A stretch of DNA of 64,000 nucleotides. Source: Evansella clarkii. Its GTDB lineage: Bacteria > Bacillota > Bacilli > Bacillales > Salisediminibacteriaceae. The stretch lies in NCBI RefSeq assembly GCF_002019695.1, contig NZ_KV917376.1:4656072-4720071 (forward strand), written 5' to 3'. Below, piece by piece: positions 1-64,000 of the stretch. Position 1 is the first letter of the stretch. Each line of letters begins with the position of its first letter. Under the pieces are notes generated by a model. The model searched no databases. It was not told the origin of the DNA and saw nothing but the letters and a program-made list of their open reading frames with translations. The position numbers and the translations under genes are program-made.

Positions 1-143
1 GATTTCAGTTCCGCAGTGGTAATGCCGTCAACGCCCTGGCTCCCTTTATTTTGGACTACCTTGAGATATGCTTTATTCAAATTGTCTCGGTGTAATATCT
101 CTTCCAACATCACATTAACCTCCACGTGGCTCTTCCTTTCCAT
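1..143 (-). CDS. Group II intron-encoded reverse transcriptase/maturase, N-terminal fragment
   Basis: The minus strand from an ATG at 143 reads as the start of an LtrA-type protein. The segment around residues 21-46 contains NLNKAYLKVVQNKG followed by GVDGITTAELK, the RT-0 region of group II intron reverse transcriptases. A GGAG ribosome binding site lies about 12 bases upstream. Only 47 codons are in the window, so the RT, maturase and any endonuclease domains cannot be checked. The protein is expected to help splicing and retromobility of the surrounding intron. Confidence 0.85.
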   Translation of the reverse strand, partial: MERKSHVEVNVMLEEILHRDNLNKAYLKVVQNKGSQGVDGITTAELK

Positions 144-651
144 TGTGTGGTATCATTCTCCACGCTTCCTAAGCCCTGGAGGGATTCACCTCTGCTTCCT
201 AGGCAAGCTGGTATGTTCTGTGTCATCGAATGATACGTACGCAGGTGGATGAGCACTCTTTTCATGATTCAGCCCTTCCCACAAAATCTAGAAATCTGTG
301 GTACTATGGCTTCGGCTGACTTCTGACAGTTCAGTGATTCCTCCTGGAATCAGTTACCGCATTTGTACGGCGTTCCTGTCAGACCTCCCCGGGTAAGTGC
401 ATAAACTTCCTCTCCATATACCCGCCTCATTTACTGCCGGATCCTTCGGTCGTTAGGACTTTGACTTGTTTTGCAGCCTCATCCAGACCAGACAGCCTTG
501 TATGAGATTCGTGTTCCTCGGGTCGGAGATTTGCCTCCGGCTTCCTTCAGATTCCGAGTCGCCCCGGACACCCTTGCCTTTAGCTAGCAGTTACAACGAC
601 CTTCACTGTTCGGGACTTGAACCCTAAAGCGTATGCACATGCCGGGCACAC
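1..651 (-). mobile_element. Group IIC intron, 5' portion (truncated by window edge)
   Basis: Read on the minus strand, the element opens with GTGTGCCCGGCATG at 651, a typical group II intron 5' end (GUGYG). It holds about 500 bases of non-coding sequence, expected to be ribozyme domains I-III. It then enters a reverse transcriptase ORF at 143, as when the protein is encoded in domain IV. The first intron base lies directly behind the T-tract of the efp terminator, the known target preference of class C group II introns. The 3' half and domains V/VI lie outside the window. Confidence 0.9.
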
Positions 652-685
652 AAAAAAACACACAAACCTCTTTCGGTTTGCGTGT
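652..685 (-). terminator. Rho-independent terminator of efp, intron target
   Basis: On the minus strand an ACACGCAAACC stem, a GAAAGA loop and a GGTTTGTGTG stem are followed by seven T. It ends the efp transcript. The group IIC intron begins at the base after the last T. Confidence 0.9.
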
Positions 686-695
686 CCTGACATCT

Positions 696-1253
696 TTATG
701 CCCGGGATACATACTGGGCGTTTCGGGTATCGATAATCAGTACATCCCCTTCATTAACAAAGAAAGGTACCTGCACAGAAAGTCCTGTTTCGAGCACCGC
801 TGCTTTCGTGCCTCCTGAAGCAGTATCTCCTTTTATGCCTGGTTCTGTTTCTGTTACTTTCAGCTCTACGGTATTCGGTACATCAATACCAAGTATTTCA
901 CCCTGATACTGCAGAACCTGCACTTCCATATTTTCCTTCAGGTATTTCAGCTGTTCTGTCAGCTGTGCTGCCGGAAGTTCAAGCTGCTCATAAGATTGAT
1001 TATCCATGAACGTATGTGTATCACCGCTTGCATACAAATACTGCATCTTACGGTTTTCAATATGAGCTTTTCCAACTTTCTCCCCGGCACGGAAGGTTTT
1101 CTCCTGAATACCTCCTCCTCTTAAGCTTTTCAGCTTTGTTCTTACGAAGGCGGCACCTTTCCCTGGCTTCACATGCTGAAATTCCATTACCTGCCAGATG
1201 TCATTATCTACTTCAATTGTCAAACCTGTTCTTAAATCGTTCACGGAAATCAT
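696..1253 (-). CDS. efp: Translation elongation factor P
   Basis: This 185-residue protein has the full length of Bacillus EF-P. EF-P binds ribosomes stalled at polyproline and promotes peptide bond formation. The N-terminal KOW-like domain carries the loop HVKPGKG with Lys32 at the tip, the residue modified in Bacillus (5-aminopentanol is known in B. subtilis). Two OB-like domains follow, with the conserved block [21 protein letters not shown] near residues 123-143. It lies 33 bases downstream of the aminopeptidase gene, the same order as efp-yqhT in B. subtilis, so the two are probably co-transcribed. Confidence 0.98.
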
Positions 1254-1286
1254 AAATTCAGTCCTCCTGTTAAATAATCGGTCATC

Positions 1287-2357
1287 TTATTCTTCCCCTA
1301 AAATAATAAGCTCCTTTGAGGATTTAGAAAGAATTTCATTACCGTTTTCTGTAATAACAATATCGTCTTCAATTCGTGTTCCGCCCAGACCGGCGATATA
1401 AATTCCAGGTTCCACTGTCACGACCATGCCCGGCTCGAGTACTGTATCTGATTTGTATGACAGTCCAGGACCCTCATGGACTTCCATACCGAGCCCGTGA
1501 CCGGTAGAATGGCCAAAATACTGGCCGTAACCTTTATCAGTAATATGATCCCGGGTGAGAGCATCCGCTTCTTTACCTGTCATACCCGGTTTAATTCCTT
1601 CCACACCTTTAATTTGTGCTTCAAGAACTGTATTATATATCTTTTTAAGTTCGTCTGACGGATTTCCAACTGCCAGCGTTCTTGTAATGTCGGAACAGTA
1701 CCCTTTATAATACGCTCCAAAATCAAGGGTTACCAGCTCCCCGGTTTCGATAGTCTTATCGCTTGCCACACCATGAGGCAAAGCGGATCTGCTTCCGGAC
1801 GCAACAATAATATCAAACGCTGATGAAACAGCACCTTGTTTTCTCATGAAAAACTCAAGTTCATTTGATACATCGATTTCCTTAACACCAGGTTTGATAA
1901 ACCCCAGAATATGATCAAAGGCTGAGTCGGCAATAGCGACCGCTTCTCTTATTGTATTCAGTTCCTGTTCATCTTTAATGAGTCGCATTTTTTCAATAAG
2001 ACCACTGACAGGGACTAAATTTGCACCTAGATTCTCCCGGTAAACTTCATATGTACTGTATGTAACATGATCTTTCTCAAAACCAAGATTTTTAATGCCC
2101 ATCTCAGAAATTTGCGCTGCAATTTCTTCGTAAATCGGCCCTTTATGCTGGACAATTTCATAACCTTCCGCCTGATTCTCCGCTTGCTCTGTATACCGGA
2201 AGTCTGTAATGAATTTTGCCTCGCCTCCGGAAATAAGGGCAACTCCCGCTGTTCCTGTAAAACCAGTCATATAACGACGGTTATAGCCGCTTGTTAAAAG
2301 TATTCCGTCGATTTCGTAATCGCTGAAACTCTGGCGTATCTTTTCTACACGACTCAT
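1287..2357 (-). CDS. yqhT: Xaa-Pro dipeptidase/aminopeptidase, M24 family (YqhT-like)
   Basis: This 356-residue cytoplasmic metallopeptidase is predicted to cleave X-Pro bonds. An N-terminal creatinase-type domain (about 1-130) precedes the pita-bread domain. The dinuclear metal ligands are visible: two Asp in TLDFGAYYKGYCSDITRT, His in FGHSTGHGLG, Glu in TVEPGIY and Glu in GTRIEDD. Length and position upstream of efp match B. subtilis YqhT. The B. subtilis neighbour aroQ (yqhS) is not present on its other side. Pairing with efp is conserved across Bacilli and suggests a shared role in handling proline-rich products. Confidence 0.95.
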   Translation of the reverse strand: MSRVEKIRQSFSDYEIDGILLTSGYNRRYMTGFTGTAGVALISGGEAKFITDFRYTEQAENQAEGYEIVQHKGPIYEEIAAQISEMGIKNLGFEKDHVTYSTYEVYRENLGANLVPVSGLIEKMRLIKDEQELNTIREAVAIADSAFDHILGFIKPGVKEIDVSNELEFFMRKQGAVSSAFDIIVASGSRSALPHGVASDKTIETGELVTLDFGAYYKGYCSDITRTLAVGNPSDELKKIYNTVLEAQIKGVEGIKPGMTGKEADALTRDHITDKGYGQYFGHSTGHGLGMEVHEGPGLSYKSDTVLEPGMVVTVEPGIYIAGLGGTRIEDDIVITENGNEILSKSSKELIILGEE

Positions 2358-2454
2358 ATCTTCCTCTCCTCCCGCATATTTTGCAAACTTTGTTTCCCCT
2401 GTTAACGAATAAAAAGAGAATAGAATGTTCCAAGGAACATTCTATCACAGGACT

Positions 2455-2958
2455 TCAGCTTTGAATAGTTTCACCCTCATGCACCGTTCTTTCATGGTAT
2501 TCATAAGAAATGGAATAACCAATAAATAAACCGTACACTGCAAACAGGCAAAGATTTGTTACGAGTGTGTTAATATCCAGACTCGTTATTGGTTTAAGCC
2601 CTGGAAAAACTGGATTTAAAATAATAAAAATAAATCCCCACAGTCCTACGCCGTAAAGGAGCCCTGGCCAAGGTTTGTTTATTTTCACAAATATCAGCCT
2701 GTAACCAAAAGCAATTCCGATGGAGAGTACAGAGATTATTCCTATACTGACCAGCTGCCCGATCCAAGTATTTTTCCAGTCGCCCAGAGCCCAGGGCATT
2801 AATACGAGTGCTGGTCCCACACGGGAAAAATTCAGATAAAATGCAAGATAACTGATGAGACTCCAGAATAACCCTCCAAAAAATCCTGTAATTGCAATTA
2901 CAACATTAAATGGCATCTCTTTCTCTGTCTGGTTTTGTTCTAATTGATTGCTGCTCAC
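2455..2958 (-). CDS. yqhR: Conserved membrane protein YqhR
   Basis: This 167-residue protein has a short polar N-terminus and four predicted membrane segments (around residues 18-42, 73-95, 100-120 and 132-152), ending in a polar tail. Composition, size and position between the pepQ-like gene and the divergent yqhP match Bacillus YqhR. No enzymatic motif is visible and the function is unknown. Its stop lies about 100 bases from the peptidase start. Confidence 0.8.
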   Translation of the reverse strand: MSSNQLEQNQTEKEMPFNVVIAITGFFGGLFWSLISYLAFYLNFSRVGPALVLMPWALGDWKNTWIGQLVSIGIISVLSIGIAFGYRLIFVKINKPWPGLLYGVGLWGFIFIILNPVFPGLKPITSLDINTLVTNLCLFAVYGLFIGYSISYEYHERTVHEGETIQS

Positions 2959-3392
2959 TTAAAATCACCTCATCAGTAGTGTGTCCATTTTTCAAATAGT
3001 TTTTCATAATATAGATGTTAACTACGTGTGTAGTCTTCCTAAAAGGAGGGAATAGTATATTAAACATAATCTGCCGGGAAAACTTTTTTTCATGGAGGGA
3101 ATCAGCAGAGCCATGTAGAATATAATAATTATAATAACTTTTATTAGAACTCCTATTTTTGAAGAGTGTTCAGAATTGCTACACTGCAGGCTTTGCACAG
3201 TTTATTGATACAATGCAGGGTTTCAAATACTGCTGACAGGTAATAAAAAAAGTATCGTACAAACATAAGGTTTATAATGCCCAAAGTAATTCGTCCATTA
3301 CATTTTAAAAAAAGAAAACAGTTGATCAGGATATATTAATCGTTTAATAAAAATACAGATTCTAATAAAACTCATTCAGGAGGTGTGCAGAA
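2959..3392. other. Divergent intergenic region yqhR/yqhP
   Basis: This stretch of 434 bases lies between divergent genes. It is AT-rich and should hold the promoters of both. An AGGAGG site at its right end serves yqhP. I see no open reading frame, RNA fold or repeat in it. In B. subtilis yqhQ sits near here and it is absent in this window. Confidence 0.6.
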
Positions 3393-3770
3393 ATGCTGCG
3401 TCACTCATTACACCCACTCGTGTTAACCATTCTCGGTCTGGCTGTTCTGGGGTTAGCTGTCCGATTATTCACTTCTCCAGGGTCACTGCTTATGCAAATT
3501 CTGGTTACTGTTGGGATAGTAGCTATTTTGCTGTTTGTATTCAGAAGATTTGTTATGCCAAAGATTATGGGGGAGCAAGCCGCTTATTCTCCTCAGCAAA
3601 GTGCCCAGGTCCACAAAGCAAATGCACGAAAAAAATATGCTGGCGCTAAAAGCCAGAAACCAGATAAAAAGAAACGTGTATCCAGGCCACTTGTCAAACG
3701 GCAGTCAAATGTAAAGCTTACGGTCATTGAAGGAAAAAAGAACAAGAAAAAGAACCGAGCTTTATTCTAA
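3393..3770 (+). CDS. yqhP: Small membrane-anchored basic protein, SA1362/YqhP type
   Basis: The 125-residue protein has two hydrophobic segments (about residues 8-26 and 34-55) followed by a strongly basic, Lys-rich tail of about 70 residues. This layout and its place next to yqhO match the Bacillus YqhP/SA1362 family, whose function is unknown. An AGGAGG ribosome binding site fixes the ATG start. The stop codon lies inside its own terminator hairpin. Confidence 0.75.
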   Translation: MLRHSLHPLVLTILGLAVLGLAVRLFTSPGSLLMQILVTVGIVAILLFVFRRFVMPKIMGEQAAYSPQQSAQVHKANARKKYAGAKSQKPDKKKRVSRPLVKRQSNVKLTVIEGKKNKKKNRALF

Positions 3771-3785
3771 TGCTTGGTTCTTTTG
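3749..3785 (+). terminator. Terminator of yqhP overlapping its stop codon
   Basis: The stem GAACCGAGC / GCTTGGTTC is followed by TTTTG. It includes the last codons of yqhP. Confidence 0.7.
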
Positions 3786-3838
3786 TTATTATTTTCGTTT
3801 AATCCGGCTTTTCTGTCAGGGAAGGAGATGATGGGACA

Positions 3839-4633
3839 ATGGAAACTGCTAATATATTTATACCTGTACCTTCGGAATGGCTGCTCATCGTCTTTTTGAT
3901 TTTTATGGGAGGGATCTTCTGGTCAGTTAATAAAGCCACAGGATTTCAGGTGCTTTTTCTGACCGTATTCTCCATGAGCATTGCCCATATAATAACTCTG
4001 CACATCCCTTATTTCCACGCAGGGGATGAATTGCTTCCTTTTACCCATCCGAACATACAGGCAGTAACAACTTTTTTTGCTTTTTTTATTCCTTTAGCAA
4101 GAAATAAAACTGATGTGGTGCTATGTATGATTCCGCCAGCACTATTCAGCATCATGCTCCTGATTTTAACAGATACAACAGCCTTCTCTATTGCTGGAGG
4201 AGTATTAATCGGCGGATTTATTGTTTATACTTTTTACCGGTCACTGGACTGGATTGGGGGAATGCCTGAACTTTATTTAATAATCTTTTCCATTCTCCTT
4301 CCTTTGTTTCTTGCAGCAATTCTGTACCCTGTAAATGAATTATTAATTTATCCTGGAATTTTGCTGGGTACCGGGATCGGAGTAACTCTTGAATCCATAA
4401 AAATTAAAATGGACATAAGCAGGAACAGCCCTCGCAAGCGATTTATCGCCTTTTTTATCGGGAGCGCCGGTATACTTCTCTTCTACGGAACAGACCTGCT
4501 GTTTAATGCGTGGGTGCCACTTCCCGAAATGACACTTGGAATAGCTCTTGGTTTATGGATTACCATTCTCGTTCCGGTACTTCTTATATTACTGAAAGTC
4601 TATAAACCTCAGACTGAAGCAAGGGAATTATGA
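3839..4633 (+). CDS. Polytopic membrane protein, possibly degenerate PAP2-like
   Basis: This 264-residue protein has about eight hydrophobic segments and almost no soluble domain. Around residues 67-80 the string PFTHPNIQAVTTFF recalls the second motif of PAP2 lipid phosphatases (PSGHxQ...TTF), but the catalytic PSGH is not intact. A later helix followed by YRSLDW lies where the third motif would be. The resemblance is weak: it may be a catalytically dead relative or coincidence. It lies on the plus strand between yqhP and the convergent yqhO and has no clear counterpart in the B. subtilis order. Confidence 0.5.
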   Translation: METANIFIPVPSEWLLIVFLIFMGGIFWSVNKATGFQVLFLTVFSMSIAHIITLHIPYFHAGDELLPFTHPNIQAVTTFFAFFIPLARNKTDVVLCMIPPALFSIMLLILTDTTAFSIAGGVLIGGFIVYTFYRSLDWIGGMPELYLIIFSILLPLFLAAILYPVNELLIYPGILLGTGIGVTLESIKIKMDISRNSPRKRFIAFFIGSAGILLFYGTDLLFNAWVPLPEMTLGIALGLWITILVPVLLILLKVYKPQTEAREL

Positions 4634-4653
4634 TTAGTATAAGCACCTAAAGC

Positions 4654-4689
4654 AAAAGCCTGGTTTGTTTTTAGTACGACCAGGCTTTT
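4654..4689. terminator. Bidirectional terminator between convergent genes
   Basis: The inverted repeat AAAAGCCTGGT / ACCAGGCTTTT sits between the plus-strand membrane gene and yqhO, and overlaps the end of yqhO. Confidence 0.7.
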
Positions 4690-5564
4690 AGAAATTTTCC
4701 TGTGCTTTTTGCTCCAGCTGCGATAAGCCGCTCCTTCATTTCCACATCCAGGGAAAACTGGGTAACCGGTATATCCTCTGTTGGAATAAAGATAATATTT
4801 CTTTCAAATTTCGTGGCTATATGCCTCTGGTCATGAGCCTGACGCATCGTTTCAAACAAAGAATGGAGCATGTTAAATGCATTTTTAATTTCCATAGGCG
4901 ATGTATAATCCGCCGCTGGGGAGAGACGTAACCCGAGCACTGGACGTACAGGGTTTTTCATTTCTTCCGAGAAAAACAGCCAGATAGGAAAATTGCTCAG
5001 CACTCCCCCGTCAACGACGAGTGCCCTTTGCCCCTCATTACTGACCAGTTTAACAGGCTCGAAGAAAAATGGCAGGCTGCAGCTCATTCTCACAGCCCTT
5101 GCAATTGAGAATTGCTCGGGAATCAATCCATAATGAACAAGGTCGTCAGGAAGAACGACAAGACGGCCATGAGTCAGATCTGATGCTATCATTTTCAGAG
5201 AGCCCGGTTCTAAGTCTCCAAAAGTTATGATTCCTTTCTGTTTAAGTACAGTAAAAACCCAGTCTTCAAACCGGCGTCCTTTATACAGGCCCATTGATTT
5301 ATAAACTCTGAGCCATCTGTAAAATGATGAAAGGATAGGAAGCCTGGATGGTTCCAGCAATTGTTCAGCATCCATTTCTTCAAACAAGTATTCCATTTCG
5401 GTACTCGTATATCCAGCCTTAATCAGAGCTGCAACTAACGCCCCTGCACTTGTACCTGCCGCCCTTTCAAAGCCTATTCCTTTTTTATGCAGTTCCCGGA
5501 TTGCACCTACAAAAGCAAAAGCTTTAAGTCCGCCGCCTGTAAAAACCCCATCAACCTTTTTCAT
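4671..5564 (-). CDS. yqhO: Patatin-like phospholipase YqhO
   Basis: This 297-residue protein is a patatin-family serine hydrolase. The oxyanion loop GGGLKAFAFVGA lies at residues 10-21, the nucleophile elbow GTSAG around residue 38, and the catalytic Asp in DGG around residue 187. These form the Ser-Asp dyad of the family, which acts on acyl lipids. There is no signal peptide, so it should be cytoplasmic or membrane-associated. Position next to yqhP and mntR matches B. subtilis. Confidence 0.92.
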   Translation of the reverse strand: MKKVDGVFTGGGLKAFAFVGAIRELHKKGIGFERAAGTSAGALVAALIKAGYTSTEMEYLFEEMDAEQLLEPSRLPILSSFYRWLRVYKSMGLYKGRRFEDWVFTVLKQKGIITFGDLEPGSLKMIASDLTHGRLVVLPDDLVHYGLIPEQFSIARAVRMSCSLPFFFEPVKLVSNEGQRALVVDGGVLSNFPIWLFFSEEMKNPVRPVLGLRLSPAADYTSPMEIKNAFNMLHSLFETMRQAHDQRHIATKFERNIIFIPTEDIPVTQFSLDVEMKERLIAAGAKSTGKFLKAWSY

Positions 5565-5697
5565 ATCCCTCCCCCTTAGTTTATTTTAGCTGTTACCTGG
5601 GGAAAAATGATTATTTTCTATATGGTTTAGGAAAGGGGAAAGGTAACCAATTAACTTGTCAGGCAGACGGAGAGATGGGCAGCTTCCGAAAATGCAT

Positions 5698-5735
5698 AAA
5701 AAAACAAGCCTTGCTGATTTCAGCCAAAGCTTGTT
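5698..5735 (-). terminator. Terminator of mntR
   Basis: The minus-strand stem AACAAGC / GCTTGTT is followed by a run of seven T, just past the mntR stop. Confidence 0.8.
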
Positions 5736-5741
5736 ACTGTT

Positions 5742-6158
5742 TTATCCATTATTTTTCTGAACTTCTCTGAGTTCTTCCACCCGCCCAGGGTTTTCCTCGA
5801 AATACTGCACCAGGTCGCCAATTCTGTCAATCGCGTCCCAGCTAAGGTGATGTTCTATTCCTTCTACATCACGATAAATATTCTCCTTGTTTACCCCGAT
5901 AAGTTTCATGAACTCTTCCAGTAAATCATGGCGGTATACGAGCCGCTTACCGATCTTCTTACCTTTAGGCGTAAGAACGAGACCGCGGTATTTTTCATAT
6001 ATAAGGTATTCGCTCTTATCTAATTTCTGTACCATTTTTGTAACCGATGATGGGTGTACCACTAATGCTTCCGCTATGTCGGAAACTCTGGCATAACCCT
6101 TTTCTTCAATAAGTAAGTAAATCCTCTCCAAATAATCTTCCATGCTCGGTGTTGGCAT
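5742..6158 (-). CDS. mntR: Manganese-responsive transcriptional regulator MntR
   Basis: This 138-residue protein is a DtxR-family repressor that represses Mn uptake genes when loaded with Mn(II). The N-terminal winged helix-turn-helix (residues 1-70) is followed by a dimerisation domain. Metal ligands known from B. subtilis MntR are in place: Asp8 and Glu11 in MEDYLE, His77 in YRHDLLE, and the EGIEHH cluster around 99-104. It is monocistronic, flanked by yqhO and nrdJ. No uptake gene is visible in the window. Confidence 0.96.
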
Positions 6159-6417
6159 GTGTTCCCCTCCAAACTGCAGTCATTCCTTTTTTCGTTTCCT
6201 GTGCGTCTGAATAAAGTATACTATAAATCGTGGACAGAAACTACCGGCGTCTGCCGTGATATGGGAAAACAAAGCTGCTGTGTTAGTTCGAAGGTGACGA
6301 CGGTGTCTCAATTAATTTGCGGGATAAATCGGGCTTTGTTATACAAAATTTGTACTTTAATTTCCTTTGCAGAACATATTCATCCCCAAGTCATGATATA
6401 TGACCTGCTATCTAAAT
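6159..6417. other. Intergenic region mntR/nrdJ
   Basis: This stretch should include the mntR promoter on the minus strand. A plus-strand open frame of 86 codons here has neither a ribosome binding site nor a plausible protein composition, and I do not call it. Confidence 0.5.
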
Positions 6418-6464
6418 AAAAAAGAGGGTACCCCAACATCATCGATACATGGGCACCCTCTTCT
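6418..6464 (-). terminator. Terminator of nrdJ
   Basis: The minus-strand stem AAGAGGGTGCCC / GGGGTACCCTCTT has a 16-base loop and a T-tract. Confidence 0.85.
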
Positions 6465-6480
6465 TTATATATTTACATTT

Positions 6481-9048
6481 TTACAAGCCGCATTTTAACT
6501 GGGCGCTGCAATTTGTGCATGTGTTGCATCCGCCGATATCTTCCACTGTACCTTTACGGCATACAGGGCATGTGTCTCCTACTTCGCTGCCGTAAGTTAC
6601 TGAAGTGCTTCGCAAATCAGCGATTGTATCTACAAGTACTACTTTCTTTTTCGGCTCTTCATTATCAGGTTCTCCAGCTAGTTCCACCGCGTACATATCG
6701 TTTTCCTCTGCTTTGAGAGTCAATACCTGGGAGTCGCGGCTTCCGTCTACATAGACAGTACCGCCTTTTGCTCCACCATTGTAAAGACGCTCATATACGC
6801 TTTTAACCTGATCCACTGTGTAGCCTTTCGGAGCGTTAACAGTTTTACTCAATGAACTGTCTACCCAGCGCTGGATGACACACTGAACATCCGCATGGGC
6901 TTCAGGTGAAAGGTCCATACTTGAGATGAACCACTCCGGCAGATTTTCTGGATCTGTGTCCGGGTTTTCATCCAGATACTCCTGCAGTATTTCCGCTTTA
7001 ACCTCGATAAATTTACCAAGACGTCCGCTGCGGAAATAAGAGAAGGAAAAGTAAGGCTCAAGGCCTGTACTTACGCCAACCATTGTCCCAGTGCTTCCAG
7101 TTGGAGCAACAGTCAGCAGATGTGAATTACGAATCCCGTATTCCAGAACTCCCTGACGCACATCTTCCGGCATTTTCTTCATGTAACCGGTGTTGATATA
7201 TTTCATTCGCAGATGCTTTGTTTCCTGCTCGTTGCTGCCGACAAGGAACGGGAAGCTTCCCTTTTCCTTCGCAAGCTCGATGCTTGTCCTGTATGCAGTA
7301 ACTGCAATAGTTTCAAAGATTTTATCTACGAGGTCATTACCTTCTTCTGAGCCGTATACTGTCTCTGTATAAATGAGCAGGTCGTGCAGCCCCATCACAC
7401 CAAGGCCCACCCGGCGTTCGCCTTTTGCCTGTTTTGTGTTTTCTTCAAGGAAGTATGGAGTTGCATCGATAACATTATCCTGCATTCTCACACCAGTCGC
7501 GACAGTCTGCTTCAGCTTTTCGAAGTCTACTTGTTTATTATCTTTATCTGCCATTTCAGCAAGGTTCACTGCTGCAAGATTACAGACAGAGTATGGTGCA
7601 AGTGGCTGTTCACCACACGGGTTAGTCGCTACTACTTTCTGTCCGTACGCTTTTGCGTTCGTCATTTCATTTGCATTGTCGATAAAGAAGATTCCTGGTT
7701 CAGCGGAGTAAGTCGCGCAGATATTAATGAGATTCCACAGCTCTTTCGCTTTGATCTTCCGGTAAGTTCTAATGCCAAAGCCAAGCTTTTCCCATTCGCG
7801 CACGTCTCCGTACTCCTGCCATTCCCGGTTATATGCTTCCATTTCCTCTACTGTATAGTTTTCCACGTCAGGGAAACGAAGAGCATAATCTTCATCATTT
7901 TCGACAGCTTTCATAAAATCATCTGTAATACATACAGAAATATTCGCTCCGGTTAAAAACTCAGAGTTGTTCACCGAATACGTGCCGCCAGTCCGCAGCT
8001 TTTCTTCCGCTTCCTGGATAACTTTCGGATCGAACCCGCCAGTTCCCGGAATATGTTTATAGTTTATAATTCCCTGGTACATAGACTCTTCTATTTCTGT
8101 TAAAGGAGTAAATTTGAGTTTTTCCTTAATGAGTCTCTGAATATGTGAATCTTCGGTATTTTCAAGGAGATATCTTAATATTCTTGGATTTTGCATTTTA
8201 GAAATGATGAACTCTAAAATGTCCGGATGCCAGTCCGACAGCATAATCATTTGAGCGCCACGTCTTGACCCGCCCTGCTCCACTAAATGTGTAAGCTTGG
8301 CGATATCATCGAGCCATGACACAGAGCCTGACGATTTACCGTTTACTCCTCTTGCCAGTGTGTTGCGCGGCCGTAAAGTGGAACCGTTCGTTCCAACACC
8401 GCCGCCCCGGCTCATAATTTCCATAACCTGTTTACGGTGCTCGGAAATACCTTCCCTTGAGTCAGCCACAAAAGGCATCACATAACAGTTGAAATATGTT
8501 ACGTCTGTTTCAGCTCCTGCTCCGTACAGGACACGGCCGGCAGGCACAAAATTCATATTCATCAGTTCATGATAAAACTTTTCGAAAGATTCCTGTCTTT
8601 TTTCAGGGTTTGTTTCCACTTCAGCCAGGCCTCTCGCATTTCTTTTTGCGATCTGCTCGTAATATATTTCCAGAGGCTTGTCTATCGTATCAAGAGAACG
8701 GGATACAATTCCTGTCTGTTTCTCCTGCTGTTCCTCGAGGACACCGATGAATTCATCGTCGATTTTAATTTTAGCCCGGTTTTCCTCCCAGTCAATTTCC
8801 TGAACGATTCCATATCCCCTTGCCGGGAATTTAGGATCTTCTTTAACTGTGAGAACTACAAAATCTCCGGTTTTCAGAGTTTTCTTCTCGGTGTCTTTGA
8901 ACGTATAGCGGTCCAGCATGACCAATCGTGATACTCCGCTTTTTTTTATCTTCATATCCGGAGTAATTGGAAAGACCTGGGGAAACTGCTCAATATCTTT
9001 ATTCAGCTCCTCCACGTTGATCGTCTTTTCAGACATAAACGTCTTCAC
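6481..9048 (-). CDS. nrdJ: Adenosylcobalamin-dependent (class II) ribonucleotide reductase
   Basis: The 855-residue enzyme reduces ribonucleotides to deoxyribonucleotides using coenzyme B12. A long N-terminal region precedes the ten-stranded barrel. Family signatures are visible: FNCYVMPF with the active-site cysteine, NPCGEQPL with the catalytic Cys and Glu, and PTGSTGTM. The C-terminus carries a zinc-ribbon/redox tail CPVC...CNTCTNC...CGL. A GTG start follows GGGAG; an internal ATG four codons later is an alternative. B. subtilis lacks this gene. Here it is transcribed alone behind two NrdR-like boxes. Confidence 0.97.
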   Translation of the reverse strand: MKTFMSEKTINVEELNKDIEQFPQVFPITPDMKIKKSGVSRLVMLDRYTFKDTEKKTLKTGDFVVLTVKEDPKFPARGYGIVQEIDWEENRAKIKIDDEFIGVLEEQQEKQTGIVSRSLDTIDKPLEIYYEQIAKRNARGLAEVETNPEKRQESFEKFYHELMNMNFVPAGRVLYGAGAETDVTYFNCYVMPFVADSREGISEHRKQVMEIMSRGGGVGTNGSTLRPRNTLARGVNGKSSGSVSWLDDIAKLTHLVEQGGSRRGAQMIMLSDWHPDILEFIISKMQNPRILRYLLENTEDSHIQRLIKEKLKFTPLTEIEESMYQGIINYKHIPGTGGFDPKVIQEAEEKLRTGGTYSVNNSEFLTGANISVCITDDFMKAVENDEDYALRFPDVENYTVEEMEAYNREWQEYGDVREWEKLGFGIRTYRKIKAKELWNLINICATYSAEPGIFFIDNANEMTNAKAYGQKVVATNPCGEQPLAPYSVCNLAAVNLAEMADKDNKQVDFEKLKQTVATGVRMQDNVIDATPYFLEENTKQAKGERRVGLGVMGLHDLLIYTETVYGSEEGNDLVDKIFETIAVTAYRTSIELAKEKGSFPFLVGSNEQETKHLRMKYINTGYMKKMPEDVRQGVLEYGIRNSHLLTVAPTGSTGTMVGVSTGLEPYFSFSYFRSGRLGKFIEVKAEILQEYLDENPDTDPENLPEWFISSMDLSPEAHADVQCVIQRWVDSSLSKTVNAPKGYTVDQVKSVYERLYNGGAKGGTVYVDGSRDSQVLTLKAEENDMYAVELAGEPDNEEPKKKVVLVDTIADLRSTSVTYGSEVGDTCPVCRKGTVEDIGGCNTCTNCSAQLKCGL

Positions 9049-9176
9049 AGGCGTTCGCTCCCTTTCATTAAAAAATTGTCGTATTATTGCTTGTCAAAGA
9101 TCGGTTCCTTGATCTTATGGCAACTAATGCCAATATTGTTTTATGCTTGTTTAAGCATAGCACAGATATAATACCC

Positions 9177-9225
9177 GATCAATATATAGTGTACACCTAA
9201 AATACAAAAATACTATATATAGAGT
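9177..9225 (-). promoter_or_regulatory. Two NrdR boxes upstream of nrdJ
   Basis: Two 16-bp sites resemble the NrdR consensus acaCwATATATwGtgt: GATCAATATATAGTGT at 9177-9192 (13 of 16 match) and ATACTATATATAGAGT at 9210-9225 (14 of 16). Their starts are 33 bp apart, about three helical turns, the usual spacing for cooperative NrdR binding. They lie 129-177 bp before the nrdJ start, so NrdR probably represses nrdJ when dNTPs are plentiful. Confidence 0.8.
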
Positions 9226-9457
9226 TCTGTTGAATATACATATGGTTTTGTCAACTTCGGAAAACGATAAAAAAGCAAGAGAACCGAAGAAAATACTGGA
9301 TAATCACCAGCTATTTTTCATAAAAAGAAAAATTTATAGTTTGCTAAAAAAAGGTGGAATATGTCGATTTTAATCGACTGTTTTTTTATTCGACATATCT
9401 CACAGGCGAATTAAATTGATTTCATAATTCTAGATTTTCTACTTTAATGGGAACATT

Positions 9458-9716
9458 ATCTTAAAATGTTACTTTGCTGATCGATTTACGCTTCAGACGG
9501 ACGCTTTCTGCGGGCACTGCCTCAACTAATTTTTACGGTTGAACGCCGTCAAAAATGGATTTTCAGCTTCTCATGCTTTTCCCGCCGGAACGAGCATCTT
9601 TTTCATCGCAAATGCATCGGGTTGTCTCGACGGATATTCTACGGAGCTAAGCTGGCAGAGAAAGAGACAGTCGCTGTCTTACGCTGCAATCGAAAATTAA
9701 TGTTCGACTTTTTTAT
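9458..9716. repeat. Dispersed intergenic repeat, copy 1
   Basis: The stretch shares long near-identical blocks with 18925-19108. Examples are CAGACGGACGCTTTCTGCGG, TCAACTAATTTTT, CGTCAAAAATGGATTTTCAG and the end block around CGCTGTCTTACGC / CGCCGTCTTACGC. Inner inverted segments (GCCGTCAAAAA with its partner) could fold. Copy 1 is longer by about 70 bases in its second half. No coding sequence is seen. Confidence 0.8.
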
Positions 9717-9783
9717 TCAAAGCCTAAAGATTAAATTCATTCAATCTATAAAGAATAATCTCTGCAGAAGTTCTGCAAGGTCC

Positions 9784-9825
9784 AAAAAAAATAAAAACAT
9801 GCCGAATGGCCGACATGTTCTTTTT
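9784..9825 (-). terminator. Terminator of lipM
   Basis: The minus-strand stem AACATGTCGG / TCGGCATGTT has a short CCAT loop and is followed by a T-rich tract. Confidence 0.85.
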
Positions 9826-10654
9826 AAGCTTTAAAATTCCACTCCGGTTTATCGTATTTTTGCTCCATCAGCTCATTCACTTCCTGTTCCATGTCTGCAG
9901 TAAGTGTTAATGGCTCCAGCTGGATATTCAGTGCTTTTTCAAAACCGTTTTTAAACGCATCCTTCATCATCGGAATTGTAATTGGCTTTTCGGTAAGTTC
10001 CTCAATAGCCACCGCTTTATTCCTGAATGCTTTCTGCATCCTCTCTCTTACTCTTTCATTGGGGTATTTGAAGACATCAAAAAGCTTATCTTCATCCAGC
10101 GAAAGAATAATTGACCCATGCTGAAGAATAACTCCCTTTTGCCTTGTCTGTGCGCTTCCGGCAATTTTTCTTCCTTCGACGACAAGTTCATACCATGATG
10201 GAGCATCAAAGCATACTGCGGAACGGGGTTGTTTTAACTTGTTTTTATCTTCCTCGGTTCTCGGTATCGAAAATTCTGCCTGAAGGCCGAGGTCACGAAA
10301 GCCTTCGAGGAGTCCTTCCGACAGGACACGGTATGCTTCGGTCACTGTTTCCGGCATAGCCGGATGTTCTTCAGATACAATCACACTGTATGTAAGCTCG
10401 TCTTCATGAAGCACCCCTCTGCCGCCTGTTGGCCGGCGTACGAAGCCAAGTCCGTGTTTTTTTACAGCTTCGAAATCAATTTCCTTTTCTGCTTTCTGAA
10501 AATAACCTACTGATAATGTGGCAGGATCCCAGCCATAGAAACGTACTACCGGGGGAATAAGCTTGGCCCGGTGCCAGTCCATGAGCTTTTCATCGAGGGC
10601 CATATTATATGCAGGGGACTTTTCTCCGGAATCTAAAAAATACCATGTTTCCAT
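9824..10654 (-). CDS. lipM: Octanoyltransferase LipM
   Basis: The protein moves octanoyl groups from acyl carrier protein to GcvH, the first step of lipoate assembly in Bacillus. Start at [10 protein letters not shown] is chosen because GAGGT lies nine bases upstream; an ATG six codons earlier has no such site. The BPL/LplA fold motifs are visible: [18 protein letters not shown] around residue 75, the catalytic Cys in SAVCFDAPS, and Lys in GRKIAGSAQ. Length (276 residues) fits LipM rather than a two-domain ligase. The glycine cleavage genes nearby depend on lipoylated GcvH, so the context is coherent. Confidence 0.93.
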
Positions 10655-10835
10655 ATATAGTTTACCTCGCATTATAAATTATTTACTTTATCTATCATAC
10701 AGAAAAAATAGCATACGTCAAAATGGACTGCTTAAAAAATTTGCTTGCTGAACATTGCGCGCAACTCAGTTTCCGTATATCATTTATAATGGAATCTACA
10801 AACAGTGAATAGACAGAGAAAGGGAGCTGACCAAT

Positions 10836-11210
10836 ATGACACCATGGACTCTTATTATTTTAACCATTATTCTGATTGTCTTTATAGTGGTTCGTATGAA
10901 GAAACCTAAATACATGAAAACGCTGGAGCAGGAAGAATTCAAAAAAGACTACCGTAAGGCCCAGCTGATTGATGTTCGTGAGGAACGAGAATTCAAGACT
11001 GGTTATATTCTCGGTGCCAGGAATATTCCTTTGTCACAACTTCGCCAGCGGGCATCTGAGATCCGGCCGGACAAGCCTGTTTACCTATACTGCCAGAGCG
11101 GCAGCAGATGCGTACAGGCGGCGAAAATCCTCCGTAAAAAACGAGGTGTGGAAGAAGTTGTTTCCCTAAAGGGCGGATTCAGAAAATGGTCTGGTAAAAT
11201 TAAAAAATAA
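10836..11210 (+). CDS. yqhL: Membrane-anchored rhodanese-like protein YqhL
   Basis: This 124-residue protein has an N-terminal membrane helix (residues 4-20) followed by a single rhodanese domain. The active-site loop YCQSGSR around residue 88 contains the sulfur-carrying cysteine, and an upstream DVREEREF matches the first rhodanese block. It probably transfers sulfane sulfur or senses redox state at the membrane. It is placed between lipM and the gcv operon as in B. subtilis. Confidence 0.92.
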   Translation: MTPWTLIILTIILIVFIVVRMKKPKYMKTLEQEEFKKDYRKAQLIDVREEREFKTGYILGARNIPLSQLRQRASEIRPDKPVYLYCQSGSRCVQAAKILRKKRGVEEVVSLKGGFRKWSGKIKK

Positions 11211-11214
11211 AGAA

Positions 11215-11445
11215 AGAAAAGCGCAAGCGCCATGGAAGCCGCTCTTTGGCTTCCATGTGCTCCTGCGATTACTCGTCGCAAGGCAGCACAGATGCAAATT
11301 CAGGTAGTGGCCTGCCTGAAGTGACCTCGAGTAGCTGTCTCTTCCTCTTCCAGCAGAGCTTCGATGCGTATCCGTCGAGACAACTCGAAGCATACTCGTG
11401 ATGTAAACGCTCGTCGCTGGAGCCAGACAATTATCTTGGGAATTT
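11215..11445. repeat. Probable dispersed intergenic element (AAAGCGCAAGCGCC type)
   Basis: The non-coding stretch starts with AAAAGCGCAAGCGCC, a lead sequence I recognise from repeat families scattered in Bacillaceae genomes. It contains the perfect hairpin GGAAGCC / GGCTTCC and further short inverted repeats. Only one copy is in the window, so the repeat nature rests on recall and not on what is seen here. Confidence 0.45.
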
Positions 11446-11466
11446 ATACTTTCATATTTAGCATAT

Positions 11467-11508
11467 AAAAAACCTCCTCCCGGGCAAAACCGGGCAGGAG
11501 GTTTTTTA
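11467..11508 (-). terminator. Terminator of the gcv operon
   Basis: A strong GC-rich hairpin, AAAAAACCTCCTGCCCGG / CCGGGAGGAGGTTTTTT, lies directly behind gcvPB. Confidence 0.95.
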
Positions 11509-11509
11509 A

Positions 11510-12973
11510 TTAGTTTTCTTTCTGGTAGCGTAAAACCGGTTTTCTCGCAGCTGTAGTTTCATCCAGGCGGTCTATTACCGTGTTGTGAGGGGCTTCCTGT
11601 ACGATTTCAGGATTTCCCTCTGCTTCCTTAGCGATTTGTATCATCGCATCGATGAACTCGTCCAGTGTTTCTTTTGACTCAGTTTCTGTCGGCTCGATCA
11701 TCAGGCACTCTTCCACATTTAACGGGAAGTAGATTGTCGGCGGATGATAGCCAAAGTCAAGAAGGCGTTTTGCAATATCAAGAGTACGCACACCTAATTT
11801 TTTCTGCCTGCGGCCGGATAGAACAAATTCATGTTTACAGTGCTGTTTGTACGGAGCGTCAAAATACGGCTCCAGACGGCGGAACATATAGTTGGCGTTC
11901 AGCACAGCATACTCGGAAACTTTACGGAGTCCAACCGGCCCCATAGTACGGATGTATGTGTACGCCCGTACGTTAATACCGAAGTTTCCGTAATAAGGCT
12001 TCACTCTTCCTATAGATTCCGGCAGGTTATATTCGAAGTAGTAGTTGTCTCCATCCTTCATAATAACAGGCTTAGGCAGGTATGGAACAAGTTCCTTTTT
12101 AACACCTACAGGGCCGGATCCAGGACCGCCGCCTCCGTGAGGTGTTGTAAAGGTTTTATGAAGATTTAAGTGAACAACGTCAAATCCCATATCTCCTGGA
12201 CGGGTAATCCCGAGAATCGCATTGGAGTTCGCTCCGTCATAATAGAGTTTACCTCCGGCTTCGTGCACGATCTTAGCCATTTCAACGATTTCCTCTTCAA
12301 ACAGGCCAAGAGTGTTCGGGTTTGTCAGCATGAGGGCTGCTGTGTCTTCCCCAACAACCTCACGAAGGTGATCCAGGTCAACAATTCCTTTTTCATTTGA
12401 ACGCACAGTGACGGATTCAAAACCTGCTACAGTTGCAGATGCAGGGTTCGTACCGTGCGCAGAGTCAGGCACGATTACTTTTGTACGGTGATAATCCCCG
12501 TTTGCTTCATGGAATGCACGGATCATCATCAAACCTGTCCATTCGCCATGTGCTCCTGCTGCCGGCTGCAGTGTAACCTGGTCCATCCCTGTGATCTCTT
12601 CAAGGGACGTCTGCAGTTTATACATAAGTTCAAGAGCTCCCTGGATCGTAGAAGGATCCTGGTAAGGGTGCAGGTGGGCAAAGCCCGGAAATCTGGCTAC
12701 ATCTTCATTAATTTTTGGATTATACTTCATTGTACAAGAGCCAAGGGGATAAAATCCTGAGTCCACTCCGTGGTTTCTTGTTGAGAGCGCCGTATAATGA
12801 CGGACGATTTGCAGTTCAGAGACTTCAGGCAGATCAGGCTCTTCTTCGCGCTGGTACTCTGACGGGATCAGATCATTAATGTTAGTTGCCGGCACATCGA
12901 GTTCAGGCAGGCTGTATCCAATACGCCCTTCCTTGCTGATTTCAAAAATCAATTCCTGGTTTTCCCGATTCAT
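11510..12973 (-). CDS. gcvPB: Glycine dehydrogenase (decarboxylating) subunit 2
   Basis: This 487-residue PLP enzyme subunit forms the P-protein of the glycine cleavage system together with GcvPA. The PLP lysine is visible in [19 protein letters not shown] around residue 270, and the nearby DGANSNAI block is typical. The start overlaps the gcvPA stop by four bases, so the two are translationally coupled. As the last gene of gcvT-gcvPA-gcvPB it is followed by a strong terminator and controlled by the glycine riboswitch. Confidence 0.97.
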
Positions 12974-14313
12974 TTTACTCCCCCCAATACTGATGCGAAT
13001 TCTTCGATATCTTCTTTAGAACGGAGTTCCGTTACAGCTACAAGCATCATATTTTCTTTATCCGGGTAATCTCTCGAGAGATCATATCCGCCAATTATTT
13101 TATGCGCTAAAAGTTCTTCGTTCACTTCTTTTACCGGTTTATTCAAACGGACAACAAATTCATTAAAAGTCGGCTTGTCAAATGCGATTTCCAGACCATT
13201 TTTCTTAAGCTGTTCTTTCGCATAATGTGCTTTCTGAATGTTTTGCATTGCCATGTCTTTCACACCATGCTTACCAAGGGCACTCATAGCAATAGATGCT
13301 GCAAGAGCATTCAATGCCTGGTTGGAACAAATGTTACTTGTAGCTTTGTCCCTTCGAATATGCTGTTCTCTCGCCTGCAATGTCAGAACAAAACCACGGT
13401 TTCCATGATCGTCCGTTGTCTGTCCTACAAGACGTCCAGGCACCTTACGCATTAATTTCTTCGTGACTGCAAAATATCCGCAGTGAGGGCCGCCAAGCTG
13501 TGTCGAAATACCGAATGGCTGAACATCCCCAACCACTACATCTGCTCCGAACTTTCCAGGAGGCTGAAGCACACCAAGGCTTAATGGGTTAGAAGATACA
13601 ACGAACAGCCCTTTTCCCTGATGGGCAATTTTTTCAATTGCTTTTAAATCTTCCACGTTACCAAGGAAGTTAGGGTACTGGACGACTACACATGCTGTAT
13701 CATCGCTATATTCAGAAGAAAGATGGTCAAGGTCAGTTACTCCGTCCTTCTCATCAATTTCAACTACTGTTAAGTTCTGGCCTTTTGCATTTGTCTTAAG
13801 TACTTCTCTTGCTTCCGGGTGAACTGTCTTTGAAACAAGTATTGTTTTCTTACGTGTATGCCCGGCGCTCATCATAGCGGCTTCTGCCAGTGCAGTTGGA
13901 CCGTCATACATGGAAGAGTTAGCAATTTCCATACCTGTAAGCTCGCAGACCATCGTCTGGAATTCAAAGATCGCCTGCAATTCCCCCTGAGAAATTTCAG
14001 GCTGGTACGGTGTATAAGCAGTATAAAATTCCGAACGAAGAAGCATATGGTTTACTACTGTCGGCACATAATGTTCGTAAACACCGGCGCCAAGAAAAGA
14101 ATTATATTCTTTAATATTAATATTTTTGTTTGCCAGCCGGCCCATTTCCTTCAGAAGTGTTGTTTCATCAAGAGCTTCTTCAATTTTTAAATCTCCATCA
14201 AAGCGAATATCTTTCGGGATATCGGCGAACAATTCATCTATATTGTCTATACCGATCGTTTCCATCATATCTTTCTGGTCTTTATCCGTCATTGGCAAAT
14301 AGCGAAATTTCAC
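12970..14313 (-). CDS. gcvPA: Glycine dehydrogenase (decarboxylating) subunit 1
   Basis: This 447-residue subunit carries the N-terminal half of the P-protein fold. Typical segments are [36 protein letters not shown] and [12 protein letters not shown]. It pairs with GcvPB to decarboxylate glycine and load the aminomethyl group onto lipoyl-GcvH. It lies 24 bases behind gcvT and overlaps gcvPB, the normal two-subunit arrangement of Bacilli. Confidence 0.97.
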
Positions 14314-14337
14314 TTTAGGTCATCCCCCTTTGGACTA

Positions 14338-15429
14338 TTAACGTTTATAAAACGGAGTTGCAACAACTTTTGCCTTTAAACGGCGTTTTCTTACCTGAAC
14401 TTCCACTTCAGTGTCAAGATCTTTATACTTTGAATCGATAAGTGCCAGACCTACGTTTTTCTTCAAGGTAGGTGACTGTGTACCAGTTGTTACGAAGCCG
14501 ATTTTTTCCCCGTCTTTAAATACTTCATAATCTGTACGGGGAATACCCTTATCAATCATCTCAAGACCAACAAGCTTCCTTGACGCTCCTTCTTCTTTCT
14601 GCTTTTTGAGTACTTCTTTTCCAAAAAAGTCTTCATCCTTATCAGGTTTCACGGCAAAACCAATTCCTGCTTCAACAGGTGTGATGTCCTTTGAAAGTTC
14701 CTGTCCATACAGAGGCAGGCGTGCTTCAAAACGAAGTGTATCTCTCGCTCCGAGTCCGCATGGCACAATGCCATCTTCTTTCCCTGCTGAAAGAACTGCT
14801 TTCCAGAGATCTGCAGCGTCTTCAGGGCGGCAGTAGATTTCAAAACCATCTTCTCCTGTGTAGCCTGTTCTTGAAATGAGTACCTCTTTACCGTCAAGAC
14901 TTACTCCTTCCCTGAACTTGAAGAAAGTAATTTCAGAAAGGTCCGTTTCCGTAAGCTTTTGTGTTATCTGCTCTGCAAGTGGTCCTTGTACCGCAATTTG
15001 GGCGTATTCGTCAGATACATTGCTGATCTCCACTTCGCCTTCAGCATGCTGGGTGAGCCATTCATAATCTTTTTCAATATTAGAAGCGTTCACAACCAGC
15101 AGATAATCTTCTTCATTTCGCTTGTAAAGCACGAGGTCATCAACTGTTCCCCCGTTTTCATAACACATCGCATGGTACTGGCAAGCGTAGTCTTTCAGCT
15201 TCGCCACATTATTCGTCAGCATTTTCTGAAGATAAGGCAAGGCATCCTTTCCTTTCACTTCAATCTCTCCCATATGGGAAACATCGAACAGACCCGCCTT
15301 TGTCCTCACTGCTTCATGCTCTTCTTTAATCCCTGAAAACTGGACAGGAAGGTCCCAGCCGCCAAAATCAATTGTCTTTCCGTTGTAATCCTGATAAATC
15401 TCATATAATGGTGTTTTCTTGTTTGCCAA
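14338..15429 (-). CDS. gcvT: Glycine cleavage system aminomethyltransferase (T protein)
   Basis: This 363-residue folate-binding enzyme releases ammonia from the aminomethyl-lipoyl GcvH and forms methylene-tetrahydrofolate. Recognisable segments are [14 protein letters not shown] near residue 46, [15 protein letters not shown] near 185, and GLGARDTLR. It is the first gene of the gcv operon. The leader is a tandem glycine riboswitch with a terminator about 100 bases before the start codon. Confidence 0.98.
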
Positions 15430-15533
15430 AGTAAGCCACCTCCGCTTTTTTTGTAATCGTTTTCAAACAGGGCATAATCCTGATGTGAAGACCCGGCTGT
15501 ACATCTTTTGTGTCAGTTAAGCTGTAAAACACA

Positions 15534-15812
15534 CAAAAAAAGACAGAGACGTGCCTCACATATTGAGCCAGTCTCTGTCGTTGTGACCTGAGAGTTTCCC
15601 TTCACAGCAGCAAGCCATTGTCTGTAAAACAATGAATATGTGAAGGTAGCCCCTTGGGTGCCCGGCCCTGAATGTCCGGGAACTTTCCAGAGGTGCGTCC
15701 AGCAAGAGTCTGTTTGCCTGAGAGATTCACGCTGTATCGCGCTTGCTCCTTCGGCGTCGCCCATTTGTGTGCAGTTTACTGCAATAAACTGGACGCCCTC
15801 TCCCCATGCTGT
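15534..15812 (-). promoter_or_regulatory. Tandem glycine riboswitch with transcription terminator
   Basis: On the minus strand two glycine aptamers are visible in series. The first runs from GGGGAGAGGGCGTCC through GGCGACGCCGAAGGAGCAAG to AATCTCTCAGGCAAA. The second includes CACCCAAGGGGCTACC and GAAGGGAAACTCTCAGGTCA. A terminator follows, GACAGAGAC / GTCTCTGTC with TTTTTTT, whose first arm overlaps the closing region of the second aptamer. By analogy with B. subtilis gcvT, glycine binding should prevent termination and switch the operon on. Confidence 0.95.
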
Positions 15813-16061
15813 CATCCGCAAATATTAGTTTTTGTAAATCAAAATTCATGAATTAGTAAAAATAGGTTCATAATATGAATCAAACATCATTTCACTATGT
15901 ACATAGTACCATTATCTTAATTTTACTTGCAACACAGAACTTTCTTATTTTTCAGGGTATCCAGGCCCTTTAGTTTTCCAATAATTATCCTCCGGCGTTC
16001 TTAAAACCTGCTGGTCAGGATAAGAATCAGCTATTTAAACAACTGGAAAGGAGCGGTCAAG

Positions 16062-17720
16062 TTGAAACCTGATATACATTTTGACGATGAGTGGGCAGAT
16101 GAATTTATTAATTGCCTTGAAAACAACCGGGATCTTGGAACGTGGTCCAAATTCAAAATGGCTTACGAGGCAGGCAGACAGAGACTAGTATCTGACTTTT
16201 ACGGTCTCGAAGCACCAAAACACCTGCCTGATTTAACGATCTATCCCCACCAGTACGAGACTGCCAGAACAGTGATTGAAAAAATGAATGGAAAAGCGGT
16301 TCTCGCTGATGAAGTCGGGCTTGGAAAAACGATTGAAGCAGGGCTTATTTTAAAAGAGTATATGATTCGGGGACTTGTAAAAAAAGTGCTTATCCTTGTT
16401 CCTGCTTCACTGGTAACCCAGTGGTGCCGGGAACTGAACGAAAAATTCTTTATACCGGCAGTTGAACAGCGGAAAAAACCTGCATGGGAAAATATAGATG
16501 TCACCGTCACCTCTATCGATACAGCGAAAAGGGAGCCCCACGCTTCCGTGATCCAGAATATTGATTATGATTTTATCATTGTGGACGAAGCGCACAAACT
16601 GAAAAATAAACAAACAAAAAATTATCAGTTTGTCAGAAGCCTGAAAAAGAAGTTCTGCCTTCTCCTGACAGCTACGCCGGTGCAAAATAAGCTGAGCGAA
16701 GTATTCCACTTAATAACTCTTCTTAAACCGGGGCATCTTGGAGCTGAAGCAGGGTTTGAGAAAAAATATAAAGAAGGGGCTGCACATGAGCAGCTGAATG
16801 AACTAATACAGAAAGTAATGATTCGAAACCGACGTTCAGACTCAGGGATGGACTGGCCGAAGCGAATTATTGAAACGGTAAAAATTCATTTCACCGAGGA
16901 AGAAAGAAGGCTGTATGATGCAGTTTGCAATATAAAACATAAATGGCGCGGCAGCATGGAAACACAAGGACTCTCCTTCACTGTGCTCACTCTGCAGCGG
17001 GAAGTTTGTTCGAGCCGGGAAGCTGCCTTTGTAACATTAAGAAATCTGGTGGAACAATACCAGGAAAACAAGGAAGTGACTGAAGAACTCAACAATATAT
17101 TAAATGTACTGAATGAAGTTCAGCAAAATTCCAAAGCGGAAAAAGTCCTTTCTCTCATCAAAGGGTCAGACGAAAAAGTTATTATATTTACAGAATACAG
17201 GGCTACACAGCTTTATCTGCAGTGGTTCCTCGGACAGCACGGCATCCGCTCCGTCCCATTCCGGGGAGGATTTAAACGAAGTAAGAAAGATTGGATGAAA
17301 CAGCTTTTCCAGAACAATGCACAAGTTTTAATCGCTACTGAAGCCGGAGGTGAAGGTATCAACCTGCAGTTCTGCCATAAGATGATAAACTATGACCTCC
17401 CATGGAATCCGATGAGGATAGAACAGAGGATTGGACGTATTCACAGGCTGGGACAGGAGCACGATGTGGAAATCTATAATTTTGCAGTAGACGGAACGAT
17501 TGAAGATCATATATTAAATCTGCTTTATAAAAAAATCGGCTTATTTGAAGGTGTAATTGGAAAACTGGATGCCATCCTGGAGAATTTCTCAGAAAACCAG
17601 CTGGAAGACCATGTATCCAGGATATTGCTGAACTCCGATACTGATGGAGAAATACGCGTTAAAATGGATAATCTCTCCTCCATTATTGCTCCAGACAGTT
17701 CAGAAAGGATGTCACTATGA
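16062..17720 (+). CDS. yqhH: SNF2-family DEAD/DEAH helicase YqhH
   Basis: This 552-residue SWI2/SNF2 ATPase shows Walker A in ADEVGLGKTIEAGLIL near residue 85, DEAH in IVDEAHKLKN near 173, and helicase C motifs including EAGGEGINLQ and QRIGRIHRLGQ. The TTG start is chosen because AAAGGAG lies eight bases upstream. It resembles HepA/RapA-type remodellers but lacks their extra domains. It overlaps yqhG by four bases (ATGA) and the two probably work together. Substrate and role are unknown. Confidence 0.93.
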   Translation: MKPDIHFDDEWADEFINCLENNRDLGTWSKFKMAYEAGRQRLVSDFYGLEAPKHLPDLTIYPHQYETARTVIEKMNGKAVLADEVGLGKTIEAGLILKEYMIRGLVKKVLILVPASLVTQWCRELNEKFFIPAVEQRKKPAWENIDVTVTSIDTAKREPHASVIQNIDYDFIIVDEAHKLKNKQTKNYQFVRSLKKKFCLLLTATPVQNKLSEVFHLITLLKPGHLGAEAGFEKKYKEGAAHEQLNELIQKVMIRNRRSDSGMDWPKRIIETVKIHFTEEERRLYDAVCNIKHKWRGSMETQGLSFTVLTLQREVCSSREAAFVTLRNLVEQYQENKEVTEELNNILNVLNEVQQNSKAEKVLSLIKGSDEKVIIFTEYRATQLYLQWFLGQHGIRSVPFRGGFKRSKKDWMKQLFQNNAQVLIATEAGGEGINLQFCHKMINYDLPWNPMRIEQRIGRIHRLGQEHDVEIYNFAVDGTIEDHILNLLYKKIGLFEGVIGKLDAILENFSENQLEDHVSRILLNSDTDGEIRVKMDNLSSIIAPDSSERMSL

Positions 17721-18532
17721 ACCAGACAGAAATTCATTCGTATTTAAAAAGATTCTTTCAGGAGCATGAAAGCCCTCTTCTGGAGGAATCTCAAGGCCAT
17801 CTTCATGTGCAGTTGTCAATAGACATGGACAAGGCATTGATGAACCGGCCATTTTACTGGCATTACCTTGAAAAAATAAACGGTATCCCTAACCCAATGA
17901 AGTTGACTCTTATAACTGATCCTGCTGCAGCCCCTGAAGACCTGAAAGGAGAAAAAGTTCACTTCGGTTCCCCAAGACTGCACCAGATTTTTAATACGGC
18001 TATGAAGAAGGGCAGCTATTCCCTGCTTTATGAGTCAGTAAAGCCTGAAACAGCGTCCCTCCCTTTAAAACCGTGGCTGAATATTAACGGGGCGGTTTCT
18101 TACTTGTGCGACCATAAAAAAGATCGTTTTTTTTCCATAGGACTCAGCCTTATTACAGGTGAAATAATTGAAGACATGTATGAGACCATATCCGGGAAGA
18201 ATTTTCACGAGCAAATTCCGGATTACTGTTTTACTGTAGCACCAATCATTAAAGTAAGATCAGGAATAGAAAGAATTAAAACTTTCCTTTATTCCGGGCT
18301 TGAGAAGGAAGATCACTCCTGGGCTTCAGACGCAGTATGCCGCTGGAGAAAAGATGAACAGCTGCTGGAGGGGTTCTATCAAGAGGAGGAAGAAAAACCA
18401 GAAGTATATTATCTGGAAAAAGAAGCATTGAAAGCACAATATGAGCCGAAAATAGAAATCAATATTATTAACGGAGGTTTGTTTTACTTTTATAATCATC
18501 CGCTCCACCCGGGAAAGGAAAAACACTTGTGA
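17717..18532 (+). CDS. yqhG: Conserved protein YqhG
   Basis: This 271-residue soluble protein has an uncharacterised N-terminal half and an acidic, aromatic C-terminal half. No catalytic motif, membrane segment or signal peptide is visible. Its start overlaps the yqhH stop, and the yqhH-yqhG pair is conserved in Bacillus, which suggests a helicase accessory protein. In B. subtilis sinI follows; here yqzE follows directly on the other strand. Confidence 0.88.
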   Translation: MNQTEIHSYLKRFFQEHESPLLEESQGHLHVQLSIDMDKALMNRPFYWHYLEKINGIPNPMKLTLITDPAAAPEDLKGEKVHFGSPRLHQIFNTAMKKGSYSLLYESVKPETASLPLKPWLNINGAVSYLCDHKKDRFFSIGLSLITGEIIEDMYETISGKNFHEQIPDYCFTVAPIIKVRSGIERIKTFLYSGLEKEDHSWASDAVCRWRKDEQLLEGFYQEEEEKPEVYYLEKEALKAQYEPKIEINIINGGLFYFYNHPLHPGKEKHL

Positions 18533-18598
18533 TGTCGTGTAAAGGCCAGTGAAAAGTTTACCGGAGCATACAGGAAGCACACCAGATATGTTGAAGCC

Positions 18599-18641
18599 AA
18601 AAAAATAAACCTGGCAGTTTCGCCTGCCAGGCCACCGTTTT
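18599..18641 (-). terminator. Terminator of yqzE
   Basis: The minus-strand stem CCTGGCAG / CTGCCAGG with a GCGAAA loop is followed by a T-rich tract. Confidence 0.85.
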
Positions 18642-18843
18642 AATGTCTTCTGCCTCGTTTGCTTCTTTTTATACTTTTGAGCGGCTGCATGATCGCATAC
18701 GGCAGTAAGCCGAACCAGTGATAGATACCTGGCTGCCGGGCAGAACGCTTCTCTTCTCTTTTTGCAAGACGCTCTTCTTTAGGAAGATCTGCATAGCTGA
18801 CAATCTGCTGTGTCATGTATTTAATGTAATCATTTGTTTTCAT
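18640..18843 (-). CDS. yqzE: YqzE family small protein
   Basis: This 67-residue basic protein begins MKTNDYIKYMTQQ and contains PKEERLAKREEKR and HWFGLLPYAIM, the hallmarks of the YqzE family that sits at the 3' side of comG operons in Bacillus. A central hydrophobic patch (HWFGLLPYAIM) and basic ends suggest membrane or nucleic acid contact. Its function is unknown. Here it is separated from comGG by a 400-base gap holding a repeat. Confidence 0.88.
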   Translation of the reverse strand: MKTNDYIKYMTQQIVSYADLPKEERLAKREEKRSARQPGIYHWFGLLPYAIMQPLKSIKRSKRGRRH

Positions 18844-18924
18844 TTCTTACCACACTCTCTGTTCCGGTTGTTTTTTTACACTTGAATTTATTTCATACTT
18901 CAGGATTATTATTTTTAATACGAA

Positions 18925-19108
18925 CCTTATCTAAAACATTACTTTGTTACTCGATTTGCGCATCAGACGGACGCTTTCTGCGGGCACGGCTTCAACTAAT
19001 TTTTGACGGCTAAAGGCCGTCAAAAATGGATTTTCAGCTTCCCATGCTTTTACCCAAGAGTCGCCGTCTTACGCTTCAATCGGAAGTTATGTTCGTCTTT
19101 TTTTATAC
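18925..19108. repeat. Dispersed intergenic repeat, copy 2
   Basis: Shares the blocks listed for 9458-9716 but is shorter. The core GACGGCTAAAGGCCGTC is a clean hairpin flanked by TTTTT and AAAAA. It occupies the yqzE-comGG gap; the rest of that gap (18844-19261) shows nothing else I can identify. Confidence 0.8.
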
Positions 19109-19261
19109 AATTATATGTGAAATTCAAAGTATAAATTTTTACGGCAAAGTTTTAATGCAACTACGCCTCTGTCTTCGCCCTTAGGCTCGCCAATCGGCAA
19201 GTTTTCTTTATCAGTTTTCCCGAAAAAGAGTTTTGTATACTTTAGAACAACAAGTCGGCGT

Positions 19262-19654
19262 TTAATTCAGTCTTCTTCCTTCCTCCCAGTTATTTATCTC
19301 CCCTGTACTGCTGTTATAATAAAACCTTGCCGTCTTTAACGAGCCAGCTACTGTTTCGGCCGTTACGGTGATTGATGCCTCACTTTCTCCTGTTGAAGTA
19401 ACCCGATAATTCACCTCTCCATTCTCCAGCTTTATTTTCCCTGCTGAAAGTATGCTCTCATCTCCGCTCTCCATGAGATCCACAATACCGGCTGCCCCCG
19501 TCAGGAGAAGATTATCAAGTGTATTCCATTCTTTTTCCATTTTCAAAAACTGTTTTTCTGTTTCATAGAGTGAGAGGGAATGAAGAAGGAGGAGCGACAG
19601 GATAAAGACTAATGTAAGGCTGAGCATCAGCACAGTACCTTTTTCATTGTTCAT
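19262..19654 (-). CDS. comGG: Competence pseudopilus minor component ComGG
   Basis: This 130-residue protein has an N-terminal hydrophobic helix (about residues 7-28) preceded by a short polar stretch, MNNEKGTVLML. The layout fits ComGG, which has no full prepilin motif. It is the last gene of the comG operon and overlaps comGF by 11 bases. ComGG helps assemble the pseudopilus for DNA uptake. Because comGC upstream is interrupted by the prophage, its transcription in the lysogen depends on a promoter in phage DNA or on excision. Confidence 0.85.
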   Translation of the reverse strand: MNNEKGTVLMLSLTLVFILSLLLLHSLSLYETEKQFLKMEKEWNTLDNLLLTGAAGIVDLMESGDESILSAGKIKLENGEVNYRVTSTGESEASITVTAETVAGSLKTARFYYNSSTGEINNWEEGRRLN

Positions 19655-20132
19655 CTTTCTCCTCCTGCTGAACAGAATTCCTTAAAAATTCCCCTGGATG
19701 AATAACAGTTCTTTCGAAAATTGTGCTATCCAGCGAAGTGACTGCAAGTGTAATCCCATAATCATTCTCTTCCACTCTGAATGCTCCAGTCTTCTGAAGG
19801 AATACTTCATGCCCTGTTCCATTTACCCTCCGACGGATTTTATCCTGATATAATTCATAACGAATTATACTGCCGTCCCCAGGTCTGTCAAAAAACAACA
19901 CTGTTCCCTGAGCGTTAGTCCAGTATGTGCCGCTTTTCCGAAATTCAGACTGAAGCTGAACAAAAAACAGCACTTTTTCCTCATATGCTCCTCTTTCCGG
20001 CTTGTAAGTATTCAGCGCTGTAAAAACGGCAGGGATAAAAGAAGCAATAATAAGAAAAATAGTCAGACCTGCCATGACTTCCAGAATTGTTATTCCCTCT
20101 TGATTCAAACGGCGCTGACAAACATCTTTCAT
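19644..20132 (-). CDS. comGF: Competence pseudopilin-like protein ComGF
   Basis: This 162-residue protein has an N-terminal helix with EGITILEVMAGLTIFLIIA (residues 12-30), a relaxed prepilin signature. It also has the ComGF core with RYELYQDKIRRRVNGTGHEV around residue 90. It is somewhat longer than the 127 residues of the B. subtilis protein, mainly at the C-terminus. It overlaps comGG, and lies largely behind comGE except for the overlap noted there. Confidence 0.87.
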   Translation of the reverse strand: MKDVCQRRLNQEGITILEVMAGLTIFLIIASFIPAVFTALNTYKPERGAYEEKVLFFVQLQSEFRKSGTYWTNAQGTVLFFDRPGDGSIIRYELYQDKIRRRVNGTGHEVFLQKTGAFRVEENDYGITLAVTSLDSTIFERTVIHPGEFLRNSVQQEEKDEQ

Positions 20133-20433
20133 ATTCTCTTTCGTTCACTCCCTCCCAATACATACATAATTGAAGAATGCCGTTTTTCTCACCAACAGAC
20201 GCAATATACTCTTTATTCTTATACTGGACAGGTCCCGCCTGCACTTCATCTATCTCCATAATAATCCTGTGGAGAAAGTAATGAACCGCCTCTTCACCCG
20301 CTCTTTCCTCCCTGACAGCCATCCGCTCCATATAAATTAAATTAATTGCAGGCAGTAAAACGGCAGCCGACACTGCGAAAACAAGCAGTCCGGCCATTAC
20401 TTCTGTTAAGGTAAAACCATCAGAGTTTTTCAA
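19981..20433 (-). CDS. comGE: Competence minor pseudopilin ComGE
   Basis: A TTG start at 20433 with GGGGGAG upstream gives a product beginning MKNSDGFTLTEVMAGLL, a clear class III prepilin peptide (G-F-T-L-x-E). The first 100 residues look like ComGE. The frame then runs on for about 50 codons inside comGF, giving a tail rich in Ser, Asn, Arg and aromatic residues that is probably just comGF read in another frame. Either the overlap is real or a small frameshift removed the original stop near 20130. Confidence 0.8.
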   Translation of the reverse strand: MKNSDGFTLTEVMAGLLVFAVSAAVLLPAINLIYMERMAVREERAGEEAVHYFLHRIIMEIDEVQAGPVQYKNKEYIASVGEKNGILQLCMYWEGVNEREYERCLSAPFESRGNNNSGSHGRSDYFSYYCFFYPCRFYSAEYLQAGKRSI

Positions 20434-20875
20434 TATAAAATCTCCCCCTGACGAACTGAAACATAAGCAAGTATGAATCTTTCCTGTGATTAAATATAAG
20501 ACTGCCCGACTTTGAAACTGTACCTCCAGGCATATACCGAAGCTCATTATAATCTAGCGTCCCCGCAGCCACCGAGAGCCCTCCTGGGAAATAACGTGTT
20601 TTCACGGTCCTTACCCCGTGTCGTATTCTGTAGGTTCCGTTTTCCGGTGAGAAAATCACGTGTACTGTAATTCCCTCGCTCATCGCTGTCATCTGGCTTT
20701 CATACAAGTCCATTTCAAGCTGTTCAAAAAAGTATTCCAGACTCTTTGCTTCTGTAGACTTTCCGAATACAGGAAATGCAATCAAAAGCACAGTGCCGAG
20801 GAGCATCAGCACTAACAGCATCTCAATAAGCGTATAGCCTGCCTCATTCAGATTCCTCATATTCCAGGTAATCAA
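20420..20875 (-). CDS. comGD: Competence minor pseudopilin ComGD
   Basis: This 151-residue protein has the prepilin peptide AGYTLIEMLLVLMLLG near residues 12-27 and the usual C-terminal beta-sheet region. It starts at TTG 20875, overlapping the comGC stop by four bases; an in-frame ATG at 20860 is the alternative. ComGD is a minor pilin of the DNA uptake pseudopilus. It lies downstream of the prophage break in comGC. Confidence 0.88.
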   Translation of the reverse strand: MITWNMRNLNEAGYTLIEMLLVLMLLGTVLLIAFPVFGKSTEAKSLEYFFEQLEMDLYESQMTAMSEGITVHVIFSPENGTYRIRHGVRTVKTRYFPGGLSVAAGTLDYNELRYMPGGTVSKSGSLIFNHRKDSYLLMFQFVRGRFYIEKL

Positions 20876-21129
20876 AGACCCAGATCGTTGAGAGTAACAG
20901 TGCTCCCGTCAGGGCATTTCAATGTGTCCACGTATTTTTGATCTTCCAGGACCGATAAACTTTCAGGTTTATTACCTGTATCAATTTCGTACGCAAAATA
21001 CTGAGCTTTAATCAGATCCTTTGTGGCCTCACATCCTTTTTCTGAAGCCATGCTCTGATTTTTTGCAAGATTTGGCACGGCGATCAGCAGAAGTATAGAA
21101 ATGATAACAAGGACAATCATCATTTCAAT
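20872..21129 (-). pseudogene. comGC: comGC 3' part, cut off by prophage integration
   Basis: The segment encodes the body of the major pseudopilin: the rest of the hydrophobic helix (IEMMIVLVIISILLLIAV) and the globular part with Cys in EKGCEATK and LKCPDG. The start codon and the peptidase site are missing here; they lie 40 kb away at 61162-61230. Joining the two at the shared 10-bp core gives an intact 105-residue ComGC. Upstream phage sequence supplies an in-frame ATG at 21150 with AGGA nine bases before it, but the resulting peptide begins MLIPLVIEMM and lacks the G-F cleavage site. Confidence 0.95.
21120..21129. repeat. Prophage attachment core, left end (attL)
   Basis: TCATTTCAAT on the plus strand, identical to 61161-61170. 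The host side is comGC 3'; the phage side starts GACTAGGGG. The short core is normal for large serine integrases. Confidence 0.9.
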
Positions 21130-21171
21130 GACTAGGGGTATTAACATATATTTTTTCCTAAAATAGACAAA

Positions 21172-21200
21172 AGAGGAGCTGACCAAATGGTCAGCTCCGT
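21172..21200. terminator. Hairpin terminator behind the Panacea-linked toxin gene
   Basis: The perfect inverted repeat GGAGCTGACC / GGTCAGCTCC with a 4-base loop is followed on the minus strand by TCTTTTG. It lies between the toxin gene and attL and would also limit read-through from the prophage into comGC. Confidence 0.75.
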
Positions 21201-21217
21201 TATAATTGCAGATAATA

Positions 21218-21775
21218 TTATTCTCCATACTCGCAGTATGGACAAAAATCATATCGATTGTAATCAGCCTGATTATGATGCTCGCTTTCATGAATTAAAT
21301 GGTGATAATCAACAAATACTGGTGTTAGACAGTTGTTAGTATAATCTCTTATAGCAATAAGGCGGATATTTTGAGTGATCCCAAATTGCCACAGAGATGG
21401 ACCCGCAACTTTTCCATCGCTAAACTTATGGCCATGGATGTTTTCAATAATAGTGACTACTTCATCTAGCTTATCTTCTGCTATCGGATGACAATGCGGC
21501 CATGCACCCGTTCCGCCAGATTTGATAATACTCTTCCAGTTTTCTTGAATGACAGGTATTACCTTGTGAAACAATTCGAATATGTATGTTGCAAACATTG
21601 TTTCGTCTTTTAATTTGTTTGTATATCCCTTTTTTGATATACTTCTTAACCAATCTTTATTAGAAAGATCAAAAGTTAAGGGGGACTCTGATGTATTAGG
21701 ATCAGTCCCCCTTTGAACATTTTTGCTTACATCTTTCTTGTTTTTGCCAATTCTCTTTCTACCACTTTTACCCAT
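21218..21775 (-). CDS. Candidate toxin of a Panacea-type toxin-antitoxin pair
   Basis: This 185-residue protein has a Lys/Arg-rich N-terminus of about 30 residues. The core pattern is NIRLIAIRDYTNNCLTPVFV followed by DYHHLIHES, which recalls the RLxGFxxDNxFxxLxFDxxHxxYP pattern I associate with phage-borne RelE/ToxN-like toxins. The C-terminus has clustered His and a CPYC motif that could bind zinc. It starts one base inside the stop of the upstream Panacea antitoxin (TGATG), so they form an operon. The function is inferred from that partner; the protein itself I do not recognise with confidence. Confidence 0.6.
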   Translation of the reverse strand: MGKSGRKRIGKNKKDVSKNVQRGTDPNTSESPLTFDLSNKDWLRSISKKGYTNKLKDETMFATYIFELFHKVIPVIQENWKSIIKSGGTGAWPHCHPIAEDKLDEVVTIIENIHGHKFSDGKVAGPSLWQFGITQNIRLIAIRDYTNNCLTPVFVDYHHLIHESEHHNQADYNRYDFCPYCEYGE

Positions 21776-22239
21776 CAATCAATATACTCCACTTGCTGAA
21801 TGTAATAATTAAAAATATCTATGTCTGATATTTTTTCATTGCACCTTTCAATTGGGTTGTAACCTTTCCTTGCATTTCTCCACGGGTCTTCTTTATGAGT
21901 AATGGTTTCTAATTCATTACCAGTAAATTCGCCATACTCTTCCCAAACCTGTTCCAGTATATCCTCTATTTCTTCAGGTAAATCAGGTGAAAAGTCTTTT
22001 TTGGGAATGTTCTGATACCCGTAATTACGATATTCAAAATATACATCAGGGATAACTGGTCCATGTACCCAGGCTTCGAAATCTTCTTCAAAAAGCCGAT
22101 TTTCCAATTCCTCGGAATCTTCATTTTCTAAAGTTAATGTCCAGGAATAAGCATAATAAAGGAGTTTTTGCAGCTTTTTAGGTGACATGGAATCTTTGGA
22201 TAAAAACCAATTGATCACATTTTGTAATTCTGGACTCAA
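21775..22239 (-). CDS. Panacea-domain (DUF4065, SocA/GepA-like) antitoxin
   Basis: This protein of about 154 residues starts at TTG 22239 with GAGG nine bases upstream; the longer open frame upstream lacks a site. The Panacea signature is clear: SPKKLQKLLYYAYSWTL near residues 20-36 and FEAWVHGPVIPDVYFEYRNY near 58-77. Panacea domains are known promiscuous antitoxin domains that neutralise unrelated toxins encoded next to them. Here the partner is the gene behind it. The position at the prophage edge beside attL fits a lysogen-maintenance or anti-phage module. Confidence 0.88.
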   Translation of the reverse strand: MSPELQNVINWFLSKDSMSPKKLQKLLYYAYSWTLTLENEDSEELENRLFEEDFEAWVHGPVIPDVYFEYRNYGYQNIPKKDFSPDLPEEIEDILEQVWEEYGEFTGNELETITHKEDPWRNARKGYNPIERCNEKISDIDIFNYYIQQVEYID

Positions 22240-22410
22240 TGTGGTCACCCTCTTTCTTTGATAATTATTTTTAACATAAGGATATAGCAAAAATATGCAA
22301 AAAGATAGTATTTTGACAAAAAATCCATAATTCTTTAATATTTGTATTCCTTTTTTTGTGTTCATAGTAACTTATTTATGTCCTATTTTACTACTTTTTA
22401 TTCAATTACC

Positions 22411-22424
22411 CAAACATATGTTCT
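22411..22424 (+). promoter_or_regulatory. LexA/DinR-like box before the YolD gene
   Basis: CAAACATATGTTCT matches 12 of 14 positions of the Bacillus SOS consensus CGAACRNRYGTTYC. It lies 50 bases before the YolD-like start, next to a possible promoter TTGTTT-17-TATCCT. Confidence 0.65.
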
Positions 22425-22473
22425 TGTTTTTGGAGGTTTATTTTTGTATCCTACATATAAGGGGTGATCAACT

Positions 22474-22815
22474 ATGAAGGAAATAGACATGTCAAAAAAC
22501 AAAGATCGAGGAACAATAAAGTGGACAGCCATGATGCTTCCGGAACATATTGCTATGTTGCGTGATTGGCACCATGAGCAAAGTAAAGTTCCTAAGCCGC
22601 AACTAGAAGAGCAGCAGTACGAGGAATTTTCTTACATTATGGCTGAAGCTATGGAGTTTAACAGAGAATTAAAGATTACTTACTGGAAGAATGGATTTTA
22701 TGAGGAATTTACTGGCCATGTTCATTACGCTGATCCAGTCACCAAGAGGTTACATATGAAGAAGAATGAGGACATTGAATATATACCGATTGACTGTATT
22801 GTTGCTATAAAGTGA
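22474..22815 (+). CDS. YolD-like protein
   Basis: This 113-residue protein begins with a polar stretch and RGTIKWTAMMLPEHIAMLRDW, the YolD-family hallmark. YolD-like proteins usually sit next to Y-family polymerases (UvrX/YqjW) and are SOS-regulated; no polymerase gene is adjacent here. AGGGGTGAT precedes the ATG. It is one of few plus-strand genes in the left half of the prophage and has its own LexA-like box and terminator, so it behaves as a moron expressed in the lysogen. Confidence 0.88.
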   Translation: MKEIDMSKNKDRGTIKWTAMMLPEHIAMLRDWHHEQSKVPKPQLEEQQYEEFSYIMAEAMEFNRELKITYWKNGFYEEFTGHVHYADPVTKRLHMKKNEDIEYIPIDCIVAIK

Positions 22816-22956
22816 TTTGTCGAACAAAAATTGTATACTTTTGTAATTTTCTGATATATATTGGAATTAGGAGCAGAGGACTTAGCAAGGAGTCCTGGGA
22901 AAACTGTTCCGTAAAAGAGTGGGTATGGAGAAGTCCTGCTCTTTTTTTTGTATGTG

Positions 22957-22987
22957 AAAAGCCCGGAATTAACCGGGCTCTTTTTTA
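22957..22987 (+). terminator. Terminator between YolD gene and endolysin
   Basis: GCCCGG AATTAA CCGGGC followed by TCTTTTTT on the plus strand. It probably ends the plus-strand YolD transcript; the minus-strand T-tract is weaker. Confidence 0.8.
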
Positions 22988-23995
22988 TTATCCAAACATA
23001 TGACCCCAAGTTGCTGGTCCAAGGATTCCGTCATTTGTTAATGAACTAAACCCTCGCTGATAACTTCTCACAGCTGCTGCAGTTTGTGGTCCATAAATAC
23101 CGTCAACAGTTACCCCTATGACACGTTGCACAGCACGTATATCAGTGCCGCGAGGATAAGCTCCTCGATCATGACGGCGGACACCCACATATCTTACAAT
23201 CATCCTTAATCTTTGAATTGTAGATGGGCCAGGGCGCCCGAAAAAGTTTCCGTTTCTGCTGGAGATATTATGCTTCAACTGGAATCGCTCTATCGCAGCT
23301 AAAGTTTCAGCACCAGGCTTTCCGTCTGCTCCAAACCTAGGCAGCTGCTCACCTGCACCGATCAACAATCGCTGTCCTTGTGTAACTGATAAACCAGCTT
23401 CTTTAAACGCTACTTCGATTTCTGAATACTTCTGTCTGGCTGACATTTTAGCAAAGGACGGAGTGGATCCAGTTGAGCTTGATTTTGTTTGCGTCGGCCT
23501 GTCCACTTTAACTTTTTCGCCCTCCCGGTAAGCTTTAAATTCCTGTCTTAGCCTATTCATATTCTGGCCAGGACATTGTGTATTTTGACCAGGAAACTCA
23601 TTATGGCCCATGACATCATCTACAGTTAGATTAAGGTCATCAATCACTTTTTTAGTACGTTCAAACAAGACCCTTTTTTGACTTGGCGAAAACTCTTTGT
23701 TTGCAACTACGCACATATTATAAATGTAGCTGTTTTGACCTCCTACACCGTTAGTCACCATTTCGTAATCGTAACAGAGCTCTACATCGTTATTATCAGC
23801 ATCTGATAAAATTATTTCAGCATATCCGCCAGTAGACCAAGGAGGACGATATTTGCTCCATGTGTTATTCCAAAATGACCAAAAACCTCCTCTTGCTGTA
23901 CCTGACCAATGCCAAGCCACTTTCCTGATTTGGCTTTTAGATCGTCTGGTATTTCGTTTTGGTGTTTGCGATCTCAAATCAATAATTTTACTCAT
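22988..23995 (-). CDS. Phage endolysin: N-acetylmuramoyl-L-alanine amidase with peptidoglycan-binding repeats
   Basis: The 335-residue lysin cuts the bond between muramic acid and the stem peptide. The N-terminal amidase_2 fold spans about residues 1-155, with His in AWHWSG near residue 28 and a second conserved block MGHNEFPG. Two PG_binding_1-like repeats follow, one around residues 200-270 and one at the end with VQRVIGVTVDGIYGPQTA and DGILGPATWG. No signal peptide is present, so export depends on the holin encoded just upstream (four-base overlap). Confidence 0.95.
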   Translation of the reverse strand: MSKIIDLRSQTPKRNTRRSKSQIRKVAWHWSGTARGGFWSFWNNTWSKYRPPWSTGGYAEIILSDADNNDVELCYDYEMVTNGVGGQNSYIYNMCVVANKEFSPSQKRVLFERTKKVIDDLNLTVDDVMGHNEFPGQNTQCPGQNMNRLRQEFKAYREGEKVKVDRPTQTKSSSTGSTPSFAKMSARQKYSEIEVAFKEAGLSVTQGQRLLIGAGEQLPRFGADGKPGAETLAAIERFQLKHNISSRNGNFFGRPGPSTIQRLRMIVRYVGVRRHDRGAYPRGTDIRAVQRVIGVTVDGIYGPQTAAAVRSYQRGFSSLTNDGILGPATWGHMFG

Positions 23996-24222
23996 TTAAG
24001 CCCCTCCTCTTCTAATTTTTTTCGTTGTTTCTGTCCAGTGGGTGTAGCATATTTATTGTGGTAAACTGCATAACCCACAATTGCCAGTGGTCCCAAAGTG
24101 GCTAAAAAATCTAGCCACTCATTGGGGACTTCTACTCCAAAACTTGCTTTTAAAGCCAAAAAAAGAGCCGCCACTGCTGCCAGGACGTACTCCACAATAT
24201 CTTTTAAAACTTGCTTATCCAT
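23992..24222 (-). CDS. Phage holin
   Basis: This 76-residue protein has two hydrophobic segments (about 9-26 and 37-55) separated by a short loop, and a highly charged C-terminus ending EEEGLK. This is the class II holin pattern. It overlaps the endolysin start by four bases, so lysis timing and lysin synthesis are coupled. Confidence 0.88.
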   Translation of the reverse strand: MDKQVLKDIVEYVLAAVAALFLALKASFGVEVPNEWLDFLATLGPLAIVGYAVYHNKYATPTGQKQRKKLEEEGLK

Positions 24223-24236
24223 ATAAAAGCCTCCCT

Positions 24237-24590
24237 TTAAGGTGAATAGTATGAAATTAGTATCGGCGAAATAGCCAGTATCAGAGGTATAATAATCGCG
24301 ACAATACCAATAAGATTCCTGGTTAACTGATCCCGTCGTTTGTCCTCCTGTTTTTTGTAAGTTTTAAACTGCTCCTTCAGCTGAAGAATATCTCTTTCAT
24401 TGTCCTCAGCTAAACCAAGAGCTTCACGACTCCTTTCATTAGCTTCATGGGCGGCCTCAAACTTCTCCTCAAACTTCTCTTCAAGCTTTTCCATTCGCCC
24501 ATCCAGTTTAGTTAGCGATTTAGACAACCCCCGCAGCTCGTCATATATTTCTTTAGGGCCTATTATGACCCCATTTTTCTCCTCACTCAT
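24237..24590 (-). CDS. XhlA-like hemolysin/holin accessory protein
   Basis: This 117-residue protein has a long charged coiled coil (about residues 20-90) ending in one C-terminal membrane helix with LIGIVAIIIPLILAISPIL. This is the XhlA architecture of PBSX-type lysis cassettes, in which XhlA works with the holin XhlB to permeabilise the membrane. Its position directly before the holin supports the call. Confidence 0.85.
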   Translation of the reverse strand: MSEEKNGVIIGPKEIYDELRGLSKSLTKLDGRMEKLEEKFEEKFEAAHEANERSREALGLAEDNERDILQLKEQFKTYKKQEDKRRDQLTRNLIGIVAIIIPLILAISPILISYYSP

Positions 24591-24626
24591 TGTCCCCTCC
24601 CTGTTTGAGACATAAAAATAACACTA

Positions 24627-24863
24627 CTACTCAGCAGTGCCCTCCTCTTTATCTTTATTTATTTCATTCAACAGATGATTTTTTGCTTTCTCTTCCAGCT
24701 TTTCAATTGATTCGTTACCAGCATACTCCTCAGCACTTAACTCCAGGTTTCCATTAACACTTATTGTCCTTTCTTCATTTTTTGCGGCATATGCTACCTG
24801 CACACTCTTCACATTATTGTTTTCGTCATACCGTGTATTTACTGAACGGATTTGAAAATTCAT
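24627..24863 (-). CDS. Small phage protein of unknown function
   Basis: This 78-residue protein has an N-terminal beta-rich part with NTRYDENNNVKSVQVAYA and an acidic helical tail. It overlaps the next upstream gene by four bases and lies between the tail spike and lysis genes, where many Gram-positive siphophages encode small proteins of unknown role. I do not recognise a family. Confidence 0.7.
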   Translation of the reverse strand: MNFQIRSVNTRYDENNNVKSVQVAYAAKNEERTISVNGNLELSAEEYAGNESIEKLEEKAKNHLLNEINKDKEEGTAE

Positions 24864-25054
24864 TTTCCTTCACTCTCCTTTTTTTCTGTCCCTTTTAATA
24901 ACTCTAATTCCCCGACTTTTTCTTCCAACTTTTCTGCATAATTAATAATCGCTTGCTTTGCTGCCTGTTCATTCGCCAGCTGCACCTCTAAAGACGCAAT
25001 CTTGTTCGCCAGCTTTGCTTGTACGTCATTTGAATTATACGTTACTTTTTTCAT
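24860..25054 (-). CDS. Small coiled-coil phage protein
   Basis: This 64-residue protein is almost entirely a heptad-patterned helix (residues 10-55) rich in Ala, Glu and Lys. It overlaps the tail-spike gene by four bases and the following gene by four bases, so it is translated as part of the late operon. It may be a tail-fibre accessory or assembly peptide; nothing in it decides. Confidence 0.7.
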   Translation of the reverse strand: MKKVTYNSNDVQAKLANKIASLEVQLANEQAAKQAIINYAEKLEEKVGELELLKGTEKKESEGK

Positions 25055-28000
25055 GCGGATTCTCCCTCTCTGGTTAATTTATCTTCTAATTCATCAATAC
25101 GGCTCTTTAACTCTTTTACAATTGGTATAAGGAGTGTCCACGCCCTTTCCTGATAGTTTTCCACCTCCCCGTCCATATAGTCCACATACTCTGGCAATCC
25201 TACAGCTTCAAAGTCATCCGCAATTAATCCATAATACCTGCTTAATCCTTCTGTTGTACCCCCGTTTTCCTCAACCTCAGCTATGTCATACCAGCTTTTA
25301 GGGGTAAGATCTAAAAGTTTATATGGATCTACATTTACTTCTTGGATATCTGTTTTATACTTTTCAGCAGAGGTGGAACGATAAAAACGATATTCTCCAC
25401 TACCATCATTTGCTATCCTCACATTAGCCTGGTTACTGGATGTATTATCCTGAGTAGCATTGTTATACATAGTCCCATCGTCTCTGATCCAAAAATCAGT
25501 TCTGAAGCTTCCTCCATTAACATGACTCCTGATTTCAAAGGGGATCATCCCAGAAGCTCTGTTTCCATAGTGTGTGTTATGAATGTTATTACGAGAGCCG
25601 ATTTTGTGACCATTCGCAAACATAATTCCATTATTGTTTTGTGAATACCCCCCCGTGCCAGGAAGGTGCATACCGCCATTCACATATATGGTATCTCCGG
25701 TGAAATCAATCATATCCGCATAAACTCGGAAACCATCTAGATTAACACGATCACCAGATTTATTTACTTTATAAATCTCTAAAGCATCATTGAGGGTATT
25801 AAATTCTGCATGGCCAGTTTCTATAAATGGCCGGTTAACATCAGGCTGCCATTGCGCAACCTGCAAGCTTAAACCAACGCCTCCTTCTTGCTCAATATTG
25901 GGGTTGTCTACTACTAATTGGCTGGCCCTAACCTCCCCGGAAAAAGTACCAGTGGCTCCACGAAGCTCGCCACCAAACTTAAGATCGCCCCGGACTTCTA
26001 GTTCTTCTGCCGTCACAAAAGCATCTAATTCGATTCGGTCTGCCTTAGCACTAATTTCACTTTCCAAGCCGTCAATCGTCAGCCAGGCTTGCGAAACCTC
26101 CTCGCCCAGGTTATCAACTGTGCTGGCGTCCGCCTTCAATGTTATCTGGCTGTTGAGACCGTTTATGTCTACCTCCACACTGTTCAAACGCTGCCCATGC
26201 TCAGTGACTGTTTCACTGTCAGCTTTCAATTCAATCTGTCCCGCCATTGTGGATATCTGGCCTTCTGCTGTGGATACACGATCTTCAACTGCGTTTACTT
26301 CGGTTGTAGTTGCTCTTAGGTTGATTGCGTCTGCATTCTGTACAATTTCAGTTTCCGCGCTAACAAGCCTTCCAGCAACACTGTTTGCCGCACTAACATT
26401 AATAACAGTTTCCCTATAACCCGAAGGTACAGATGCATCTTCTTGAAAGTTTACTAATGTCCACCCACTAATCTGGATATTCTCGTACATATGAGCTGTT
26501 AATTGATAAGAGTCCCGGGTTGACGAACGTATATATACATCTAAATACTGCGTATCGTAAGTTGTATTCGTTAATATACGAATCTGTGAAATTGGAAAAG
26601 ATCCATAGCTGGAGAATCTGGTTATAAATAGCTCTTCATTCCTGTTGTAATGAGTTTGCGCTGAAAATTCTACTACTCCATGATGCCCGGAAGTTGTATC
26701 CTTTATTAAGAACCTTGCACTCGCTCTGTTACCTGAGTTAGTTGCTATTCTGTACCAAGCTCCTTCGGCAGGAACACTTCTTCCTACTTTTTCTCCTTCA
26801 ACAGCAAGAGTTTCCAAATCAGAGACAGCAGTATTTAATGTATTTTGAGTGACCCTTTGACTTATCATGTCAGCATGTTGCTCCTGTACACTCTCTACAT
26901 TCTCAAAACGTGTAATTACGCCATCCTGATCCACTTGATATTCTGTTTTAGTCACCATATCCGCAATTAAATCTGCCTGCTGACGCTGCACAGACTCCAG
27001 TTCACTGACCTCACCTGTTAAGGTATTCACCGAGGATTGTTCAGCCTTTGATTCAATTGCCAATGCGTTTTGTTCAATACTAGTTTTAGCCTGGTTTAAT
27101 TCACTTCCGATATCGCCAACCTCATCGGCAAGTTGATTAAAGGTAGTTTGCTCCACCTTCGAACCTAAACCTTGTTCGGTCTGGTAAATACGTGACTCGT
27201 GGCTTTCCAAATCAGTTATAATACCATCCTTGTCCGCTTCATAGACAGTTAAAGAAACAACGTTATCAAACATGCTATCTAATTCAGAAATTGTGTAAAC
27301 AGAATCAGCATCAGCTTTGCTTACTAACTGACCATTGACCCAATCCGCATCCACTTTTGAAGACACCTCGGTCTGCAGCTCATTTACAATGGAGGTATCG
27401 GCCTTATACTGCAGCTGTCCGTCTACATATTCCAGGCCGGCTTTTTCAGCTATATCCTCCGTTAACTCCTGGACTTTTGCTTCGTATACCGCCTTATTAA
27501 CGGCGTTAACGTCAGTATAGTTTTTTGCACTTCTTTCCGCTTGGTCTGCTACGGTATCAGCGTGTTCTCTTGCATTTTGTTCTGCTTCACCGGCTTTTTG
27601 ATCTGCATGATTCTTAGCGTTACCCTCGGCTTGATTAGCCTTCTCGGAAGCATCCTGCTGCGCTCTGCCTTCATAAAAAATATCTTGATCATCCGCATGT
27701 TGTTTGGCATCCGCACGGGCATTACTTGACTTCTTAGAAGCGTCATCCCTGGCAATCTCTTCATATAGAATGTCCTGATAATCGGCGTGTCTTTTCGCTT
27801 CCTGCTCAGCTTGGTAAGCTTCCTCAGAAGCAAACTGCTTTGAAGCTTCCAGGTTCGCAAGTGCCTGTTCGATTCTTGCCTGCTCTTCTGCAGATAAACG
27901 CCGGTCTGAATGGTCAATAGCTTCACGCATACGCTCTACGGACAGCTTTGCAGGCAGTTCCTGTTTTTCGATACCATCAAGCTCGTTAAACTTATCTTTG

Positions 28001-29148
28001 ATCTTGCTGATTAGGGTTGGCTGCGCCTCTCCGAATATTGCTTCTAAACTAAAGCCAGCAGGTTCATACACCTCTATAAATTCAGTAATAGGTGCTTTCA
28101 TGGTGACATTCCATCTTTTATTAAATACATCTGTTAAATCCCCAAGACGGAAATCCTTCTCATATTCAAAAGGTGTGTTCATTGAAAAACCTTCCGAATG
28201 ATGTTTAATGGAAGGTGTTAAGATTTGAGCCTCCAGATAAAAGGTAGTGGAGAACTCCCTCATCTTTTGCTCGCCGCGTACTATAAGCATCTGTTCGACT
28301 TCATCTTCTGTCAGCTCTTCCTCTTCTTCCTCCCCCTCTGAACCAACATCCCGGGCATCTATAAATGTCTCCAGACGGCTTATACCTTTTCCTTCTCCAA
28401 TCATTACGATCTTTCGCTCTGCGCCTTCGCCCTGGCCGCCAACATATCCAACATTTTTATAATCACTGTCGGAGTCCACAAACTGCTGCGTCTCAATCGT
28501 ATTAAAATCAGGACTAAAAAAAACAGGTGGATTACCTGCTTCATTGCCCTGGGTTAAATCACGTGGTTCAACCACATCAAATATCCACTTTTTTCGTTCA
28601 ATATCGGCGTAAACTACCCAGCCAATATTAGTTTGCTTCGCAATGCTGCTTAATTCATCCGCTACATTCTTAAAACGGCTTTCCCACTCTATGCGGGGTC
28701 CACGATTCTGGTTAGGTGCAATTTCTATAAAATCAATTTTCCTGTCAGGATCATCTGGATTAACAAAGTGGCGGTCAATATAATGCTTCATAACTGTCTC
28801 TGCATCGCCGGACTTTCTGTCATGGCTGGTATGTTCCGGTGGTATCGTGACTCGCTGATCTGTAATGCCGTCCAGGGTGACTCCTGTTACCTTCCAGTTT
28901 TCTGTTGCCTTACCGTTCTGGTCTAAAGCCACTTCCCGATGACGGATTAACATGCTTTTGTCGCCGCGCTTATCTATGACAAGCTGATTACCTTTTTGAA
29001 AATACTCGGCACCTTCCACATACTGATTAATATGCAGCTCAAATTCACCGACTTCATAGAACCGAGGATTAAACTGCAGGGAAAGGTAATTATCCGTTTC
29101 ATGAAGTAATTCCATATTGTCAGAATATATTCGAATGGGCTGTTGCAT
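25051..29148 (-). CDS. Phage tail-associated protein (Tal/Gp37-like) with coiled coils and C-terminal S74 chaperone
   Basis: The start at ATG 29148 (MQQPIRIYSDN) follows AGGTGG and overlaps the previous stop (TAATG). Residues 1-400 resemble the ReqiPepy6 Gp37/Tal-like base of the tail tip. A long heptad-rich region (about 400-900) contains repeated EEA/QAE/HAD segments. Beta-rich fibre modules follow, and the last 110 residues form a peptidase S74 intramolecular chaperone with SAEKYKTDIQ at the self-cleavage Ser. It is expected to trimerise, release the chaperone by autocleavage, and contact the host surface. Confidence 0.9.
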   Translation of the reverse strand: MQQPIRIYSDNMELLHETDNYLSLQFNPRFYEVGEFELHINQYVEGAEYFQKGNQLVIDKRGDKSMLIRHREVALDQNGKATENWKVTGVTLDGITDQRVTIPPEHTSHDRKSGDAETVMKHYIDRHFVNPDDPDRKIDFIEIAPNQNRGPRIEWESRFKNVADELSSIAKQTNIGWVVYADIERKKWIFDVVEPRDLTQGNEAGNPPVFFSPDFNTIETQQFVDSDSDYKNVGYVGGQGEGAERKIVMIGEGKGISRLETFIDARDVGSEGEEEEEELTEDEVEQMLIVRGEQKMREFSTTFYLEAQILTPSIKHHSEGFSMNTPFEYEKDFRLGDLTDVFNKRWNVTMKAPITEFIEVYEPAGFSLEAIFGEAQPTLISKIKDKFNELDGIEKQELPAKLSVERMREAIDHSDRRLSAEEQARIEQALANLEASKQFASEEAYQAEQEAKRHADYQDILYEEIARDDASKKSSNARADAKQHADDQDIFYEGRAQQDASEKANQAEGNAKNHADQKAGEAEQNAREHADTVADQAERSAKNYTDVNAVNKAVYEAKVQELTEDIAEKAGLEYVDGQLQYKADTSIVNELQTEVSSKVDADWVNGQLVSKADADSVYTISELDSMFDNVVSLTVYEADKDGIITDLESHESRIYQTEQGLGSKVEQTTFNQLADEVGDIGSELNQAKTSIEQNALAIESKAEQSSVNTLTGEVSELESVQRQQADLIADMVTKTEYQVDQDGVITRFENVESVQEQHADMISQRVTQNTLNTAVSDLETLAVEGEKVGRSVPAEGAWYRIATNSGNRASARFLIKDTTSGHHGVVEFSAQTHYNRNEELFITRFSSYGSFPISQIRILTNTTYDTQYLDVYIRSSTRDSYQLTAHMYENIQISGWTLVNFQEDASVPSGYRETVINVSAANSVAGRLVSAETEIVQNADAINLRATTTEVNAVEDRVSTAEGQISTMAGQIELKADSETVTEHGQRLNSVEVDINGLNSQITLKADASTVDNLGEEVSQAWLTIDGLESEISAKADRIELDAFVTAEELEVRGDLKFGGELRGATGTFSGEVRASQLVVDNPNIEQEGGVGLSLQVAQWQPDVNRPFIETGHAEFNTLNDALEIYKVNKSGDRVNLDGFRVYADMIDFTGDTIYVNGGMHLPGTGGYSQNNNGIMFANGHKIGSRNNIHNTHYGNRASGMIPFEIRSHVNGGSFRTDFWIRDDGTMYNNATQDNTSSNQANVRIANDGSGEYRFYRSTSAEKYKTDIQEVNVDPYKLLDLTPKSWYDIAEVEENGGTTEGLSRYYGLIADDFEAVGLPEYVDYMDGEVENYQERAWTLLIPIVKELKSRIDELEDKLTREGESA

Positions 29149-30296
29149 TAACGCCACCTACCTCGCGCGGTATAGCCTAAATAACCACTGGCTTGACTGT
29201 TTGTAGACATGATATAAACCTCAACTGAATCACTGGATACGTTTCTAAGCCCCGGCCATTGAACACCGGCTTGACGCCTTGATCTTGCCTCAACGCTAGG
29301 TCTTTCAACAAAAGGCTCCGGGAAGTTAAAGTTTTTATGGTTGTAGAAGATATTTGAGCCTTCATTTACTGTTGTCGCACTGGTATCATCAAATTTACAT
29401 TCCATCATCCCATTGGAATACTTGATGAAAGAACCGTTTGCTTTCTGCCCTTCCTCTACTACTAGGACGTGTTCCTGAAATTTCCCCCAAGGAGATCCGC
29501 CTGTTAATGAGTTTGAAGCCCGTTTAAACTCTCCATATATTTCGTAGTTCCGGGAACTTGTCCAATCAAAAATAGTAAAAGTTTGTACTCCTGTATTACT
29601 TCGGTTAGCAATCGTATGGACATATGCTCTTAAGTTACTTAAGCTTCTCCCATATTGGCCAGGGCTAATCCCAATAGCATCTAACCATGCCTGCATGATT
29701 TCCGGATTAGCGCTTCCGGAAAGATAAAACTGCGCTATCCCTTCTGCATAGTCTCCTGGCGGTGCACTTGGATGCTTAATATCCACCGTATTAATTTGAT
29801 CTCCTACCCTCCGTGCAACCTGGACACGTCCACACAGTTCATGGTCTCCACGCTCATCTGTTATCTGTGAGTCATCGATAAAAGATTTCCCCGTAGTTAT
29901 TCGTACTTGAGCTAAAGAGAGCTCATATACATAATCATTTCTTGTTAATGAAGGTGGCTCCGGGCTTGAACCTGTGGTCCCTTTCTTCACATGTGCTTTA
30001 ATATGCCTTGCATCTATGTCTCTATCCAAACGGAGGACAACCCGGTCTATTCGGTCATTATTTGGGTCTGCCGGGTCATGTGTAAGAGTAAGGCTGGAAG
30101 TATTGGTATACTCATGCCCTTCTATAAAACCTGCACCCGGTCCCAAGATCGTATTCATGGAATTATTAGCTGACACCCTTAATCCTTCAAAAAATCCATT
30201 GCCTAGGAAGTTTTTAAAGAACTGTGCAAAATCCTCAGCCTGATAAGTTCGCTCATCTCCTGTGACGGAGTTAAAGAACCGTGACAATTCTGCCAT
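29148..30296 (-). CDS. Phage baseplate/receptor-binding structural protein
   Basis: Start at MAELSRFFNS (ATG 30296) follows AGGAG; the open frame extends three codons further but without a site. The N-terminal 150 residues (FNSVTGDERTYQAEDFAQFF, then RIDRVVLRLDRD) match a baseplate upper protein type found in Bacillus siphophages. The C-terminal part is beta-rich with FPEPFVERPSV, like tail-fibre heads. It lies between Dit and the Tal-like protein and is likely part of the adsorption apparatus. Confidence 0.8.
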   Translation of the reverse strand: MAELSRFFNSVTGDERTYQAEDFAQFFKNFLGNGFFEGLRVSANNSMNTILGPGAGFIEGHEYTNTSSLTLTHDPADPNNDRIDRVVLRLDRDIDARHIKAHVKKGTTGSSPEPPSLTRNDYVYELSLAQVRITTGKSFIDDSQITDERGDHELCGRVQVARRVGDQINTVDIKHPSAPPGDYAEGIAQFYLSGSANPEIMQAWLDAIGISPGQYGRSLSNLRAYVHTIANRSNTGVQTFTIFDWTSSRNYEIYGEFKRASNSLTGGSPWGKFQEHVLVVEEGQKANGSFIKYSNGMMECKFDDTSATTVNEGSNIFYNHKNFNFPEPFVERPSVEARSRRQAGVQWPGLRNVSSDSVEVYIMSTNSQASGYLGYTARGRWR

Positions 30297-30311
30297 TAAG
30301 ATCACTCCTTT

Positions 30312-31163
30312 CTATATCCCGACATACTTGTTATGCCAGCTGATAGCTGCAATTGCCTCAGCAATCCCTTCATCTGCTGTATATCTTAATTCATTATCGC
30401 CGTCTTTGAGCTGCCAGAAATCGCTTAGATGGTCCATGTATCCCATTGCTTTTATTATTTGATTGCCTCGGTGAATTTCTACCCGTTTTGCTTTTGGGTT
30501 CGTATCTATATATAAAACTTCCTCCGGAGAAATAGCTGCATTAATTCGAATAAATTCGCCTGTTGTTCGATTTTCAATCATTGGCCGCCGTAGTGGACCT
30601 TGAATTGTAATAACCACCGGCGCAGAAGTATCACCATCATTTTTAACGGTAGTTACATCTCCCTCAATGCCAAACTGAACAGGAAAGGTAAAAGGGAAAG
30701 TGAATTTTCCCTCATATGCCCTTAATGACCTGGACACCTTTACTGGATCTAACCAGTAAGGATCTGGTGCAATGAATTGAACTACAGAGCTTTGAATAAA
30801 TTTAAATTGTTGTTCATCTGCTGTAGGAAGGTGATCCACATCTACATAGATAATGTAGGTATTGTTATCGTCCTCATATTTCAATTCACCCTGGCCAAGC
30901 TTAGGATTCATGATGGCAGCTAACCTCTTCCGATGAAATGCAATTTCTTCTAGTGTTTTTCCTTTATAAGAAAATTCAATCGCTATATCTCTTTCTTCTA
31001 AAAGGATATCTACTGGGGTTGCTCCGTCCTGTCCATAGGAACGCACGGTTTGCCGTTCTGAATCTGTATCTCCAAGACCTGAGACCTTATTCATAATATA
31101 AGGGGGATTAGGGCCAAATACGACCCGTTCCCCTTTGGAATTGGTAAAGGTTAATTTCCTCAT
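30312..31163 (-). CDS. Distal tail protein (Dit)
   Basis: This 283-residue protein begins MRKLTFTNSKGERVVFGP and carries the siphovirus tail-component domain, with FIAPDPYWLDP near residue 150. The C-terminal galectin-like domain ends with FWQLKDGDNELRYT. Dit forms the hexameric hub that joins the tail tube to the baseplate. Its place between tape measure and baseplate genes is canonical. Confidence 0.92.
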   Translation of the reverse strand: MRKLTFTNSKGERVVFGPNPPYIMNKVSGLGDTDSERQTVRSYGQDGATPVDILLEERDIAIEFSYKGKTLEEIAFHRKRLAAIMNPKLGQGELKYEDDNNTYIIYVDVDHLPTADEQQFKFIQSSVVQFIAPDPYWLDPVKVSRSLRAYEGKFTFPFTFPVQFGIEGDVTTVKNDGDTSAPVVITIQGPLRRPMIENRTTGEFIRINAAISPEEVLYIDTNPKAKRVEIHRGNQIIKAMGYMDHLSDFWQLKDGDNELRYTADEGIAEAIAAISWHNKYVGI

Positions 31164-31178
31164 GTTTTTCCACTTCCT

Positions 31179-34100
31179 TTACAATCCTTCACCCATACGC
31201 TGGTTTGCTTTTTTCCAAAGCCTTGTTGCTCCCCGATGTGTTATTGGCTCAGGGCTAGTATAGTGAACGTGTGTGTCTCCTTTTTTCTGTTTCAGTAATT
31301 CCATCATCATGGCCATTGCTTCTCCCATCCGTTCAATAGTTTCCTCCAGTTTATCCATACGATCACTGCCTCCAGGATTAGGCAACTGCCCTGGTCGTTT
31401 TGCCCCTCCTCGACTTTCAATATCTTTACCTGCAAGAGCAAGCAGCTTCATAGCTTCTGTGGCTCGTGACGGATCTGTTGGGATTACATACTCTGGATAA
31501 CCGCCGTCAGCCAGAAGAGCAAACATCTTATCTTTAATCAGGCCTCCTGTTTTAAACCCTTTAGGATTTACAGGAGTACCGTTTTTCCTGATCTCGTAGT
31601 GAACGTGTGGGCCCGTACTCATACCAGTAGATCCTACTAAAGCAATTCTCTGCCCTTTCGTTACAACTTGTCCGGCACTTACAAGGTTTCTGCTGTTGTG
31701 TGCGTAATAGTGGTCAAAGATTCCAGACTTTACAATAACAACGTTACCAAAGCCACCTGACCACCCACTAAACGATACGTTACCTGCGCTTTGTGAGTGC
31801 AGAGGAGTTCCTGTAGGCGCAGCGTAGTCTATCCCGTTATGATGCCTTCTCTGACCCGTGACCGGGTGTGTTCTCCACCCGAAAGGGGAAGTCATCCGGA
31901 ACTGTGCGCCGAATGAAGGAGATCCACTTGGCGCTACTTCGTCCTGTGTACCTTTTAACTTCTCGACTACGGCATCACGTAACCCAGAAAAACTACCTCT
32001 CATGATACCGCCAGCAAAATCTTCTGCTCTTGGCATGCTTACGCCAACAAACTCCATCGCCTTTTCAAACAGTTTACGTGGAGCCTCTAACAGCCACCCA
32101 ACAGCGTCACTTGCAAGTCCTTTGATATTTTGCCATCCTTGCTGCGCTTTTCCTTTCACCCAGTCAAACGCTCTGCCGACTCCCGATTCATAGCCAGGCA
32201 AGCCCATGCCATCTTTCAGGAGCTTCTCTGTTTCTTTGTTAGGAAGGACGCTGGATCCTTTAGGAAGGTTAAGAAGTTCAGCTCCCTTTTCACCCAGAAT
32301 CGTGTAACCCATGCCCGGAAGATGCGCGAGTTCCCTTCCTTTTTCTCCGACTATTGCCGGACCGCCTGGATGGTTTTTTGTTCCTAAAGCGTACTGAGGA
32401 ACATTAATTTCTGGAATACGCAGACTAACCCCTATTTTCCCCAGTAGATTATTCATTCCTCCGACTACTTTATTAACTCCAGTTTCCAGAGTGGAACCCA
32501 CTGTATTAGAGAAAGACTTTATTCCCGAGGTGGCTTTGCTCGCCATATTTTTAATTCCGTCACCAATTCGGCCAGGTAACTCCCGTGCAGCAGTAACCAT
32601 ATCGTCAAAACGATCTTTCAGGTTATCTCTTATATCACTAGCCAGGTCACGGAAACGGTCTTTCATGCCGCTAAATCTTCTGACTGCCTCATCTCGCATG
32701 GAAAGAACCCGGCCGATTGTATTATCCTTCATCCGCTGCATTCTCTCTGTCACGCCGTCACGTAACCGATTTCCTAAATCAAAGAAGCGATCTCTTAAAT
32801 TGGTGAACCTTTCTACAGCCTGGTCACGCATATTAGAGATTCTTCCAATAGTGTTGTCTCTTAATGCCTGAATCAAATTGGTTACTCTGTCACGAAGAGC
32901 AGTTCCTATTGAAATGAAAGTGTCCTTTAAATTCGTAAATCTTTCGACCGTATTGTCGCGCATTCGCTTTATGCGATCCTGTACGTTGTCTCGCAAATTT
33001 TGAATACTGTTTAGGACTTTGTCTCTCAATTCTTTCGTTCTTTGGATTGCTCTGTCTTTCAGATCAACAAAGAAACCAATTACTCTGCTGACCATTTCAG
33101 ATACAATTTCACGGGCTCGTCTTCCTAAATTCAGGAACCAGTCTACGATTGCATTAACCATATCCGGGACAATAGAGTTACCCACGAGATTCATATAGAG
33201 ATCTCTGAAGAAATCAATGATATTTCGGATAAATGATAGTGCAAAATCAATAATGGCTTTAAATCCGCCTGAAAAGACGGTTTTAATTCCCTCCATCATT
33301 TTACTTATGTCGCCGGTCAGTAATCCTGCCAGAATTTGAATAATACCCATAACAGTATTTTTGGCAACTTCAAAAACTAAAACTATAGCATCCCAGGCAG
33401 TTTTAAATATTAATTCCACTGCTGGCCAGAAAGTTTTAAAGGCATCCCATAAAGCGCTTAGGAAAATCATTACTCCTGTCATGATATTGGAAATGGCGCC
33501 GGTTATGGATTCCTCGTTTTCTCGCCAAAACTGGGTGATACTCGATGCAAAATCTTTAAAGGTTTGCACCACGTTATCAATTACTGGTTTTATATATTCT
33601 ATCGCTGCCTGGAAGGCTTTTTTAGCGCCGGCAAGAGCTATATCTACCCGTTCACGGAAAGTATCCGAAGAACGATAAGCTACCACAAATCCGGCTGTTA
33701 AAGCCCCAATTACAGCTACAGCAATTCCGATTGGTCCAGTGAGTGCTGCAAAGCCAACTTTTAATGCTGGCAGAATACCTCCCACTCTACCAACCCACAT
33801 AAATAATCTTCCGAATAAAGAAACTATGGGGCCAGCTACTTTCAGGAATGTCCCGAACGCGAGTGCCATTGGGCCAATCGCAACTGCTACAGCTGCTGCA
33901 ATCCCAATCCACCGCCTGGCTCCATCAGACAGTTCGCGCCACCAGTTGATAAGCTTCATCACATTCTCAGTTACGCCATCAATAGCATTCTGGAAGTAAG
34001 CTCGTATCTGTGGCATATTCGCAAGAACCCAATCGAGCATTCTTTGGAAGTGAGGCATAAGCTCTAAGCCTATTGAATTTACGACTCCGCCCATTGCTCG

Positions 34101-35144
34101 CTTTATGCTGTCCTGGGCATCCTGGAATTCTTCAGCTGCTTTTATCTGGTCTTCACTCATCACAATTCCAAGCTCTTCGGCTTTCTGTTTCGCCTCTTCT
34201 ATGGTCATAGACCCATCACGTAAAGCAGGAAGTAGTTCCTGACCTAGTTTGTTACCAAACAATTCTCCTGCAAGTGCTGCCTGTTCTGATTCATCCGTCA
34301 TCTCAGAAAGAGTCTGAATGGATGTAGCAAATGCGTCTTCTGTGGAAATTGTTCCGTCTCTTACGCCGTCCATGTCTACTCCAAGGCGTGTGAGTGCGTC
34401 AGCATATTTCTCATTTCCTTCAGCAGCCAATCCCATGCGCTGGTTTAACCTCTGCAACGCATTTTCCATGCTTTGGTGTGATAACCCATTCTGGCTGGCC
34501 CAGTAGTCCATTTCCTGATAAAAGTCAGTAGAGACGCCCATTCTGGCAGCGCCTTTAGCGACTGCATCAGCATTTTCGGTTACTTTGTTCGTTAGCGCAA
34601 ACAAAGACACCCCAAGACCTGCAGCTGCAGCCCCTACACCGAGAACAGCTCCTGTCCAAACCTTACCAAAATTCTGTATGCCTTCCCCGGCTTTAGACAT
34701 TTTCTTCCCGGTTTCGTCTAACATTTTTCCGGTCTTTGTCCATGGAGAATTGGCGATGCGCTGCTCTTCATTTAACTTTTTAAGCTCTTTTCGCACGCCT
34801 TCTGTGTAGTTTTGAAGGTTGTTTAACTCTGCTGACTGCTTGTTGAATTCCTGGGCAGCCTTTTCTGCTTCTTTGGATCCTTCACCATGCTGCTCGACCA
34901 TTTCTTTATACTTCTTTTCTGCTTCGTCTGTAATTTTGGTTTGTACTTCAATTTTCTTGTTTAAGCCTTCCAGCCGTTTTTCGTACTTCTCTACAGAACG
35001 ATCGCTCCGGTCAAAAGCAGACATGTTATTACGCATTTCAGAGTTAACCGTTTTAAGGCGGTCTTTTAATCCTGTTAACCCACGTTCAACCTGTGTGGTT
35101 TCTAAATCTAATCCAATGGATAACCCTTTTATCCTGTCTGTCAT
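31179..35144 (-). CDS. Tape measure protein with M23 endopeptidase domain
   Basis: The 1321-residue protein sets tail length and travels into the cell with the DNA. An N-terminal coiled coil (1-150) precedes a TP901-type core (about 170-350), hydrophobic segments around 410-490, and a repeat region. Near residues 1085-1185 lies an M23 LytM-like peptidase with GWRTHPVTG, HHNGIDYAA and the HxH motif GPHVHYEI. The zinc ligands are intact, so the virion can probably cut cell-wall cross-bridges during entry. The last 100 residues are polar. Length predicts a tail of roughly 200 nm by the usual rule of about 0.15 nm per residue. Confidence 0.95.
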   Translation of the reverse strand: MTDRIKGLSIGLDLETTQVERGLTGLKDRLKTVNSEMRNNMSAFDRSDRSVEKYEKRLEGLNKKIEVQTKITDEAEKKYKEMVEQHGEGSKEAEKAAQEFNKQSAELNNLQNYTEGVRKELKKLNEEQRIANSPWTKTGKMLDETGKKMSKAGEGIQNFGKVWTGAVLGVGAAAAGLGVSLFALTNKVTENADAVAKGAARMGVSTDFYQEMDYWASQNGLSHQSMENALQRLNQRMGLAAEGNEKYADALTRLGVDMDGVRDGTISTEDAFATSIQTLSEMTDESEQAALAGELFGNKLGQELLPALRDGSMTIEEAKQKAEELGIVMSEDQIKAAEEFQDAQDSIKRAMGGVVNSIGLELMPHFQRMLDWVLANMPQIRAYFQNAIDGVTENVMKLINWWRELSDGARRWIGIAAAVAVAIGPMALAFGTFLKVAGPIVSLFGRLFMWVGRVGGILPALKVGFAALTGPIGIAVAVIGALTAGFVVAYRSSDTFRERVDIALAGAKKAFQAAIEYIKPVIDNVVQTFKDFASSITQFWRENEESITGAISNIMTGVMIFLSALWDAFKTFWPAVELIFKTAWDAIVLVFEVAKNTVMGIIQILAGLLTGDISKMMEGIKTVFSGGFKAIIDFALSFIRNIIDFFRDLYMNLVGNSIVPDMVNAIVDWFLNLGRRAREIVSEMVSRVIGFFVDLKDRAIQRTKELRDKVLNSIQNLRDNVQDRIKRMRDNTVERFTNLKDTFISIGTALRDRVTNLIQALRDNTIGRISNMRDQAVERFTNLRDRFFDLGNRLRDGVTERMQRMKDNTIGRVLSMRDEAVRRFSGMKDRFRDLASDIRDNLKDRFDDMVTAARELPGRIGDGIKNMASKATSGIKSFSNTVGSTLETGVNKVVGGMNNLLGKIGVSLRIPEINVPQYALGTKNHPGGPAIVGEKGRELAHLPGMGYTILGEKGAELLNLPKGSSVLPNKETEKLLKDGMGLPGYESGVGRAFDWVKGKAQQGWQNIKGLASDAVGWLLEAPRKLFEKAMEFVGVSMPRAEDFAGGIMRGSFSGLRDAVVEKLKGTQDEVAPSGSPSFGAQFRMTSPFGWRTHPVTGQRRHHNGIDYAAPTGTPLHSQSAGNVSFSGWSGGFGNVVIVKSGIFDHYYAHNSRNLVSAGQVVTKGQRIALVGSTGMSTGPHVHYEIRKNGTPVNPKGFKTGGLIKDKMFALLADGGYPEYVIPTDPSRATEAMKLLALAGKDIESRGGAKRPGQLPNPGGSDRMDKLEETIERMGEAMAMMMELLKQKKGDTHVHYTSPEPITHRGATRLWKKANQRMGEGL
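32568..32963 (-). repeat. 132-bp in-frame repeats in the tape measure gene
   Basis: Three units begin with MRDNTV (32963), MRDQAV (32831) and MRDEAV (32699), exactly 132 bases apart, each of about 44 residues with the pattern MRDxxVxRFxNLxDxF. Partial further units flank them. Such repeats let tail length change by unit gain or loss. Confidence 0.85.
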
Positions 35145-35181
35145 AGCTTCCCCTCCTTCCCTTTAGACATAAGAGAAACCC

Positions 35182-35400
35182 TTAACTCCCGAAGCTAAAG
35201 GCAGAAATTAAGGATTTTTCTTCTTGCGGTTGATTCTTTTCGCGAAGAATGGACACTACATAATAAAATGGCATATCCAGTAATTCATTTATGTCTTTTC
35301 CGTTCTTCATTAAATCCACAATCATTTTATCTATATACTCCAGTTGTTTTTCAGGACTGAAATCTTCCTCAGTTAGCCCTTCTTCGCCAGGAACTTTTTT
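35182..35400 (-). CDS. Tail assembly chaperone GT extension (by -1 frameshift)
   Basis: This frame has no start codon of its own. It is reached from the upstream G frame by slipping -1 on A AAA AAG at 35400-35394. Reading on gives VPGEEGLTEEDFSPEKQLEY and then about 50 more residues, ending with a TAA at 35182. The fused protein corresponds to the GT (long) tail assembly chaperone of siphophages, which binds the tape measure protein encoded just downstream. The overlap and slippery heptamer are visible; frameshift efficiency is not. Confidence 0.85.
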   Translation of the reverse strand, partial: KKVPGEEGLTEEDFSPEKQLEYIDKMIVDLMKNGKDINELLDMPFYYVVSILREKNQPQEEKSLISAFSFGS

Positions 35401-35735
35401 GTTTCGTCTGACTGGTCCCCCTGGGCAACAAACATTAGCTGGTTTTGAAGTGCTTCGAGTGCGTCTGGAGCATGCAGCCTGTCGTATAACTCCTCCACAG
35501 TGAACTGATTATCATATATTTCTTTTGCTACGAACTCCGCCAGCATTTCCATCATCTGAAGTTCTGACGCTTCCTCATCCTTCGTCATATCTGCCTGAAG
35601 CTGTAAAGCCTGGCGCACTTTAGAGAAAGGGATAAATGGAGGCGTCCAATACTTTTGCAGTTCCGGCTCACCGCCGTTTGCCACCTCTTCAGGGTTTTTT
35701 AGTAATTCAATCATGTTTCGTTTTAAATTTGCCAT
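35373..35735 (-). CDS. Tail assembly chaperone G
   Basis: This 120-residue helical protein ends DETKKFLAKKG. It sits directly between the major tail protein region and the tape measure gene, the fixed place of gene G. The codons ACA AAA AAG near its end form the slippery site for the GT product. G is made in excess of GT and is not in the mature virion. Confidence 0.85.
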   Translation of the reverse strand: MANLKRNMIELLKNPEEVANGGEPELQKYWTPPFIPFSKVRQALQLQADMTKDEEASELQMMEMLAEFVAKEIYDNQFTVEELYDRLHAPDALEALQNQLMFVAQGDQSDETKKFLAKKG

Positions 35736-35782
35736 AACAATTCTCCTTTATCTGTATTTTGTTAGTAGAAAAGAGCAGGGGA

Positions 35783-35980
35783 TTATTCCTGCTCTTCGTT
35801 CTCTTCTTCGACTTCTTTAATCAGTGGCACGCCAATTTTATTTTTAGAAGTGGACAACTCGTCCAGCCTCTTCTTACTCACCTTTTTGTTTGCTGGGCGT
35901 GGATACGGCTTATCTTTCCGGTATACTTTGTCACCATCTTCAAGATCGGTAAAATCGTGCAACACGATGTATTTGGCCAT
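35783..35980 (-). CDS. Small phage tail-region protein
   Basis: This 65-residue protein begins MAKYIVLHDFTDLEDGDKVY with a basic middle and an acidic tail ending EEENEEQE. It has the size and place of small proteins found between the major tail protein and the assembly chaperones in Bacillus phages. No function is assigned. Confidence 0.75.
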   Translation of the reverse strand: MAKYIVLHDFTDLEDGDKVYRKDKPYPRPANKKVSKKRLDELSTSKNKIGVPLIKEVEEENEEQE

Positions 35981-35983
35981 CTA

Positions 35984-36595
35984 TTACGCCCCCTCTGGTT
36001 GCGCGTCATCTAATTCCGGATATGGCTTTCCAAAAATCTTCAAGAACAAAGCATCTCGCTTTGCCGTTTCTCCTTTTGCATCCTTGCCAAACAGCACTGA
36101 CTTATCATCAGAAAACCCGTCTACTTTTCGATCCATGAAAGCAGCAGAGATTTCTTCCGGATTAAATTCCACTCCGCCTTGCTTAGTAGATCCTGATTTG
36201 TTTGGACGAAGGAATAATCCTTTGGTAAGACCTACCCATTCCGTTGAACCGTCCTCGTATGTCTTAGCAAAAATAACAGCGACATATGGAGGGGTGTCAT
36301 TGGAACCATGGGCGTAAATGCCTTCCTGTTCTTCAAGACCAAGCAAAACAGATTTATCTTCTTCAGGTATTTTGTGGAACTGCGAAGAAACAGTAATGTC
36401 ACCTGCTGCCACAGCAATTTCAGCCACCTGGTTATCACCGTATGCTCGAACCGGCTCCTGCGGCATTTCAACAGTTATGTTCTGTAAAAATCGAACACGT
36501 TCTGGATTCGTCTCCGCTAAATCATTCTGCCCGAGCTTTGCGTAATAAAATTTATCCACACCTGTGGCCGCACGATAATTTTTTTCTTCCGGCAT
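35984..36595 (-). CDS. Major tail protein
   Basis: This 203-residue protein starts MPEEKNYRAATGVDKFYYAKL, typical of the phi13-type major tail protein family that forms the tail tube. It contains AAGDITVSSQFHKIP and FNPEEISAAFMDRKVDG, which fit the tube fold. It lies after the tail completion genes in the standard order. The C-terminus is short and carries no Ig-like domain. Confidence 0.92.
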   Translation of the reverse strand: MPEEKNYRAATGVDKFYYAKLGQNDLAETNPERVRFLQNITVEMPQEPVRAYGDNQVAEIAVAAGDITVSSQFHKIPEEDKSVLLGLEEQEGIYAHGSNDTPPYVAVIFAKTYEDGSTEWVGLTKGLFLRPNKSGSTKQGGVEFNPEEISAAFMDRKVDGFSDDKSVLFGKDAKGETAKRDALFLKIFGKPYPELDDAQPEGA

Positions 36596-36611
36596 GTTTT
36601 ATCACTCCATT

Positions 36612-36986
36612 TTATATAATTTCTGAATCATAAGCTTTTCCTTCATAGCGCCTGGCATCACGAAAGACTCCGGTATCTTTATCCCATTCATCCACACCAG
36701 CGCCTTGGCCAAAGCCTAAGGTCAACAATACTTTCCTTACTCTCTTTGCTACTTTTTCAGTAAGAAGGGAATCTTTACTCCACACTTCTATCTGATAAAG
36801 ATAGCTGTCTGAAAGAGGCTTATTGTCTGCATAATCTTCTGGTATAGGTACATCTAAAGAGTCAATGACAATATAAACCCCGCTCATACTTTCCGTAGGC
36901 GGGTACTCATAAAACTTTATTGGATTTTTAACGTGTTCATCAATCACTGGATCGGCTTTTAATGCGTCATGTATTTCCCATTTCAC
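36612..36986 (-). CDS. Tail completion protein (gp17-like)
   Basis: This 124-residue protein begins MKWEIHDALKADPVI and contains IDSLDVPIPEDYADNKPL, the pattern of minor tail completion proteins of phages of this group. It lies between the gp10-like protein and the major tail protein. It is expected to cap the head-proximal end of the tail. Confidence 0.8.
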   Translation of the reverse strand: MKWEIHDALKADPVIDEHVKNPIKFYEYPPTESMSGVYIVIDSLDVPIPEDYADNKPLSDSYLYQIEVWSKDSLLTEKVAKRVRKVLLTLGFGQGAGVDEWDKDTGVFRDARRYEGKAYDSEII

Positions 36987-36992
36987 ACGTTA

Positions 36993-37382
36993 TCACCTCC
37001 CCAGCTCTTCACGTATCACACGCTGGTAAGCAGCACGAGCAGCACGAGCAGCACGAGCAACAGCACCTTTTCCTTTAGGGTTTGGATTTTTAACTGTGCC
37101 GAACTCGTTTAAGTGAATGATACGGTAACGGCCTTCAGGACCTTTCCAGTGAACTCGAATGGTCCTTTTACCGCCATAATCCATAGGCTCGGAGAAAGTA
37201 ATTTCGTCCCTTGAAGCTCCAGTTTTAGCAAAACGGTTAAACTCCCTGACCAATACTTCTTTAAATACTTCAGCACCTCTGCGTAAAGCCTGGTCTACTT
37301 TCTTTTGCAAGGCTTCTTTACCGTAACGATTATCAAGTTCTTTCAGGAGCTCGTCCATTCCGTCAACTCTTACTCCGCTCAC
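36993..37382 (-). CDS. HK97 gp10-like tail/head-tail protein
   Basis: This 129-residue protein has the gp10 motif HLNEFGTVKNPNPKGKGAVA near residues 90-109 and a basic C-terminus. A short in-frame GCACGAGCA repeat at about 37033-37056 encodes AARAARAA. It overlaps the upstream adaptor gene by four bases. It probably takes part in joining tail to head. Confidence 0.88.
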   Translation of the reverse strand: MSGVRVDGMDELLKELDNRYGKEALQKKVDQALRRGAEVFKEVLVREFNRFAKTGASRDEITFSEPMDYGGKRTIRVHWKGPEGRYRIIHLNEFGTVKNPNPKGKGAVARAARAARAAYQRVIREELGR

Positions 37383-37753
37383 CTTACCACCTCCGCTATG
37401 ACATTTATAAAATCTTTATTCTGGAGGTCTGGCTGCGCTTGTTTGATGTTGTAAAGTAATCCCCTGTATTCTGGGGCATCCACTTCAACATAATGCAGAT
37501 TAGTAGGAATGAACTCTTCCTGCGGATCCCTGATAATTACGGTTATATCAGAGAGGGTCCCATTTGCTTTTGCCCTTTCCACATCCCTAAGCCAAACGGT
37601 GTCAATTTTAGCCCAGGCAGTAAACACTTTCTGCTTTCCGCCTCCTGGCAAGGGTCCGTCATTAGCTGTGAACTCATAGAAATTAACCGGAGTTCTTAAT
37701 TCGCCACTGTGCACCCGTGGAGGCTTGTATTCAAAGCTACGCATTCTCTTCAC
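37379..37753 (-). CDS. Head-tail adaptor (phage head closure protein)
   Basis: This 124-residue protein contains PVNFYEFTANDG, VFTAWAKIDTVW and LLYNIKQAQPDLQNKDFINV, matching the head closure/SPP1 gp16-like family. It overlaps both neighbours, as usual for this gene block. Its role is to seal the portal after packaging. Confidence 0.88.
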   Translation of the reverse strand: MKRMRSFEYKPPRVHSGELRTPVNFYEFTANDGPLPGGGKQKVFTAWAKIDTVWLRDVERAKANGTLSDITVIIRDPQEEFIPTNLHYVEVDAPEYRGLLYNIKQAQPDLQNKDFINVIAEVVR

Positions 37754-38033
37754 TCTCCTCTTCTTTGATCAGAGATAAAGCGAAGGAATTTATTTCTGCT
37801 ATAAAGTTATCTTCAAAGTATTCGACTGCATCGTTATAAGCATAGCGCGTTCTTTCGAAAACCAGTTCTTTCCCCGATTCACTTGTCGCTATATCAAACT
37901 TGCCGCAAGATCTAACAATACGAGCATATGAAAAAGACAACAACCGTTTTAGATTGCTGTCTTCTGCACTATGGGTTATATGCATACGCTCTTTAAATTC
38001 CTTAACTATTTCAGGTGTAATTGATGTTTCCAT
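37737..38033 (-). CDS. Head-tail connector (gp6-like)
   Basis: This protein of about 98 residues starts at ATG 38033 behind GGGGGTG. It is helical with KERMHITHSAEDSNLKRLL near the N-terminus, the pattern of gp6/gp15-like connector proteins that bind the portal. It sits directly behind the capsid gene in canonical order. Confidence 0.85.
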   Translation of the reverse strand: METSITPEIVKEFKERMHITHSAEDSNLKRLLSFSYARIVRSCGKFDIATSESGKELVFERTRYAYNDAVEYFEDNFIAEINSFALSLIKEEESEENA

Positions 38034-38049
38034 CAACCGTCACCCCCTT

Positions 38050-39213
38050 TTAGGCTCCTGCTGGTTCAGATGTTGTGAAATTGATATCCAAATCATAAAG
38101 TAGAGCAGCTTTATTGTCACTTGGCTTACCATTTGCAAATTGCTTAATCGTGTAAAGCATCGCATCTTCAATAGCCAGTGTCTGGTCAAACTTGTTTGTT
38201 TTATATCCTCCGGCCACAGCTGCAAGATACTCGCCTTTAACGAAGAACAGAGCTTTTTTCTCTGGAATCTCCTCTGATTCAACCACTCGGATATTATAAG
38301 GTAAAGATGTCACCCATTGACCATTGGCAGTTTGAATCGTATTGCGAGCTTCTACACTTATAGCATCGACAGGATTAACGACCATAACAATTTTATTTAA
38401 TACTTTGCGTGCCTTACCTTTTTCATTAGTTGAAAGAGATTTAATGACGTCATGAAGTTCTCCCGCAACAACCTCCCCTTTGTCAGAAGGAGCAAAGGTT
38501 AAAGTACCTGAAGAAGTCTTAGTTGTAACTGCGCCTGTTTCAGAATCTTTATTTTTCATTAGACCGATCGGCTCATTTTGGGCAGGTCCTCGACCATTCA
38601 CTAATCCATATTCCAGACCGACTGAGTAAGATTCAACTAAGAGAGTACGAACGTAACGCTCCACATATTCCGGACCAAGCTCCAGCATGTCTTTTGGGAT
38701 AACAGCAAAAGCTGTAAGCTTTAATTGTCCAATCTGCTCTTCACTAAACGCCGCACTCACTTGCCCTTTTATTTCACCAAACAGTTGCCCCCAGGCATAA
38801 GCCTTTGTTGGATCTGATTTTATGAACCTGGTTACTGCTCCTAAATCTTTCAGTCCAATTGCATCAAGGAGTGGGTGTTCTTCTACCAGATCCTCAAAAA
38901 TTCTATCTTGCGTAGTAACCGGAAGGATGGAGTCCTCATCAAAACCACCAAACTCGATTGCTTCGTTGAAGAATTTCCTTTCAACAGAAGTAAGAACATT
39001 CTGTCCGCGTGCTGCTAAAATTTGAGCATCGTGAACTTCATTACGAGCTGCATTAGTAATTTGTTCCGTTAAATCAGTTTGTAGTGCAGTAAACATTTCT
39101 GTGAAGGCTGACTCCAATTGCTCCGGAGTTGAGTTCTCATCTTTCATAACGTTCATATAAGCTGCTTTTTTCGTTTCAAAATTTTCCATCTTACCTTTTA
39201 ACTTCATCACCAT
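38050..39213 (-). CDS. HK97-family major capsid protein
   Basis: This 387-residue protein has an N-terminal helical scaffold-like delta domain (about 1-95) followed by the HK97 fold, starting near LPVTTQDRIFEDL. IPKDMLELGPEYVERYV and NGRGPAQNEPIGLMKN are typical family segments. The prohead protease encoded just upstream should remove the N-terminal region during maturation. GGAGG precedes the ATG. Confidence 0.95.
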   Translation of the reverse strand: MVMKLKGKMENFETKKAAYMNVMKDENSTPEQLESAFTEMFTALQTDLTEQITNAARNEVHDAQILAARGQNVLTSVERKFFNEAIEFGGFDEDSILPVTTQDRIFEDLVEEHPLLDAIGLKDLGAVTRFIKSDPTKAYAWGQLFGEIKGQVSAAFSEEQIGQLKLTAFAVIPKDMLELGPEYVERYVRTLLVESYSVGLEYGLVNGRGPAQNEPIGLMKNKDSETGAVTTKTSSGTLTFAPSDKGEVVAGELHDVIKSLSTNEKGKARKVLNKIVMVVNPVDAISVEARNTIQTANGQWVTSLPYNIRVVESEEIPEKKALFFVKGEYLAAVAGGYKTNKFDQTLAIEDAMLYTIKQFANGKPSDNKAALLYDLDINFTTSEPAGA

Positions 39214-39219
39214 AGTTTG

Positions 39220-40011
39220 TTACCTCCATTTTTTAAGAAAATTAAAAGAACCTGCATCCTTTTTCGCGCCTGGTGCGATACTTGGAGAAGGTTCTTTTTG
39301 TGTTTTATTTAGAATGCCTTTTAATTCGTTCATGATTTGTTGCTTACTTGCGTCATTTAGAACAAGTTCATCATCTTCTTCATTTTCCTCTTCCTCTGAC
39401 GTGCCTTCCAGTGCATCCGCAAAACCAATCTCTAAAGCCTTTTTAGCACTGAACCAGGTCTCAGCATCAACCTTTTCTCGAATTTCTTCGCGGCTAACAT
39501 TTGCTTTAGTCATGTAAATGTCAATAATACCTTCTTCTAATTCGTCAAGGATGTCTGCTTCTTTCCGCATTTCCGTTTTTGTTCCCCAAACGATATTACT
39601 CGCTTCATGAATCATCATCATTGAACCAAGACCCATGTACAATTCGTCAGCTGCCATTGCGATAACTGATGCTGCAGAACAAGCCCATCCGTCCACATAA
39701 ACTGTGACTTTTCCATCGTGACGTTTTAATCGGTTGTAGATAGCAATTCCCATGAATGCATCTCCGCCAGGGCTGTTTAAGTGAATTTTGATATCATGGC
39801 CTGATGCTTGATTCAAAGCCTCATCCATGTCGCTTGCTGAGAAACTATCACTCCACCAAGAGTTTCCGATAACGCCGTATATGGTAATGTCGCTCGTTTT
39901 AGTTTCCTCGTTATGGACAACATTAAATTTTTGAGGGATATCCATTAGCTGTTGAATATAGCTCTGATTTTTAAATTGTTTTAAGAAATCTTTTCTGCTC
40001 ATTTTTGTCAT
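39220..40011 (-). CDS. ClpP-like prohead protease
   Basis: This 263-residue protein has a ClpP/crotonase fold. The motif HLNSPGGDAFMGIAIYNRL near residue 80 precedes the nucleophile region WACSAASVIAMAAD, with Ser in the GSAAS-equivalent position. His follows in MMMIHEAS. It cuts the capsid delta domain and itself in HK97-type heads. It overlaps the portal gene by four bases. Confidence 0.93.
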   Translation of the reverse strand: MTKMSRKDFLKQFKNQSYIQQLMDIPQKFNVVHNEETKTSDITIYGVIGNSWWSDSFSASDMDEALNQASGHDIKIHLNSPGGDAFMGIAIYNRLKRHDGKVTVYVDGWACSAASVIAMAADELYMGLGSMMMIHEASNIVWGTKTEMRKEADILDELEEGIIDIYMTKANVSREEIREKVDAETWFSAKKALEIGFADALEGTSEEEENEEDDELVLNDASKQQIMNELKGILNKTQKEPSPSIAPGAKKDAGSFNFLKKWR

Positions 40012-41147
40012 TCATTCTCACCCCCTTCAACTGCATCAGCTGTTTGATAGTTTTTTGTTATAACAAATTTGTCTAACTCTGGATCGTCCGAACGTTCTTT
40101 ACCAAACAATTCCCTCACCTCGTTTCGAGTGAAAGCACCAGAAGAAATTAGCTTGTCTACTGCCTCTGAATTTTGAATTAAATCCCTTTCTGTCAATCCG
40201 AATACATCAATTCGTTCGCCATTTAAAAAATCATCTTTTGAAATTAATTTTGCGTTTAATTCGTCCTCAATCTTTAACACGAACGGGCCATTACAGAACT
40301 TAACAAATGCTTTGATACTCGTTTCATAATCCGAAAGTTCTCCATGAATTAGTGCTTTTGGGATTCCAAGTATGTTGGCCACATCATCAACAAGAGATTT
40401 TTTGAGTTTAGTAATTTCTTCAACAGACTGGCCTTTTCCTTCACCCTTTGCAACCTCGTTATAATCAAATCCTTTTAATTTCGGAACAAGCGCCACAGTG
40501 TTTTTCTTAAAAGAAGAAAATAATCGATCGATGAAATTTTGTAGATTCTTTTGTGTTTCTTCGTCTAAAGATTGACTAGACCCAACACCGACTGTTCCTC
40601 GAATTTGATTGTTCCTCATACTAATATCGATCATACGACTGAATAAATCACCAAAATCATTAAACATACCTTCCATAAATTTTGTCAGCTTTTCATTGTT
40701 GTACTCGATGTATAGAACTTCATCCATTCTAAAGTTACGTCTAAATGTGTAGTCTTTAACTGTTACTTCCCGGAACACATCTGGATACAAAGCGTATTCA
40801 TCACGAGTGAATGTATCAGCAATTAATAGATCGTTTGTATCGGTCAACACAACAAGAACTTCATTGTCATAAATTAATTTATAGACAAACCTTTGCCAAA
40901 AACTAGCTGCACTTTGATCTGTATTAGGGCGTACATTTAATAAATAATGCCATTCATTAAATTGTCTTTTATCACCTATCATATACCTAAAATCAGACTG
41001 ACTTATACTTCTGCCAATAAAGTTGATACACGTTTCTAATGCAATCCTTTTTAGATAGGCTCGGTGATTCGTTTCATAAGTAAGATCCAGGTCAAACATT
41101 GATTTAAGCTCTTTGTTACGTCCAAGTATTTTATCTAACCATCCCAC
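40008..41147 (-). CDS. Portal protein
   Basis: This 379-residue protein belongs to the HK97 gp3-like portal family, with YKLIYDNEVLVVLTDTNDL around residue 90, ILGIPKALIHGELSDYET around 240, and an acidic C-terminus. Portals form the dodecameric DNA gate. The order terS-terL-portal-protease-capsid is intact. Confidence 0.93.
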   Translation of the reverse strand: MGWLDKILGRNKELKSMFDLDLTYETNHRAYLKRIALETCINFIGRSISQSDFRYMIGDKRQFNEWHYLLNVRPNTDQSAASFWQRFVYKLIYDNEVLVVLTDTNDLLIADTFTRDEYALYPDVFREVTVKDYTFRRNFRMDEVLYIEYNNEKLTKFMEGMFNDFGDLFSRMIDISMRNNQIRGTVGVGSSQSLDEETQKNLQNFIDRLFSSFKKNTVALVPKLKGFDYNEVAKGEGKGQSVEEITKLKKSLVDDVANILGIPKALIHGELSDYETSIKAFVKFCNGPFVLKIEDELNAKLISKDDFLNGERIDVFGLTERDLIQNSEAVDKLISSGAFTRNEVRELFGKERSDDPELDKFVITKNYQTADAVEGGENE

Positions 41148-41168
41148 TTTTTATCTCCTCACCTCCTT

Positions 41169-42851
41169 CTAAAAATTAAGAGACCCAAGAACAGTTAATG
41201 TGTCTTCAATACTCTCATCTTCCAGTTCATTGGCACGGTACAGCGCGTGGATAAATGCCTGGAAACCATCTGTTTTTCGCTTCACTTCTTCCTTTTTTAA
41301 GAACTGTTTGCCATGTTGCGTTTCTTTCACATAGACATTATTGGTAAACCACCGCATTAATGGGTTATCTCCAAAAATGAATTTATGGTTTGCGAATCCG
41401 TCCTCCACACGTGGAGCAAGAAGAGGATGGATGCTGGATGGACGGCGTATAGCTTCCACTTCAAAGCCTTGCTCTTCTAATAGAGGCCTTAATATATCAA
41501 GCTTGTAATTATCCGCAATTATTTTTTCCACTCCGTGTTCTTCCCGCATTTCTATAAACCAGTTAACTACATGCATAGGGTTTAAGGACGGCTCGTCCAC
41601 AACTTTCATTAACCCTTGTTGTTCCCATTTTTTAATCGGTGCTTTTTTCCCTGTTCCGAAATCATTGGCGCTGTTTGAGTAACCGTAGTGAACATCACAA
41701 AAATGTTTAATGGCGAAGGTGAACGATTTAAAAGCGAATTCGTCTCCCTTTTTAAACAACAGTCCACAGGTGGCGAAATCTCTTACGCTACCGAAGTCTA
41801 AAGAGCCTATTGGCTTTGAATTCAATTCGAAAAATGGACGGTTAGTGGCGTCCAGCTCTTCTGGAGTCGCTACTGAGTTTTCCAGGTTATCCATGATGAA
41901 GTTCATTCGCTTAGTGACGAACGCTGCATAGCCGGAAGGGTTATTAGTTAACCTCTTGTACTCCTTCATCACTTTACTGAATAATCTTTTCCCGCGTTTA
42001 TTTAAAGGCTCCTGGAGAGCCGGGTTTGCCTTTGCCCATTTAGAGGGGTCGTCCATTTCGTCCAGATCATCTAATTCACAGATGTACGGGAATATCCCAC
42101 CGAATTCAGTTACTCCGTTAAGGATGTCCTCACATTCTCGGTACTTGATATCGAAATAACCTTCTCGTACATAACCCTTTGTTCCGATAAAAAATTGCCT
42201 TCCACAGTCTACCTTTCCAAGGCCTCCGGAAAACACGTCAACAATATCAGAGGATTCCATTTCGTGGTACTCATCGTATATAACCGCACCTTCACGCCCG
42301 CCATCTTGTGAGCTGGCGTTACTTGTCTTATATTCAAAAACGGATTGCGTCTCTAATCCGGTAATGCTGCTTTTAAAAGCATCGAATTCTTCTTTCAGAT
42401 CCTCGTTACCTTGTTTATTTATGGTGCGAAAACACTCCAAGAAACTTCTCTTTGCCTGCTTTTCAGAGTTAGCAACAATGGACACATCGTAATAATCAAT
42501 CCCATGCAAAGAGCTGATAAAGTAATTCGCGAGCGTAGAAATATAACCATTCTTCCCGCCGCCTCGCCCCATGTTAATGACAAACTCATCAAACACAGGC
42601 TCGTCATCATCTTTACGGAACAAAAAAATGAATGGGGTTATAAACGTCTCCCATTCATCTAATTCAAAATACCATGCTTCACTGAATTCTATATAATTTT
42701 CGATTTGCTCATCGTCAAAATAGTAAATGTCATCCCTGGGTAAAATGTATCCTTCAATCAAAGCAATTAACTGGATTCTTTTTTTGTTAAGTAAAAGATC
42801 GCCGCGTTTCCATTTTTTTATATATTCGTCAACATATTTATTGTGCAACAT
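41169..42851 (-). CDS. Terminase large subunit
   Basis: This 560-residue packaging motor has an ATPase half with the glycine-rich Walker A-like loop INMGRGGGKNGYISTLA near residue 92 and a Walker B/catalytic region AVIYDEYHEMES near residue 190. The nuclease half contains IGSLDFGSVRDFATCGLLF near residue 330 and acidic residues further on. It resembles the HK97-type (P27-linked) terminases that make cohesive ends. Confidence 0.95.
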   Translation of the reverse strand: MLHNKYVDEYIKKWKRGDLLLNKKRIQLIALIEGYILPRDDIYYFDDEQIENYIEFSEAWYFELDEWETFITPFIFLFRKDDDEPVFDEFVINMGRGGGKNGYISTLANYFISSLHGIDYYDVSIVANSEKQAKRSFLECFRTINKQGNEDLKEEFDAFKSSITGLETQSVFEYKTSNASSQDGGREGAVIYDEYHEMESSDIVDVFSGGLGKVDCGRQFFIGTKGYVREGYFDIKYRECEDILNGVTEFGGIFPYICELDDLDEMDDPSKWAKANPALQEPLNKRGKRLFSKVMKEYKRLTNNPSGYAAFVTKRMNFIMDNLENSVATPEELDATNRPFFELNSKPIGSLDFGSVRDFATCGLLFKKGDEFAFKSFTFAIKHFCDVHYGYSNSANDFGTGKKAPIKKWEQQGLMKVVDEPSLNPMHVVNWFIEMREEHGVEKIIADNYKLDILRPLLEEQGFEVEAIRRPSSIHPLLAPRVEDGFANHKFIFGDNPLMRWFTNNVYVKETQHGKQFLKKEEVKRKTDGFQAFIHALYRANELEDESIEDTLTVLGSLNF

Positions 42852-42854
42852 ACG

Positions 42855-43394
42855 CTATCGACCTAAAAGTTTGGATTTCCTATCCGGTTTCCTTTGGGGA
42901 GATAGATCAGTTAATTGTTTTATGATTGCCTGATAAGTTTTATCGCGATTGTCGTAGTTTTCCACAATGGGCCTCTTACGATCATATGGAACTTGATTTT
43001 CACTTTGAGAAAATTTCTCATACTCCCCATTTTCTAAAATATCTTTCCAGTTGTCGTCCAGTAAAATCCTAAGACGTGCAGCTTGAGTGATTAATCCTTC
43101 CACAACTTTCAGCTGGTTTTTCGGAATGTTTTCCAAAAGATTTTGCAATCTCTCCACTTCTTCCTCAACACGGTTCTCCATATCCTCAATTCTATCGTTT
43201 AATAAATAAAGTACAGATACATCCAATGCCTTCGCAATTTTTGATAAGGTATCTAAACTGGGAGAATTTTTACCTTGTTCCAGGCTGGCATAATAGTTGG
43301 TCGAAATTCCGGCCATCTTAGCAAAATCAACCTGCGTTAACTTTTTCTCTTTTCGTTTTTCACGCATTCGAAAACCAACTTTTTGTCTATCCAA
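42855..43394 (-). CDS. Putative terminase small subunit with N-terminal XRE helix-turn-helix
   Basis: The start is placed at TTG 43394 behind AAGGTG; upstream sequence is GC-rich and unlike coding DNA. Residues 1-65 form a clear Cro/CI-type HTH, with MREKRKEKKLTQVDFAKMAG and TNYYASLEQGKNSPSLDTLS. The remaining 110 residues look like a P27-family small terminase tail: LDDNWKDILENGEYEKF and KTYQAIIKQLTDLSP. No other small terminase is present. The combination would give the packaging complex a repressor-type DNA-binding domain. Confidence 0.7.
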   Translation of the reverse strand: MDRQKVGFRMREKRKEKKLTQVDFAKMAGISTNYYASLEQGKNSPSLDTLSKIAKALDVSVLYLLNDRIEDMENRVEEEVERLQNLLENIPKNQLKVVEGLITQAARLRILLDDNWKDILENGEYEKFSQSENQVPYDRKRPIVENYDNRDKTYQAIIKQLTDLSPQRKPDRKSKLLGR

Positions 43395-43467
43395 ACTAAT
43401 CACCTTCTTTCTGCACGCCCCTGGGAGGAGGGAGGGGGTATTTTTTTCTGTCACAACCGGCGAGTTG

Positions 43468-43524
43468 ACCCCCCGCACCGTTCCCTAGAGAAATTTTTTT
43501 GTCGAAACTTTTCGGGCGGGGGGT
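43468..43524. other. Candidate cos/packaging site
   Basis: A perfect 9-bp inverted repeat, ACCCCCCGC and GCGGGGGGT, is separated by 39 bases in a GC-biased island (about 43405-43530) between the small terminase gene and the next ORF. The location near terS and HNH is where cos lies in HK97-type phages. The cut position cannot be read from sequence. Confidence 0.45.
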
Positions 43525-43534
43525 ATTATTATTT

Positions 43535-43762
43535 TCAAATACTTTCCTTCTTTGCTTCTCTTCTTTTGATTAATACAGGTTTACCTTCCTTTTTAGTGAT
43601 TGCATGGGTTATAGCAATAGCATCTAATGTTACTTCGTATTCATCGTTTTCAAAATCACTGTATTCTTTCTCAACATAATTAAAAATACTTTCCTCTTTT
43701 AATCTTGCAATAACCTTCTTCATCTTTTCATACTCATGAATTGGCATTGTCACTGTTACCAT
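43535..43762 (-). CDS. Small phage protein of unknown function
   Basis: This 75-residue protein starts at ATG 43762 behind AGGGGG. It begins MVTVTMPIHEYEKMKKVIARL, with a short strand then a helix, and ends in a basic tail. I do not recognise it. The strand-helix opening followed by a longer acidic part recalls small antitoxin-like or DNA-binding proteins, but nothing is conclusive. Confidence 0.7.
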   Translation of the reverse strand: MVTVTMPIHEYEKMKKVIARLKEESIFNYVEKEYSDFENDEYEVTLDAIAITHAITKKEGKPVLIKRREAKKESI

Positions 43763-43789
43763 TTGTTTACCCCCTAACATTAGAATCTT

Positions 43790-44110
43790 TTATTTGTAAC
43801 TCCTTAAAGTTGATCTCAGTTCTTTCATCTTTGCTTTATGGTTCTCTCTTGATATTTCCCTGTCTTTCTCACGCTCTTTTCTCTTTACTTCTCTTTCATC
43901 ATCAAATTGTTTTAGAGATCCATAAACAAATAAAGACCAAGCTGCAAGAATCAAAATGTATAGTGTAAAGATAATAGCAGCTGGAACCCAGTAAGGAACA
44001 TATACAGGAGAAAAATTATTAACTAACCAAGCAGCTCCAATAGCAACCACCTGCAAAGCTAATTGATATATGAAAGATCCAAGTAGAATGCCTGCAATAG
44101 TATATTTCAC
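43790..44110 (-). CDS. Small phage membrane protein
   Basis: This 106-residue protein has two hydrophobic segments (about 5-30 and 40-66) followed by a charged, basic helical tail of 40 residues. It lies between the HNH and terminase genes. Candidates are a superinfection exclusion or holin-like role, but only topology supports this. Confidence 0.7.
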   Translation of the reverse strand: MKYTIAGILLGSFIYQLALQVVAIGAAWLVNNFSPVYVPYWVPAAIIFTLYILILAAWSLFVYGSLKQFDDEREVKRKEREKDREISRENHKAKMKELRSTLRSYK

Positions 44111-44127
44111 TTGTTTGTCACCACCTT

Positions 44128-44289
44128 TTATACTTTCTGCCTTACAAAGTTTCTGAATGTCTTAGTATTGTCCTGCATAATATCTGGTGGTTTCGAAAGG
44201 TGATGTTGCATAATATCTCTTTCGAGTTTTCTGTTTAATGCTTGTGTCCACAATCGGCATAGATAACATTGAAGACAATTACATTCCAT
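44128..44289 (-). CDS. Cysteine-rich mini-protein
   Basis: This 53-codon ORF starts one base after the HNH stop, with AAAGGTGG six bases upstream. The N-terminus MECNCLQCYLC holds four cysteines as CxCxxCxxC, suggesting metal binding. The remainder is polar and basic. The strong ribosome binding site and tight spacing argue that it is real. Confidence 0.65.
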   Translation of the reverse strand: MECNCLQCYLCRLWTQALNRKLERDIMQHHLSKPPDIMQDNTKTFRNFVRQKV

Positions 44290-44616
44290 CTAATCCCACC
44301 TTTCATCATCTGCCCATTTATTCTTTTTCCTCTTAAACATAAACCGATTATGCTTCTTGTTATGGCACCTAACACATAGCACTTCCAGGTTATCCAACTC
44401 CATAGCCAGCTCCGGATGAGTCTCAATTTCTTTTATGTGGTCAACGTCCAACCGTTTATGTTTTTCTGGATCATGGTGATCTGTATACACTCTGCCTTGG
44501 CGCTTACACTCCTGGCATTCGTAGTTATCACGATCTAAAACTTCAAGACGAATAGCTTCCCAGTCTTTACTTTTGTAAAAGGCTTTCTTCTGTTTCTCAG
44601 TTTTGTATTCGTTCAA
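44290..44616 (-). CDS. HNH endonuclease (phage packaging associated)
   Basis: This protein of about 108 residues starts at TTG 44616 (MNEYKTEKQKKAFYKSKDWE) behind AGGGTGAG; longer frames upstream lack a site. The HNH core shows CQECKRQGR, HDPEKHKRLDVDHI and LCVRCHNKKHNR, with two CxxC zinc knuckles. HNH proteins next to terminase are required for cos cleavage in several HK97-type phages. Confidence 0.92.
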   Translation of the reverse strand: MNEYKTEKQKKAFYKSKDWEAIRLEVLDRDNYECQECKRQGRVYTDHHDPEKHKRLDVDHIKEIETHPELAMELDNLEVLCVRCHNKKHNRFMFKRKKNKWADDERWD

Positions 44617-44633
44617 GACACTCACCCTGGTCA

Positions 44634-44969
44634 TTAGAAAATTAAAGGTCTCACCTTGTATGCACCTGCACATCCAAACACTTCTGCTGATTTAATTAAC
44701 TTATCCAAATAACAATGAATATTCCTTAAATCAGTTAATGTCTTGTAGAAAGTTATAAACGCATTGGCTTTATAATCAATGTCTGGAGAATTAAACATTC
44801 TTTCATAGTGCTCGTTTCCTGCACATGCCTGGATGTATTTTGAATAAAATTTGAGAAAAATTTCATGAATGTCTTCTTCTGTTACTCCATGCATTAATGC
44901 CATCCCATTTAATGTACTTAACTCAAGTTCACTAAGGCCTGTCATTTCCGATAATGTAGCAATGATCAT
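44634..44969 (-). CDS. Phage protein of unknown function
   Basis: This 111-residue, mostly helical protein starts at ATG 44969, overlapping the stop of the preceding gene (TGATG). It contains MTGLSELELSTLNGMALMHG near the N-terminus and no motif I can name. Codon use and overlaps fit a genuine late-operon gene. Confidence 0.72.
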   Translation of the reverse strand: MIIATLSEMTGLSELELSTLNGMALMHGVTEEDIHEIFLKFYSKYIQACAGNEHYERMFNSPDIDYKANAFITFYKTLTDLRNIHCYLDKLIKSAEVFGCAGAYKVRPLIF

Positions 44970-45175
44970 CAACCCCTTTTATAGTTAAGTGTAGTTGTTA
45001 CAGTGAATTGAATTAAAATAAGCGCGTTCAATATTGTTATAAGAGTTCCAGGGTTCATTACTAAATTGAAAATACAAATTGGAATCATAATAGGTGGAAT
45101 CGTCTTTTTGATAACATCACAAGTAACCTTTGATAAACTCGTCCCTTCAGTTTTGTATTCCGGCATTAGGCTCAC
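44969..45175 (-). CDS. Small phage membrane protein
   Basis: This 68-residue protein has two short hydrophobic segments (residues 24-40 and 44-61) after a polar N-terminus. It overlaps both neighbours. Function unknown. Confidence 0.65.
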   Translation of the reverse strand: MSLMPEYKTEGTSLSKVTCDVIKKTIPPIMIPICIFNLVMNPGTLITILNALILIQFTVTTTLNYKRG

Positions 45176-45350
45176 CTAAATCCTCAATGATATTTTCATA
45201 AGTCTCGATTATCCTTGCAGCGACTTGAATTTTATGTTCCACTTTTTCTTTTATACGCTTAGACTTCGTGCGCCGATGTATGAAAATTAATCGCCTATGT
45301 TGATTTTTGAAATACATTTTTCTCTGTTCCAGAAACTCTTTTACGGTCAT
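45147..45350 (-). CDS. Small basic helical phage protein
   Basis: This 67-residue Lys/Arg-rich protein begins MTVKEFLEQRKMYFKNQHRR. It overlaps the next gene by 29 bases. The basic helical make-up suggests nucleic acid contact, but no family is recognised. Confidence 0.68.
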   Translation of the reverse strand: MTVKEFLEQRKMYFKNQHRRLIFIHRRTKSKRIKEKVEHKIQVAARIIETYENIIEDLGEPNAGIQN

Positions 45351-45369
45351 ATCTAACCACCTCCACCTG

Positions 45370-45465
45370 TTAACTTTTTAAACTAGAAAAGACAGCCGAT
45401 AAACACACAGCTGTCCAAGTGATAAATATTAATGTCCACCAAGGGTGACTGTAAATTATCTCCAT
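45370..45465 (-). CDS. Single-span membrane mini-protein
   Basis: This 31-codon ORF, MEIIYSHPWWTLIFITWTAV and onward, is one hydrophobic helix with a GAGGTGAG site directly upstream. Position in a run of tightly packed phage genes supports expression. It may be a holin-like or regulatory membrane peptide. Confidence 0.5.
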   Translation of the reverse strand: MEIIYSHPWWTLIFITWTAVCLSAVFSSLKS

Positions 45466-45490
45466 TGCCTCACCTCAATCATTTCGCCCA

Positions 45491-45715
45491 TTAAGTCTCA
45501 CTCCAAGGTCCAAGGATTTTGCTACTAATCACTTGGCCATCAGCTTCAAGCTTCTCTACTGTTGTTTCCGAAACATCTACTTCTGCAATTTCATATTCGA
45601 AATTCCCGTCTAACAAGACTACTCCGTTATTTGCACTATGGACTATATTATTTAGCACTGACTTATGCTGTTTCTCAGTTAGGACTGACTTTGTTTTTAA
45701 AATCAAGAACTTCAT
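45491..45715 (-). CDS. Small phage protein of unknown function
   Basis: This protein of about 74 residues starts at MKFLILKTKSV (ATG 45715) with GGAG nine bases upstream. It is a mixed alpha/beta sequence with an acidic C-terminal part. It is the first protein gene after the tRNA in the direction of transcription. No family recognised. Confidence 0.68.
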   Translation of the reverse strand: MKFLILKTKSVLTEKQHKSVLNNIVHSANNGVVLLDGNFEYEIAEVDVSETTVEKLEADGQVISSKILGPWSET

Positions 45716-45740
45716 AACCATCAGCTCCAAGTTTATAATT

Positions 45741-45815
45741 TGGTACGCCTACCAGGAATCGAACCTGGACTGTGAAGGTAGAAACATCATGTGCTATCCG
45801 TTACACCATAGGCGC
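45741..45815 (-). tRNA. tRNA-Arg (UCU), prophage-encoded
   Basis: The minus strand folds as a cloverleaf of 75 bases with encoded CCA. Acceptor GCGCCTA pairs with TAGGCGT, D-stem GTGT with GCAC, and T-stem CCAGG with CCTGG around TTCGATT. The anticodon loop TTTCTAC gives UCU, reading AGA. The anticodon stem has one T-T mismatch. It lies inside the late operon between a terminator and small phage genes. Confidence 0.93.
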
Positions 45816-45852
45816 ATAAAAAGCGCTGCCCTTTTATGGACAACGCTTTAAT
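45816..45852 (-). terminator. Hairpin upstream of tRNA-Arg
   Basis: The minus strand reads AAAGCG...CGCTTTTT with an imperfect inner stem. It probably separates the upstream late-regulator unit from the tRNA, or assists tRNA processing. Confidence 0.55.
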
Positions 45853-46220
45853 GTGTGATTTCAAATTATTTTCAATTGGGTCTTCTTATGAAACTTCCTA
45901 TTTGGCCTACTTCATAGTAGATCCCTCCCTTTCACCTGACATGCAGCATAAATCAAACTGACTCATTGAACCTTTTAAAAGGATGCAATACTACGACAAT
46001 TACATATTACTACGGATTATCCAAAATATTCTTTTTAAATTCTCCCCAAATTCTCCGCACTAATATTTTCCAGTTCGTGAAGTCCTGTCCTTGAATTACC
46101 CATATCTTATATTGTGTTACATTCCCTAAACCTCCAAATCCCTTGATAGACATAAAACAGTCTTGATTCCTAAATATGAATGACACATTTATTTTTTAAA
46201 GTTCATTGTATAAATACAGA
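45853..46220. other. Non-coding gap before the late operon
   Basis: About 370 bases without a plausible ORF on either strand. It lies downstream of the ArpU/recombinase unit and upstream of the tRNA and structural genes, the usual place for a late promoter. I can see no promoter match good enough to assign. Confidence 0.5.
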
Positions 46221-46256
46221 TAAAAAAATAAGCCCTCCTGTATGGATGAGCTTATA
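46221..46256 (-). terminator. Terminator behind the tyrosine recombinase gene
   Basis: The minus strand ATAAGC / GCTTAT stem is followed by TTTTTTT and overlaps the end of the recombinase reading frame. Confidence 0.7.
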
Positions 46257-46793
46257 TCTTAAATTTCTTCATTGCTTTGTCCATGCTGTCTTGGTTGATA
46301 CCGATATACCTTAATGTAACCTTTGGATCAGAGTGGTTGAATATCTCCTGGAGAAGGGCCACATCCTTTGTCTGCTGATAAAAATGAAGCCGAATGTCTT
46401 CCTTAATGTATGGGTCCCTATGTCGTCCAGGTTAACGTGTGCAGCTGCCTCACGTAATATCTTATAAGCCATACTCCTGCCAATCGGTTTATTAATCCCT
46501 TTCCTACTGGCAAATAGATATTCATGGTCCTCCTTGTCTTGGATGTACTCATTAAGTTCTTTCCTTAATGCTGCTGTCATATCAATTCGTTTTTGCTTAT
46601 TCGTTTTCGTTTCTCTCAAATTAAAATACGGCTTCTTAGCGTCCTGCACTCTCAGTGGGAGGATATCCGATATTCTCAATCCACTATTTATCCCTACCAA
46701 GAAGAGAATATAATTACGATGGCTCTTTTCTTTCAAGAATCGTTTTATCTCTCTAATAACTTCAGGATCCCGAATCGGCTGAACAAAGTTCAT
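46252..46793 (-). pseudogene. Tyrosine recombinase/integrase, frameshifted
   Basis: The first frame (to about 46400) encodes a Xer-type catalytic domain with GLRISDILPLRVQDA (catalytic Arg) and GTHTLRKTFG (HxxR). It then goes out of frame. The other frame continues the protein: HFYQQTKDVALLQEIFNHSD, then RYIGINQDSMDKAMKKFKI with the catalytic Tyr, and a stop at 46252. One base lost at about 46390 explains the break. The intact product would be about 180 residues, the small integrase type often paired with ArpU in Bacillus phages. Confidence 0.85.
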
Positions 46794-47245
46794 GCCCTCT
46801 CCCTCCTTCGTTCATCGTACACTTCAACCTTAAGCATTATAGCAAGCCTTAAAAAGGCTCGACCCTTCAACTTATAATACTTAGTCTCCGAGATGCCTAA
46901 ATCATTGTATATCTCATAATTGTAGGCATAGGAGCTTTCCATGTATTCTTTAACAATGACGCTTCGTTCTTCTTCCGGAAGCCTGTTAATAGCTTCTACC
47001 ATTTGTTCAATAAATGCTATTTTCTCTATTTCAGCATCAGCATTTTTAATGGCCACATCCTCCGTCGAAGAATGAAATTGATTGCTGGGTTTAACAGGCA
47101 CTAACTGTAACGAAGCTGTTACTTTTGGCTGATGAGTTATCGGCAAGGTTAATAGGGCATACTGAAGGGTCTGCAGTTCATCCTCAACTGCTTTGCGTGT
47201 CGCTTTCCTATTAATTCTTGGTAGTCGGAAATTGATATTGTTCAT
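46790..47245 (-). CDS. ArpU-family late transcription regulator
   Basis: This 151-residue protein has a sigma-like C-terminal region, RLPEEERSVIVKEYMESSYA followed by IYNDLGISETKYYKLKGRAF, as in ArpU regulators that switch on packaging and lysis genes in Gram-positive phages. It overlaps the recombinase gene by four bases. Its position upstream of the structural genes fits the role. Confidence 0.9.
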   Translation of the reverse strand: MNNINFRLPRINRKATRKAVEDELQTLQYALLTLPITHQPKVTASLQLVPVKPSNQFHSSTEDVAIKNADAEIEKIAFIEQMVEAINRLPEEERSVIVKEYMESSYAYNYEIYNDLGISETKYYKLKGRAFLRLAIMLKVEVYDERRRERA

Positions 47246-47256
47246 AATAGCCTCCT

Positions 47257-47418
47257 TTATTTTTGCCTGATTGCTCCTCCGCGGCGTTCGTAAGTTCTGC
47301 GGTTAATTCCCATTAAATCTTTTAGATCTCTGTCGCTAAGTTTATCCTTGTCTTCTTTAGGCTTATTTTTCTGCTTCTGATTTTTCCAGCGCTTCATTTC
47401 TGTTTTTAAATTCCTCAT
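47257..47418 (-). CDS. Small basic phage protein
   Basis: This 53-residue protein starts at MRNLKTEMKRWKNQ (ATG 47418) with GGGAGGG five bases upstream. It is very rich in Lys and Arg and ends with LSDRDLKDLMGINRRTYERRG, which resembles a helix-turn-helix. It lies directly before ArpU and is probably co-transcribed. Confidence 0.75.
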   Translation of the reverse strand: MRNLKTEMKRWKNQKQKNKPKEDKDKLSDRDLKDLMGINRRTYERRGGAIRQK

Positions 47419-47433
47419 ATTTTCCCTCCCACA

Positions 47434-47477
47434 AATAAAAGAGGGCACCACTCCCCAATTTTGGAGAATGGTGCCCT
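47434..47477 (-). terminator. Terminator in front of the ArpU unit
   Basis: AGGGCACCATTCTCC and its partner GGGGAGTGGTGCCCT form a long stem on the minus strand followed by CTTTTA. Confidence 0.75.
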
Positions 47478-47530
47478 GCGTTCTTCGCTCAGGCTAAGTA
47501 TTTTGTTTTGGTTTATCATCGTTCTGCGAC

Positions 47531-48241
47531 TCAATCGTATTCAGGGTTAGTAATCTCTAGCTCACATTTATCTTCATCGATGATTAATTTTGCACCACTT
47601 GTATAAATTTTGAATAACGTTTCTTCGAGTCCGTGCAAACCATTTAAAACTGCTTTCACATCAAATTCATTGATATTTTTACGACTGTATCTTTCTTCAT
47701 TGTTAATCATTACAGAACACAACTCACCTTGACTATTTACAAGCAATCTATATTTACATTGGTATTCACTTATATCATTTCTCGAATCTAAACCGATCCA
47801 GTGTGAACTATACGAATCATCTATGTGAAGAGTCATTTCGTGATATTCGTCATATCCTAATTCATTTAAATCCTCGATTTCTTCAATCAATTCTTTAACT
47901 AACTCAGACAATTTGTATTCACGTTTTGAATCTGTCAGTAATCCTTCAATCTGATTTTTTATTTGCGCTACACCTTGGTTTGTGATTTCGTCATCCAATT
48001 TATCTTTTATCGCTTGAAGAATTAAGTGATTATAAGATGATAAGTTGAGATCTTTAAAGTTAATCTGTAGAGCGTCTCTAGCTGTGTTTTTAAGATCCTT
48101 AGAAAAGTCACTCCAATTTCCAAATAAGTCTTTTGCAACATCATTAACAGTTGATTCAACGTGTTTTTCAACAATTTCTTGCACTTTCCCTTCAGACTCC
48201 ATTTTCTCTAAACTCTCAATTACCATTCTGTTTAAATCCAT
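47531..48241 (-). CDS. Phage protein of unknown function
   Basis: This 236-residue acidic protein is helical in the first 150 residues and has a beta-rich C-terminal part with YRLLVNSQGELCSVMINNEE. No catalytic or DNA-binding motif is visible. It stands alone before a terminator, downstream of the XtrA-like gene. Function unknown. Confidence 0.75.
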   Translation of the reverse strand: MDLNRMVIESLEKMESEGKVQEIVEKHVESTVNDVAKDLFGNWSDFSKDLKNTARDALQINFKDLNLSSYNHLILQAIKDKLDDEITNQGVAQIKNQIEGLLTDSKREYKLSELVKELIEEIEDLNELGYDEYHEMTLHIDDSYSSHWIGLDSRNDISEYQCKYRLLVNSQGELCSVMINNEERYSRKNINEFDVKAVLNGLHGLEETLFKIYTSGAKLIIDEDKCELEITNPEYD

Positions 48242-48285
48242 TTATATAACCCCGTTTCATTTTTTAATTTGCTGCACAGTATGCT

Positions 48286-48462
48286 TCAAATACGAATCCT
48301 CTCTTTCTTCACAACATCCATCATTCTGTGATCTTTCCATGTAACTGTATAATCGCCGTGCCCTGAATCAGGACATTTTATTTTAGTCAACGTGCCATTT
48401 TTTACGACATAAATGCAGTTTTCAGTAATATCTATTTCAACAATCCTTTTCTTTTGTTCCAA
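48286..48462 (-). CDS. XtrA/YqaO-like small phage protein
   Basis: This 58-residue ORF starts at TTG 48462 with GGGAGGGG upstream. The pattern IDITENCIYVVKNGTLTKIK followed by GDYTVTWKDHRM resembles XtrA/YqaO proteins of Bacillus prophages, which lie before the late regulator. Function is unknown. It was identified only by inspecting the gap between longer genes. Confidence 0.65.
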   Translation of the reverse strand: MEQKKRIVEIDITENCIYVVKNGTLTKIKCPDSGHGDYTVTWKDHRMMDVVKKERIRI

Positions 48463-48527
48463 ATTGACCCCTCCCAGTGTATAATCAAGATAGCGACTTA
48501 CTTGACCGTCCTGGAAGGGGCGGTTTT

Positions 48528-48692
48528 TTAAAATAATTTTTTGAGTTTTTTTCCTACTTTCTTCTTAGCTACTCTTCCAGCGATTTGCTTCGCACCACCA
48601 CTTTTACTTTCCCTCACTGAACGAACATCCGTAGCAATCGTAGTTGCAGTATCAATTTTCTTCATTGCAGCACCAAATTTAAAGAATCCCAT
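48528..48692 (-). CDS. Small basic phage protein
   Basis: This 54-residue ORF, MGFFKFGAAMKKIDTATT and onward, has AAAAGGAGAG before the ATG and a Lys-rich tail ending KKLKKLF. The amphipathic basic C-terminus suggests nucleic acid or membrane contact. No family recognised. Confidence 0.62.
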   Translation of the reverse strand: MGFFKFGAAMKKIDTATTIATDVRSVRESKSGGAKQIAGRVAKKKVGKKLKKLF

Positions 48693-48715
48693 TATCAATC
48701 TCTCCTTTTACATTA

Positions 48716-48856
48716 TTATTTTCTTGCACGAGGCCAGCGATAATCGCCTTTTCTTGGCTGTTTCTTTTGATACCCTATAAAACCTTTCTTGTGCTTCGTC
48801 TTATCAATTCTGTTTATATCTTCCTGAGTGACTTTTCTAGTTACTATTTCATTCAC
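48716..48856 (-). CDS. Small basic phage protein
   Basis: This 46-residue ORF starts at GTG 48856. It is basic, with VTQEDINRIDKTKHKKGFIG and a C-terminus RKGDYRWPRARK. The ribosome binding site is weak (AGGTAA, 12 bases away). It fills the gap between two other phage genes exactly, which supports it. Confidence 0.5.
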   Translation of the reverse strand: MNEIVTRKVTQEDINRIDKTKHKKGFIGYQKKQPRKGDYRWPRARK

Positions 48857-48858
48857 AA

Positions 48859-49188
48859 TCAATTACCTACTTCCCATCGCCTTGGAACTAACCTTGGTAC
48901 CCCAATGTTTTTTTCTTTCAGACTATATCGGCCGTTTCTGTAGTATCGTTGGATTGTTGCTTGTCCAGATGTGAACATAAAGCAGGAATGATCATATTTC
49001 CTAATTTCCTTATGTCCTATAAGGTTATTTGCGATTTGTTGCCGACAGTAAAACTTCCTCTGGAAATACGGATGATCGACAGCAAATATATGCTTGCACT
49101 CGGCGCACAGCTTCCCAGGCTGTCCTTTATATTTTTTCCTCCGTGATACTTCAGAAATATCAAACAAATGAAGATATTCAATGTCCAT
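48859..49188 (-). CDS. Phage protein with cysteine/histidine cluster
   Basis: This 109-residue protein has GKLCAECKHIFAVDHPYFQR near residue 26, YCRQQI and HSCF, a spacing that suggests a zinc site. The C-terminus is basic with RLVPRRWEVGN. It starts behind GAGGTG. I do not recognise the family. Confidence 0.7.
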   Translation of the reverse strand: MDIEYLHLFDISEVSRRKKYKGQPGKLCAECKHIFAVDHPYFQRKFYCRQQIANNLIGHKEIRKYDHSCFMFTSGQATIQRYYRNGRYSLKEKNIGVPRLVPRRWEVGN

Positions 49189-49197
49189 AAAATCACC

Positions 49198-49776
49198 TCA
49201 GTAACCATTTTTCTGTCGCTGGTGATTAACTTTGTTTTTCTCATAGTAAGCCTGTTTCACTGTCTCTTCATTAAAACCAAACATGTAGCCGAGCTTGATT
49301 AAATAATTGAAGAGGATTTCAATGTTTTTGTGTTTGTCCTCTTTTCTCACATACGGTAAGGTTGCTATTAATTGAGCAATTCCTAAAACCAGGTTGTTTA
49401 GATCGTAGCTGCCTGGATCTTTGTATTCGTGCTCATGATATCCGTAGTCATTAGCATTGGATAAAGTAAAGTGTATGGAGTCGATGTACTCCTCTAAGAG
49501 TGGGTTTCTCCAATTAGATTCATCTATCTTTTCTAATTCTTCCTCACTTGTTGGGCATCCAAGTTCATGCCAGGTTTCTGAATCTAATACTTTTGTCTTT
49601 GGTGATTGATCCTCACTCCAAAACTTGAAAAATCTAGCCTCATTCACACATTCAAATAGTTCGGTTAATAGTGATACAGCTTTCTTCTTCGATAAATCTT
49701 TACCTTGCAATTTATGTTCCTGGATAATATGTTCATCCAATTTCTTTTGTTCTGGAAATAACTCATTTAAATTCAA
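49198..49776 (-). CDS. Dimeric all-alpha dUTPase (DUTPase_2)
   Basis: This 192-residue helical protein hydrolyses dUTP to dUMP and lowers uracil incorporation. The family motifs are visible: ELFECVNEARFFKFWSEDQ near residue 40, EEYIDSIHFTLSNAND near 95, and a helix beginning NNLVLGIAQLIATL. It is the MazG-like dimeric type, not the trimeric beta type. It overlaps the following upstream gene by four bases. Confidence 0.9.
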   Translation of the reverse strand: MNLNELFPEQKKLDEHIIQEHKLQGKDLSKKKAVSLLTELFECVNEARFFKFWSEDQSPKTKVLDSETWHELGCPTSEEELEKIDESNWRNPLLEEYIDSIHFTLSNANDYGYHEHEYKDPGSYDLNNLVLGIAQLIATLPYVRKEDKHKNIEILFNYLIKLGYMFGFNEETVKQAYYEKNKVNHQRQKNGY

Positions 49777-50090
49777 ACTGCATCCCCCTTAATTTGACTA
49801 ATACGAATAGCAATTCCTTCACCTTTCCTGCCATCGTTGTAAAAAGTGAGGTGAAACAAAGCGAGAAATACTTCGTTCTCATCCCTTTTCAGCTTCTTTG
49901 CGATAATAGGTAGACTAACACCCTGCATCCATAATCTTTTAATCTCAGCTAATTCTGAGCGAGAAAACAACAAGTCGAAACGGTCTAAGATGATGACAGA
50001 TTCCCCTGGCTCGTTTTTCATGTAGTTTTCAAGTCCGGCAATTGTTTGACTTTCAGACCACATCTGCTTATCTAGTTGTTGCTGATTCAT
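49773..50090 (-). CDS. Phage protein with helix-turn-helix-like segment
   Basis: This 105-residue protein has ELAEIKRLWMQGVSLPIIAK followed by KLKRDENEVFLALFHL, the shape of a sigma-70 region 4 type HTH. GGAGGG lies five bases before the ATG. It overlaps dUTPase and the coiled-coil gene. It may be a transcription regulator; only the motif supports this. Confidence 0.68.
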   Translation of the reverse strand: MNQQQLDKQMWSESQTIAGLENYMKNEPGESVIILDRFDLLFSRSELAEIKRLWMQGVSLPIIAKKLKRDENEVFLALFHLTFYNDGRKGEGIAIRISQIKGDAV

Positions 50091-50310
50091 GTTGACCCTC
50101 CGCCTTCTTCAGCCGTTCCAGAAGATAGCGTTCCTGAAGCTTCTGTTGTTCTGAATATCTGTTTAATTCTTCAATCTCATATTTCTGGTCCTCAACTGTT
50201 TTCTCAAGCTCAATGATTCGTTGGTAAATATACTGATCCTTAAACTCCTCACTATCTTTCAGAAGGTCTTTAATAGTCTGGTTCATTTCAGGGTAAGTGG
50301 TTATAGTCAT
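50068..50310 (-). CDS. Small coiled-coil phage protein
   Basis: This protein of about 80 residues starts at ATG 50310 behind GGAGG. After a short N-terminus it is one long charged coiled coil (residues 25-75). It overlaps both the HTH-like gene and the YopX gene. Confidence 0.68.
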   Translation of the reverse strand: MTITTYPEMNQTIKDLLKDSEEFKDQYIYQRIIELEKTVEDQKYEIEELNRYSEQQKLQERYLLERLKKAEGQHESATTR

Positions 50311-50720
50311 TATCTGCACTCCTCCAGCAGTTCAGGGTTTTCGTATATGTTGCCGATGACTTCTATCTGGTGCAGCTCATTCCATACTGGAACTGCAGCT
50401 GTACCATTATCAATCCACCAGCACCCTTCAAACATTTTTACTTCCCCAATAAATGTCCTTGGTTCTCCAAATGCAAAGACCTGGCGTTTAACAAAATCAC
50501 CCTCATAAATCTCCTTGCAGTTCTTGTCTTTTATTCCGATAAATTCGCGAAGGGTTATTTCTCCATTTTCATCATAGAATCCACTTACCTGACTTTCTCT
50601 TCTCCACCAATGAGCTAAATCGTAACAACCTGTGCAAGCATTAGCATCAAAGTCAATCTCCATTACAACAAGCATCTTTTTTTCTTCTTTGTGCCAACCT
50701 TGGTATTTAATTTCCCTCAC
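50310..50720 (-). CDS. YopX family protein
   Basis: This 136-residue protein opens MREIKYQGWHKEEKKMLVV and has FIGIKDKNCKEIYEGDFVK and HQIEVIGNIYENPELL, the YopX signature found in SPbeta and many Gram-positive phages. Its function is unknown. A GTG start overlaps the stop of the zinc-ribbon mini-gene. Confidence 0.92.
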   Translation of the reverse strand: MREIKYQGWHKEEKKMLVVMEIDFDANACTGCYDLAHWWRRESQVSGFYDENGEITLREFIGIKDKNCKEIYEGDFVKRQVFAFGEPRTFIGEVKMFEGCWWIDNGTAAVPVWNELHQIEVIGNIYENPELLEECR

Positions 50721-50854
50721 GCCTCCACAACCTCCTTCTCTTCCTCGCCTAATCTATCAATTGCATAATCAAACATTTCCTGATGACACTTATCGCATAA
50801 CGGCACCTGGCGCGGGGAAACAAGAGTCACTTTACACTCAACACATTTATTCAT
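50717..50854 (-). CDS. Zinc-ribbon mini-protein
   Basis: This 45-residue ORF, MNKCVECKVTLVSPRQVPLC and onward, has two CxxC pairs (C4-C7 and C20-C23). GGGAGG precedes the ATG and its stop overlaps the YopX start (GTGA). This is a typical small zinc finger of the phage early region. Confidence 0.72.
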   Translation of the reverse strand: MNKCVECKVTLVSPRQVPLCDKCHQEMFDYAIDRLGEEEKEVVEA

Positions 50855-50897
50855 TTTCAGTCCTCCCAGGGTTTATTTGTATAACCTTATCCAGACC

Positions 50898-52175
50898 TTA
50901 AATATTATTGAAATTCAGCCATTTAAAAGCTCTATCCGTTCCTTGCCGGTTAATATTTAATATGAAGCTACTAAAATCATTGGGGAGCTCAGGGATGTCA
51001 CGGACAATAGTTACAAGTTTTTTACTGAGTTCAACGTCCGACCGGCCATCCTCCAGTTTCTTGCTGTACCGTTTGAATTTCTTATCAAAGTTTTCAAGGT
51101 TCTCGTATATACCGTCCAAACCCTTATACTGTTGCACTAATGGTAGAGCAGCCTTTTCACCTACTCCTTTACAGCCTGGTATGTTGTCTGAGCTTTTCCC
51201 TGTTTCACCAAGTAAGGCCTTAACGTCAATCCACTGAGAAGGTTTTATTCCATATTCAGTCTCGAATGAGTCGGCCGAGAAACGAATGTCTTCCTTGTTT
51301 TTACTAAGGACCTGTATGATTCGTTTGTTTTCATCCAGTAGCTGAAAGAGGTCTTTATCTGATGAATATATATAGCAGCTTCCCTTGTCTGTAATGTTTG
51401 TCCACTTCTTAGAAAGAGCCCCGATCAGGTCATCAGCTTCATAAGGAAGCATCTTCAACTGTGGAATATTCATCATTTTTAGGGCTTCTTCCGTTGTTTC
51501 GAATTGTTGTTTTAGTTCTGGCTCCGTTTCGCCACGTAAACCCTTGTATTCCGGATATATCTTACGTCGGAACGTTTCAGATCTGCCCACGTCCCAGCAA
51601 ACAACTACATGATTAGTGTTAAATTGCTTAATCAGCCTTAACAATTTTTTAATAAATACATAGACTCCGTTTGTATAAAGTCCTTCCTGATTTTGAAGCA
51701 ACTTTCCCCGGAAGCTTGTGGCAAAGTACCCTCTTGAAAGTAAATTGGCTCCATCGATAAGTAAGAGATTGTCATTGGTAGTCGTTGTCTTCTTTTCTGC
51801 TTCCATCACTTTCTTAAGGCTAAGGATTAAACTGCCATCTATAACGTTGGCTGAGAGTAACGATTTCCTTTGCTGTTTATAGGCTTTAACTTTCATAGAG
51901 TTTAGTAACTCTATCAGACTGTTAACATCCAATCCTATAAGTTTAGAGCTCTTAAGCTGTACAATGTCGCCTTGCGAAGTGGATGTTATATGTGTATCGC
52001 TATTCCTTGCTATATCGGTAGATAACGTGACTATCAGGCGGTGGTTTTTTATTTCAACATTCGCAACAGAGTAATTCTTATCTTGTCTCGATAAAACCCT
52101 GGATAAGGAATTGATTTCAGCTTCAAATGTTTTGGGAGAAGCCTTATGTGAGGCCATTTGTACAAAGTGTTGCAT
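50898..52175 (-). CDS. 5'-3' exonuclease (PolA N-terminal/FEN type) with extra N-terminal domain
   Basis: The start at ATG 52175 follows AAAGGAGG. Residues 135-425 form a 5'-nuclease fold: LLLIDGANLLSRGYFA, CWDVGRSETFRRKIYPEYKG, PYEADDLIGALSKKW, YSSDKDLFQLL, and the helix-hairpin-helix region NIPGCKGVGEKAALPLV. Metal-binding Asp/Glu are retained. The first 130 residues are unrelated to the usual family and predicted alpha/beta. Such enzymes remove primers or flaps during phage replication; the role of the extension is open. Confidence 0.88.
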   Translation of the reverse strand: MQHFVQMASHKASPKTFEAEINSLSRVLSRQDKNYSVANVEIKNHRLIVTLSTDIARNSDTHITSTSQGDIVQLKSSKLIGLDVNSLIELLNSMKVKAYKQQRKSLLSANVIDGSLILSLKKVMEAEKKTTTTNDNLLLIDGANLLSRGYFATSFRGKLLQNQEGLYTNGVYVFIKKLLRLIKQFNTNHVVVCWDVGRSETFRRKIYPEYKGLRGETEPELKQQFETTEEALKMMNIPQLKMLPYEADDLIGALSKKWTNITDKGSCYIYSSDKDLFQLLDENKRIIQVLSKNKEDIRFSADSFETEYGIKPSQWIDVKALLGETGKSSDNIPGCKGVGEKAALPLVQQYKGLDGIYENLENFDKKFKRYSKKLEDGRSDVELSKKLVTIVRDIPELPNDFSSFILNINRQGTDRAFKWLNFNNI

Positions 52176-52186
52176 CACATCCTCCT

Positions 52187-52411
52187 TTAAAACAGAGCTA
52201 ATTGTTCAAATTTCACCTCAGTTTCAGGTGTGTCCTCTTCTTCCTCCTGGATCACTTCAAAGTGTTTTGCCCGGTAGCATCCGAAGTGGCTTCTTTTGCT
52301 GTTGAACCTTGATGCATAGAAGTGATTTGCACCGTTCGGGAAAAGAAAGTATTTCTTCCCTTCCTGGAGGGTTAATGTGTCGCCTTTATCGATGCAGATA
52401 CCTTGCATCAT
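52187..52411 (-). CDS. Small phage protein of unknown function
   Basis: This 74-residue protein has a beta-rich first half with GKKYFLFPNGANHFYASRF and an acidic second half. GAAGGAGG precedes the ATG. It overlaps the zinc-finger gene by 26 bases. The N-terminal part looks like a small SH3-type barrel, but this is a guess. Confidence 0.68.
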   Translation of the reverse strand: MMQGICIDKGDTLTLQEGKKYFLFPNGANHFYASRFNSKRSHFGCYRAKHFEVIQEEEEDTPETEVKFEQLALF

Positions 52412-52727
52412 GGATTCCTCCTTCGATAATCTTCGCTTTCTGCCTTAACCGTTTTATTTCTAAGTCTCCTGGAAGTTTAGCCTGAAGGTGTAATTTATAA
52501 TGGTGAGGGCACATATCGGCATGATGACCAACATTTTTACTACAATCAGGGCAAATGGGTAAGTCGCAAGTTTCATTGTGCCCTGTTGCATTCGCTTCCT
52601 GAAATTGCTTCCAGCTCCTCGCAAATATAATTCCGTTGCTATATTTGATTACGTAATCACAGAGTAGGGTTGCTTTTTTCACCCCGCATATGGAGCAAGG
52701 GTTTTCAAATACACCTGGTTCATTCAC
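52386..52727 (-). CDS. Phage zinc-finger protein
   Basis: This 113-residue protein contains NPCSICGVKKATLLCDY, then CDLPICPDCSKNVGHHADMC, a pair of zinc-binding clusters with CxxC spacing. The C-terminus is a basic helix. It lies in the early region and may bind nucleic acid. Family not recognised. Confidence 0.72.
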   Translation of the reverse strand: MNEPGVFENPCSICGVKKATLLCDYVIKYSNGIIFARSWKQFQEANATGHNETCDLPICPDCSKNVGHHADMCPHHYKLHLQAKLPGDLEIKRLRQKAKIIEGGIHDARYLHR

Positions 52728-52728
52728 T

Positions 52729-52878
52729 TCAAGATCTCACCTCTTTTAACTCTGGCAACCTGACATACTCAACTTCCAGTTCCTGCAGAGTAAGTTTCCT
52801 TAGTGGTCGTCCGTCTCTAGCTTCGAAGAATCCCTGCCGTTCAAGTTCCTGGATAAGTATTGCTCGTCTTAAGAGCAT
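52729..52878 (-). CDS. FbpA-like small protein
   Basis: This 49-residue ORF, with LIQELERQGFFEARDGRPLR followed by KLTLQELEVEY, matches the pattern of the Fur-regulated basic protein A family. Its start overlaps the stop of the preceding zinc-finger ORF (TGATG), and GGAGG lies upstream. In a phage the iron link known for B. subtilis FbpA need not hold. Confidence 0.7.
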   Translation of the reverse strand: MLLRRAILIQELERQGFFEARDGRPLRKLTLQELEVEYVRLPELKEVRS

Positions 52879-53042
52879 CAGATTGCCTCCTTCGCCTTTT
52901 CTGTTAATCTCTCATACCATTCCTCAAATCGTTTCCTTCTTGCTGCACGTTCTTCAGGCGGGCAATCGTAGCAATGGTGAAACTTACTAACAGAACCATC
53001 TGTTATGTGGATAACTCCTTTTCCTCCGCACGTATTACACAT
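52878..53042 (-). CDS. DnaJ-type zinc-finger mini-protein
   Basis: This 54-residue ORF begins MCNTCGGKGVIHI and has a second pair in HHCYDCPPEE, the CxxCxGxG style of DnaJ zinc fingers. The rest is a charged helix. AGGTGAG precedes the ATG. It sits directly behind the DnaC-like gene. Confidence 0.72.
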   Translation of the reverse strand: MCNTCGGKGVIHITDGSVSKFHHCYDCPPEERAARRKRFEEWYERLTEKAKEAI

Positions 53043-53051
53043 GCAGCTCAC

Positions 53052-53972
53052 CTACTTTCCCTGGAACAATAAATGCTCCAGATCCTCATTTTCCTTTTTA
53101 GCTTTATCCGCCCTTATACACTCTTCAGGCATTTCAATTTCAACTGCCATTTCTTCCACCCGGCTTTGGATCCGTCCTTGCCTGTAGATACTGTCTAATT
53201 CGCTTATCCGGTAGTTAGAAGAAAAAATGGTAATTTTCTTGGACTCCATCCGGCTGTTTATAAGAGTTGTCATCGTTCTTTCAATCCAGCCACTTTTGTC
53301 TTCCAGCATTTCCACTCCTAAGTCATCCAAAATTAGCAGGTCAGCATCCATGTACATTTCCATTACGTCATGGCTGGTAACTGAGGTGTTCTTATTCCCC
53401 CAGGTCCGTTGCATGGATTTAAGGAGTAAGTCCGTCTGGATGTAAATAGACTTCACTTCAGAATGCCTGGAATTAATAGCATTACTGATACTTGATATAA
53501 GTCTTGTCTTTCCACTGCCTTTCGTTCGGCTATAGAAATATAATCCCTTGCCTTGTTTCTGCATTTCGCTGAAGAACCAGACAAAGTTTTTAGCTGCGGT
53601 TTTAGCAAGCTTTGCTATCTCCTGCGACTCTTGTTTCTTGTAAATGCTCACGTCAAAGTTGTTAATAGTCGCATCCCTGAAGTTTTCCGGTACATGGGAA
53701 TAATGTATCTTTGACTGTACTTCCTTCTGCTTCAGGCATTTACAAGGCTCTTTCCATTCGTCCATGACCGGTTCATGCCTAAGTCTCCAATCCTTCCACC
53801 AGATCCAACCGGAGCCATCACACTCGTTAAACTGACAATTATCATTTGGTGCAGTGATTTTAGTTTTTCCTGCCTTCAAGGATTCGCTTCCGGCGTTCAA
53901 GCGCTTCGCTAGGGCGGGGCTTTTCTTCGCCAGGTCCTGCAATATTTGGTTGAGTGTTTCCATGAGCTCCAC
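53052..53972 (-). CDS. DnaC/DnaI-like helicase loader
   Basis: This 306-residue AAA+ protein has a cysteine-containing N-terminal part (CQFNECDGSGW and EPCKCLKQ). The ATPase shows Walker A in FYSRTKGSGKTRLISSIS near residue 150 and Walker B in ADLLILDDLGVEML near residue 210. It should load the host replicative helicase at the phage origin. It overlaps the DnaD-like gene by 113 bases. Confidence 0.9.
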   Translation of the reverse strand: MELMETLNQILQDLAKKSPALAKRLNAGSESLKAGKTKITAPNDNCQFNECDGSGWIWWKDWRLRHEPVMDEWKEPCKCLKQKEVQSKIHYSHVPENFRDATINNFDVSIYKKQESQEIAKLAKTAAKNFVWFFSEMQKQGKGLYFYSRTKGSGKTRLISSISNAINSRHSEVKSIYIQTDLLLKSMQRTWGNKNTSVTSHDVMEMYMDADLLILDDLGVEMLEDKSGWIERTMTTLINSRMESKKITIFSSNYRISELDSIYRQGRIQSRVEEMAVEIEMPEECIRADKAKKENEDLEHLLFQGK

Positions 53973-54792
53973 CCTTCTTTCGGTTCTTATACTCCTTAAT
54001 CAGTGCCTCCGCCTGTTGCTTATTTTTAGCACCACTTTGGCACCAATCCTTAAGTATCTGGCTAACGTAGTTAAAGTTTCGCACATTGTTTTCCAGTGCT
54101 ATCTGCATCGCCAGTACAATCACTTCTTCTGGTTCATCAAAGCATTCTTCGTCCAACCACATGGAAATTTTCTCTGACATATAGCTGCTTAACATTCCAA
54201 AGTTTTGTTGGTAAAAATCAAATGGATTCGCACGCGCTTTTTCTTCTTCTTTTTCTAAGTACTTAATCTCTGTAATAATCTTTGTATTTGTCTTACGTTC
54301 TAATGTAGGTGGGTCCCCCTCTCCAATGTAGGAGGGTGGTACATTGGAATGTAAGAGGGTGTCATCTGGTAAATTGTACGTCAGATATTCAATCCCATCC
54401 GGCACTGGTGCAACAAACATAACGTTATTTAGTACTTTTCCTTTAACTGTAATTGTCCTGAAATCCCGGATAATGAATCCGCCTTCCTCAAGATAATCAC
54501 ATGCGTGTTTTGCTTGCCTTTTAGTTAAACCAAATTGTTCAGCAAAAGAGCCATAATCGCGCTGTAGCATATCACTTGCAAACTTCTTTTTTACCTTAGT
54601 AATCACCCCTGATGCTTCGTCACGTTCGATAGTTGGCCGGTACCAGTAAACAATATCAGCTAAGATAAAAATGGCTGCTGTATAAGGCTTACCACTATCA
54701 AACGTAAGATGCTTAAACCATGGGAACGGGATAACTGTTCCGGAAATGTGAAACTTCCCTATTGAATCAACAACTGCATTCCCTGTATTCAT
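53860..54792 (-). CDS. DnaD-like phage replication initiator
   Basis: This 310-residue protein has a winged-helix N-terminal domain (about 35-130, with FAEQFGLTKRQAKHACDYL) and a DnaD-type C-terminal domain (about 190-265, with FDFYQQNFGMLSSYMSEKI and VRNFNYVSQILKDW). The linker encodes low-conservation sequence where three DNA iterons lie, the usual place of a phage origin. It works with the DnaC-like protein that follows. Confidence 0.9.
   Translation of the reverse strand: MNTGNAVVDSIGKFHISGTVIPFPWFKHLTFDSGKPYTAAIFILADIVYWYRPTIERDEASGVITKVKKKFASDMLQRDYGSFAEQFGLTKRQAKHACDYLEEGGFIIRDFRTITVKGKVLNNVMFVAPVPDGIEYLTYNLPDDTLLHSNVPPSYIGEGDPPTLERKTNTKIITEIKYLEKEEEKARANPFDFYQQNFGMLSSYMSEKISMWLDEECFDEPEEVIVLAMQIALENNVRNFNYVSQILKDWCQSGAKNKQQAEALIKEYKNRKKGGAHGNTQPNIAGPGEEKPRPSEALERRKRILEGRKN
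54301..54360. other. Candidate phage replication origin (three 23-bp-spaced iterons)
   Basis: On the plus strand TAATGTAGGTGGGT (54301), CAATGTAGGAGGGT (54324) and GAATGTAAGAGGGT (54347) start exactly 23 bp apart. CCAATGTA also pairs with TACATTGG between the second and third. They lie inside the DnaD-like initiator gene. Confidence 0.75.
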
Positions 54793-54809
54793 GATGTGCT
54801 TGTCCCCCT

Positions 54810-55433
54810 TTAGGACTCTCCAAATTTACGACAGTCCCATTCTCTTATAAATTTCAGTGCGTCTTCGAAGTCTATTAATCTAATATCCCGATACGAATTC
54901 ACTTCAAAAATATCTTTGATATCTTTGTATAACTTGGAATAGTACTTCCTTCTTCCAGAATCTCTAACAGACGTGAAGAGGGTATGAATTCGATTCTTAA
55001 CCTCACTCTGTATTTCTTTTTGCTGGTGAGATTTAATAGTAATACGGTCCTCATATTCCTCTAATAAGATACCTGTATTTGAAAAGTTCTGGATAGCTTC
55101 CTGTGCTCTTTTTTGACTCTCCAAATTTTCGCGCATCCTATTAAATTCATTGATATACCGTTCTTTAAATTTCATTGCTTGCTCTCCGGTATATCCCATA
55201 GCAAGCATGTAAAATCCGTCCTCCGAAACAATGTAAAGGGGCATTTTCCTGCTCTGCTTATTAACATAGGAGGACTCTCCATAATTGCGTGTGTGGAATT
55301 CTTCAGAGCATTTGAGATTCCGAATATCCCTTAACACTTTGTCATGACGTTTTTCAAAAACGTCTGCAATTGTAAGTGAGTCAGTTACCACCTGATGGTC
55401 CTGGGTGTAAACAAGATCAATGGCTTGTTCCAC
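54810..55433 (-). CDS. Rha-family phage regulatory protein with ORF6C-like end
   Basis: The GTG start at 55433 follows AAAGGAGG. Residues 10-105 form the Rha domain, with VTDSLTIADVFEKRHDKVLR, MPLYIVSEDGFYMLAMGYTG and FKERYINEFNRM. The last 90 residues resemble ORF6C, with SRV-like helices and KYYSKLYKDIKDIFEVNSY. Rha proteins influence lytic growth in temperate phages. It is the first gene of the replication cluster. Confidence 0.9.
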   Translation of the reverse strand: MEQAIDLVYTQDHQVVTDSLTIADVFEKRHDKVLRDIRNLKCSEEFHTRNYGESSYVNKQSRKMPLYIVSEDGFYMLAMGYTGEQAMKFKERYINEFNRMRENLESQKRAQEAIQNFSNTGILLEEYEDRITIKSHQQKEIQSEVKNRIHTLFTSVRDSGRRKYYSKLYKDIKDIFEVNSYRDIRLIDFEDALKFIREWDCRKFGES

Positions 55434-55505
55434 GTCCCTGCCTCCTTTCATTTCTGTTGAGTAGGTTAAATAGTTTTCTCTTCTTTCATGGAGAACATCT
55501 TCGAA

Positions 55506-55703
55506 CTACGAAACAACCGAAAAGAATATTTTTTCTCCTTCTGCTGTCACTCGGAAATAAGCCATGCTATCTTCCCAACCTCTATGCTTTGTGGCATAAC
55601 CCTTATTTACTAAGTCATTCCACTCTTTGTTATTTGCTTCCGCATAAAATCTATTCCCGTTTTTTAATGCGTGTTTTACTAATGAAACCTGTATTACATC
55701 CAT
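55506..55703 (-). CDS. Small phage protein of unknown function
   Basis: This 65-residue protein starts at ATG 55703 behind AAAGGAG. It contains HALKNGNRFYAEANNKEW and FRVTAEGEKIFFSVV, which has the look of a small winged-helix. It lies between Rha and a structured non-coding region. Confidence 0.7.
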   Translation of the reverse strand: MDVIQVSLVKHALKNGNRFYAEANNKEWNDLVNKGYATKHRGWEDSMAYFRVTAEGEKIFFSVVS

Positions 55704-55781
55704 TTTATTCACTCCTTTTTATGTCATAATTTTGGTCTAAACTGTCGGCTTCATTCACCTTCCTTTCTGATGCCAGCTGCA

Positions 55782-55848
55782 CCGATCAGTTCATATCAGA
55801 GGATTGCGAAGGAGGAGGCGAAAAACAATCTTGATATGAACCCATCGG
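55782..55848 (-). ncRNA. Long hairpin with C-rich loop (possible small RNA)
   Basis: The arms CCGAT, GTTCATATCA and GATTG pair with CAATC, TGATATGAAC and ATCGG, about 20 bp with two small bulges. On the minus strand the loop is TTTTTCGCCTCCTCCTTCG, which contains a CCUCCU anti-Shine-Dalgarno-like stretch. A second small stem GGCAAGCC / GGCTTTGCC lies next to it. Transcription has not been shown and no clear promoter is visible. Confidence 0.45.
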
Positions 55849-55935
55849 CAAAGCCGGATGGCTTGCCTTGATATTAAAAGGGGGTTATAATCGAATTAGG
55901 TTAAATATTTTTTTGTTCTTTCTACAGCTGATCGT

Positions 55936-56289
55936 TCACGCGGTCAGCTCTTTCTTTTGGCCTACCTTCGGACCATTATCTCTCTGGAAGATAATCCTCT
56001 TAATATCTACTTCATGAGCAATATTGAGCAGGAGCTGCCTGCGTTCTTTCATTTCACTTGCTCCATGTTTTTTGAACAACATAATGCTTGTCCTCTTTAA
56101 AGCCAGAGAAATCTGCCTCATTCCCATTCCGTCTAATTCTGCTTCCTTTTTAAACCGAACAACTTTAGCAAAATCGAGATCAAACAGATCACGTTCTGAT
56201 TTAGGTAGTGTGTCCCTGTAAGTTTGCATAGAGCTAATAACTGTCCTTATTTTCTTATTATTAAAATCTTTCAATGGTTGAGTTTTCAT
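55936..56289 (-). CDS. Phage early protein of unknown function
   Basis: This 117-residue protein starts at ATG 56289 behind GGAGG. It is helical and basic, with FAKVVRFKKEAELDGMGMRQ followed by ISLALKRTSIMLFKKHG. This could be an HTH, but the match is weak. It follows the XRE regulator with one base between. Confidence 0.7.
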   Translation of the reverse strand: MKTQPLKDFNNKKIRTVISSMQTYRDTLPKSERDLFDLDFAKVVRFKKEAELDGMGMRQISLALKRTSIMLFKKHGASEMKERRQLLLNIAHEVDIKRIIFQRDNGPKVGQKKELTA

Positions 56290-56290
56290 A

Positions 56291-56557
56291 TTATCCTCCA
56301 AATAATCTGGCTATCATTTCTAAACCCTGTGTAATTGTGTTTGGATCAATGCCTATCAATGTTGCGATCATGATGTCCTGGGCGTTAGTATGTTTTGCCC
56401 ATTGGACAAAAGTTGGTACATCAATAATTTGCTTATTGTTTTCGAGCTTTGAAATTGTACTACGTGGCATGTAAAGCTTCTCAGCAAGTAATTCTTGTGA
56501 TAGTCCTTTTCGCTTCCTTGCCGCCTTTAAAACGGCGCCGACATCCACTCCCCTCAC
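56291..56557 (-). CDS. XRE-family transcriptional regulator
   Basis: This protein of about 85-88 residues has a canonical Cro/CI HTH: ARKRKGLSQELLAEKLYM, then PRSTISKLENNKQIIDVPTF. The first possible start is GTG 56557; GTG 56548 behind GAGGGG has better spacing. Two inverted-repeat operators with GTTCT/AGAAC arms lie just upstream at 56570-56601, so it is probably autoregulated. Confidence 0.88.
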   Translation of the reverse strand: MRGVDVGAVLKAARKRKGLSQELLAEKLYMPRSTISKLENNKQIIDVPTFVQWAKHTNAQDIMIATLIGIDPNTITQGLEMIARLFGG

Positions 56558-56569
56558 CCCCTCCCAATT

Positions 56570-56601
56570 GTTCTGAATTAGAACATGTTCTGATGATGAA
56601 C
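56570..56601. promoter_or_regulatory. Paired operators GTTCT-N5/7-(A)GAAC
   Basis: GTTCTGAATTAGAAC at 56570 and GTTCTGATGATGAAC at 56587 are two 15-bp inverted repeats starting 17 bp apart in front of the XRE regulator. Confidence 0.65.
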
Positions 56602-56640
56602 AGACAAGTTATTATGATGGTCATACAATGAAGGTAAGAG

Positions 56641-56838
56641 CTAACTTACTTTCTCTTTGCTGAGAAGCTCCGTTAATTCGTCATACATAGGGGTGATTGG
56701 CTTCTTTTTTTCGCCCCATTCACGCATTAAGCGCAGTGCTTCTTTTTCGTCCTGGTAGGACAATTCAGCGATTAGCTTCGGGATCTCCATTTTCTTGTGC
56801 AAAATCACCGGGTCGATTGGTAGGTTTGTTGATTGCAT
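56641..56838 (-). CDS. Small phage protein of unknown function
   Basis: This 65-residue protein starts at ATG 56838 behind AAAGGAGG. It contains LHKKMEIPKLIAELSYQDEK, is acidic and helical, and lies between two HTH regulators. The longer upstream frame runs through an operator and is not used. Confidence 0.7.
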   Translation of the reverse strand: MQSTNLPIDPVILHKKMEIPKLIAELSYQDEKEALRLMREWGEKKKPITPMYDELTELLSKEKVS

Positions 56839-56851
56839 ATTAATCCTCCTT

Positions 56852-57085
56852 TCAGGCTGAATTGGGTTTTTGTTTAACACGTTGAACACTATCTATAAAA
56901 AAAATTTGCGATACATCTTTTTTCAATGCCTTAGCAATAGAAAACATTAGCATTCCAGAAACATCTTTATGGTCTTTCTTTTCAATATTATAGATGGTTT
57001 GCCTTGTCGTTCCTGCCCTTCTCGCTAATTCAGAAACAGACATTCCGATTTCGGTTCTTACTTCTTTCAGCTTGTTGTTCAACAC
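56852..57085 (-). CDS. Cro-like XRE regulator (lytic side)
   Basis: This 77-residue protein starts at GTG 57085 behind AAGGAGG. HTH: GMSVSELARRAGTTRQTIY followed by NIEKKDHKDVSGMLMFSIAK. It is transcribed divergently from the repressor gene at 57211, the usual cro/cI layout. A GTTNAAC operator pair covers its ribosome binding site and another lies at its 3' end. Confidence 0.88.
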   Translation of the reverse strand: MLNNKLKEVRTEIGMSVSELARRAGTTRQTIYNIEKKDHKDVSGMLMFSIAKALKKDVSQIFFIDSVQRVKQKPNSA

Positions 57086-57127
57086 GTTTAACACCTCCTT
57101 GTACACATTGTAAAACACGTTAAACAC
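57077..57127. promoter_or_regulatory. Immunity operators (GTTNAAC pairs)
   Basis: GTTCAACACGTTTAACAC at 57077-57094 and GTAAAACACGTTAAACAC at 57110-57127 start 33 bp apart. A third copy, GTTTAACACGTTGAACAC, lies at 56872-56889. Each has two GTTNAAC palindromes nine bases apart. Confidence 0.78.
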
Positions 57128-57195
57128 TAGTGTCAAGTATGTAGAACAAAAAATATTATGAAATTTTTATTCCAATAGTGTAAAGTATGTATTAC
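57128..57195 (+). promoter_or_regulatory. Direct repeats before the repressor gene
   Basis: TAGTGTCAAGTATGTAGAAC at 57128 and TAGTGTAAAGTATGTATTAC at 57176 are two near-identical 20-mers starting 48 bp apart. They lie between the operators and the repressor start and may be additional binding sites or promoter parts. Confidence 0.6.
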
Positions 57196-57210
57196 AGGTA
57201 GGTGGAGAAT

Positions 57211-57648
57211 GTGAACGAAATTAGTAATGTTATCAGAGAATTAAGGGGAAAAGATTCCTTAAGATCCGCAGCTAAAAAAATTGGCATAAGTCACAGTTAT
57301 CTAAGTATGTTAGAAAGTGGCTTAGATCACAGAACTAAGGCTCCAATAAAACCATCTCCGGATACATTGAGGGCGATTTCAGAAGCTTACAACTACCCTT
57401 ACAAGAAACTACTCGAAATTGCAGGGTACATTGAACCCGAAGAAAATAACTACGACCCCCTCGAAGATTTAAAACAGTACATGATCGAAAACAACATGCA
57501 AGACATGGACTTCGGATTTTTTGATATAGAAAAGTGGAAAAAGCTAGGACCCGATGAAATTGACGAGGTTAAACGGCATTTTGAGTGGGTAGCCGCAAAG
57601 GCCGAGCAGATGGCTAGAGAAGAAGAGGAACGAAAAAAGAAGAAATGA
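57211..57648 (+). CDS. Prophage repressor (XRE/CI-like)
   Basis: The start is taken at GTG 57211 (MNEISNVIRELRGK); a GTG at 57202 is the alternative. The HTH region spans residues 12-65, with SLRSAAKKIGISHSYLSMLE and PSPDTLRAISEAYNYPYKKL. The C-terminal half is acidic and helical, without a LexA-type protease, so induction would need another factor such as the ImmA-like protease encoded at 59105. It diverges from the Cro-like gene. Confidence 0.88.
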   Translation: MNEISNVIRELRGKDSLRSAAKKIGISHSYLSMLESGLDHRTKAPIKPSPDTLRAISEAYNYPYKKLLEIAGYIEPEENNYDPLEDLKQYMIENNMQDMDFGFFDIEKWKKLGPDEIDEVKRHFEWVAAKAEQMAREEEERKKKK

Positions 57649-57655
57649 TGCCGCT

Positions 57656-57900
57656 CTATAAAGTAATTTATAGGTGAAAACCGGATGAATTCAGGGAAAG
57701 CCTAAGTCCTTGGATAAGGTAACCTTGATCCAAGCCAGGGAACCCTTTAAAGTACCTGGAAGGTGCAACGCATAGTCGGTGAGCAAAGGGAGCAATAATC
57801 CGGCCACGAGCGTCCGGCATCCCTCAAGGGATGAAGATATATGCTGAACTTTATGGAAACATAAAGAAGCACCGGATAAAAAACCGGTGCGATAACAAAA
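57656..57900 (+). ncRNA. Group I intron ribozyme core (possible IStron remnant)
   Basis: Conserved group I elements occur in order. P: AATTCAGGGAAAGCCT at 57688. Q: AACCTTGATCCAAGCC at 57721. R: GTGCAACGCATAGTC at 57763. S: AAGATATATGCTG at 57834. P7 forms between GCATA (57770) and TATGC (57840). P1 forms between CTATAAA and TTTATAG, with a T-G wobble after 57655 that suggests the 5' splice site. P9-type hairpins are at 57849-57866 and 57870-57889. The 3' splice site and any tnpB are not identified. Confidence 0.82.
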
Positions 57901-58231
57901 TGATAGCAGTCGAAAGCTTGTCGTCAGTAACTCAGACTCTCGATAATGTAACTACGGGGGTAGATAATACACTAATGACCGGCAACATCAAATCAGTTGT
58001 AGAAGAAGCCTGCAGAATCAGTCCTAAGCTTTCCGACTACGGTATTAATTTTATTCTTCTTTTCTTTTATTATACCATTTATATGTATGATAACCATTAT
58101 TGGTGTTCTTCTTTTTTTTATCTTTTTACTGTTTAAATTTGTCATTTTAAGATATATTTACTACTTAGTGGTGATAATTGGCTTTTGCCAATCACATATA
58201 AAAATACATTACATAAAGGGGAAATTTTGTT
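57901..58231. other. Unexplained stretch after the group I core
   Basis: No convincing gene. An open plus frame through 58136 starts inside the ribozyme and is not credible as it stands. A small hairpin CTAC-GGGGG-GTAG lies at 57952. The codons around VVEEACRISPKL may be the worn 3' end of an IS605-type tnpB, which would make the whole an IStron remnant; this is only a suggestion. Confidence 0.4.
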
Positions 58232-58843
58232 ATGAAGAAAATTTTATCAGTTTTATCTTTATCTACTATTTTGATGTTGGCTGCATGCGGGGAGTCGGAG
58301 GTAACACCTGTGGAAGGGAGCACAAACAATAACTCTGATAACGACAACACAGAAGTAAATGAGTCAAATAACAACGGAAATGAAGAAAATGACAACGTTG
58401 CTGATAATGAAGATAATGATGCAAACGACAACGAAGGAAGCGAAGAAGGCGGAGATCAAGAAGAATCTGTCTCTATTGGTGATACTATTAATTTTGACGG
58501 CTTAGAAATTACAATTAATGATGCCTACTCTACTGATGGCGGAGAATTTGACGAGGCTGAGTATGACCACTTCGTAGTGTTGGATTTAACTATTGAAAAC
58601 ACAACAGAAGAAGCTGCTAATGTATCTACACTCCTCCAAATGTCGTTACAAGACGAAGAAGGGTATACGCACGACCCAGCCTTTATGATGGATTTAAAAG
58701 GAACGCTGGATGGAGAAATCGGTCCAGGACGTGACAACCGCGGAGAAGTAGGTTTTGATGTTAATGAATCCGGAGTTTATGAATTTATCTTCGAACATCC
58801 ATTCACAACTGGACAAGCAATCTGGGAAATCGAGATTGACTGA
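58232..58843 (+). CDS. DUF4352-type lipoprotein
   Basis: This 203-residue protein has a lipoprotein signal MKKILSVLSLSTILMLAACG with the lipobox ending at Cys19. A 60-residue Asn/Asp/Glu-rich linker leads to a beta-sandwich domain (about 85-203) with VVLDLTIENTTEEAANVST, typical of DUF4352. It is expected outside the membrane. Location near attR on the plus strand fits a lysogenic conversion gene, perhaps for surface change or exclusion. It has its own terminator. Confidence 0.9.
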   Translation: MKKILSVLSLSTILMLAACGESEVTPVEGSTNNNSDNDNTEVNESNNNGNEENDNVADNEDNDANDNEGSEEGGDQEESVSIGDTINFDGLEITINDAYSTDGGEFDEAEYDHFVVLDLTIENTTEEAANVSTLLQMSLQDEEGYTHDPAFMMDLKGTLDGEIGPGRDNRGEVGFDVNESGVYEFIFEHPFTTGQAIWEIEID

Positions 58844-58854
58844 ATTAATATAAA

Positions 58855-58882
58855 GAAAGGCCCTTATCGGGCTTTTCTTTTC
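58855..58882 (+). terminator. Terminator of the lipoprotein gene
   Basis: GAAAGGCCC TTATC GGGCTTTTC followed by TTTT. Confidence 0.85.
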
Positions 58883-58892
58883 AAACAAAAAG

Positions 58893-58906
58893 GGAACAAA
58901 TGTTCT
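58893..58906 (+). promoter_or_regulatory. LexA-like box before the ImmA-integrase unit
   Basis: GGAACAAATGTTCT matches 12 of 14 positions of CGAACRNRYGTTYC. It lies between the lipoprotein terminator and the first small ORF of the integrase unit. No good -35/-10 pair is visible next to it, and the A/T flanks make it a hairpin too, so the call is tentative. Confidence 0.4.
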
Positions 58907-58924
58907 TTTTGGGAGGTGATACTG

Positions 58925-59092
58925 CTGGGTGAATGGGTAAAAATCTCTGAAAATAGGATTCAAATAATTGATAAAGGGCTTAAGATTCCGGTCTTCACTT
59001 CATTTAAATTAATAGATGGAGAAATATATGGAAAATTAGAAGGTTACAAGGTAGCTCCTGAAAAATTGACCCCTAGCTACTACCAACATTAA
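58925..59092 (+). CDS. Small phage protein upstream of ImmA-like gene
   Basis: This ORF of about 55 residues (GEWVKISENRIQIIDKGLKI and onward) has a strong GGGAGG eight bases before a CTG at 58925. No ATG, GTG or TTG is available in a good position: GTG 58916 abuts the site itself. It ends three bases before the AAGGAG of the next gene. Beta-rich and unrecognised; translation may start at CTG. Confidence 0.5.
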   Translation: MGEWVKISENRIQIIDKGLKIPVFTSFKLIDGEIYGKLEGYKVAPEKLTPSYYQH

Positions 59093-59104
59093 GGAGTGGT
59101 CACT

Positions 59105-59596
59105 GTGCAATACATCCATAGCCACCGAGAAGAATGGGTACTTCGCTTTTATAAACGTATGCAAATCAATCACCCAGATGATATTGATATAAAGGTAATC
59201 GCTCGACATCATCGTATTTATTTAAAATACCACTATAAACCCACAACATTCGTCCAGATGGGCAATTATCGGGCAATCAATCTGCAATATGGACTGACTA
59301 CTCAGGAAGAGAGGATTCACTTTTTTCATGAATTAGGGCATTTGTTGAGACATTCTGGTAGTCAATTATTTATGACTGATAGTTTTAAAGAGTTGCAGGA
59401 ATGGGATGCTAATTTTTTTACCTTTTATGCCTCTCTCCCGTTTCATATGATAAAGGATTATGATTTTGATGATAAAGGTACGATTATTGAATTAAGTCAG
59501 GTATTCATGGTTCCGGAGTGGTTTGCTGCTAAACGGGTTGAGTTTATAAAAAAGAAAACTCATGAATATCAACTTCTCATGAAAGGAGTCATATAA
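59105..59596 (+). CDS. ImmA/IrrE-type zinc metallopeptidase
   Basis: The GTG start at 59105 follows AAGGAG by eight bases. This 163-residue protein has the HExxH motif HFFHELGHLLRHSG near residue 80 and a downstream ELQEWDANFF with the third ligand Glu. ImmA proteases cut phage or ICE repressors after DNA damage (known from ICEBs1). The repressor at 57211 is the obvious target. It ends directly before the integrase gene. Confidence 0.9.
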   Translation: MQYIHSHREEWVLRFYKRMQINHPDDIDIKVIARHHRIYLKYHYKPTTFVQMGNYRAINLQYGLTTQEERIHFFHELGHLLRHSGSQLFMTDSFKELQEWDANFFTFYASLPFHMIKDYDFDDKGTIIELSQVFMVPEWFAAKRVEFIKKKTHEYQLLMKGVI

Positions 59597-61132
59597 ATGC
59601 GTTGTGCTAAATACATAAGAGTCAGCACTCATCTGCAGGAGAAGAAGTTTTCCCTAGCTGCTCAGCAGTTAGAATTAGAGGAATACGCAAAGAAACAAGG
59701 GTGGAAGATAATTGGGGAATTCAAAGACGTAGAAACGGGCGGCAAGCTTAACAAAAAGGGATTAAGTAAAATGCTAGACCTTGTAGAAGATGGCCGGATA
59801 GATGTTGTCCTCTGTATCGACCAGGACAGACTTTCAAGGCTTGATACAGTTGCCTGGGAATACCTTAAATCCACATTACGGGACAACAATGTAAAGATAG
59901 CTGAGCCGGGGACCATTACAGACCTTGGAGACGAGGATCAGGAGTTCATTTCTGACATTAAGAACCTTATTGCCCGTAGAGAGAAAAAGTCTATTGTGAA
60001 GCGAATGATGCGCGGAAAACGGCAGCGACTTCGCGAAGGTAAGCCCTGGGGAAAGCCGCCGATCGGATATACTTACAATAAGGAAACAAGCACTTTTCAT
60101 ATTGATGAGAAATGGGCTTGGGTAATCCCTATGATTGACCGCTTATACCTCGAAGAACAACTCGGTATGAAGACCATTGCACACAAGCTAAATGAGGTGT
60201 CCAGGACTCCGCGTGGGACTCTCTGGAATGAAACGCTTGTATTCCGTCGATTGGTCTCTAAAGCCTTCCACGGTGTCATGGAGAAGAAATTCTCTAATGG
60301 GGAAACCATTGAAATAGAAAATATATACCCTCCATTAAGAACCAAAGAAACTTACGAACGAATCCAGGAAGAACGAAAAAAACGAGGGACCATTTACAAG
60401 GCCACCAGCCGGCGCAGAGAAAATTTAAATATACTTAGACGAACTCTTGTTACATGTGGCCTATGCGGGCGAAAACTTAGCTTACAGCAAAATTCTCCCT
60501 GGCATGATCCGAATTATTATTTAAAGCACGGAAGAAAACAAATGGGGTTAAAGGAAGAGGCAGTTTGTGATATTTCTGTTAATACAAAACGTTTTGAACC
60601 AAACTTAATTAAAGCAATCAAAGACATTTTGACAGACGAATCATTTGCAATGAAGTATATAAATTTAGAAACTACTCCTGACGATCTTACCGAGTTAAAA
60701 CAAAAAACAAGTATTGCTAAAAAGAATATGCAAGCAGTCCAGGAAAAGATTGATCGATTACTCGACCTATACTTGGATGGTAAATTTTCAAAGGAACAGC
60801 TTGACCAAAGGCAAAAGCAATTAGAGATACAATTAAATCAGCTTGAAGAGGAATATAAACAGGCTACAGCGAAGTTAGAGGCATATAAGCGTAAAGAGTG
60901 GAATTACGAAACAATTTATGCTTATCTGGAGATAGCAAAAGACTTCGACACAGACCTCACCCACTTGGAACGAGCGCAGCTGCTCGGTAGCCTCTTTCCG
61001 AAAGCTATCCTCTATAAAGAGAAGATTGTCTTAATTGGAACCATAAACGAAGAATTGCCACTGGAAATTGAGATACCCATCGAATTAGACCGTTATTTAT
61101 GGCACCACAGCAAGAAAAAGAAGGGTGTTTAA
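59597..61132 (+). CDS. Large serine recombinase (prophage integrase)
   Basis: The 511-residue protein has an N-terminal resolvase domain with catalytic Ser10 in YIRVSTHLQEKKFSLAAQ and DQDRLSRL near residue 80. The recombinase domain (about 160-265) follows, then a zinc ribbon with CGLCGRKLSL. A coiled-coil region lies at about 355-425, before the C-terminal end. It catalyses integration at attB in comGC; excision needs a directionality factor not identified here. It ends 28 bases before the attR core and its stop codon overlaps that of the truncated comGC on the other strand. Confidence 0.96.
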   Translation: MRCAKYIRVSTHLQEKKFSLAAQQLELEEYAKKQGWKIIGEFKDVETGGKLNKKGLSKMLDLVEDGRIDVVLCIDQDRLSRLDTVAWEYLKSTLRDNNVKIAEPGTITDLGDEDQEFISDIKNLIARREKKSIVKRMMRGKRQRLREGKPWGKPPIGYTYNKETSTFHIDEKWAWVIPMIDRLYLEEQLGMKTIAHKLNEVSRTPRGTLWNETLVFRRLVSKAFHGVMEKKFSNGETIEIENIYPPLRTKETYERIQEERKKRGTIYKATSRRRENLNILRRTLVTCGLCGRKLSLQQNSPWHDPNYYLKHGRKQMGLKEEAVCDISVNTKRFEPNLIKAIKDILTDESFAMKYINLETTPDDLTELKQKTSIAKKNMQAVQEKIDRLLDLYLDGKFSKEQLDQRQKQLEIQLNQLEEEYKQATAKLEAYKRKEWNYETIYAYLEIAKDFDTDLTHLERAQLLGSLFPKAILYKEKIVLIGTINEELPLEIEIPIELDRYLWHHSKKKKGV

Positions 61133-61230
61133 TGTACCCTTTTTATGTTCTTGCCCCCCTTCATTTCAATTAAGGTAAACCCTTTTTCATTTCTAAGTCC
61201 CTTGTTAATTAACGATTTAATCTTTTTCAT
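61129..61230 (-). pseudogene. comGC: comGC 5' part, cut off by prophage integration
   Basis: ATG 61230 with AAAGGAG upstream starts MKKIKSLINKGLRNEKGFTL followed by IEM, containing the prepilin peptidase site G-F-T-L-I-E. At 61161 host sequence ends; phage sequence adds ten codons and a stop at 61129. The 33-residue product cannot form a pilin. Joined at the core to 21129, it restores ComGC. Confidence 0.95.
61161..61170. repeat. Prophage attachment core, right end (attR)
   Basis: TCATTTCAAT, identical to 21120-21129. The host side continues TAAGGTAAACCC (comGC 5'); the phage side is CTTCCCCCC read leftwards. Confidence 0.9.
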
Positions 61231-61356
61231 AATTCCTTCCACTCCTTTTTTGTAGATATTTCGCTAATGCTGGCGGAAAAAGTCTTTTATTTTTTCTGTT
61301 GAATGAACGGGAACGCAGTTATAATATTTCATAGAACGATACAGGGAGAGATGAAA

Positions 61357-61506
61357 GTGTCTGAAACAATGGGGAAACTACTGTACGAAGAATTTATTAA
61401 TAAACTCGGGAGACCACTGACCGAGGAAGAAGCTGAGCTCCTCGAATGGGCGGCAGGGAATCTTACCGGAGAACAGGGAGAGCTGAAATTGAAGGGTACA
61501 TCATAA
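61357..61506 (+). CDS. Small protein encoded antisense between comGB and comGC
   Basis: This 49-residue ORF starts at GTG 61357 with GGGAGAG six bases upstream. A perfect TATAAT with an imperfect -35 lies about 40 bases before it. The sequence LYEEFINKLGRPLTEEEAEL followed by LEWAAGNL is acidic and helical. It occupies a 325-base gap inside the comG operon, on the opposite strand, where comGB and comGC normally adjoin. Not recognised. Confidence 0.62.
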   Translation: MSETMGKLLYEEFINKLGRPLTEEEAELLEWAAGNLTGEQGELKLKGTS

Positions 61507-61555
61507 TACAATCTTCGGCTGTCACAATTAGATGAACATCGATAACACAATCGAT

Positions 61556-62581
61556 TTACCATCCATCAACGATACTGAAAACCGGAAGCATCATAGACAG
61601 AAATAAAATCAATACAACGGCTCCTATAAGACTGAAGAGAACAGGCTGAAGAACAGTTATGAAACGTTCCATTTTTTCATAGTGGGTGTTGAACAAATAA
61701 TTTCCATAGCGTTCAAGTTCTTCACCGACCTTCCCCTTCGCTTCTCCAAGTGAAATTACTGCTGAGAGCTGAGGTTCAAAATGTCTTCGGCTGCTAATGC
61801 ATTCTGAAAAGGAATTACCCTCAAGCAAGTCAAATGTCACGGACTCTGCCTCCTGACGAAAGAAGAGAATAGGAGCGTCTTTTTTAATTGTTTCAAGAGA
61901 ACTCTTCATGGAAAAACCGCTTTTCAGCAGCGGAGCTAACTGGGAGATAAAATAATATGTGAGCATAGATCTGGTTAAACTGCTGATATAAGGTATTTTC
62001 ACCAGCATCTGCATTCTCTCAAGGGCCGGCTTTTTCTTGAGCCAGATAAGAGCCAGTAAGATTACTGTTAAGAAACTTATGAGAAAGGGCAGCTGAAAAA
62101 AAACAGTCAGGGAGATAACCGCAGATGTAATCCATGGAAGGGGCTGTCCTGATGAAGCGAAGTAAGACTGAAAGTGAGGGAATACCCCCTCTGATAATGC
62201 TCCTGCCATTACAAGCAGACCTGTAAAAAGAAATAAAGGATACTGAAGGAGTTTCCTTCCCTTTTGTCTGATATCGTGTTTCTTCTTCAGCAGGAGGCTG
62301 CCATTATTGAGGGCACTGCTGAAATCACCTGTCCGTTCAGCAAAATACAAATAACTTATCACATCATTTGTAAAGCCTGCATCACTGAGCTGTTCAGCAA
62401 AGTATTCACCAGCCTGCAGGGCGTCATATACTCTCAAAGACCAGTCTCTTGCCGCTCCTGGCTGATACGCTCCTAAGAGCTTTAACGCCTCCCCCATGCT
62501 GTATCCTTCTTCAAGAAGAGATCCTAAATGCCGGAGCCATTCTCCTCTTTCCAAATCATTACGGAAGATGTACTTTTTCAT
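61556..62581 (-). CDS. comGB: Competence pseudopilus membrane protein ComGB
   Basis: This 341-residue GspF/PilC-family protein has three membrane segments (about 120-140, 160-182 and 312-335) and two cytoplasmic helical domains containing GYSMGEALKLLGAYQ and GEAKGKVGEELERYGNYL. It forms the platform on which ComGA assembles the pseudopilus. It overlaps comGA by four bases. Transcription proceeds toward the split comGC. Confidence 0.93.
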   Translation of the reverse strand: MKKYIFRNDLERGEWLRHLGSLLEEGYSMGEALKLLGAYQPGAARDWSLRVYDALQAGEYFAEQLSDAGFTNDVISYLYFAERTGDFSSALNNGSLLLKKKHDIRQKGRKLLQYPLFLFTGLLVMAGALSEGVFPHFQSYFASSGQPLPWITSAVISLTVFFQLPFLISFLTVILLALIWLKKKPALERMQMLVKIPYISSLTRSMLTYYFISQLAPLLKSGFSMKSSLETIKKDAPILFFRQEAESVTFDLLEGNSFSECISSRRHFEPQLSAVISLGEAKGKVGEELERYGNYLFNTHYEKMERFITVLQPVLFSLIGAVVLILFLSMMLPVFSIVDGW

Positions 62582-63621
62582 TTCAATTCCTCAATTTCCA
62601 GAGCTGGTATAAATCCCAGGGCTATCCCTTTATTTACTACCGCCCCCAGCTTTTTTATGTTTTTCCGTGCTTCTGTCTCCCGGCCAGAAAGCGCGTCATC
62701 CAGCAAGGTTCCCTGCAGCAGTTCGAAGACTGCGCCTCTTCTTCTGGAGCGGTATTTTTTGCAATATGGAGTGCACTCTTCACAGTACGGACATCTTATT
62801 TCTACCAGCCTCTGTGCTGCCACAGCTTTTACAGTATCCCTCAGCTCTTCATTACTGATCCCAAGGTCATTAAGCCTTCTTATAGCGTTTAATGTATCAC
62901 TGCTGTGCATAGTGGAAAAAACAAAGTGTCCTGTTAAGGCTGCTCTTACAGCCATCCTCGCAGTTTCACCGTCTCTGATTTCACCAATCATTATGATGTC
63001 AGGGTCGTGGCGCAATAAGCTTCTGAGCCCTTCAGAATAGGTGACTCCGGCTCTTTCATTAATTTCCATCTGTAGAAAATTGTCATGCTTCTGCTCCACC
63101 GGGTCTTCAAGGGTAATAATATTTCTGTTCATTGTGTAAAAGCAGGAATCGAGAAGAGAATATAAAGTAGTAGTTTTCCCGGAACCTGTCGGACCGCAAA
63201 GAATAAACAATCCGGATCTTGACTTGACGGTATTCAGCAGCTGTTCTGCCTGATTAGGAAAAATGGCAAGCGTCTGGAGTTTTTGTCTGTTGTAATAAGG
63301 AAATAACCTGATGACCAGTGTTTCACTGGCTGAAGAAGGAAAGGTGGATAAGCGCATTGCATAAGGGGTATTTCGAAGTAATATTTCCAGAGAACTGTTT
63401 TGCGGACGCCTCCGTTCACCAACATCCATACCTGATAAAAACTTAAGGTGACTTATAATCTTTACCATCATATGGACCGGCAGGCGTTCCATTTCTGTCA
63501 GATGGCCATCGATACGAAATCGTACAACCGCTGTTTTCTCCATGGGGACAAAATGAATATCAGAGGCATTAAATGAGGCGGCGCGATGAAGAATATTTTT
63601 TGATTTTTTTTCAACTTCCAT
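62578..63621 (-). CDS. comGA: Competence ATPase ComGA
   Basis: This 347-residue secretion-type AAA ATPase powers pseudopilus assembly. The start is set at ATG 63621 (MEVEKKSKNILHRA), matching the usual ComGA N-terminus; the open frame extends 12 codons further. Walker A is FILCGPTGSGKTTTLYSLLD, Walker B region IIMIGEIRDGETA with the Asp and His boxes around it. A zinc-type CPYCEECTPYC motif lies near residue 270. First gene of comG; A- and T-runs upstream (63690-63740) could hold ComK sites, but no exact pair is seen. Confidence 0.95.
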   Translation of the reverse strand: MEVEKKSKNILHRAASFNASDIHFVPMEKTAVVRFRIDGHLTEMERLPVHMMVKIISHLKFLSGMDVGERRRPQNSSLEILLRNTPYAMRLSTFPSSASETLVIRLFPYYNRQKLQTLAIFPNQAEQLLNTVKSRSGLFILCGPTGSGKTTTLYSLLDSCFYTMNRNIITLEDPVEQKHDNFLQMEINERAGVTYSEGLRSLLRHDPDIIMIGEIRDGETARMAVRAALTGHFVFSTMHSSDTLNAIRRLNDLGISNEELRDTVKAVAAQRLVEIRCPYCEECTPYCKKYRSRRRGAVFELLQGTLLDDALSGRETEARKNIKKLGAVVNKGIALGFIPALEIEELK

Positions 63622-63760
63622 AAAGACACCAACACCTTTCTGTATCAATTTTTTCAAACACTAATTTATTCGCTGTCTTTTTACAAATACCTTCTTTTTT
63701 CTGCAAAAAAGTTGAATATTTTTTTAAGTTTTTTCGTACTATATGTAACAGATAAGATAA

Positions 63761-63835
63761 TGGGATGTAGCCAAGCGGTAAGGCAACGGACTTTGACTTC
63801 GTGATACGCAGGTTCGATCCCTGCCATCCCAGCCA
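63761..63835 (+). tRNA. tRNA-Gln (UUG)
   Basis: Acceptor TGGGATG pairs with CATCCCA. Anticodon stem ACGGA / TTCGT encloses CTTTGAC, giving UUG. The T-loop is TTCGATC and CCA is encoded. It is a single tRNA upstream of comGA in the opposite orientation. Confidence 0.96.
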
Positions 63836-63851
63836 TTTTCATGACAAAGAA

Positions 63852-63888
63852 GTAAGCAATGGAGCGATTGCCCCATTGCTTATTTTTT
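63852..63888. terminator. Terminator between tRNA-Gln and the convergent gene
   Basis: TAAGCAATGG / CCATTGCTTA stem followed by TTTTTTT on the plus strand. It serves the tRNA and perhaps both directions. Confidence 0.85.
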
Positions 63889-64000
63889 TACTGATTATTA
63901 GTATTTGCTGTATCTTTACCAGACTCGCTTTCCACCTTAGTGTCTTCAGTTCCCTGGCTTCCTGCCTGATTACTGTATTGCTCAATATCGCTTCTCAATT
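63888..64000 (-). CDS. C-terminal fragment of an unidentified protein
   Basis: The minus strand from the window edge reads 36 codons, ending with a Ser/Asn/Thr/Lys-rich tail SESGKDTANTNNQ and TAA at 63888. It is too short and too low in complexity to identify. The hydrophilic tail fits a secreted or surface protein, but nothing more can be said. Confidence 0.5.
   Translation of the reverse strand, partial: LRSDIEQYSNQAGSQGTEDTKVESESGKDTANTNNQ

Follow-up and report, generated by a model that had tools for sequence, protein, structure and literature searches.

A serine-integrase prophage splits comGC of Evansella clarkii at codons occupied by related integrases in six families of Bacilli

Prophages inserted in comGC/comYC have already been described in streptococci, Lactococcus and Macrococcus. 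The Macrococcus phages phiMC1 and phiMP19Msa1099a lie in comGC (PMC6008420, PMC12016501). The pneumococcal PPH100/Int2b prophages also occupy comGC with a serine integrase (PMC8637289, PMC7600539, PMC4774983, PMC10383233), and their insertion is reported between nucleotides 58 and 59. In Streptococcus agalactiae, the serine-integrase prophages prophiDMC6, 17, 30, 36 and 62 are tabulated in ComGC, and the table places these five between ComGD and ComGB (PMC11357604). Listeria A118 and phi10403S are likewise serine-integrase phages that split a competence gene, but their target is the regulator comK (PMC4774983, PMC7029219), whereas the S. pseudintermedius prophage SpST71A lies in the comG operon but in comGA, at a different insertion point (PMC7029219). 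The comGC prophage described here is one more case of this known kind, and the idea behind it is already in print. What is new is an integrase clade at the same codons across families, carried by differing phages, with an attP dyad on the GA of a conserved Glu codon.

The window analysed is a 64,000-nt stretch of E. clarkii (NZ_KV917376.1). In this window comGC is in two pieces, cut by the prophage at the Ile-Glu-Met codons within TCATTTCAAT (21120 and 61161), with 40,041 bp between them.

61161..61230, minus strand: comGC N-terminal half with the start codon and MKKIKSLINKGLRNEKGFTLIEM, core included (100% match, residues 1-23)
20872..21129, minus strand: comGC C-terminal half, beginning with the core and ending with the stop codon (stop at 20872; match, residues 20-105)
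21120..21129, no strand: left att core TCATTTCAAT
61161..61170, no strand: right att core TCATTTCAAT
21120..61170, no strand: prophage including both cores (40,041 bp core to core)
20872..21291, minus strand: chimeric 139-aa ORF, phage-derived 5´ end and start with the ComGC body (NF040999, 82.8 bits)
21175..21198, minus strand: terminator-like hairpin of 10 pairs with a T-rich tail, at the boundary of prophage and comGC body

Rejoining the halves gives a 105-aa ComGC frame that scores 98.1 bits with the ComGC profile NF040999 (cut-off 75) and 36.8 bits with the cleavage domain TIGR02532 (cut-off 16.3), and it is colinear across the junction with the intact gene of a relative (G003) at 89% nucleotide identity. 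An earlier sequence-only reading, in which the prophage splits comGC and the halves join at a 10-bp core to a 105-residue protein, is borne out by the frame, the domain scores and this colinearity. The core is the longest word common to both prophage ends; three 9-bp words are also common to them, which makes the core weak evidence on its own. The explanation that the split is an assembly error, or that two pilin genes were taken for halves, has a negligible probability given the exact frame, the G003 colinearity, the dyad arms contributed by both ends and a matching arrangement in five further genomes.

The same reading held that the start codon and the prepilin cleavage site are lost from the body of the gene, and this needs one correction: the C-terminal piece keeps an open 139-aa frame with a phage-derived start, which could in principle be translated. 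This chimera by itself exceeds the ComGC cut-off, but only from profile position 6 onward, and no TIGR02532 match was detected in it. The hairpin (21198-21175 on the minus strand) sits just upstream of the C-terminal piece. A promoter scan of the left junction gave 8 candidates against 6.7 expected, so no promoter is claimed there.

Relatives with the same split gene and an intact second comGC were both sought, and neither was found. The comGC frame is uninterrupted in all seven same-genus loci fetched (from a sample with eight same-genus genomes). In all 59 other genomes the best ComGC match starts no later than residue 13, although three of these matches contain a stop and local alignments can run past a junction. 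Outside comG, the next-best match in the E. clarkii genome has 31% identity and lies close to a PilC-like protein (2.54 Mb); the pilin matches there look like a separate pilus locus and were rejected as a second ComGC. Of the 35 family genomes, the other 34 have no integrase relative at E≤1e-30.

The remainder of the comG operon flanks the prophage on both sides.

62578..63657, minus strand: comGA (NF041000, 335.8 bits, cut-off 300)
61556..62581, minus strand: comGB (NF041012, 260.7 bits, cut-off 240)
20420..20875, minus strand: comGD (NF040982, 80.6 bits, cut-off 70)
19981..20547, minus strand: comGE-like pilin ORF, pilin motif from about residue 40 (NF041013, 23.4 bits, below the cut-off of 49)
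19644..20132, minus strand: comGF-like (NF041002, 65.2 bits, below the cut-off of 80)
19262..19654, minus strand: comGG-like (NF041014, 23.6 bits, below the cut-off of 40)

None of the seven comG frames contains a stop, and their dN/dS values against G003 are 0.04-0.21 (comGC taken as joined, comGE across 108 codons). Two ComK matches exceed the cut-off, and ComK and ComEC contain no inner stops. The open frames and low dN/dS indicate that the break in comGC is young on that time scale or occasionally undone. Together with the intact ComK and ComEC, they also make it improbable that the host had already lost competence and that the insertion was neutral, for which the evidence comes from another carrier of the integrase clade: in G163, comGA is split over two ORFs, comGB is interrupted by a stop and the integrase occupies two frames, unless these are assembly errors. 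Marginally more probable, although still unlikely, is active lysogeny, a reversible switch that leaves comGC upon competence induction in the manner of phi10403S in Listeria comK. Regulated excision is reported for the phage in comK, not for the prophage here. The exact rejoining, the undecayed comG frames and the intact ComK and ComEC agree with such a switch; however, a recent insertion accounts for the intact genes equally well, and neither a directionality factor nor competence-linked control was identified in the prophage. Moreover, pneumococcal phiBM6001.3 is described as restoring comGC in ~3% of cells, yet as giving no transformants (PMC10383233).

The integrase gene and the phage arms of the att sites lie at the ends of the prophage.

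59597..61132, plus strand: large serine integrase P0001, 511 aa (phrog_95, 1.1e-78, residues 1-492)
21130..21152, no strand: attP phage arm adjoining the left core
61140..61160, no strand: attP phage arm adjoining the right core

P0001 comprises a resolvase domain with the catalytic Ser (Y-x-R-V-S) and a long C-terminal recombinase part, and Y6, R8, V9 and S10 are invariant in the six aligned rows. We take this serine to be the nucleophile. Table 2 of PMC8637289 is in agreement with the assignment. Together with the joined frame and the comG profiles, the phrog_95 match supports a serine integrase, a precise insertion in comGC and an interrupted comG operon, as had been read from the DNA. The two arms form a dyad that is centred on the GA of the invariant Glu codon. 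The dyad is best centred on this GA in 9/9 clade members and exceeds letter shuffles in eight of them, that of G201 being not above chance. The att alignment and the dyad symmetry suggest that this GA is the crossover dinucleotide.

Comparison with the printed att sites places the insertion close to known ones. The att printed for phiMC1, CATTTCAATTAAAGT, has a reverse complement encoding T-L-I-E-M, the same place as here, and has CATTTCAAT in common with the core (PMC6008420); this phage belongs to another host family, and the comparison with it covers the printed att. The pneumococcal PPH100/Int2b att, ACCAACATCTCCACCAA, reads L-V-E-M-L-V in reverse complement, with the codon position as here (PMC8637289). 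The att printed for the S. agalactiae prophages, TAAATTTTTC, is a different core (PMC11357604). The integrase of phiARI0031 has 481 aa, as given for PPH100, and the phage was used as a stand-in of PPH100 length, although its record does not itself display a comGC location. Its attP core, ATTGAGATG, is almost the same as the core here, whereas the attP arms differ, and its integrase is 25% identical to P0001 over 464 aa and stands apart in the tree. Judged on this integrase, the streptococcal comGC type is outside the P0001 clade, even though streptococcal integrases only 25% identical to P0001 have an almost identical attP core. The Listeria A118 integrase is 25.5% identical over 79% of P0001. 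Almost the same att is thus already printed for phiMC1 (PMC6008420), and pneumococcal phages use the same codon position (PMC8637289). It is an even call whether crossover recurs at the Glu5 codon of ComGC, the one codon of this pilin that cannot change, with at least two serine-integrase lineages (~25% identical) using the same GA and with a cassette in Bacilli that blocks competence and spreads as a module between phage backbones.

Ten clade members (at least 52% identity) have a visible host flank, and nine of them lie in a pilin gene, each time at the GFTLIE codons. These nine represent six families of Bacilli and three viral contigs, and the tenth is a relic. The insertion had been read as an apparently independent case; it does follow the strategy seen in Streptococcus and Listeria, but it does not stand alone. 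Seven of 397 genomes of the order carry the clade (E≤1e-60), five of them at comGC, which makes the insertion modestly frequent in this sample (5/397); three of 398 genomes of the class carry it (E≤1e-80), two of them at comGC. The pilin N-half at the GFTLIE codons adjoins the integrase in G000, G107, G201, G193, G163, G561, L090, L092 and L093. The C-half lies at a distance of ~50 kb in G107, ~49 kb in G201, ~52 kb in G163 and ~39 kb in G561, and on a second contig in G193. By NCBIfam these five C-halves are ComGC, four scoring over the cut-off of 75 and that of G163 reaching 74.5. ComGB adjoins the N-half in all three genomes tested (G107, G193 and G561); in G201, comGB is ~8 kb off, past a region with rRNA/tRNA-like ORFs. 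As in Croucher-type integration, the insertion is site-specific and interrupts the coding part of a competence gene, the gene is uninterrupted in relatives without the prophage, and related integrases occupy the orthologous site in other species.

Some relatives speak against a strict link to this site. A degenerate one in G112 (56% over 274 aa) is outside comGC, and more distant ones are located elsewhere in G325 (44%) and as a second copy in G561 (47%). Among the 11 viral loci of the integrase, L085, L086, L089, L091 and L094 are cut off at the integrase gene or shortly beyond it, so that no flank is visible. A profile search of viral contigs for ComGC gave 15 loci. The GFTLIEM pattern occurs there in 47 stretches, one of which (L136) has an integrase relative at E≤1e-3; this relative is 41-42% identical and cuts comGC ~11 codons further on. 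The other stretches were other pilins or other frames and were set aside. The related-locus search of genome contigs returned two distant matches (28% and 27%). The streptococcal records Javan94 and Javan308 start and finish inside genes, with no att site visible, and 50,697 phage records contained no match to the clade at 60% identity or more. An integrase tree, built without the partial-frame rows L090, L091 and L097 and with L136 trimmed, had full support at 3 of 14 inner branches, and L136, L028 and the G325 row were on long branches, the latter two within the clade; because of the few supported branches, the long branches and the position of L028, it was not relied on. The remaining genes of the phages with a clade integrase are mostly or partly different, so the integrase/attP module seems, from these comparisons, to move between phages.

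We favour, at a probability of roughly 0.87, a reading in which a tailed temperate phage is integrated by its large serine integrase at an attB in comGC, as are other phages of this integrase clade, and probably blocks transformation until excision. The integrase would take the stretch encoding the prepilin signature GFTLIE-M as attB. From known ComG biology, a cell with the split gene would make no processed ComGC and therefore no competence pilus, and comGD-comGG would be severed from the comG promoter, so that the lysogen would be non-transformable until the phage exits and the gene is restored. DNA uptake is probably lost in these hosts, possibly to the benefit of the phage. Strong conservation of the target DNA and its dispensability for growth may let the module persist and spread among phages, and the loss of the target may also close a route of prophage replacement via transformation. 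Prevention of curing by transformation as the purpose of the insertion, as in the earlier reading, is a hypothesis (PMC4774983).

A target that is merely conserved, single-copy and dispensable, with loss of competence as a side effect and no gain for the phage, has a probability somewhat short of even and would explain the sequence data as well as an anti-curing purpose does. Codons 22-23 of comGC are invariant at the DNA level in 8/8 same-genus genes, and these crossover codons are the sole adjacent invariant pair within codons 17-48; a target of this kind allows a single integrase clade to work across many genera, in line with the distribution found here. Against this explanation, a survey reports large serine recombinases to be enriched in competence genes (PMC10083194), and comYC, comK, comFA and comM are the targets of several integrase families (PMC4774983); this seems more than conservation by itself would predict.

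The favoured reading extends comGC insertion from the published coccal cases found to a module present in six families of Bacilli, for which both att sites have been read out, and cautions that a genome with a broken comGC may carry a reversible break. It makes the idea of phage benefit testable with a defined integrase, natural attP sequences and an attB whose gene is present in transformable laboratory Bacillus.

The prophage itself is a 40-kb tailed temperate phage in which packaging, head, tail, lysis and regulatory genes are all present.

59096..59596, plus strand: metalloprotease-like gene adjoining the integrase
57202..57648, plus strand: HTH repressor-like protein, 148 aa
54810..55451, minus strand: anti-repressor/Rha-like regulator
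41169..42851, minus strand: terminase large subunit (phrog_9, 2.4e-122)
40008..41147, minus strand: portal protein (phrog_12, 1.1e-62)
39220..40011, minus strand: head maturation protease
38050..39213, minus strand: major head protein (phrog_10, 2.2e-41)
31179..35144, minus strand: tail tape measure protein (phrog_167, 7.3e-153)
22988..23995, minus strand: endolysin

The metalloprotease-like gene has matches in four of the five other comGC prophages compared. A putative group I intron was observed at 57632-57866.

The comG operon is interrupted by a 40 kb prophage, which separates the start of comGC from the remainder of this gene and from comGD-comGG. The elements concerned are arranged as follows.

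63657-61556, minus strand: comGA and comGB
61230, minus strand: start of comGC
down to 19262, minus strand: rest of comGC and comGD-comGG
59597-61132, plus strand: large serine recombinase (integrase) of the prophage, phrog_95, 1.1e-78

Both comGC pieces contain TCATTTCAAT, at 21120 and 61161, and joining them there yields a 105-aa protein with a ComGC score of 98.1 bits (cut-off 75) and a match to the prepilin cleavage domain. The 10-bp core alone is little proof of a split gene, because three 9-bp words are likewise common to both ends. The proof is provided by the open joined frame and by the whole comGC of the neighbour genome G003, which has the closest ComGC among relatives (96%) and aligns with the joined site straight across the junction at 89% nucleotide identity. 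Uninterrupted comGC was also found in all seven same-genus loci fetched (eight same-genus genomes in the sample), and the best ComGC match starts at or before residue 13 in 59 of 59 other genomes, three of which have a stop within the match. An intact second copy was sought in the prophage-bearing genome and is absent; the next match outside comG is only 31% identical. The insertion is real and precise, and the sequence-only reading, which had joined two halves 40 kb apart at the core into 105 residues, is right in outline; the kind of insertion is already known.

The N-terminal piece keeps the start codon and the cleavage motif; beyond GFTLIEM it continues for ten phage-coded residues and then stops. 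The C-terminal piece forms an open 139-aa frame with a start supplied by the phage. This chimera exceeds the ComGC cut-off through its body (82.8 bits) and has no match to the cleavage domain. Upstream of the Glu it reads IPLVI, where intact ComGC has GFTLI, and it therefore lacks the Gly that is required at the prepilin cleavage site. Between the phage and the C-terminal piece, the coding strand has a hairpin of ten pairs followed by a T-rich tail, and no promoter signal above shuffles was observed at this junction. The lysogen would be expected to lose transformation, and the phage may benefit from insertion into comGC. ComK (two matches) and ComEC are encoded in the genome, both without inner stops. 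The seven comG frames are free of stops, with dN/dS relative to G003 of 0.04 to 0.21 (calculated on the rejoined comGC, and on just 108 codons of comGE). Because the frames are open and dN/dS is low, we read the insertion as probably either recent or occasionally reversed, two options that the data do not separate.

Among the 19 prophage proteins scanned, PHROG matches include terminase, portal, protease, major head, major tail, tape measure, endolysin, anti-repressor, repressor, exonuclease and helicase loader. A 160-aa mid-prophage protein (46311-46793, minus strand) matches an integrase family (phrog_216), in addition to the terminal serine integrase. The prophage also contains a tRNA-Arg (TCT) gene (45741-45815, minus strand) and a group I intron (RF00028; 57632-57866, plus strand) with a full-length match (73.7 bits, model 1-253). 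The intron overlaps the 3´ end and stop of a 148-aa HTH repressor ORF, which seems an unusual place for it; its stretch has one whole match in its own genome and only short partial matches in relatives.

With a threshold of E<=1e-5, the integrase has 448 matches among 50,697 phage records, every one of them below 60% identity, and none of the matches listed (two sets, of 40 and 60) exceeds 30%. It was detected in 7 of 397 order-sample genomes (E<=1e-60), in 3 of 398 class-sample genomes (profile, E<=1e-80) and at 11 loci in viral contigs (L085 and L087 lie in the contigs of L021 and L022), five of which end before any host flank. In nine cases (the window, genomes G107, G201, G193, G163 and G561, and viral contigs L090, L092 and L093), a pilin start ending GFTLIE or GFTMIE follows directly after the integrase on the opposite strand. 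This site is occupied by 9 of the 10 integrases that are at least 52% identical and have a visible host flank; the tenth, in G112, is a relic of ~274 aa located elsewhere, and comGC is whole in that genome. The distance to the C-terminal half is ~50 kb in G107, ~49 kb in G201, ~52 kb in G163 and ~39 kb in G561. In G193 this half is on a second contig, as expected from a contig break inside a ~44 kb prophage. NCBIfam identifies the C-terminal halves as ComGC in the five genomes, four above the cut-off and G163 at 74.5 against 75. The gene adjoining the N-terminal half is ComGB in 3/3 tested (G107, G193, G561), and comGB is ~2.7 kb away in G163 and ~8 kb in G201. By our own reading of the sequence, L093 terminates in an apparent ComGB tail; the visible host flank of L090 and L092 is the pilin start only. 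Within the ~8 kb gap of G201 (L078 3884-8001), ORFs resembling rRNA/tRNA regions were noted, again by our own reading. In G163 (L079 252-2260, 5037-6678), comGA appears as two ORFs, a stop interrupts comGB and the integrase spans two frames, which would reflect either decay of the lysogen or faulty assembly.

In less similar integrases the target differs. The G325 integrase (44%) adjoins a gene that we read as resembling a CoA-binding protein, and the second copy of G561 (47%) sits elsewhere. In viral contig L136 (81-2058; 41%), a comGC-like start is cut ~11 codons further on, so a second point in comGC may be targeted within the wider family.

When 32 ORFs of the window prophage were compared with the prophage segments of the five genomes, the integrase alone had a match in every genome (56-66%); the metalloprotease-like gene next to it had one in four. 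The numbers of ORFs matched (E<=1e-5) are 11 in G201, 6 in G107, 5 in G163 and 2 each in G193 and G561. The portal belongs to phrog_12 in the window and G201, phrog_146 in G107, phrog_533 in G163 and phrog_64 in G561; G107 and G561 have a common terminase type. Four G193 proteins scanned include two helicases and no structural gene. Because ORF sharing and portal families vary, the difference in backbone is graded: it holds well for G107, G163 and G561, and less for G201.

The att sites, aligned in comG orientation, have ATHGARAT in common at the Ile-Glu-Met codons, and three contigs (L087, L088, L095) carry an undivided attP without an adjoining pilin half. In all nine attP (three natural, six composed from arms), the best dyad centre, searched over each stretch, is the GA of this core. 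Against 300 single-letter shuffles, the dyad is significant at the 5% level in eight of the nine; the exception is G201 (13 of 24, p 0.46). GAA ATG is the only adjacent codon pair that is DNA-invariant within codons 17-48 of eight same-genus comGC genes. The dyad centre and this invariant pair together predict that crossover would occur at the GA of the invariant Glu codon.

Croucher and others described integrase families aimed at comYC, comFA, comK and comM (PMC4774983), and a survey reports large serine recombinases enriched in competence genes (PMC10083194). Macrococcus phiMC1 has att CATTTCAATTAAAGT in comGC, at the same codons as here (PMC6008420). In pneumococcus, PPH100 has a 481-aa serine integrase and att ACCAACATCTCCACCAA in comGC (PMC8637289), and Int2b inserts between nucleotides 58 and 59 (PMC7600539). 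GBS serine-integrase prophages are listed in ComGC with an att different from that of the window prophage (PMC11357604). The integrase of pneumococcal phage phiARI0031, of PPH100 length, is 25% identical to the window integrase over 464 aa. Judged by the pneumococcal protein, nucleotides 58 and 59 correspond to G and A in the Glu codon. The attP core is ATTGAGATG in phiARI0031 and ATTGAAATG in S. mutans phage phiKSM96, and the arms of both differ from those of the window prophage. Both dyads centre on TC/GA, significantly in phiKSM96 (15 of 20, p 0.012) and not in phiARI0031 (13 of 20, p 0.098). No Bacillaceae comGC prophage was recognised among the matches listed from open-licence papers. New here are a clade of integrases with a conserved target, the attP dyad, the apparent exchange of the integrase module among phage backbones, and the positional match with a distant streptococcal lineage.

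Several further features were observed in the window. A 67-aa ORF (61303-61506, plus strand) lies opposite the operon between comGB and the comGC start. A tandem glycine riboswitch (RF00504; 15573-15815, minus strand) is located upstream of a series of large ORFs on the same strand (14338-15429, 12970-14313 and 11510-12973), which from their position may be glycine-cleavage genes. Group II intron pieces (RF01998, RF02001) occur near the window start (272-568, minus strand).
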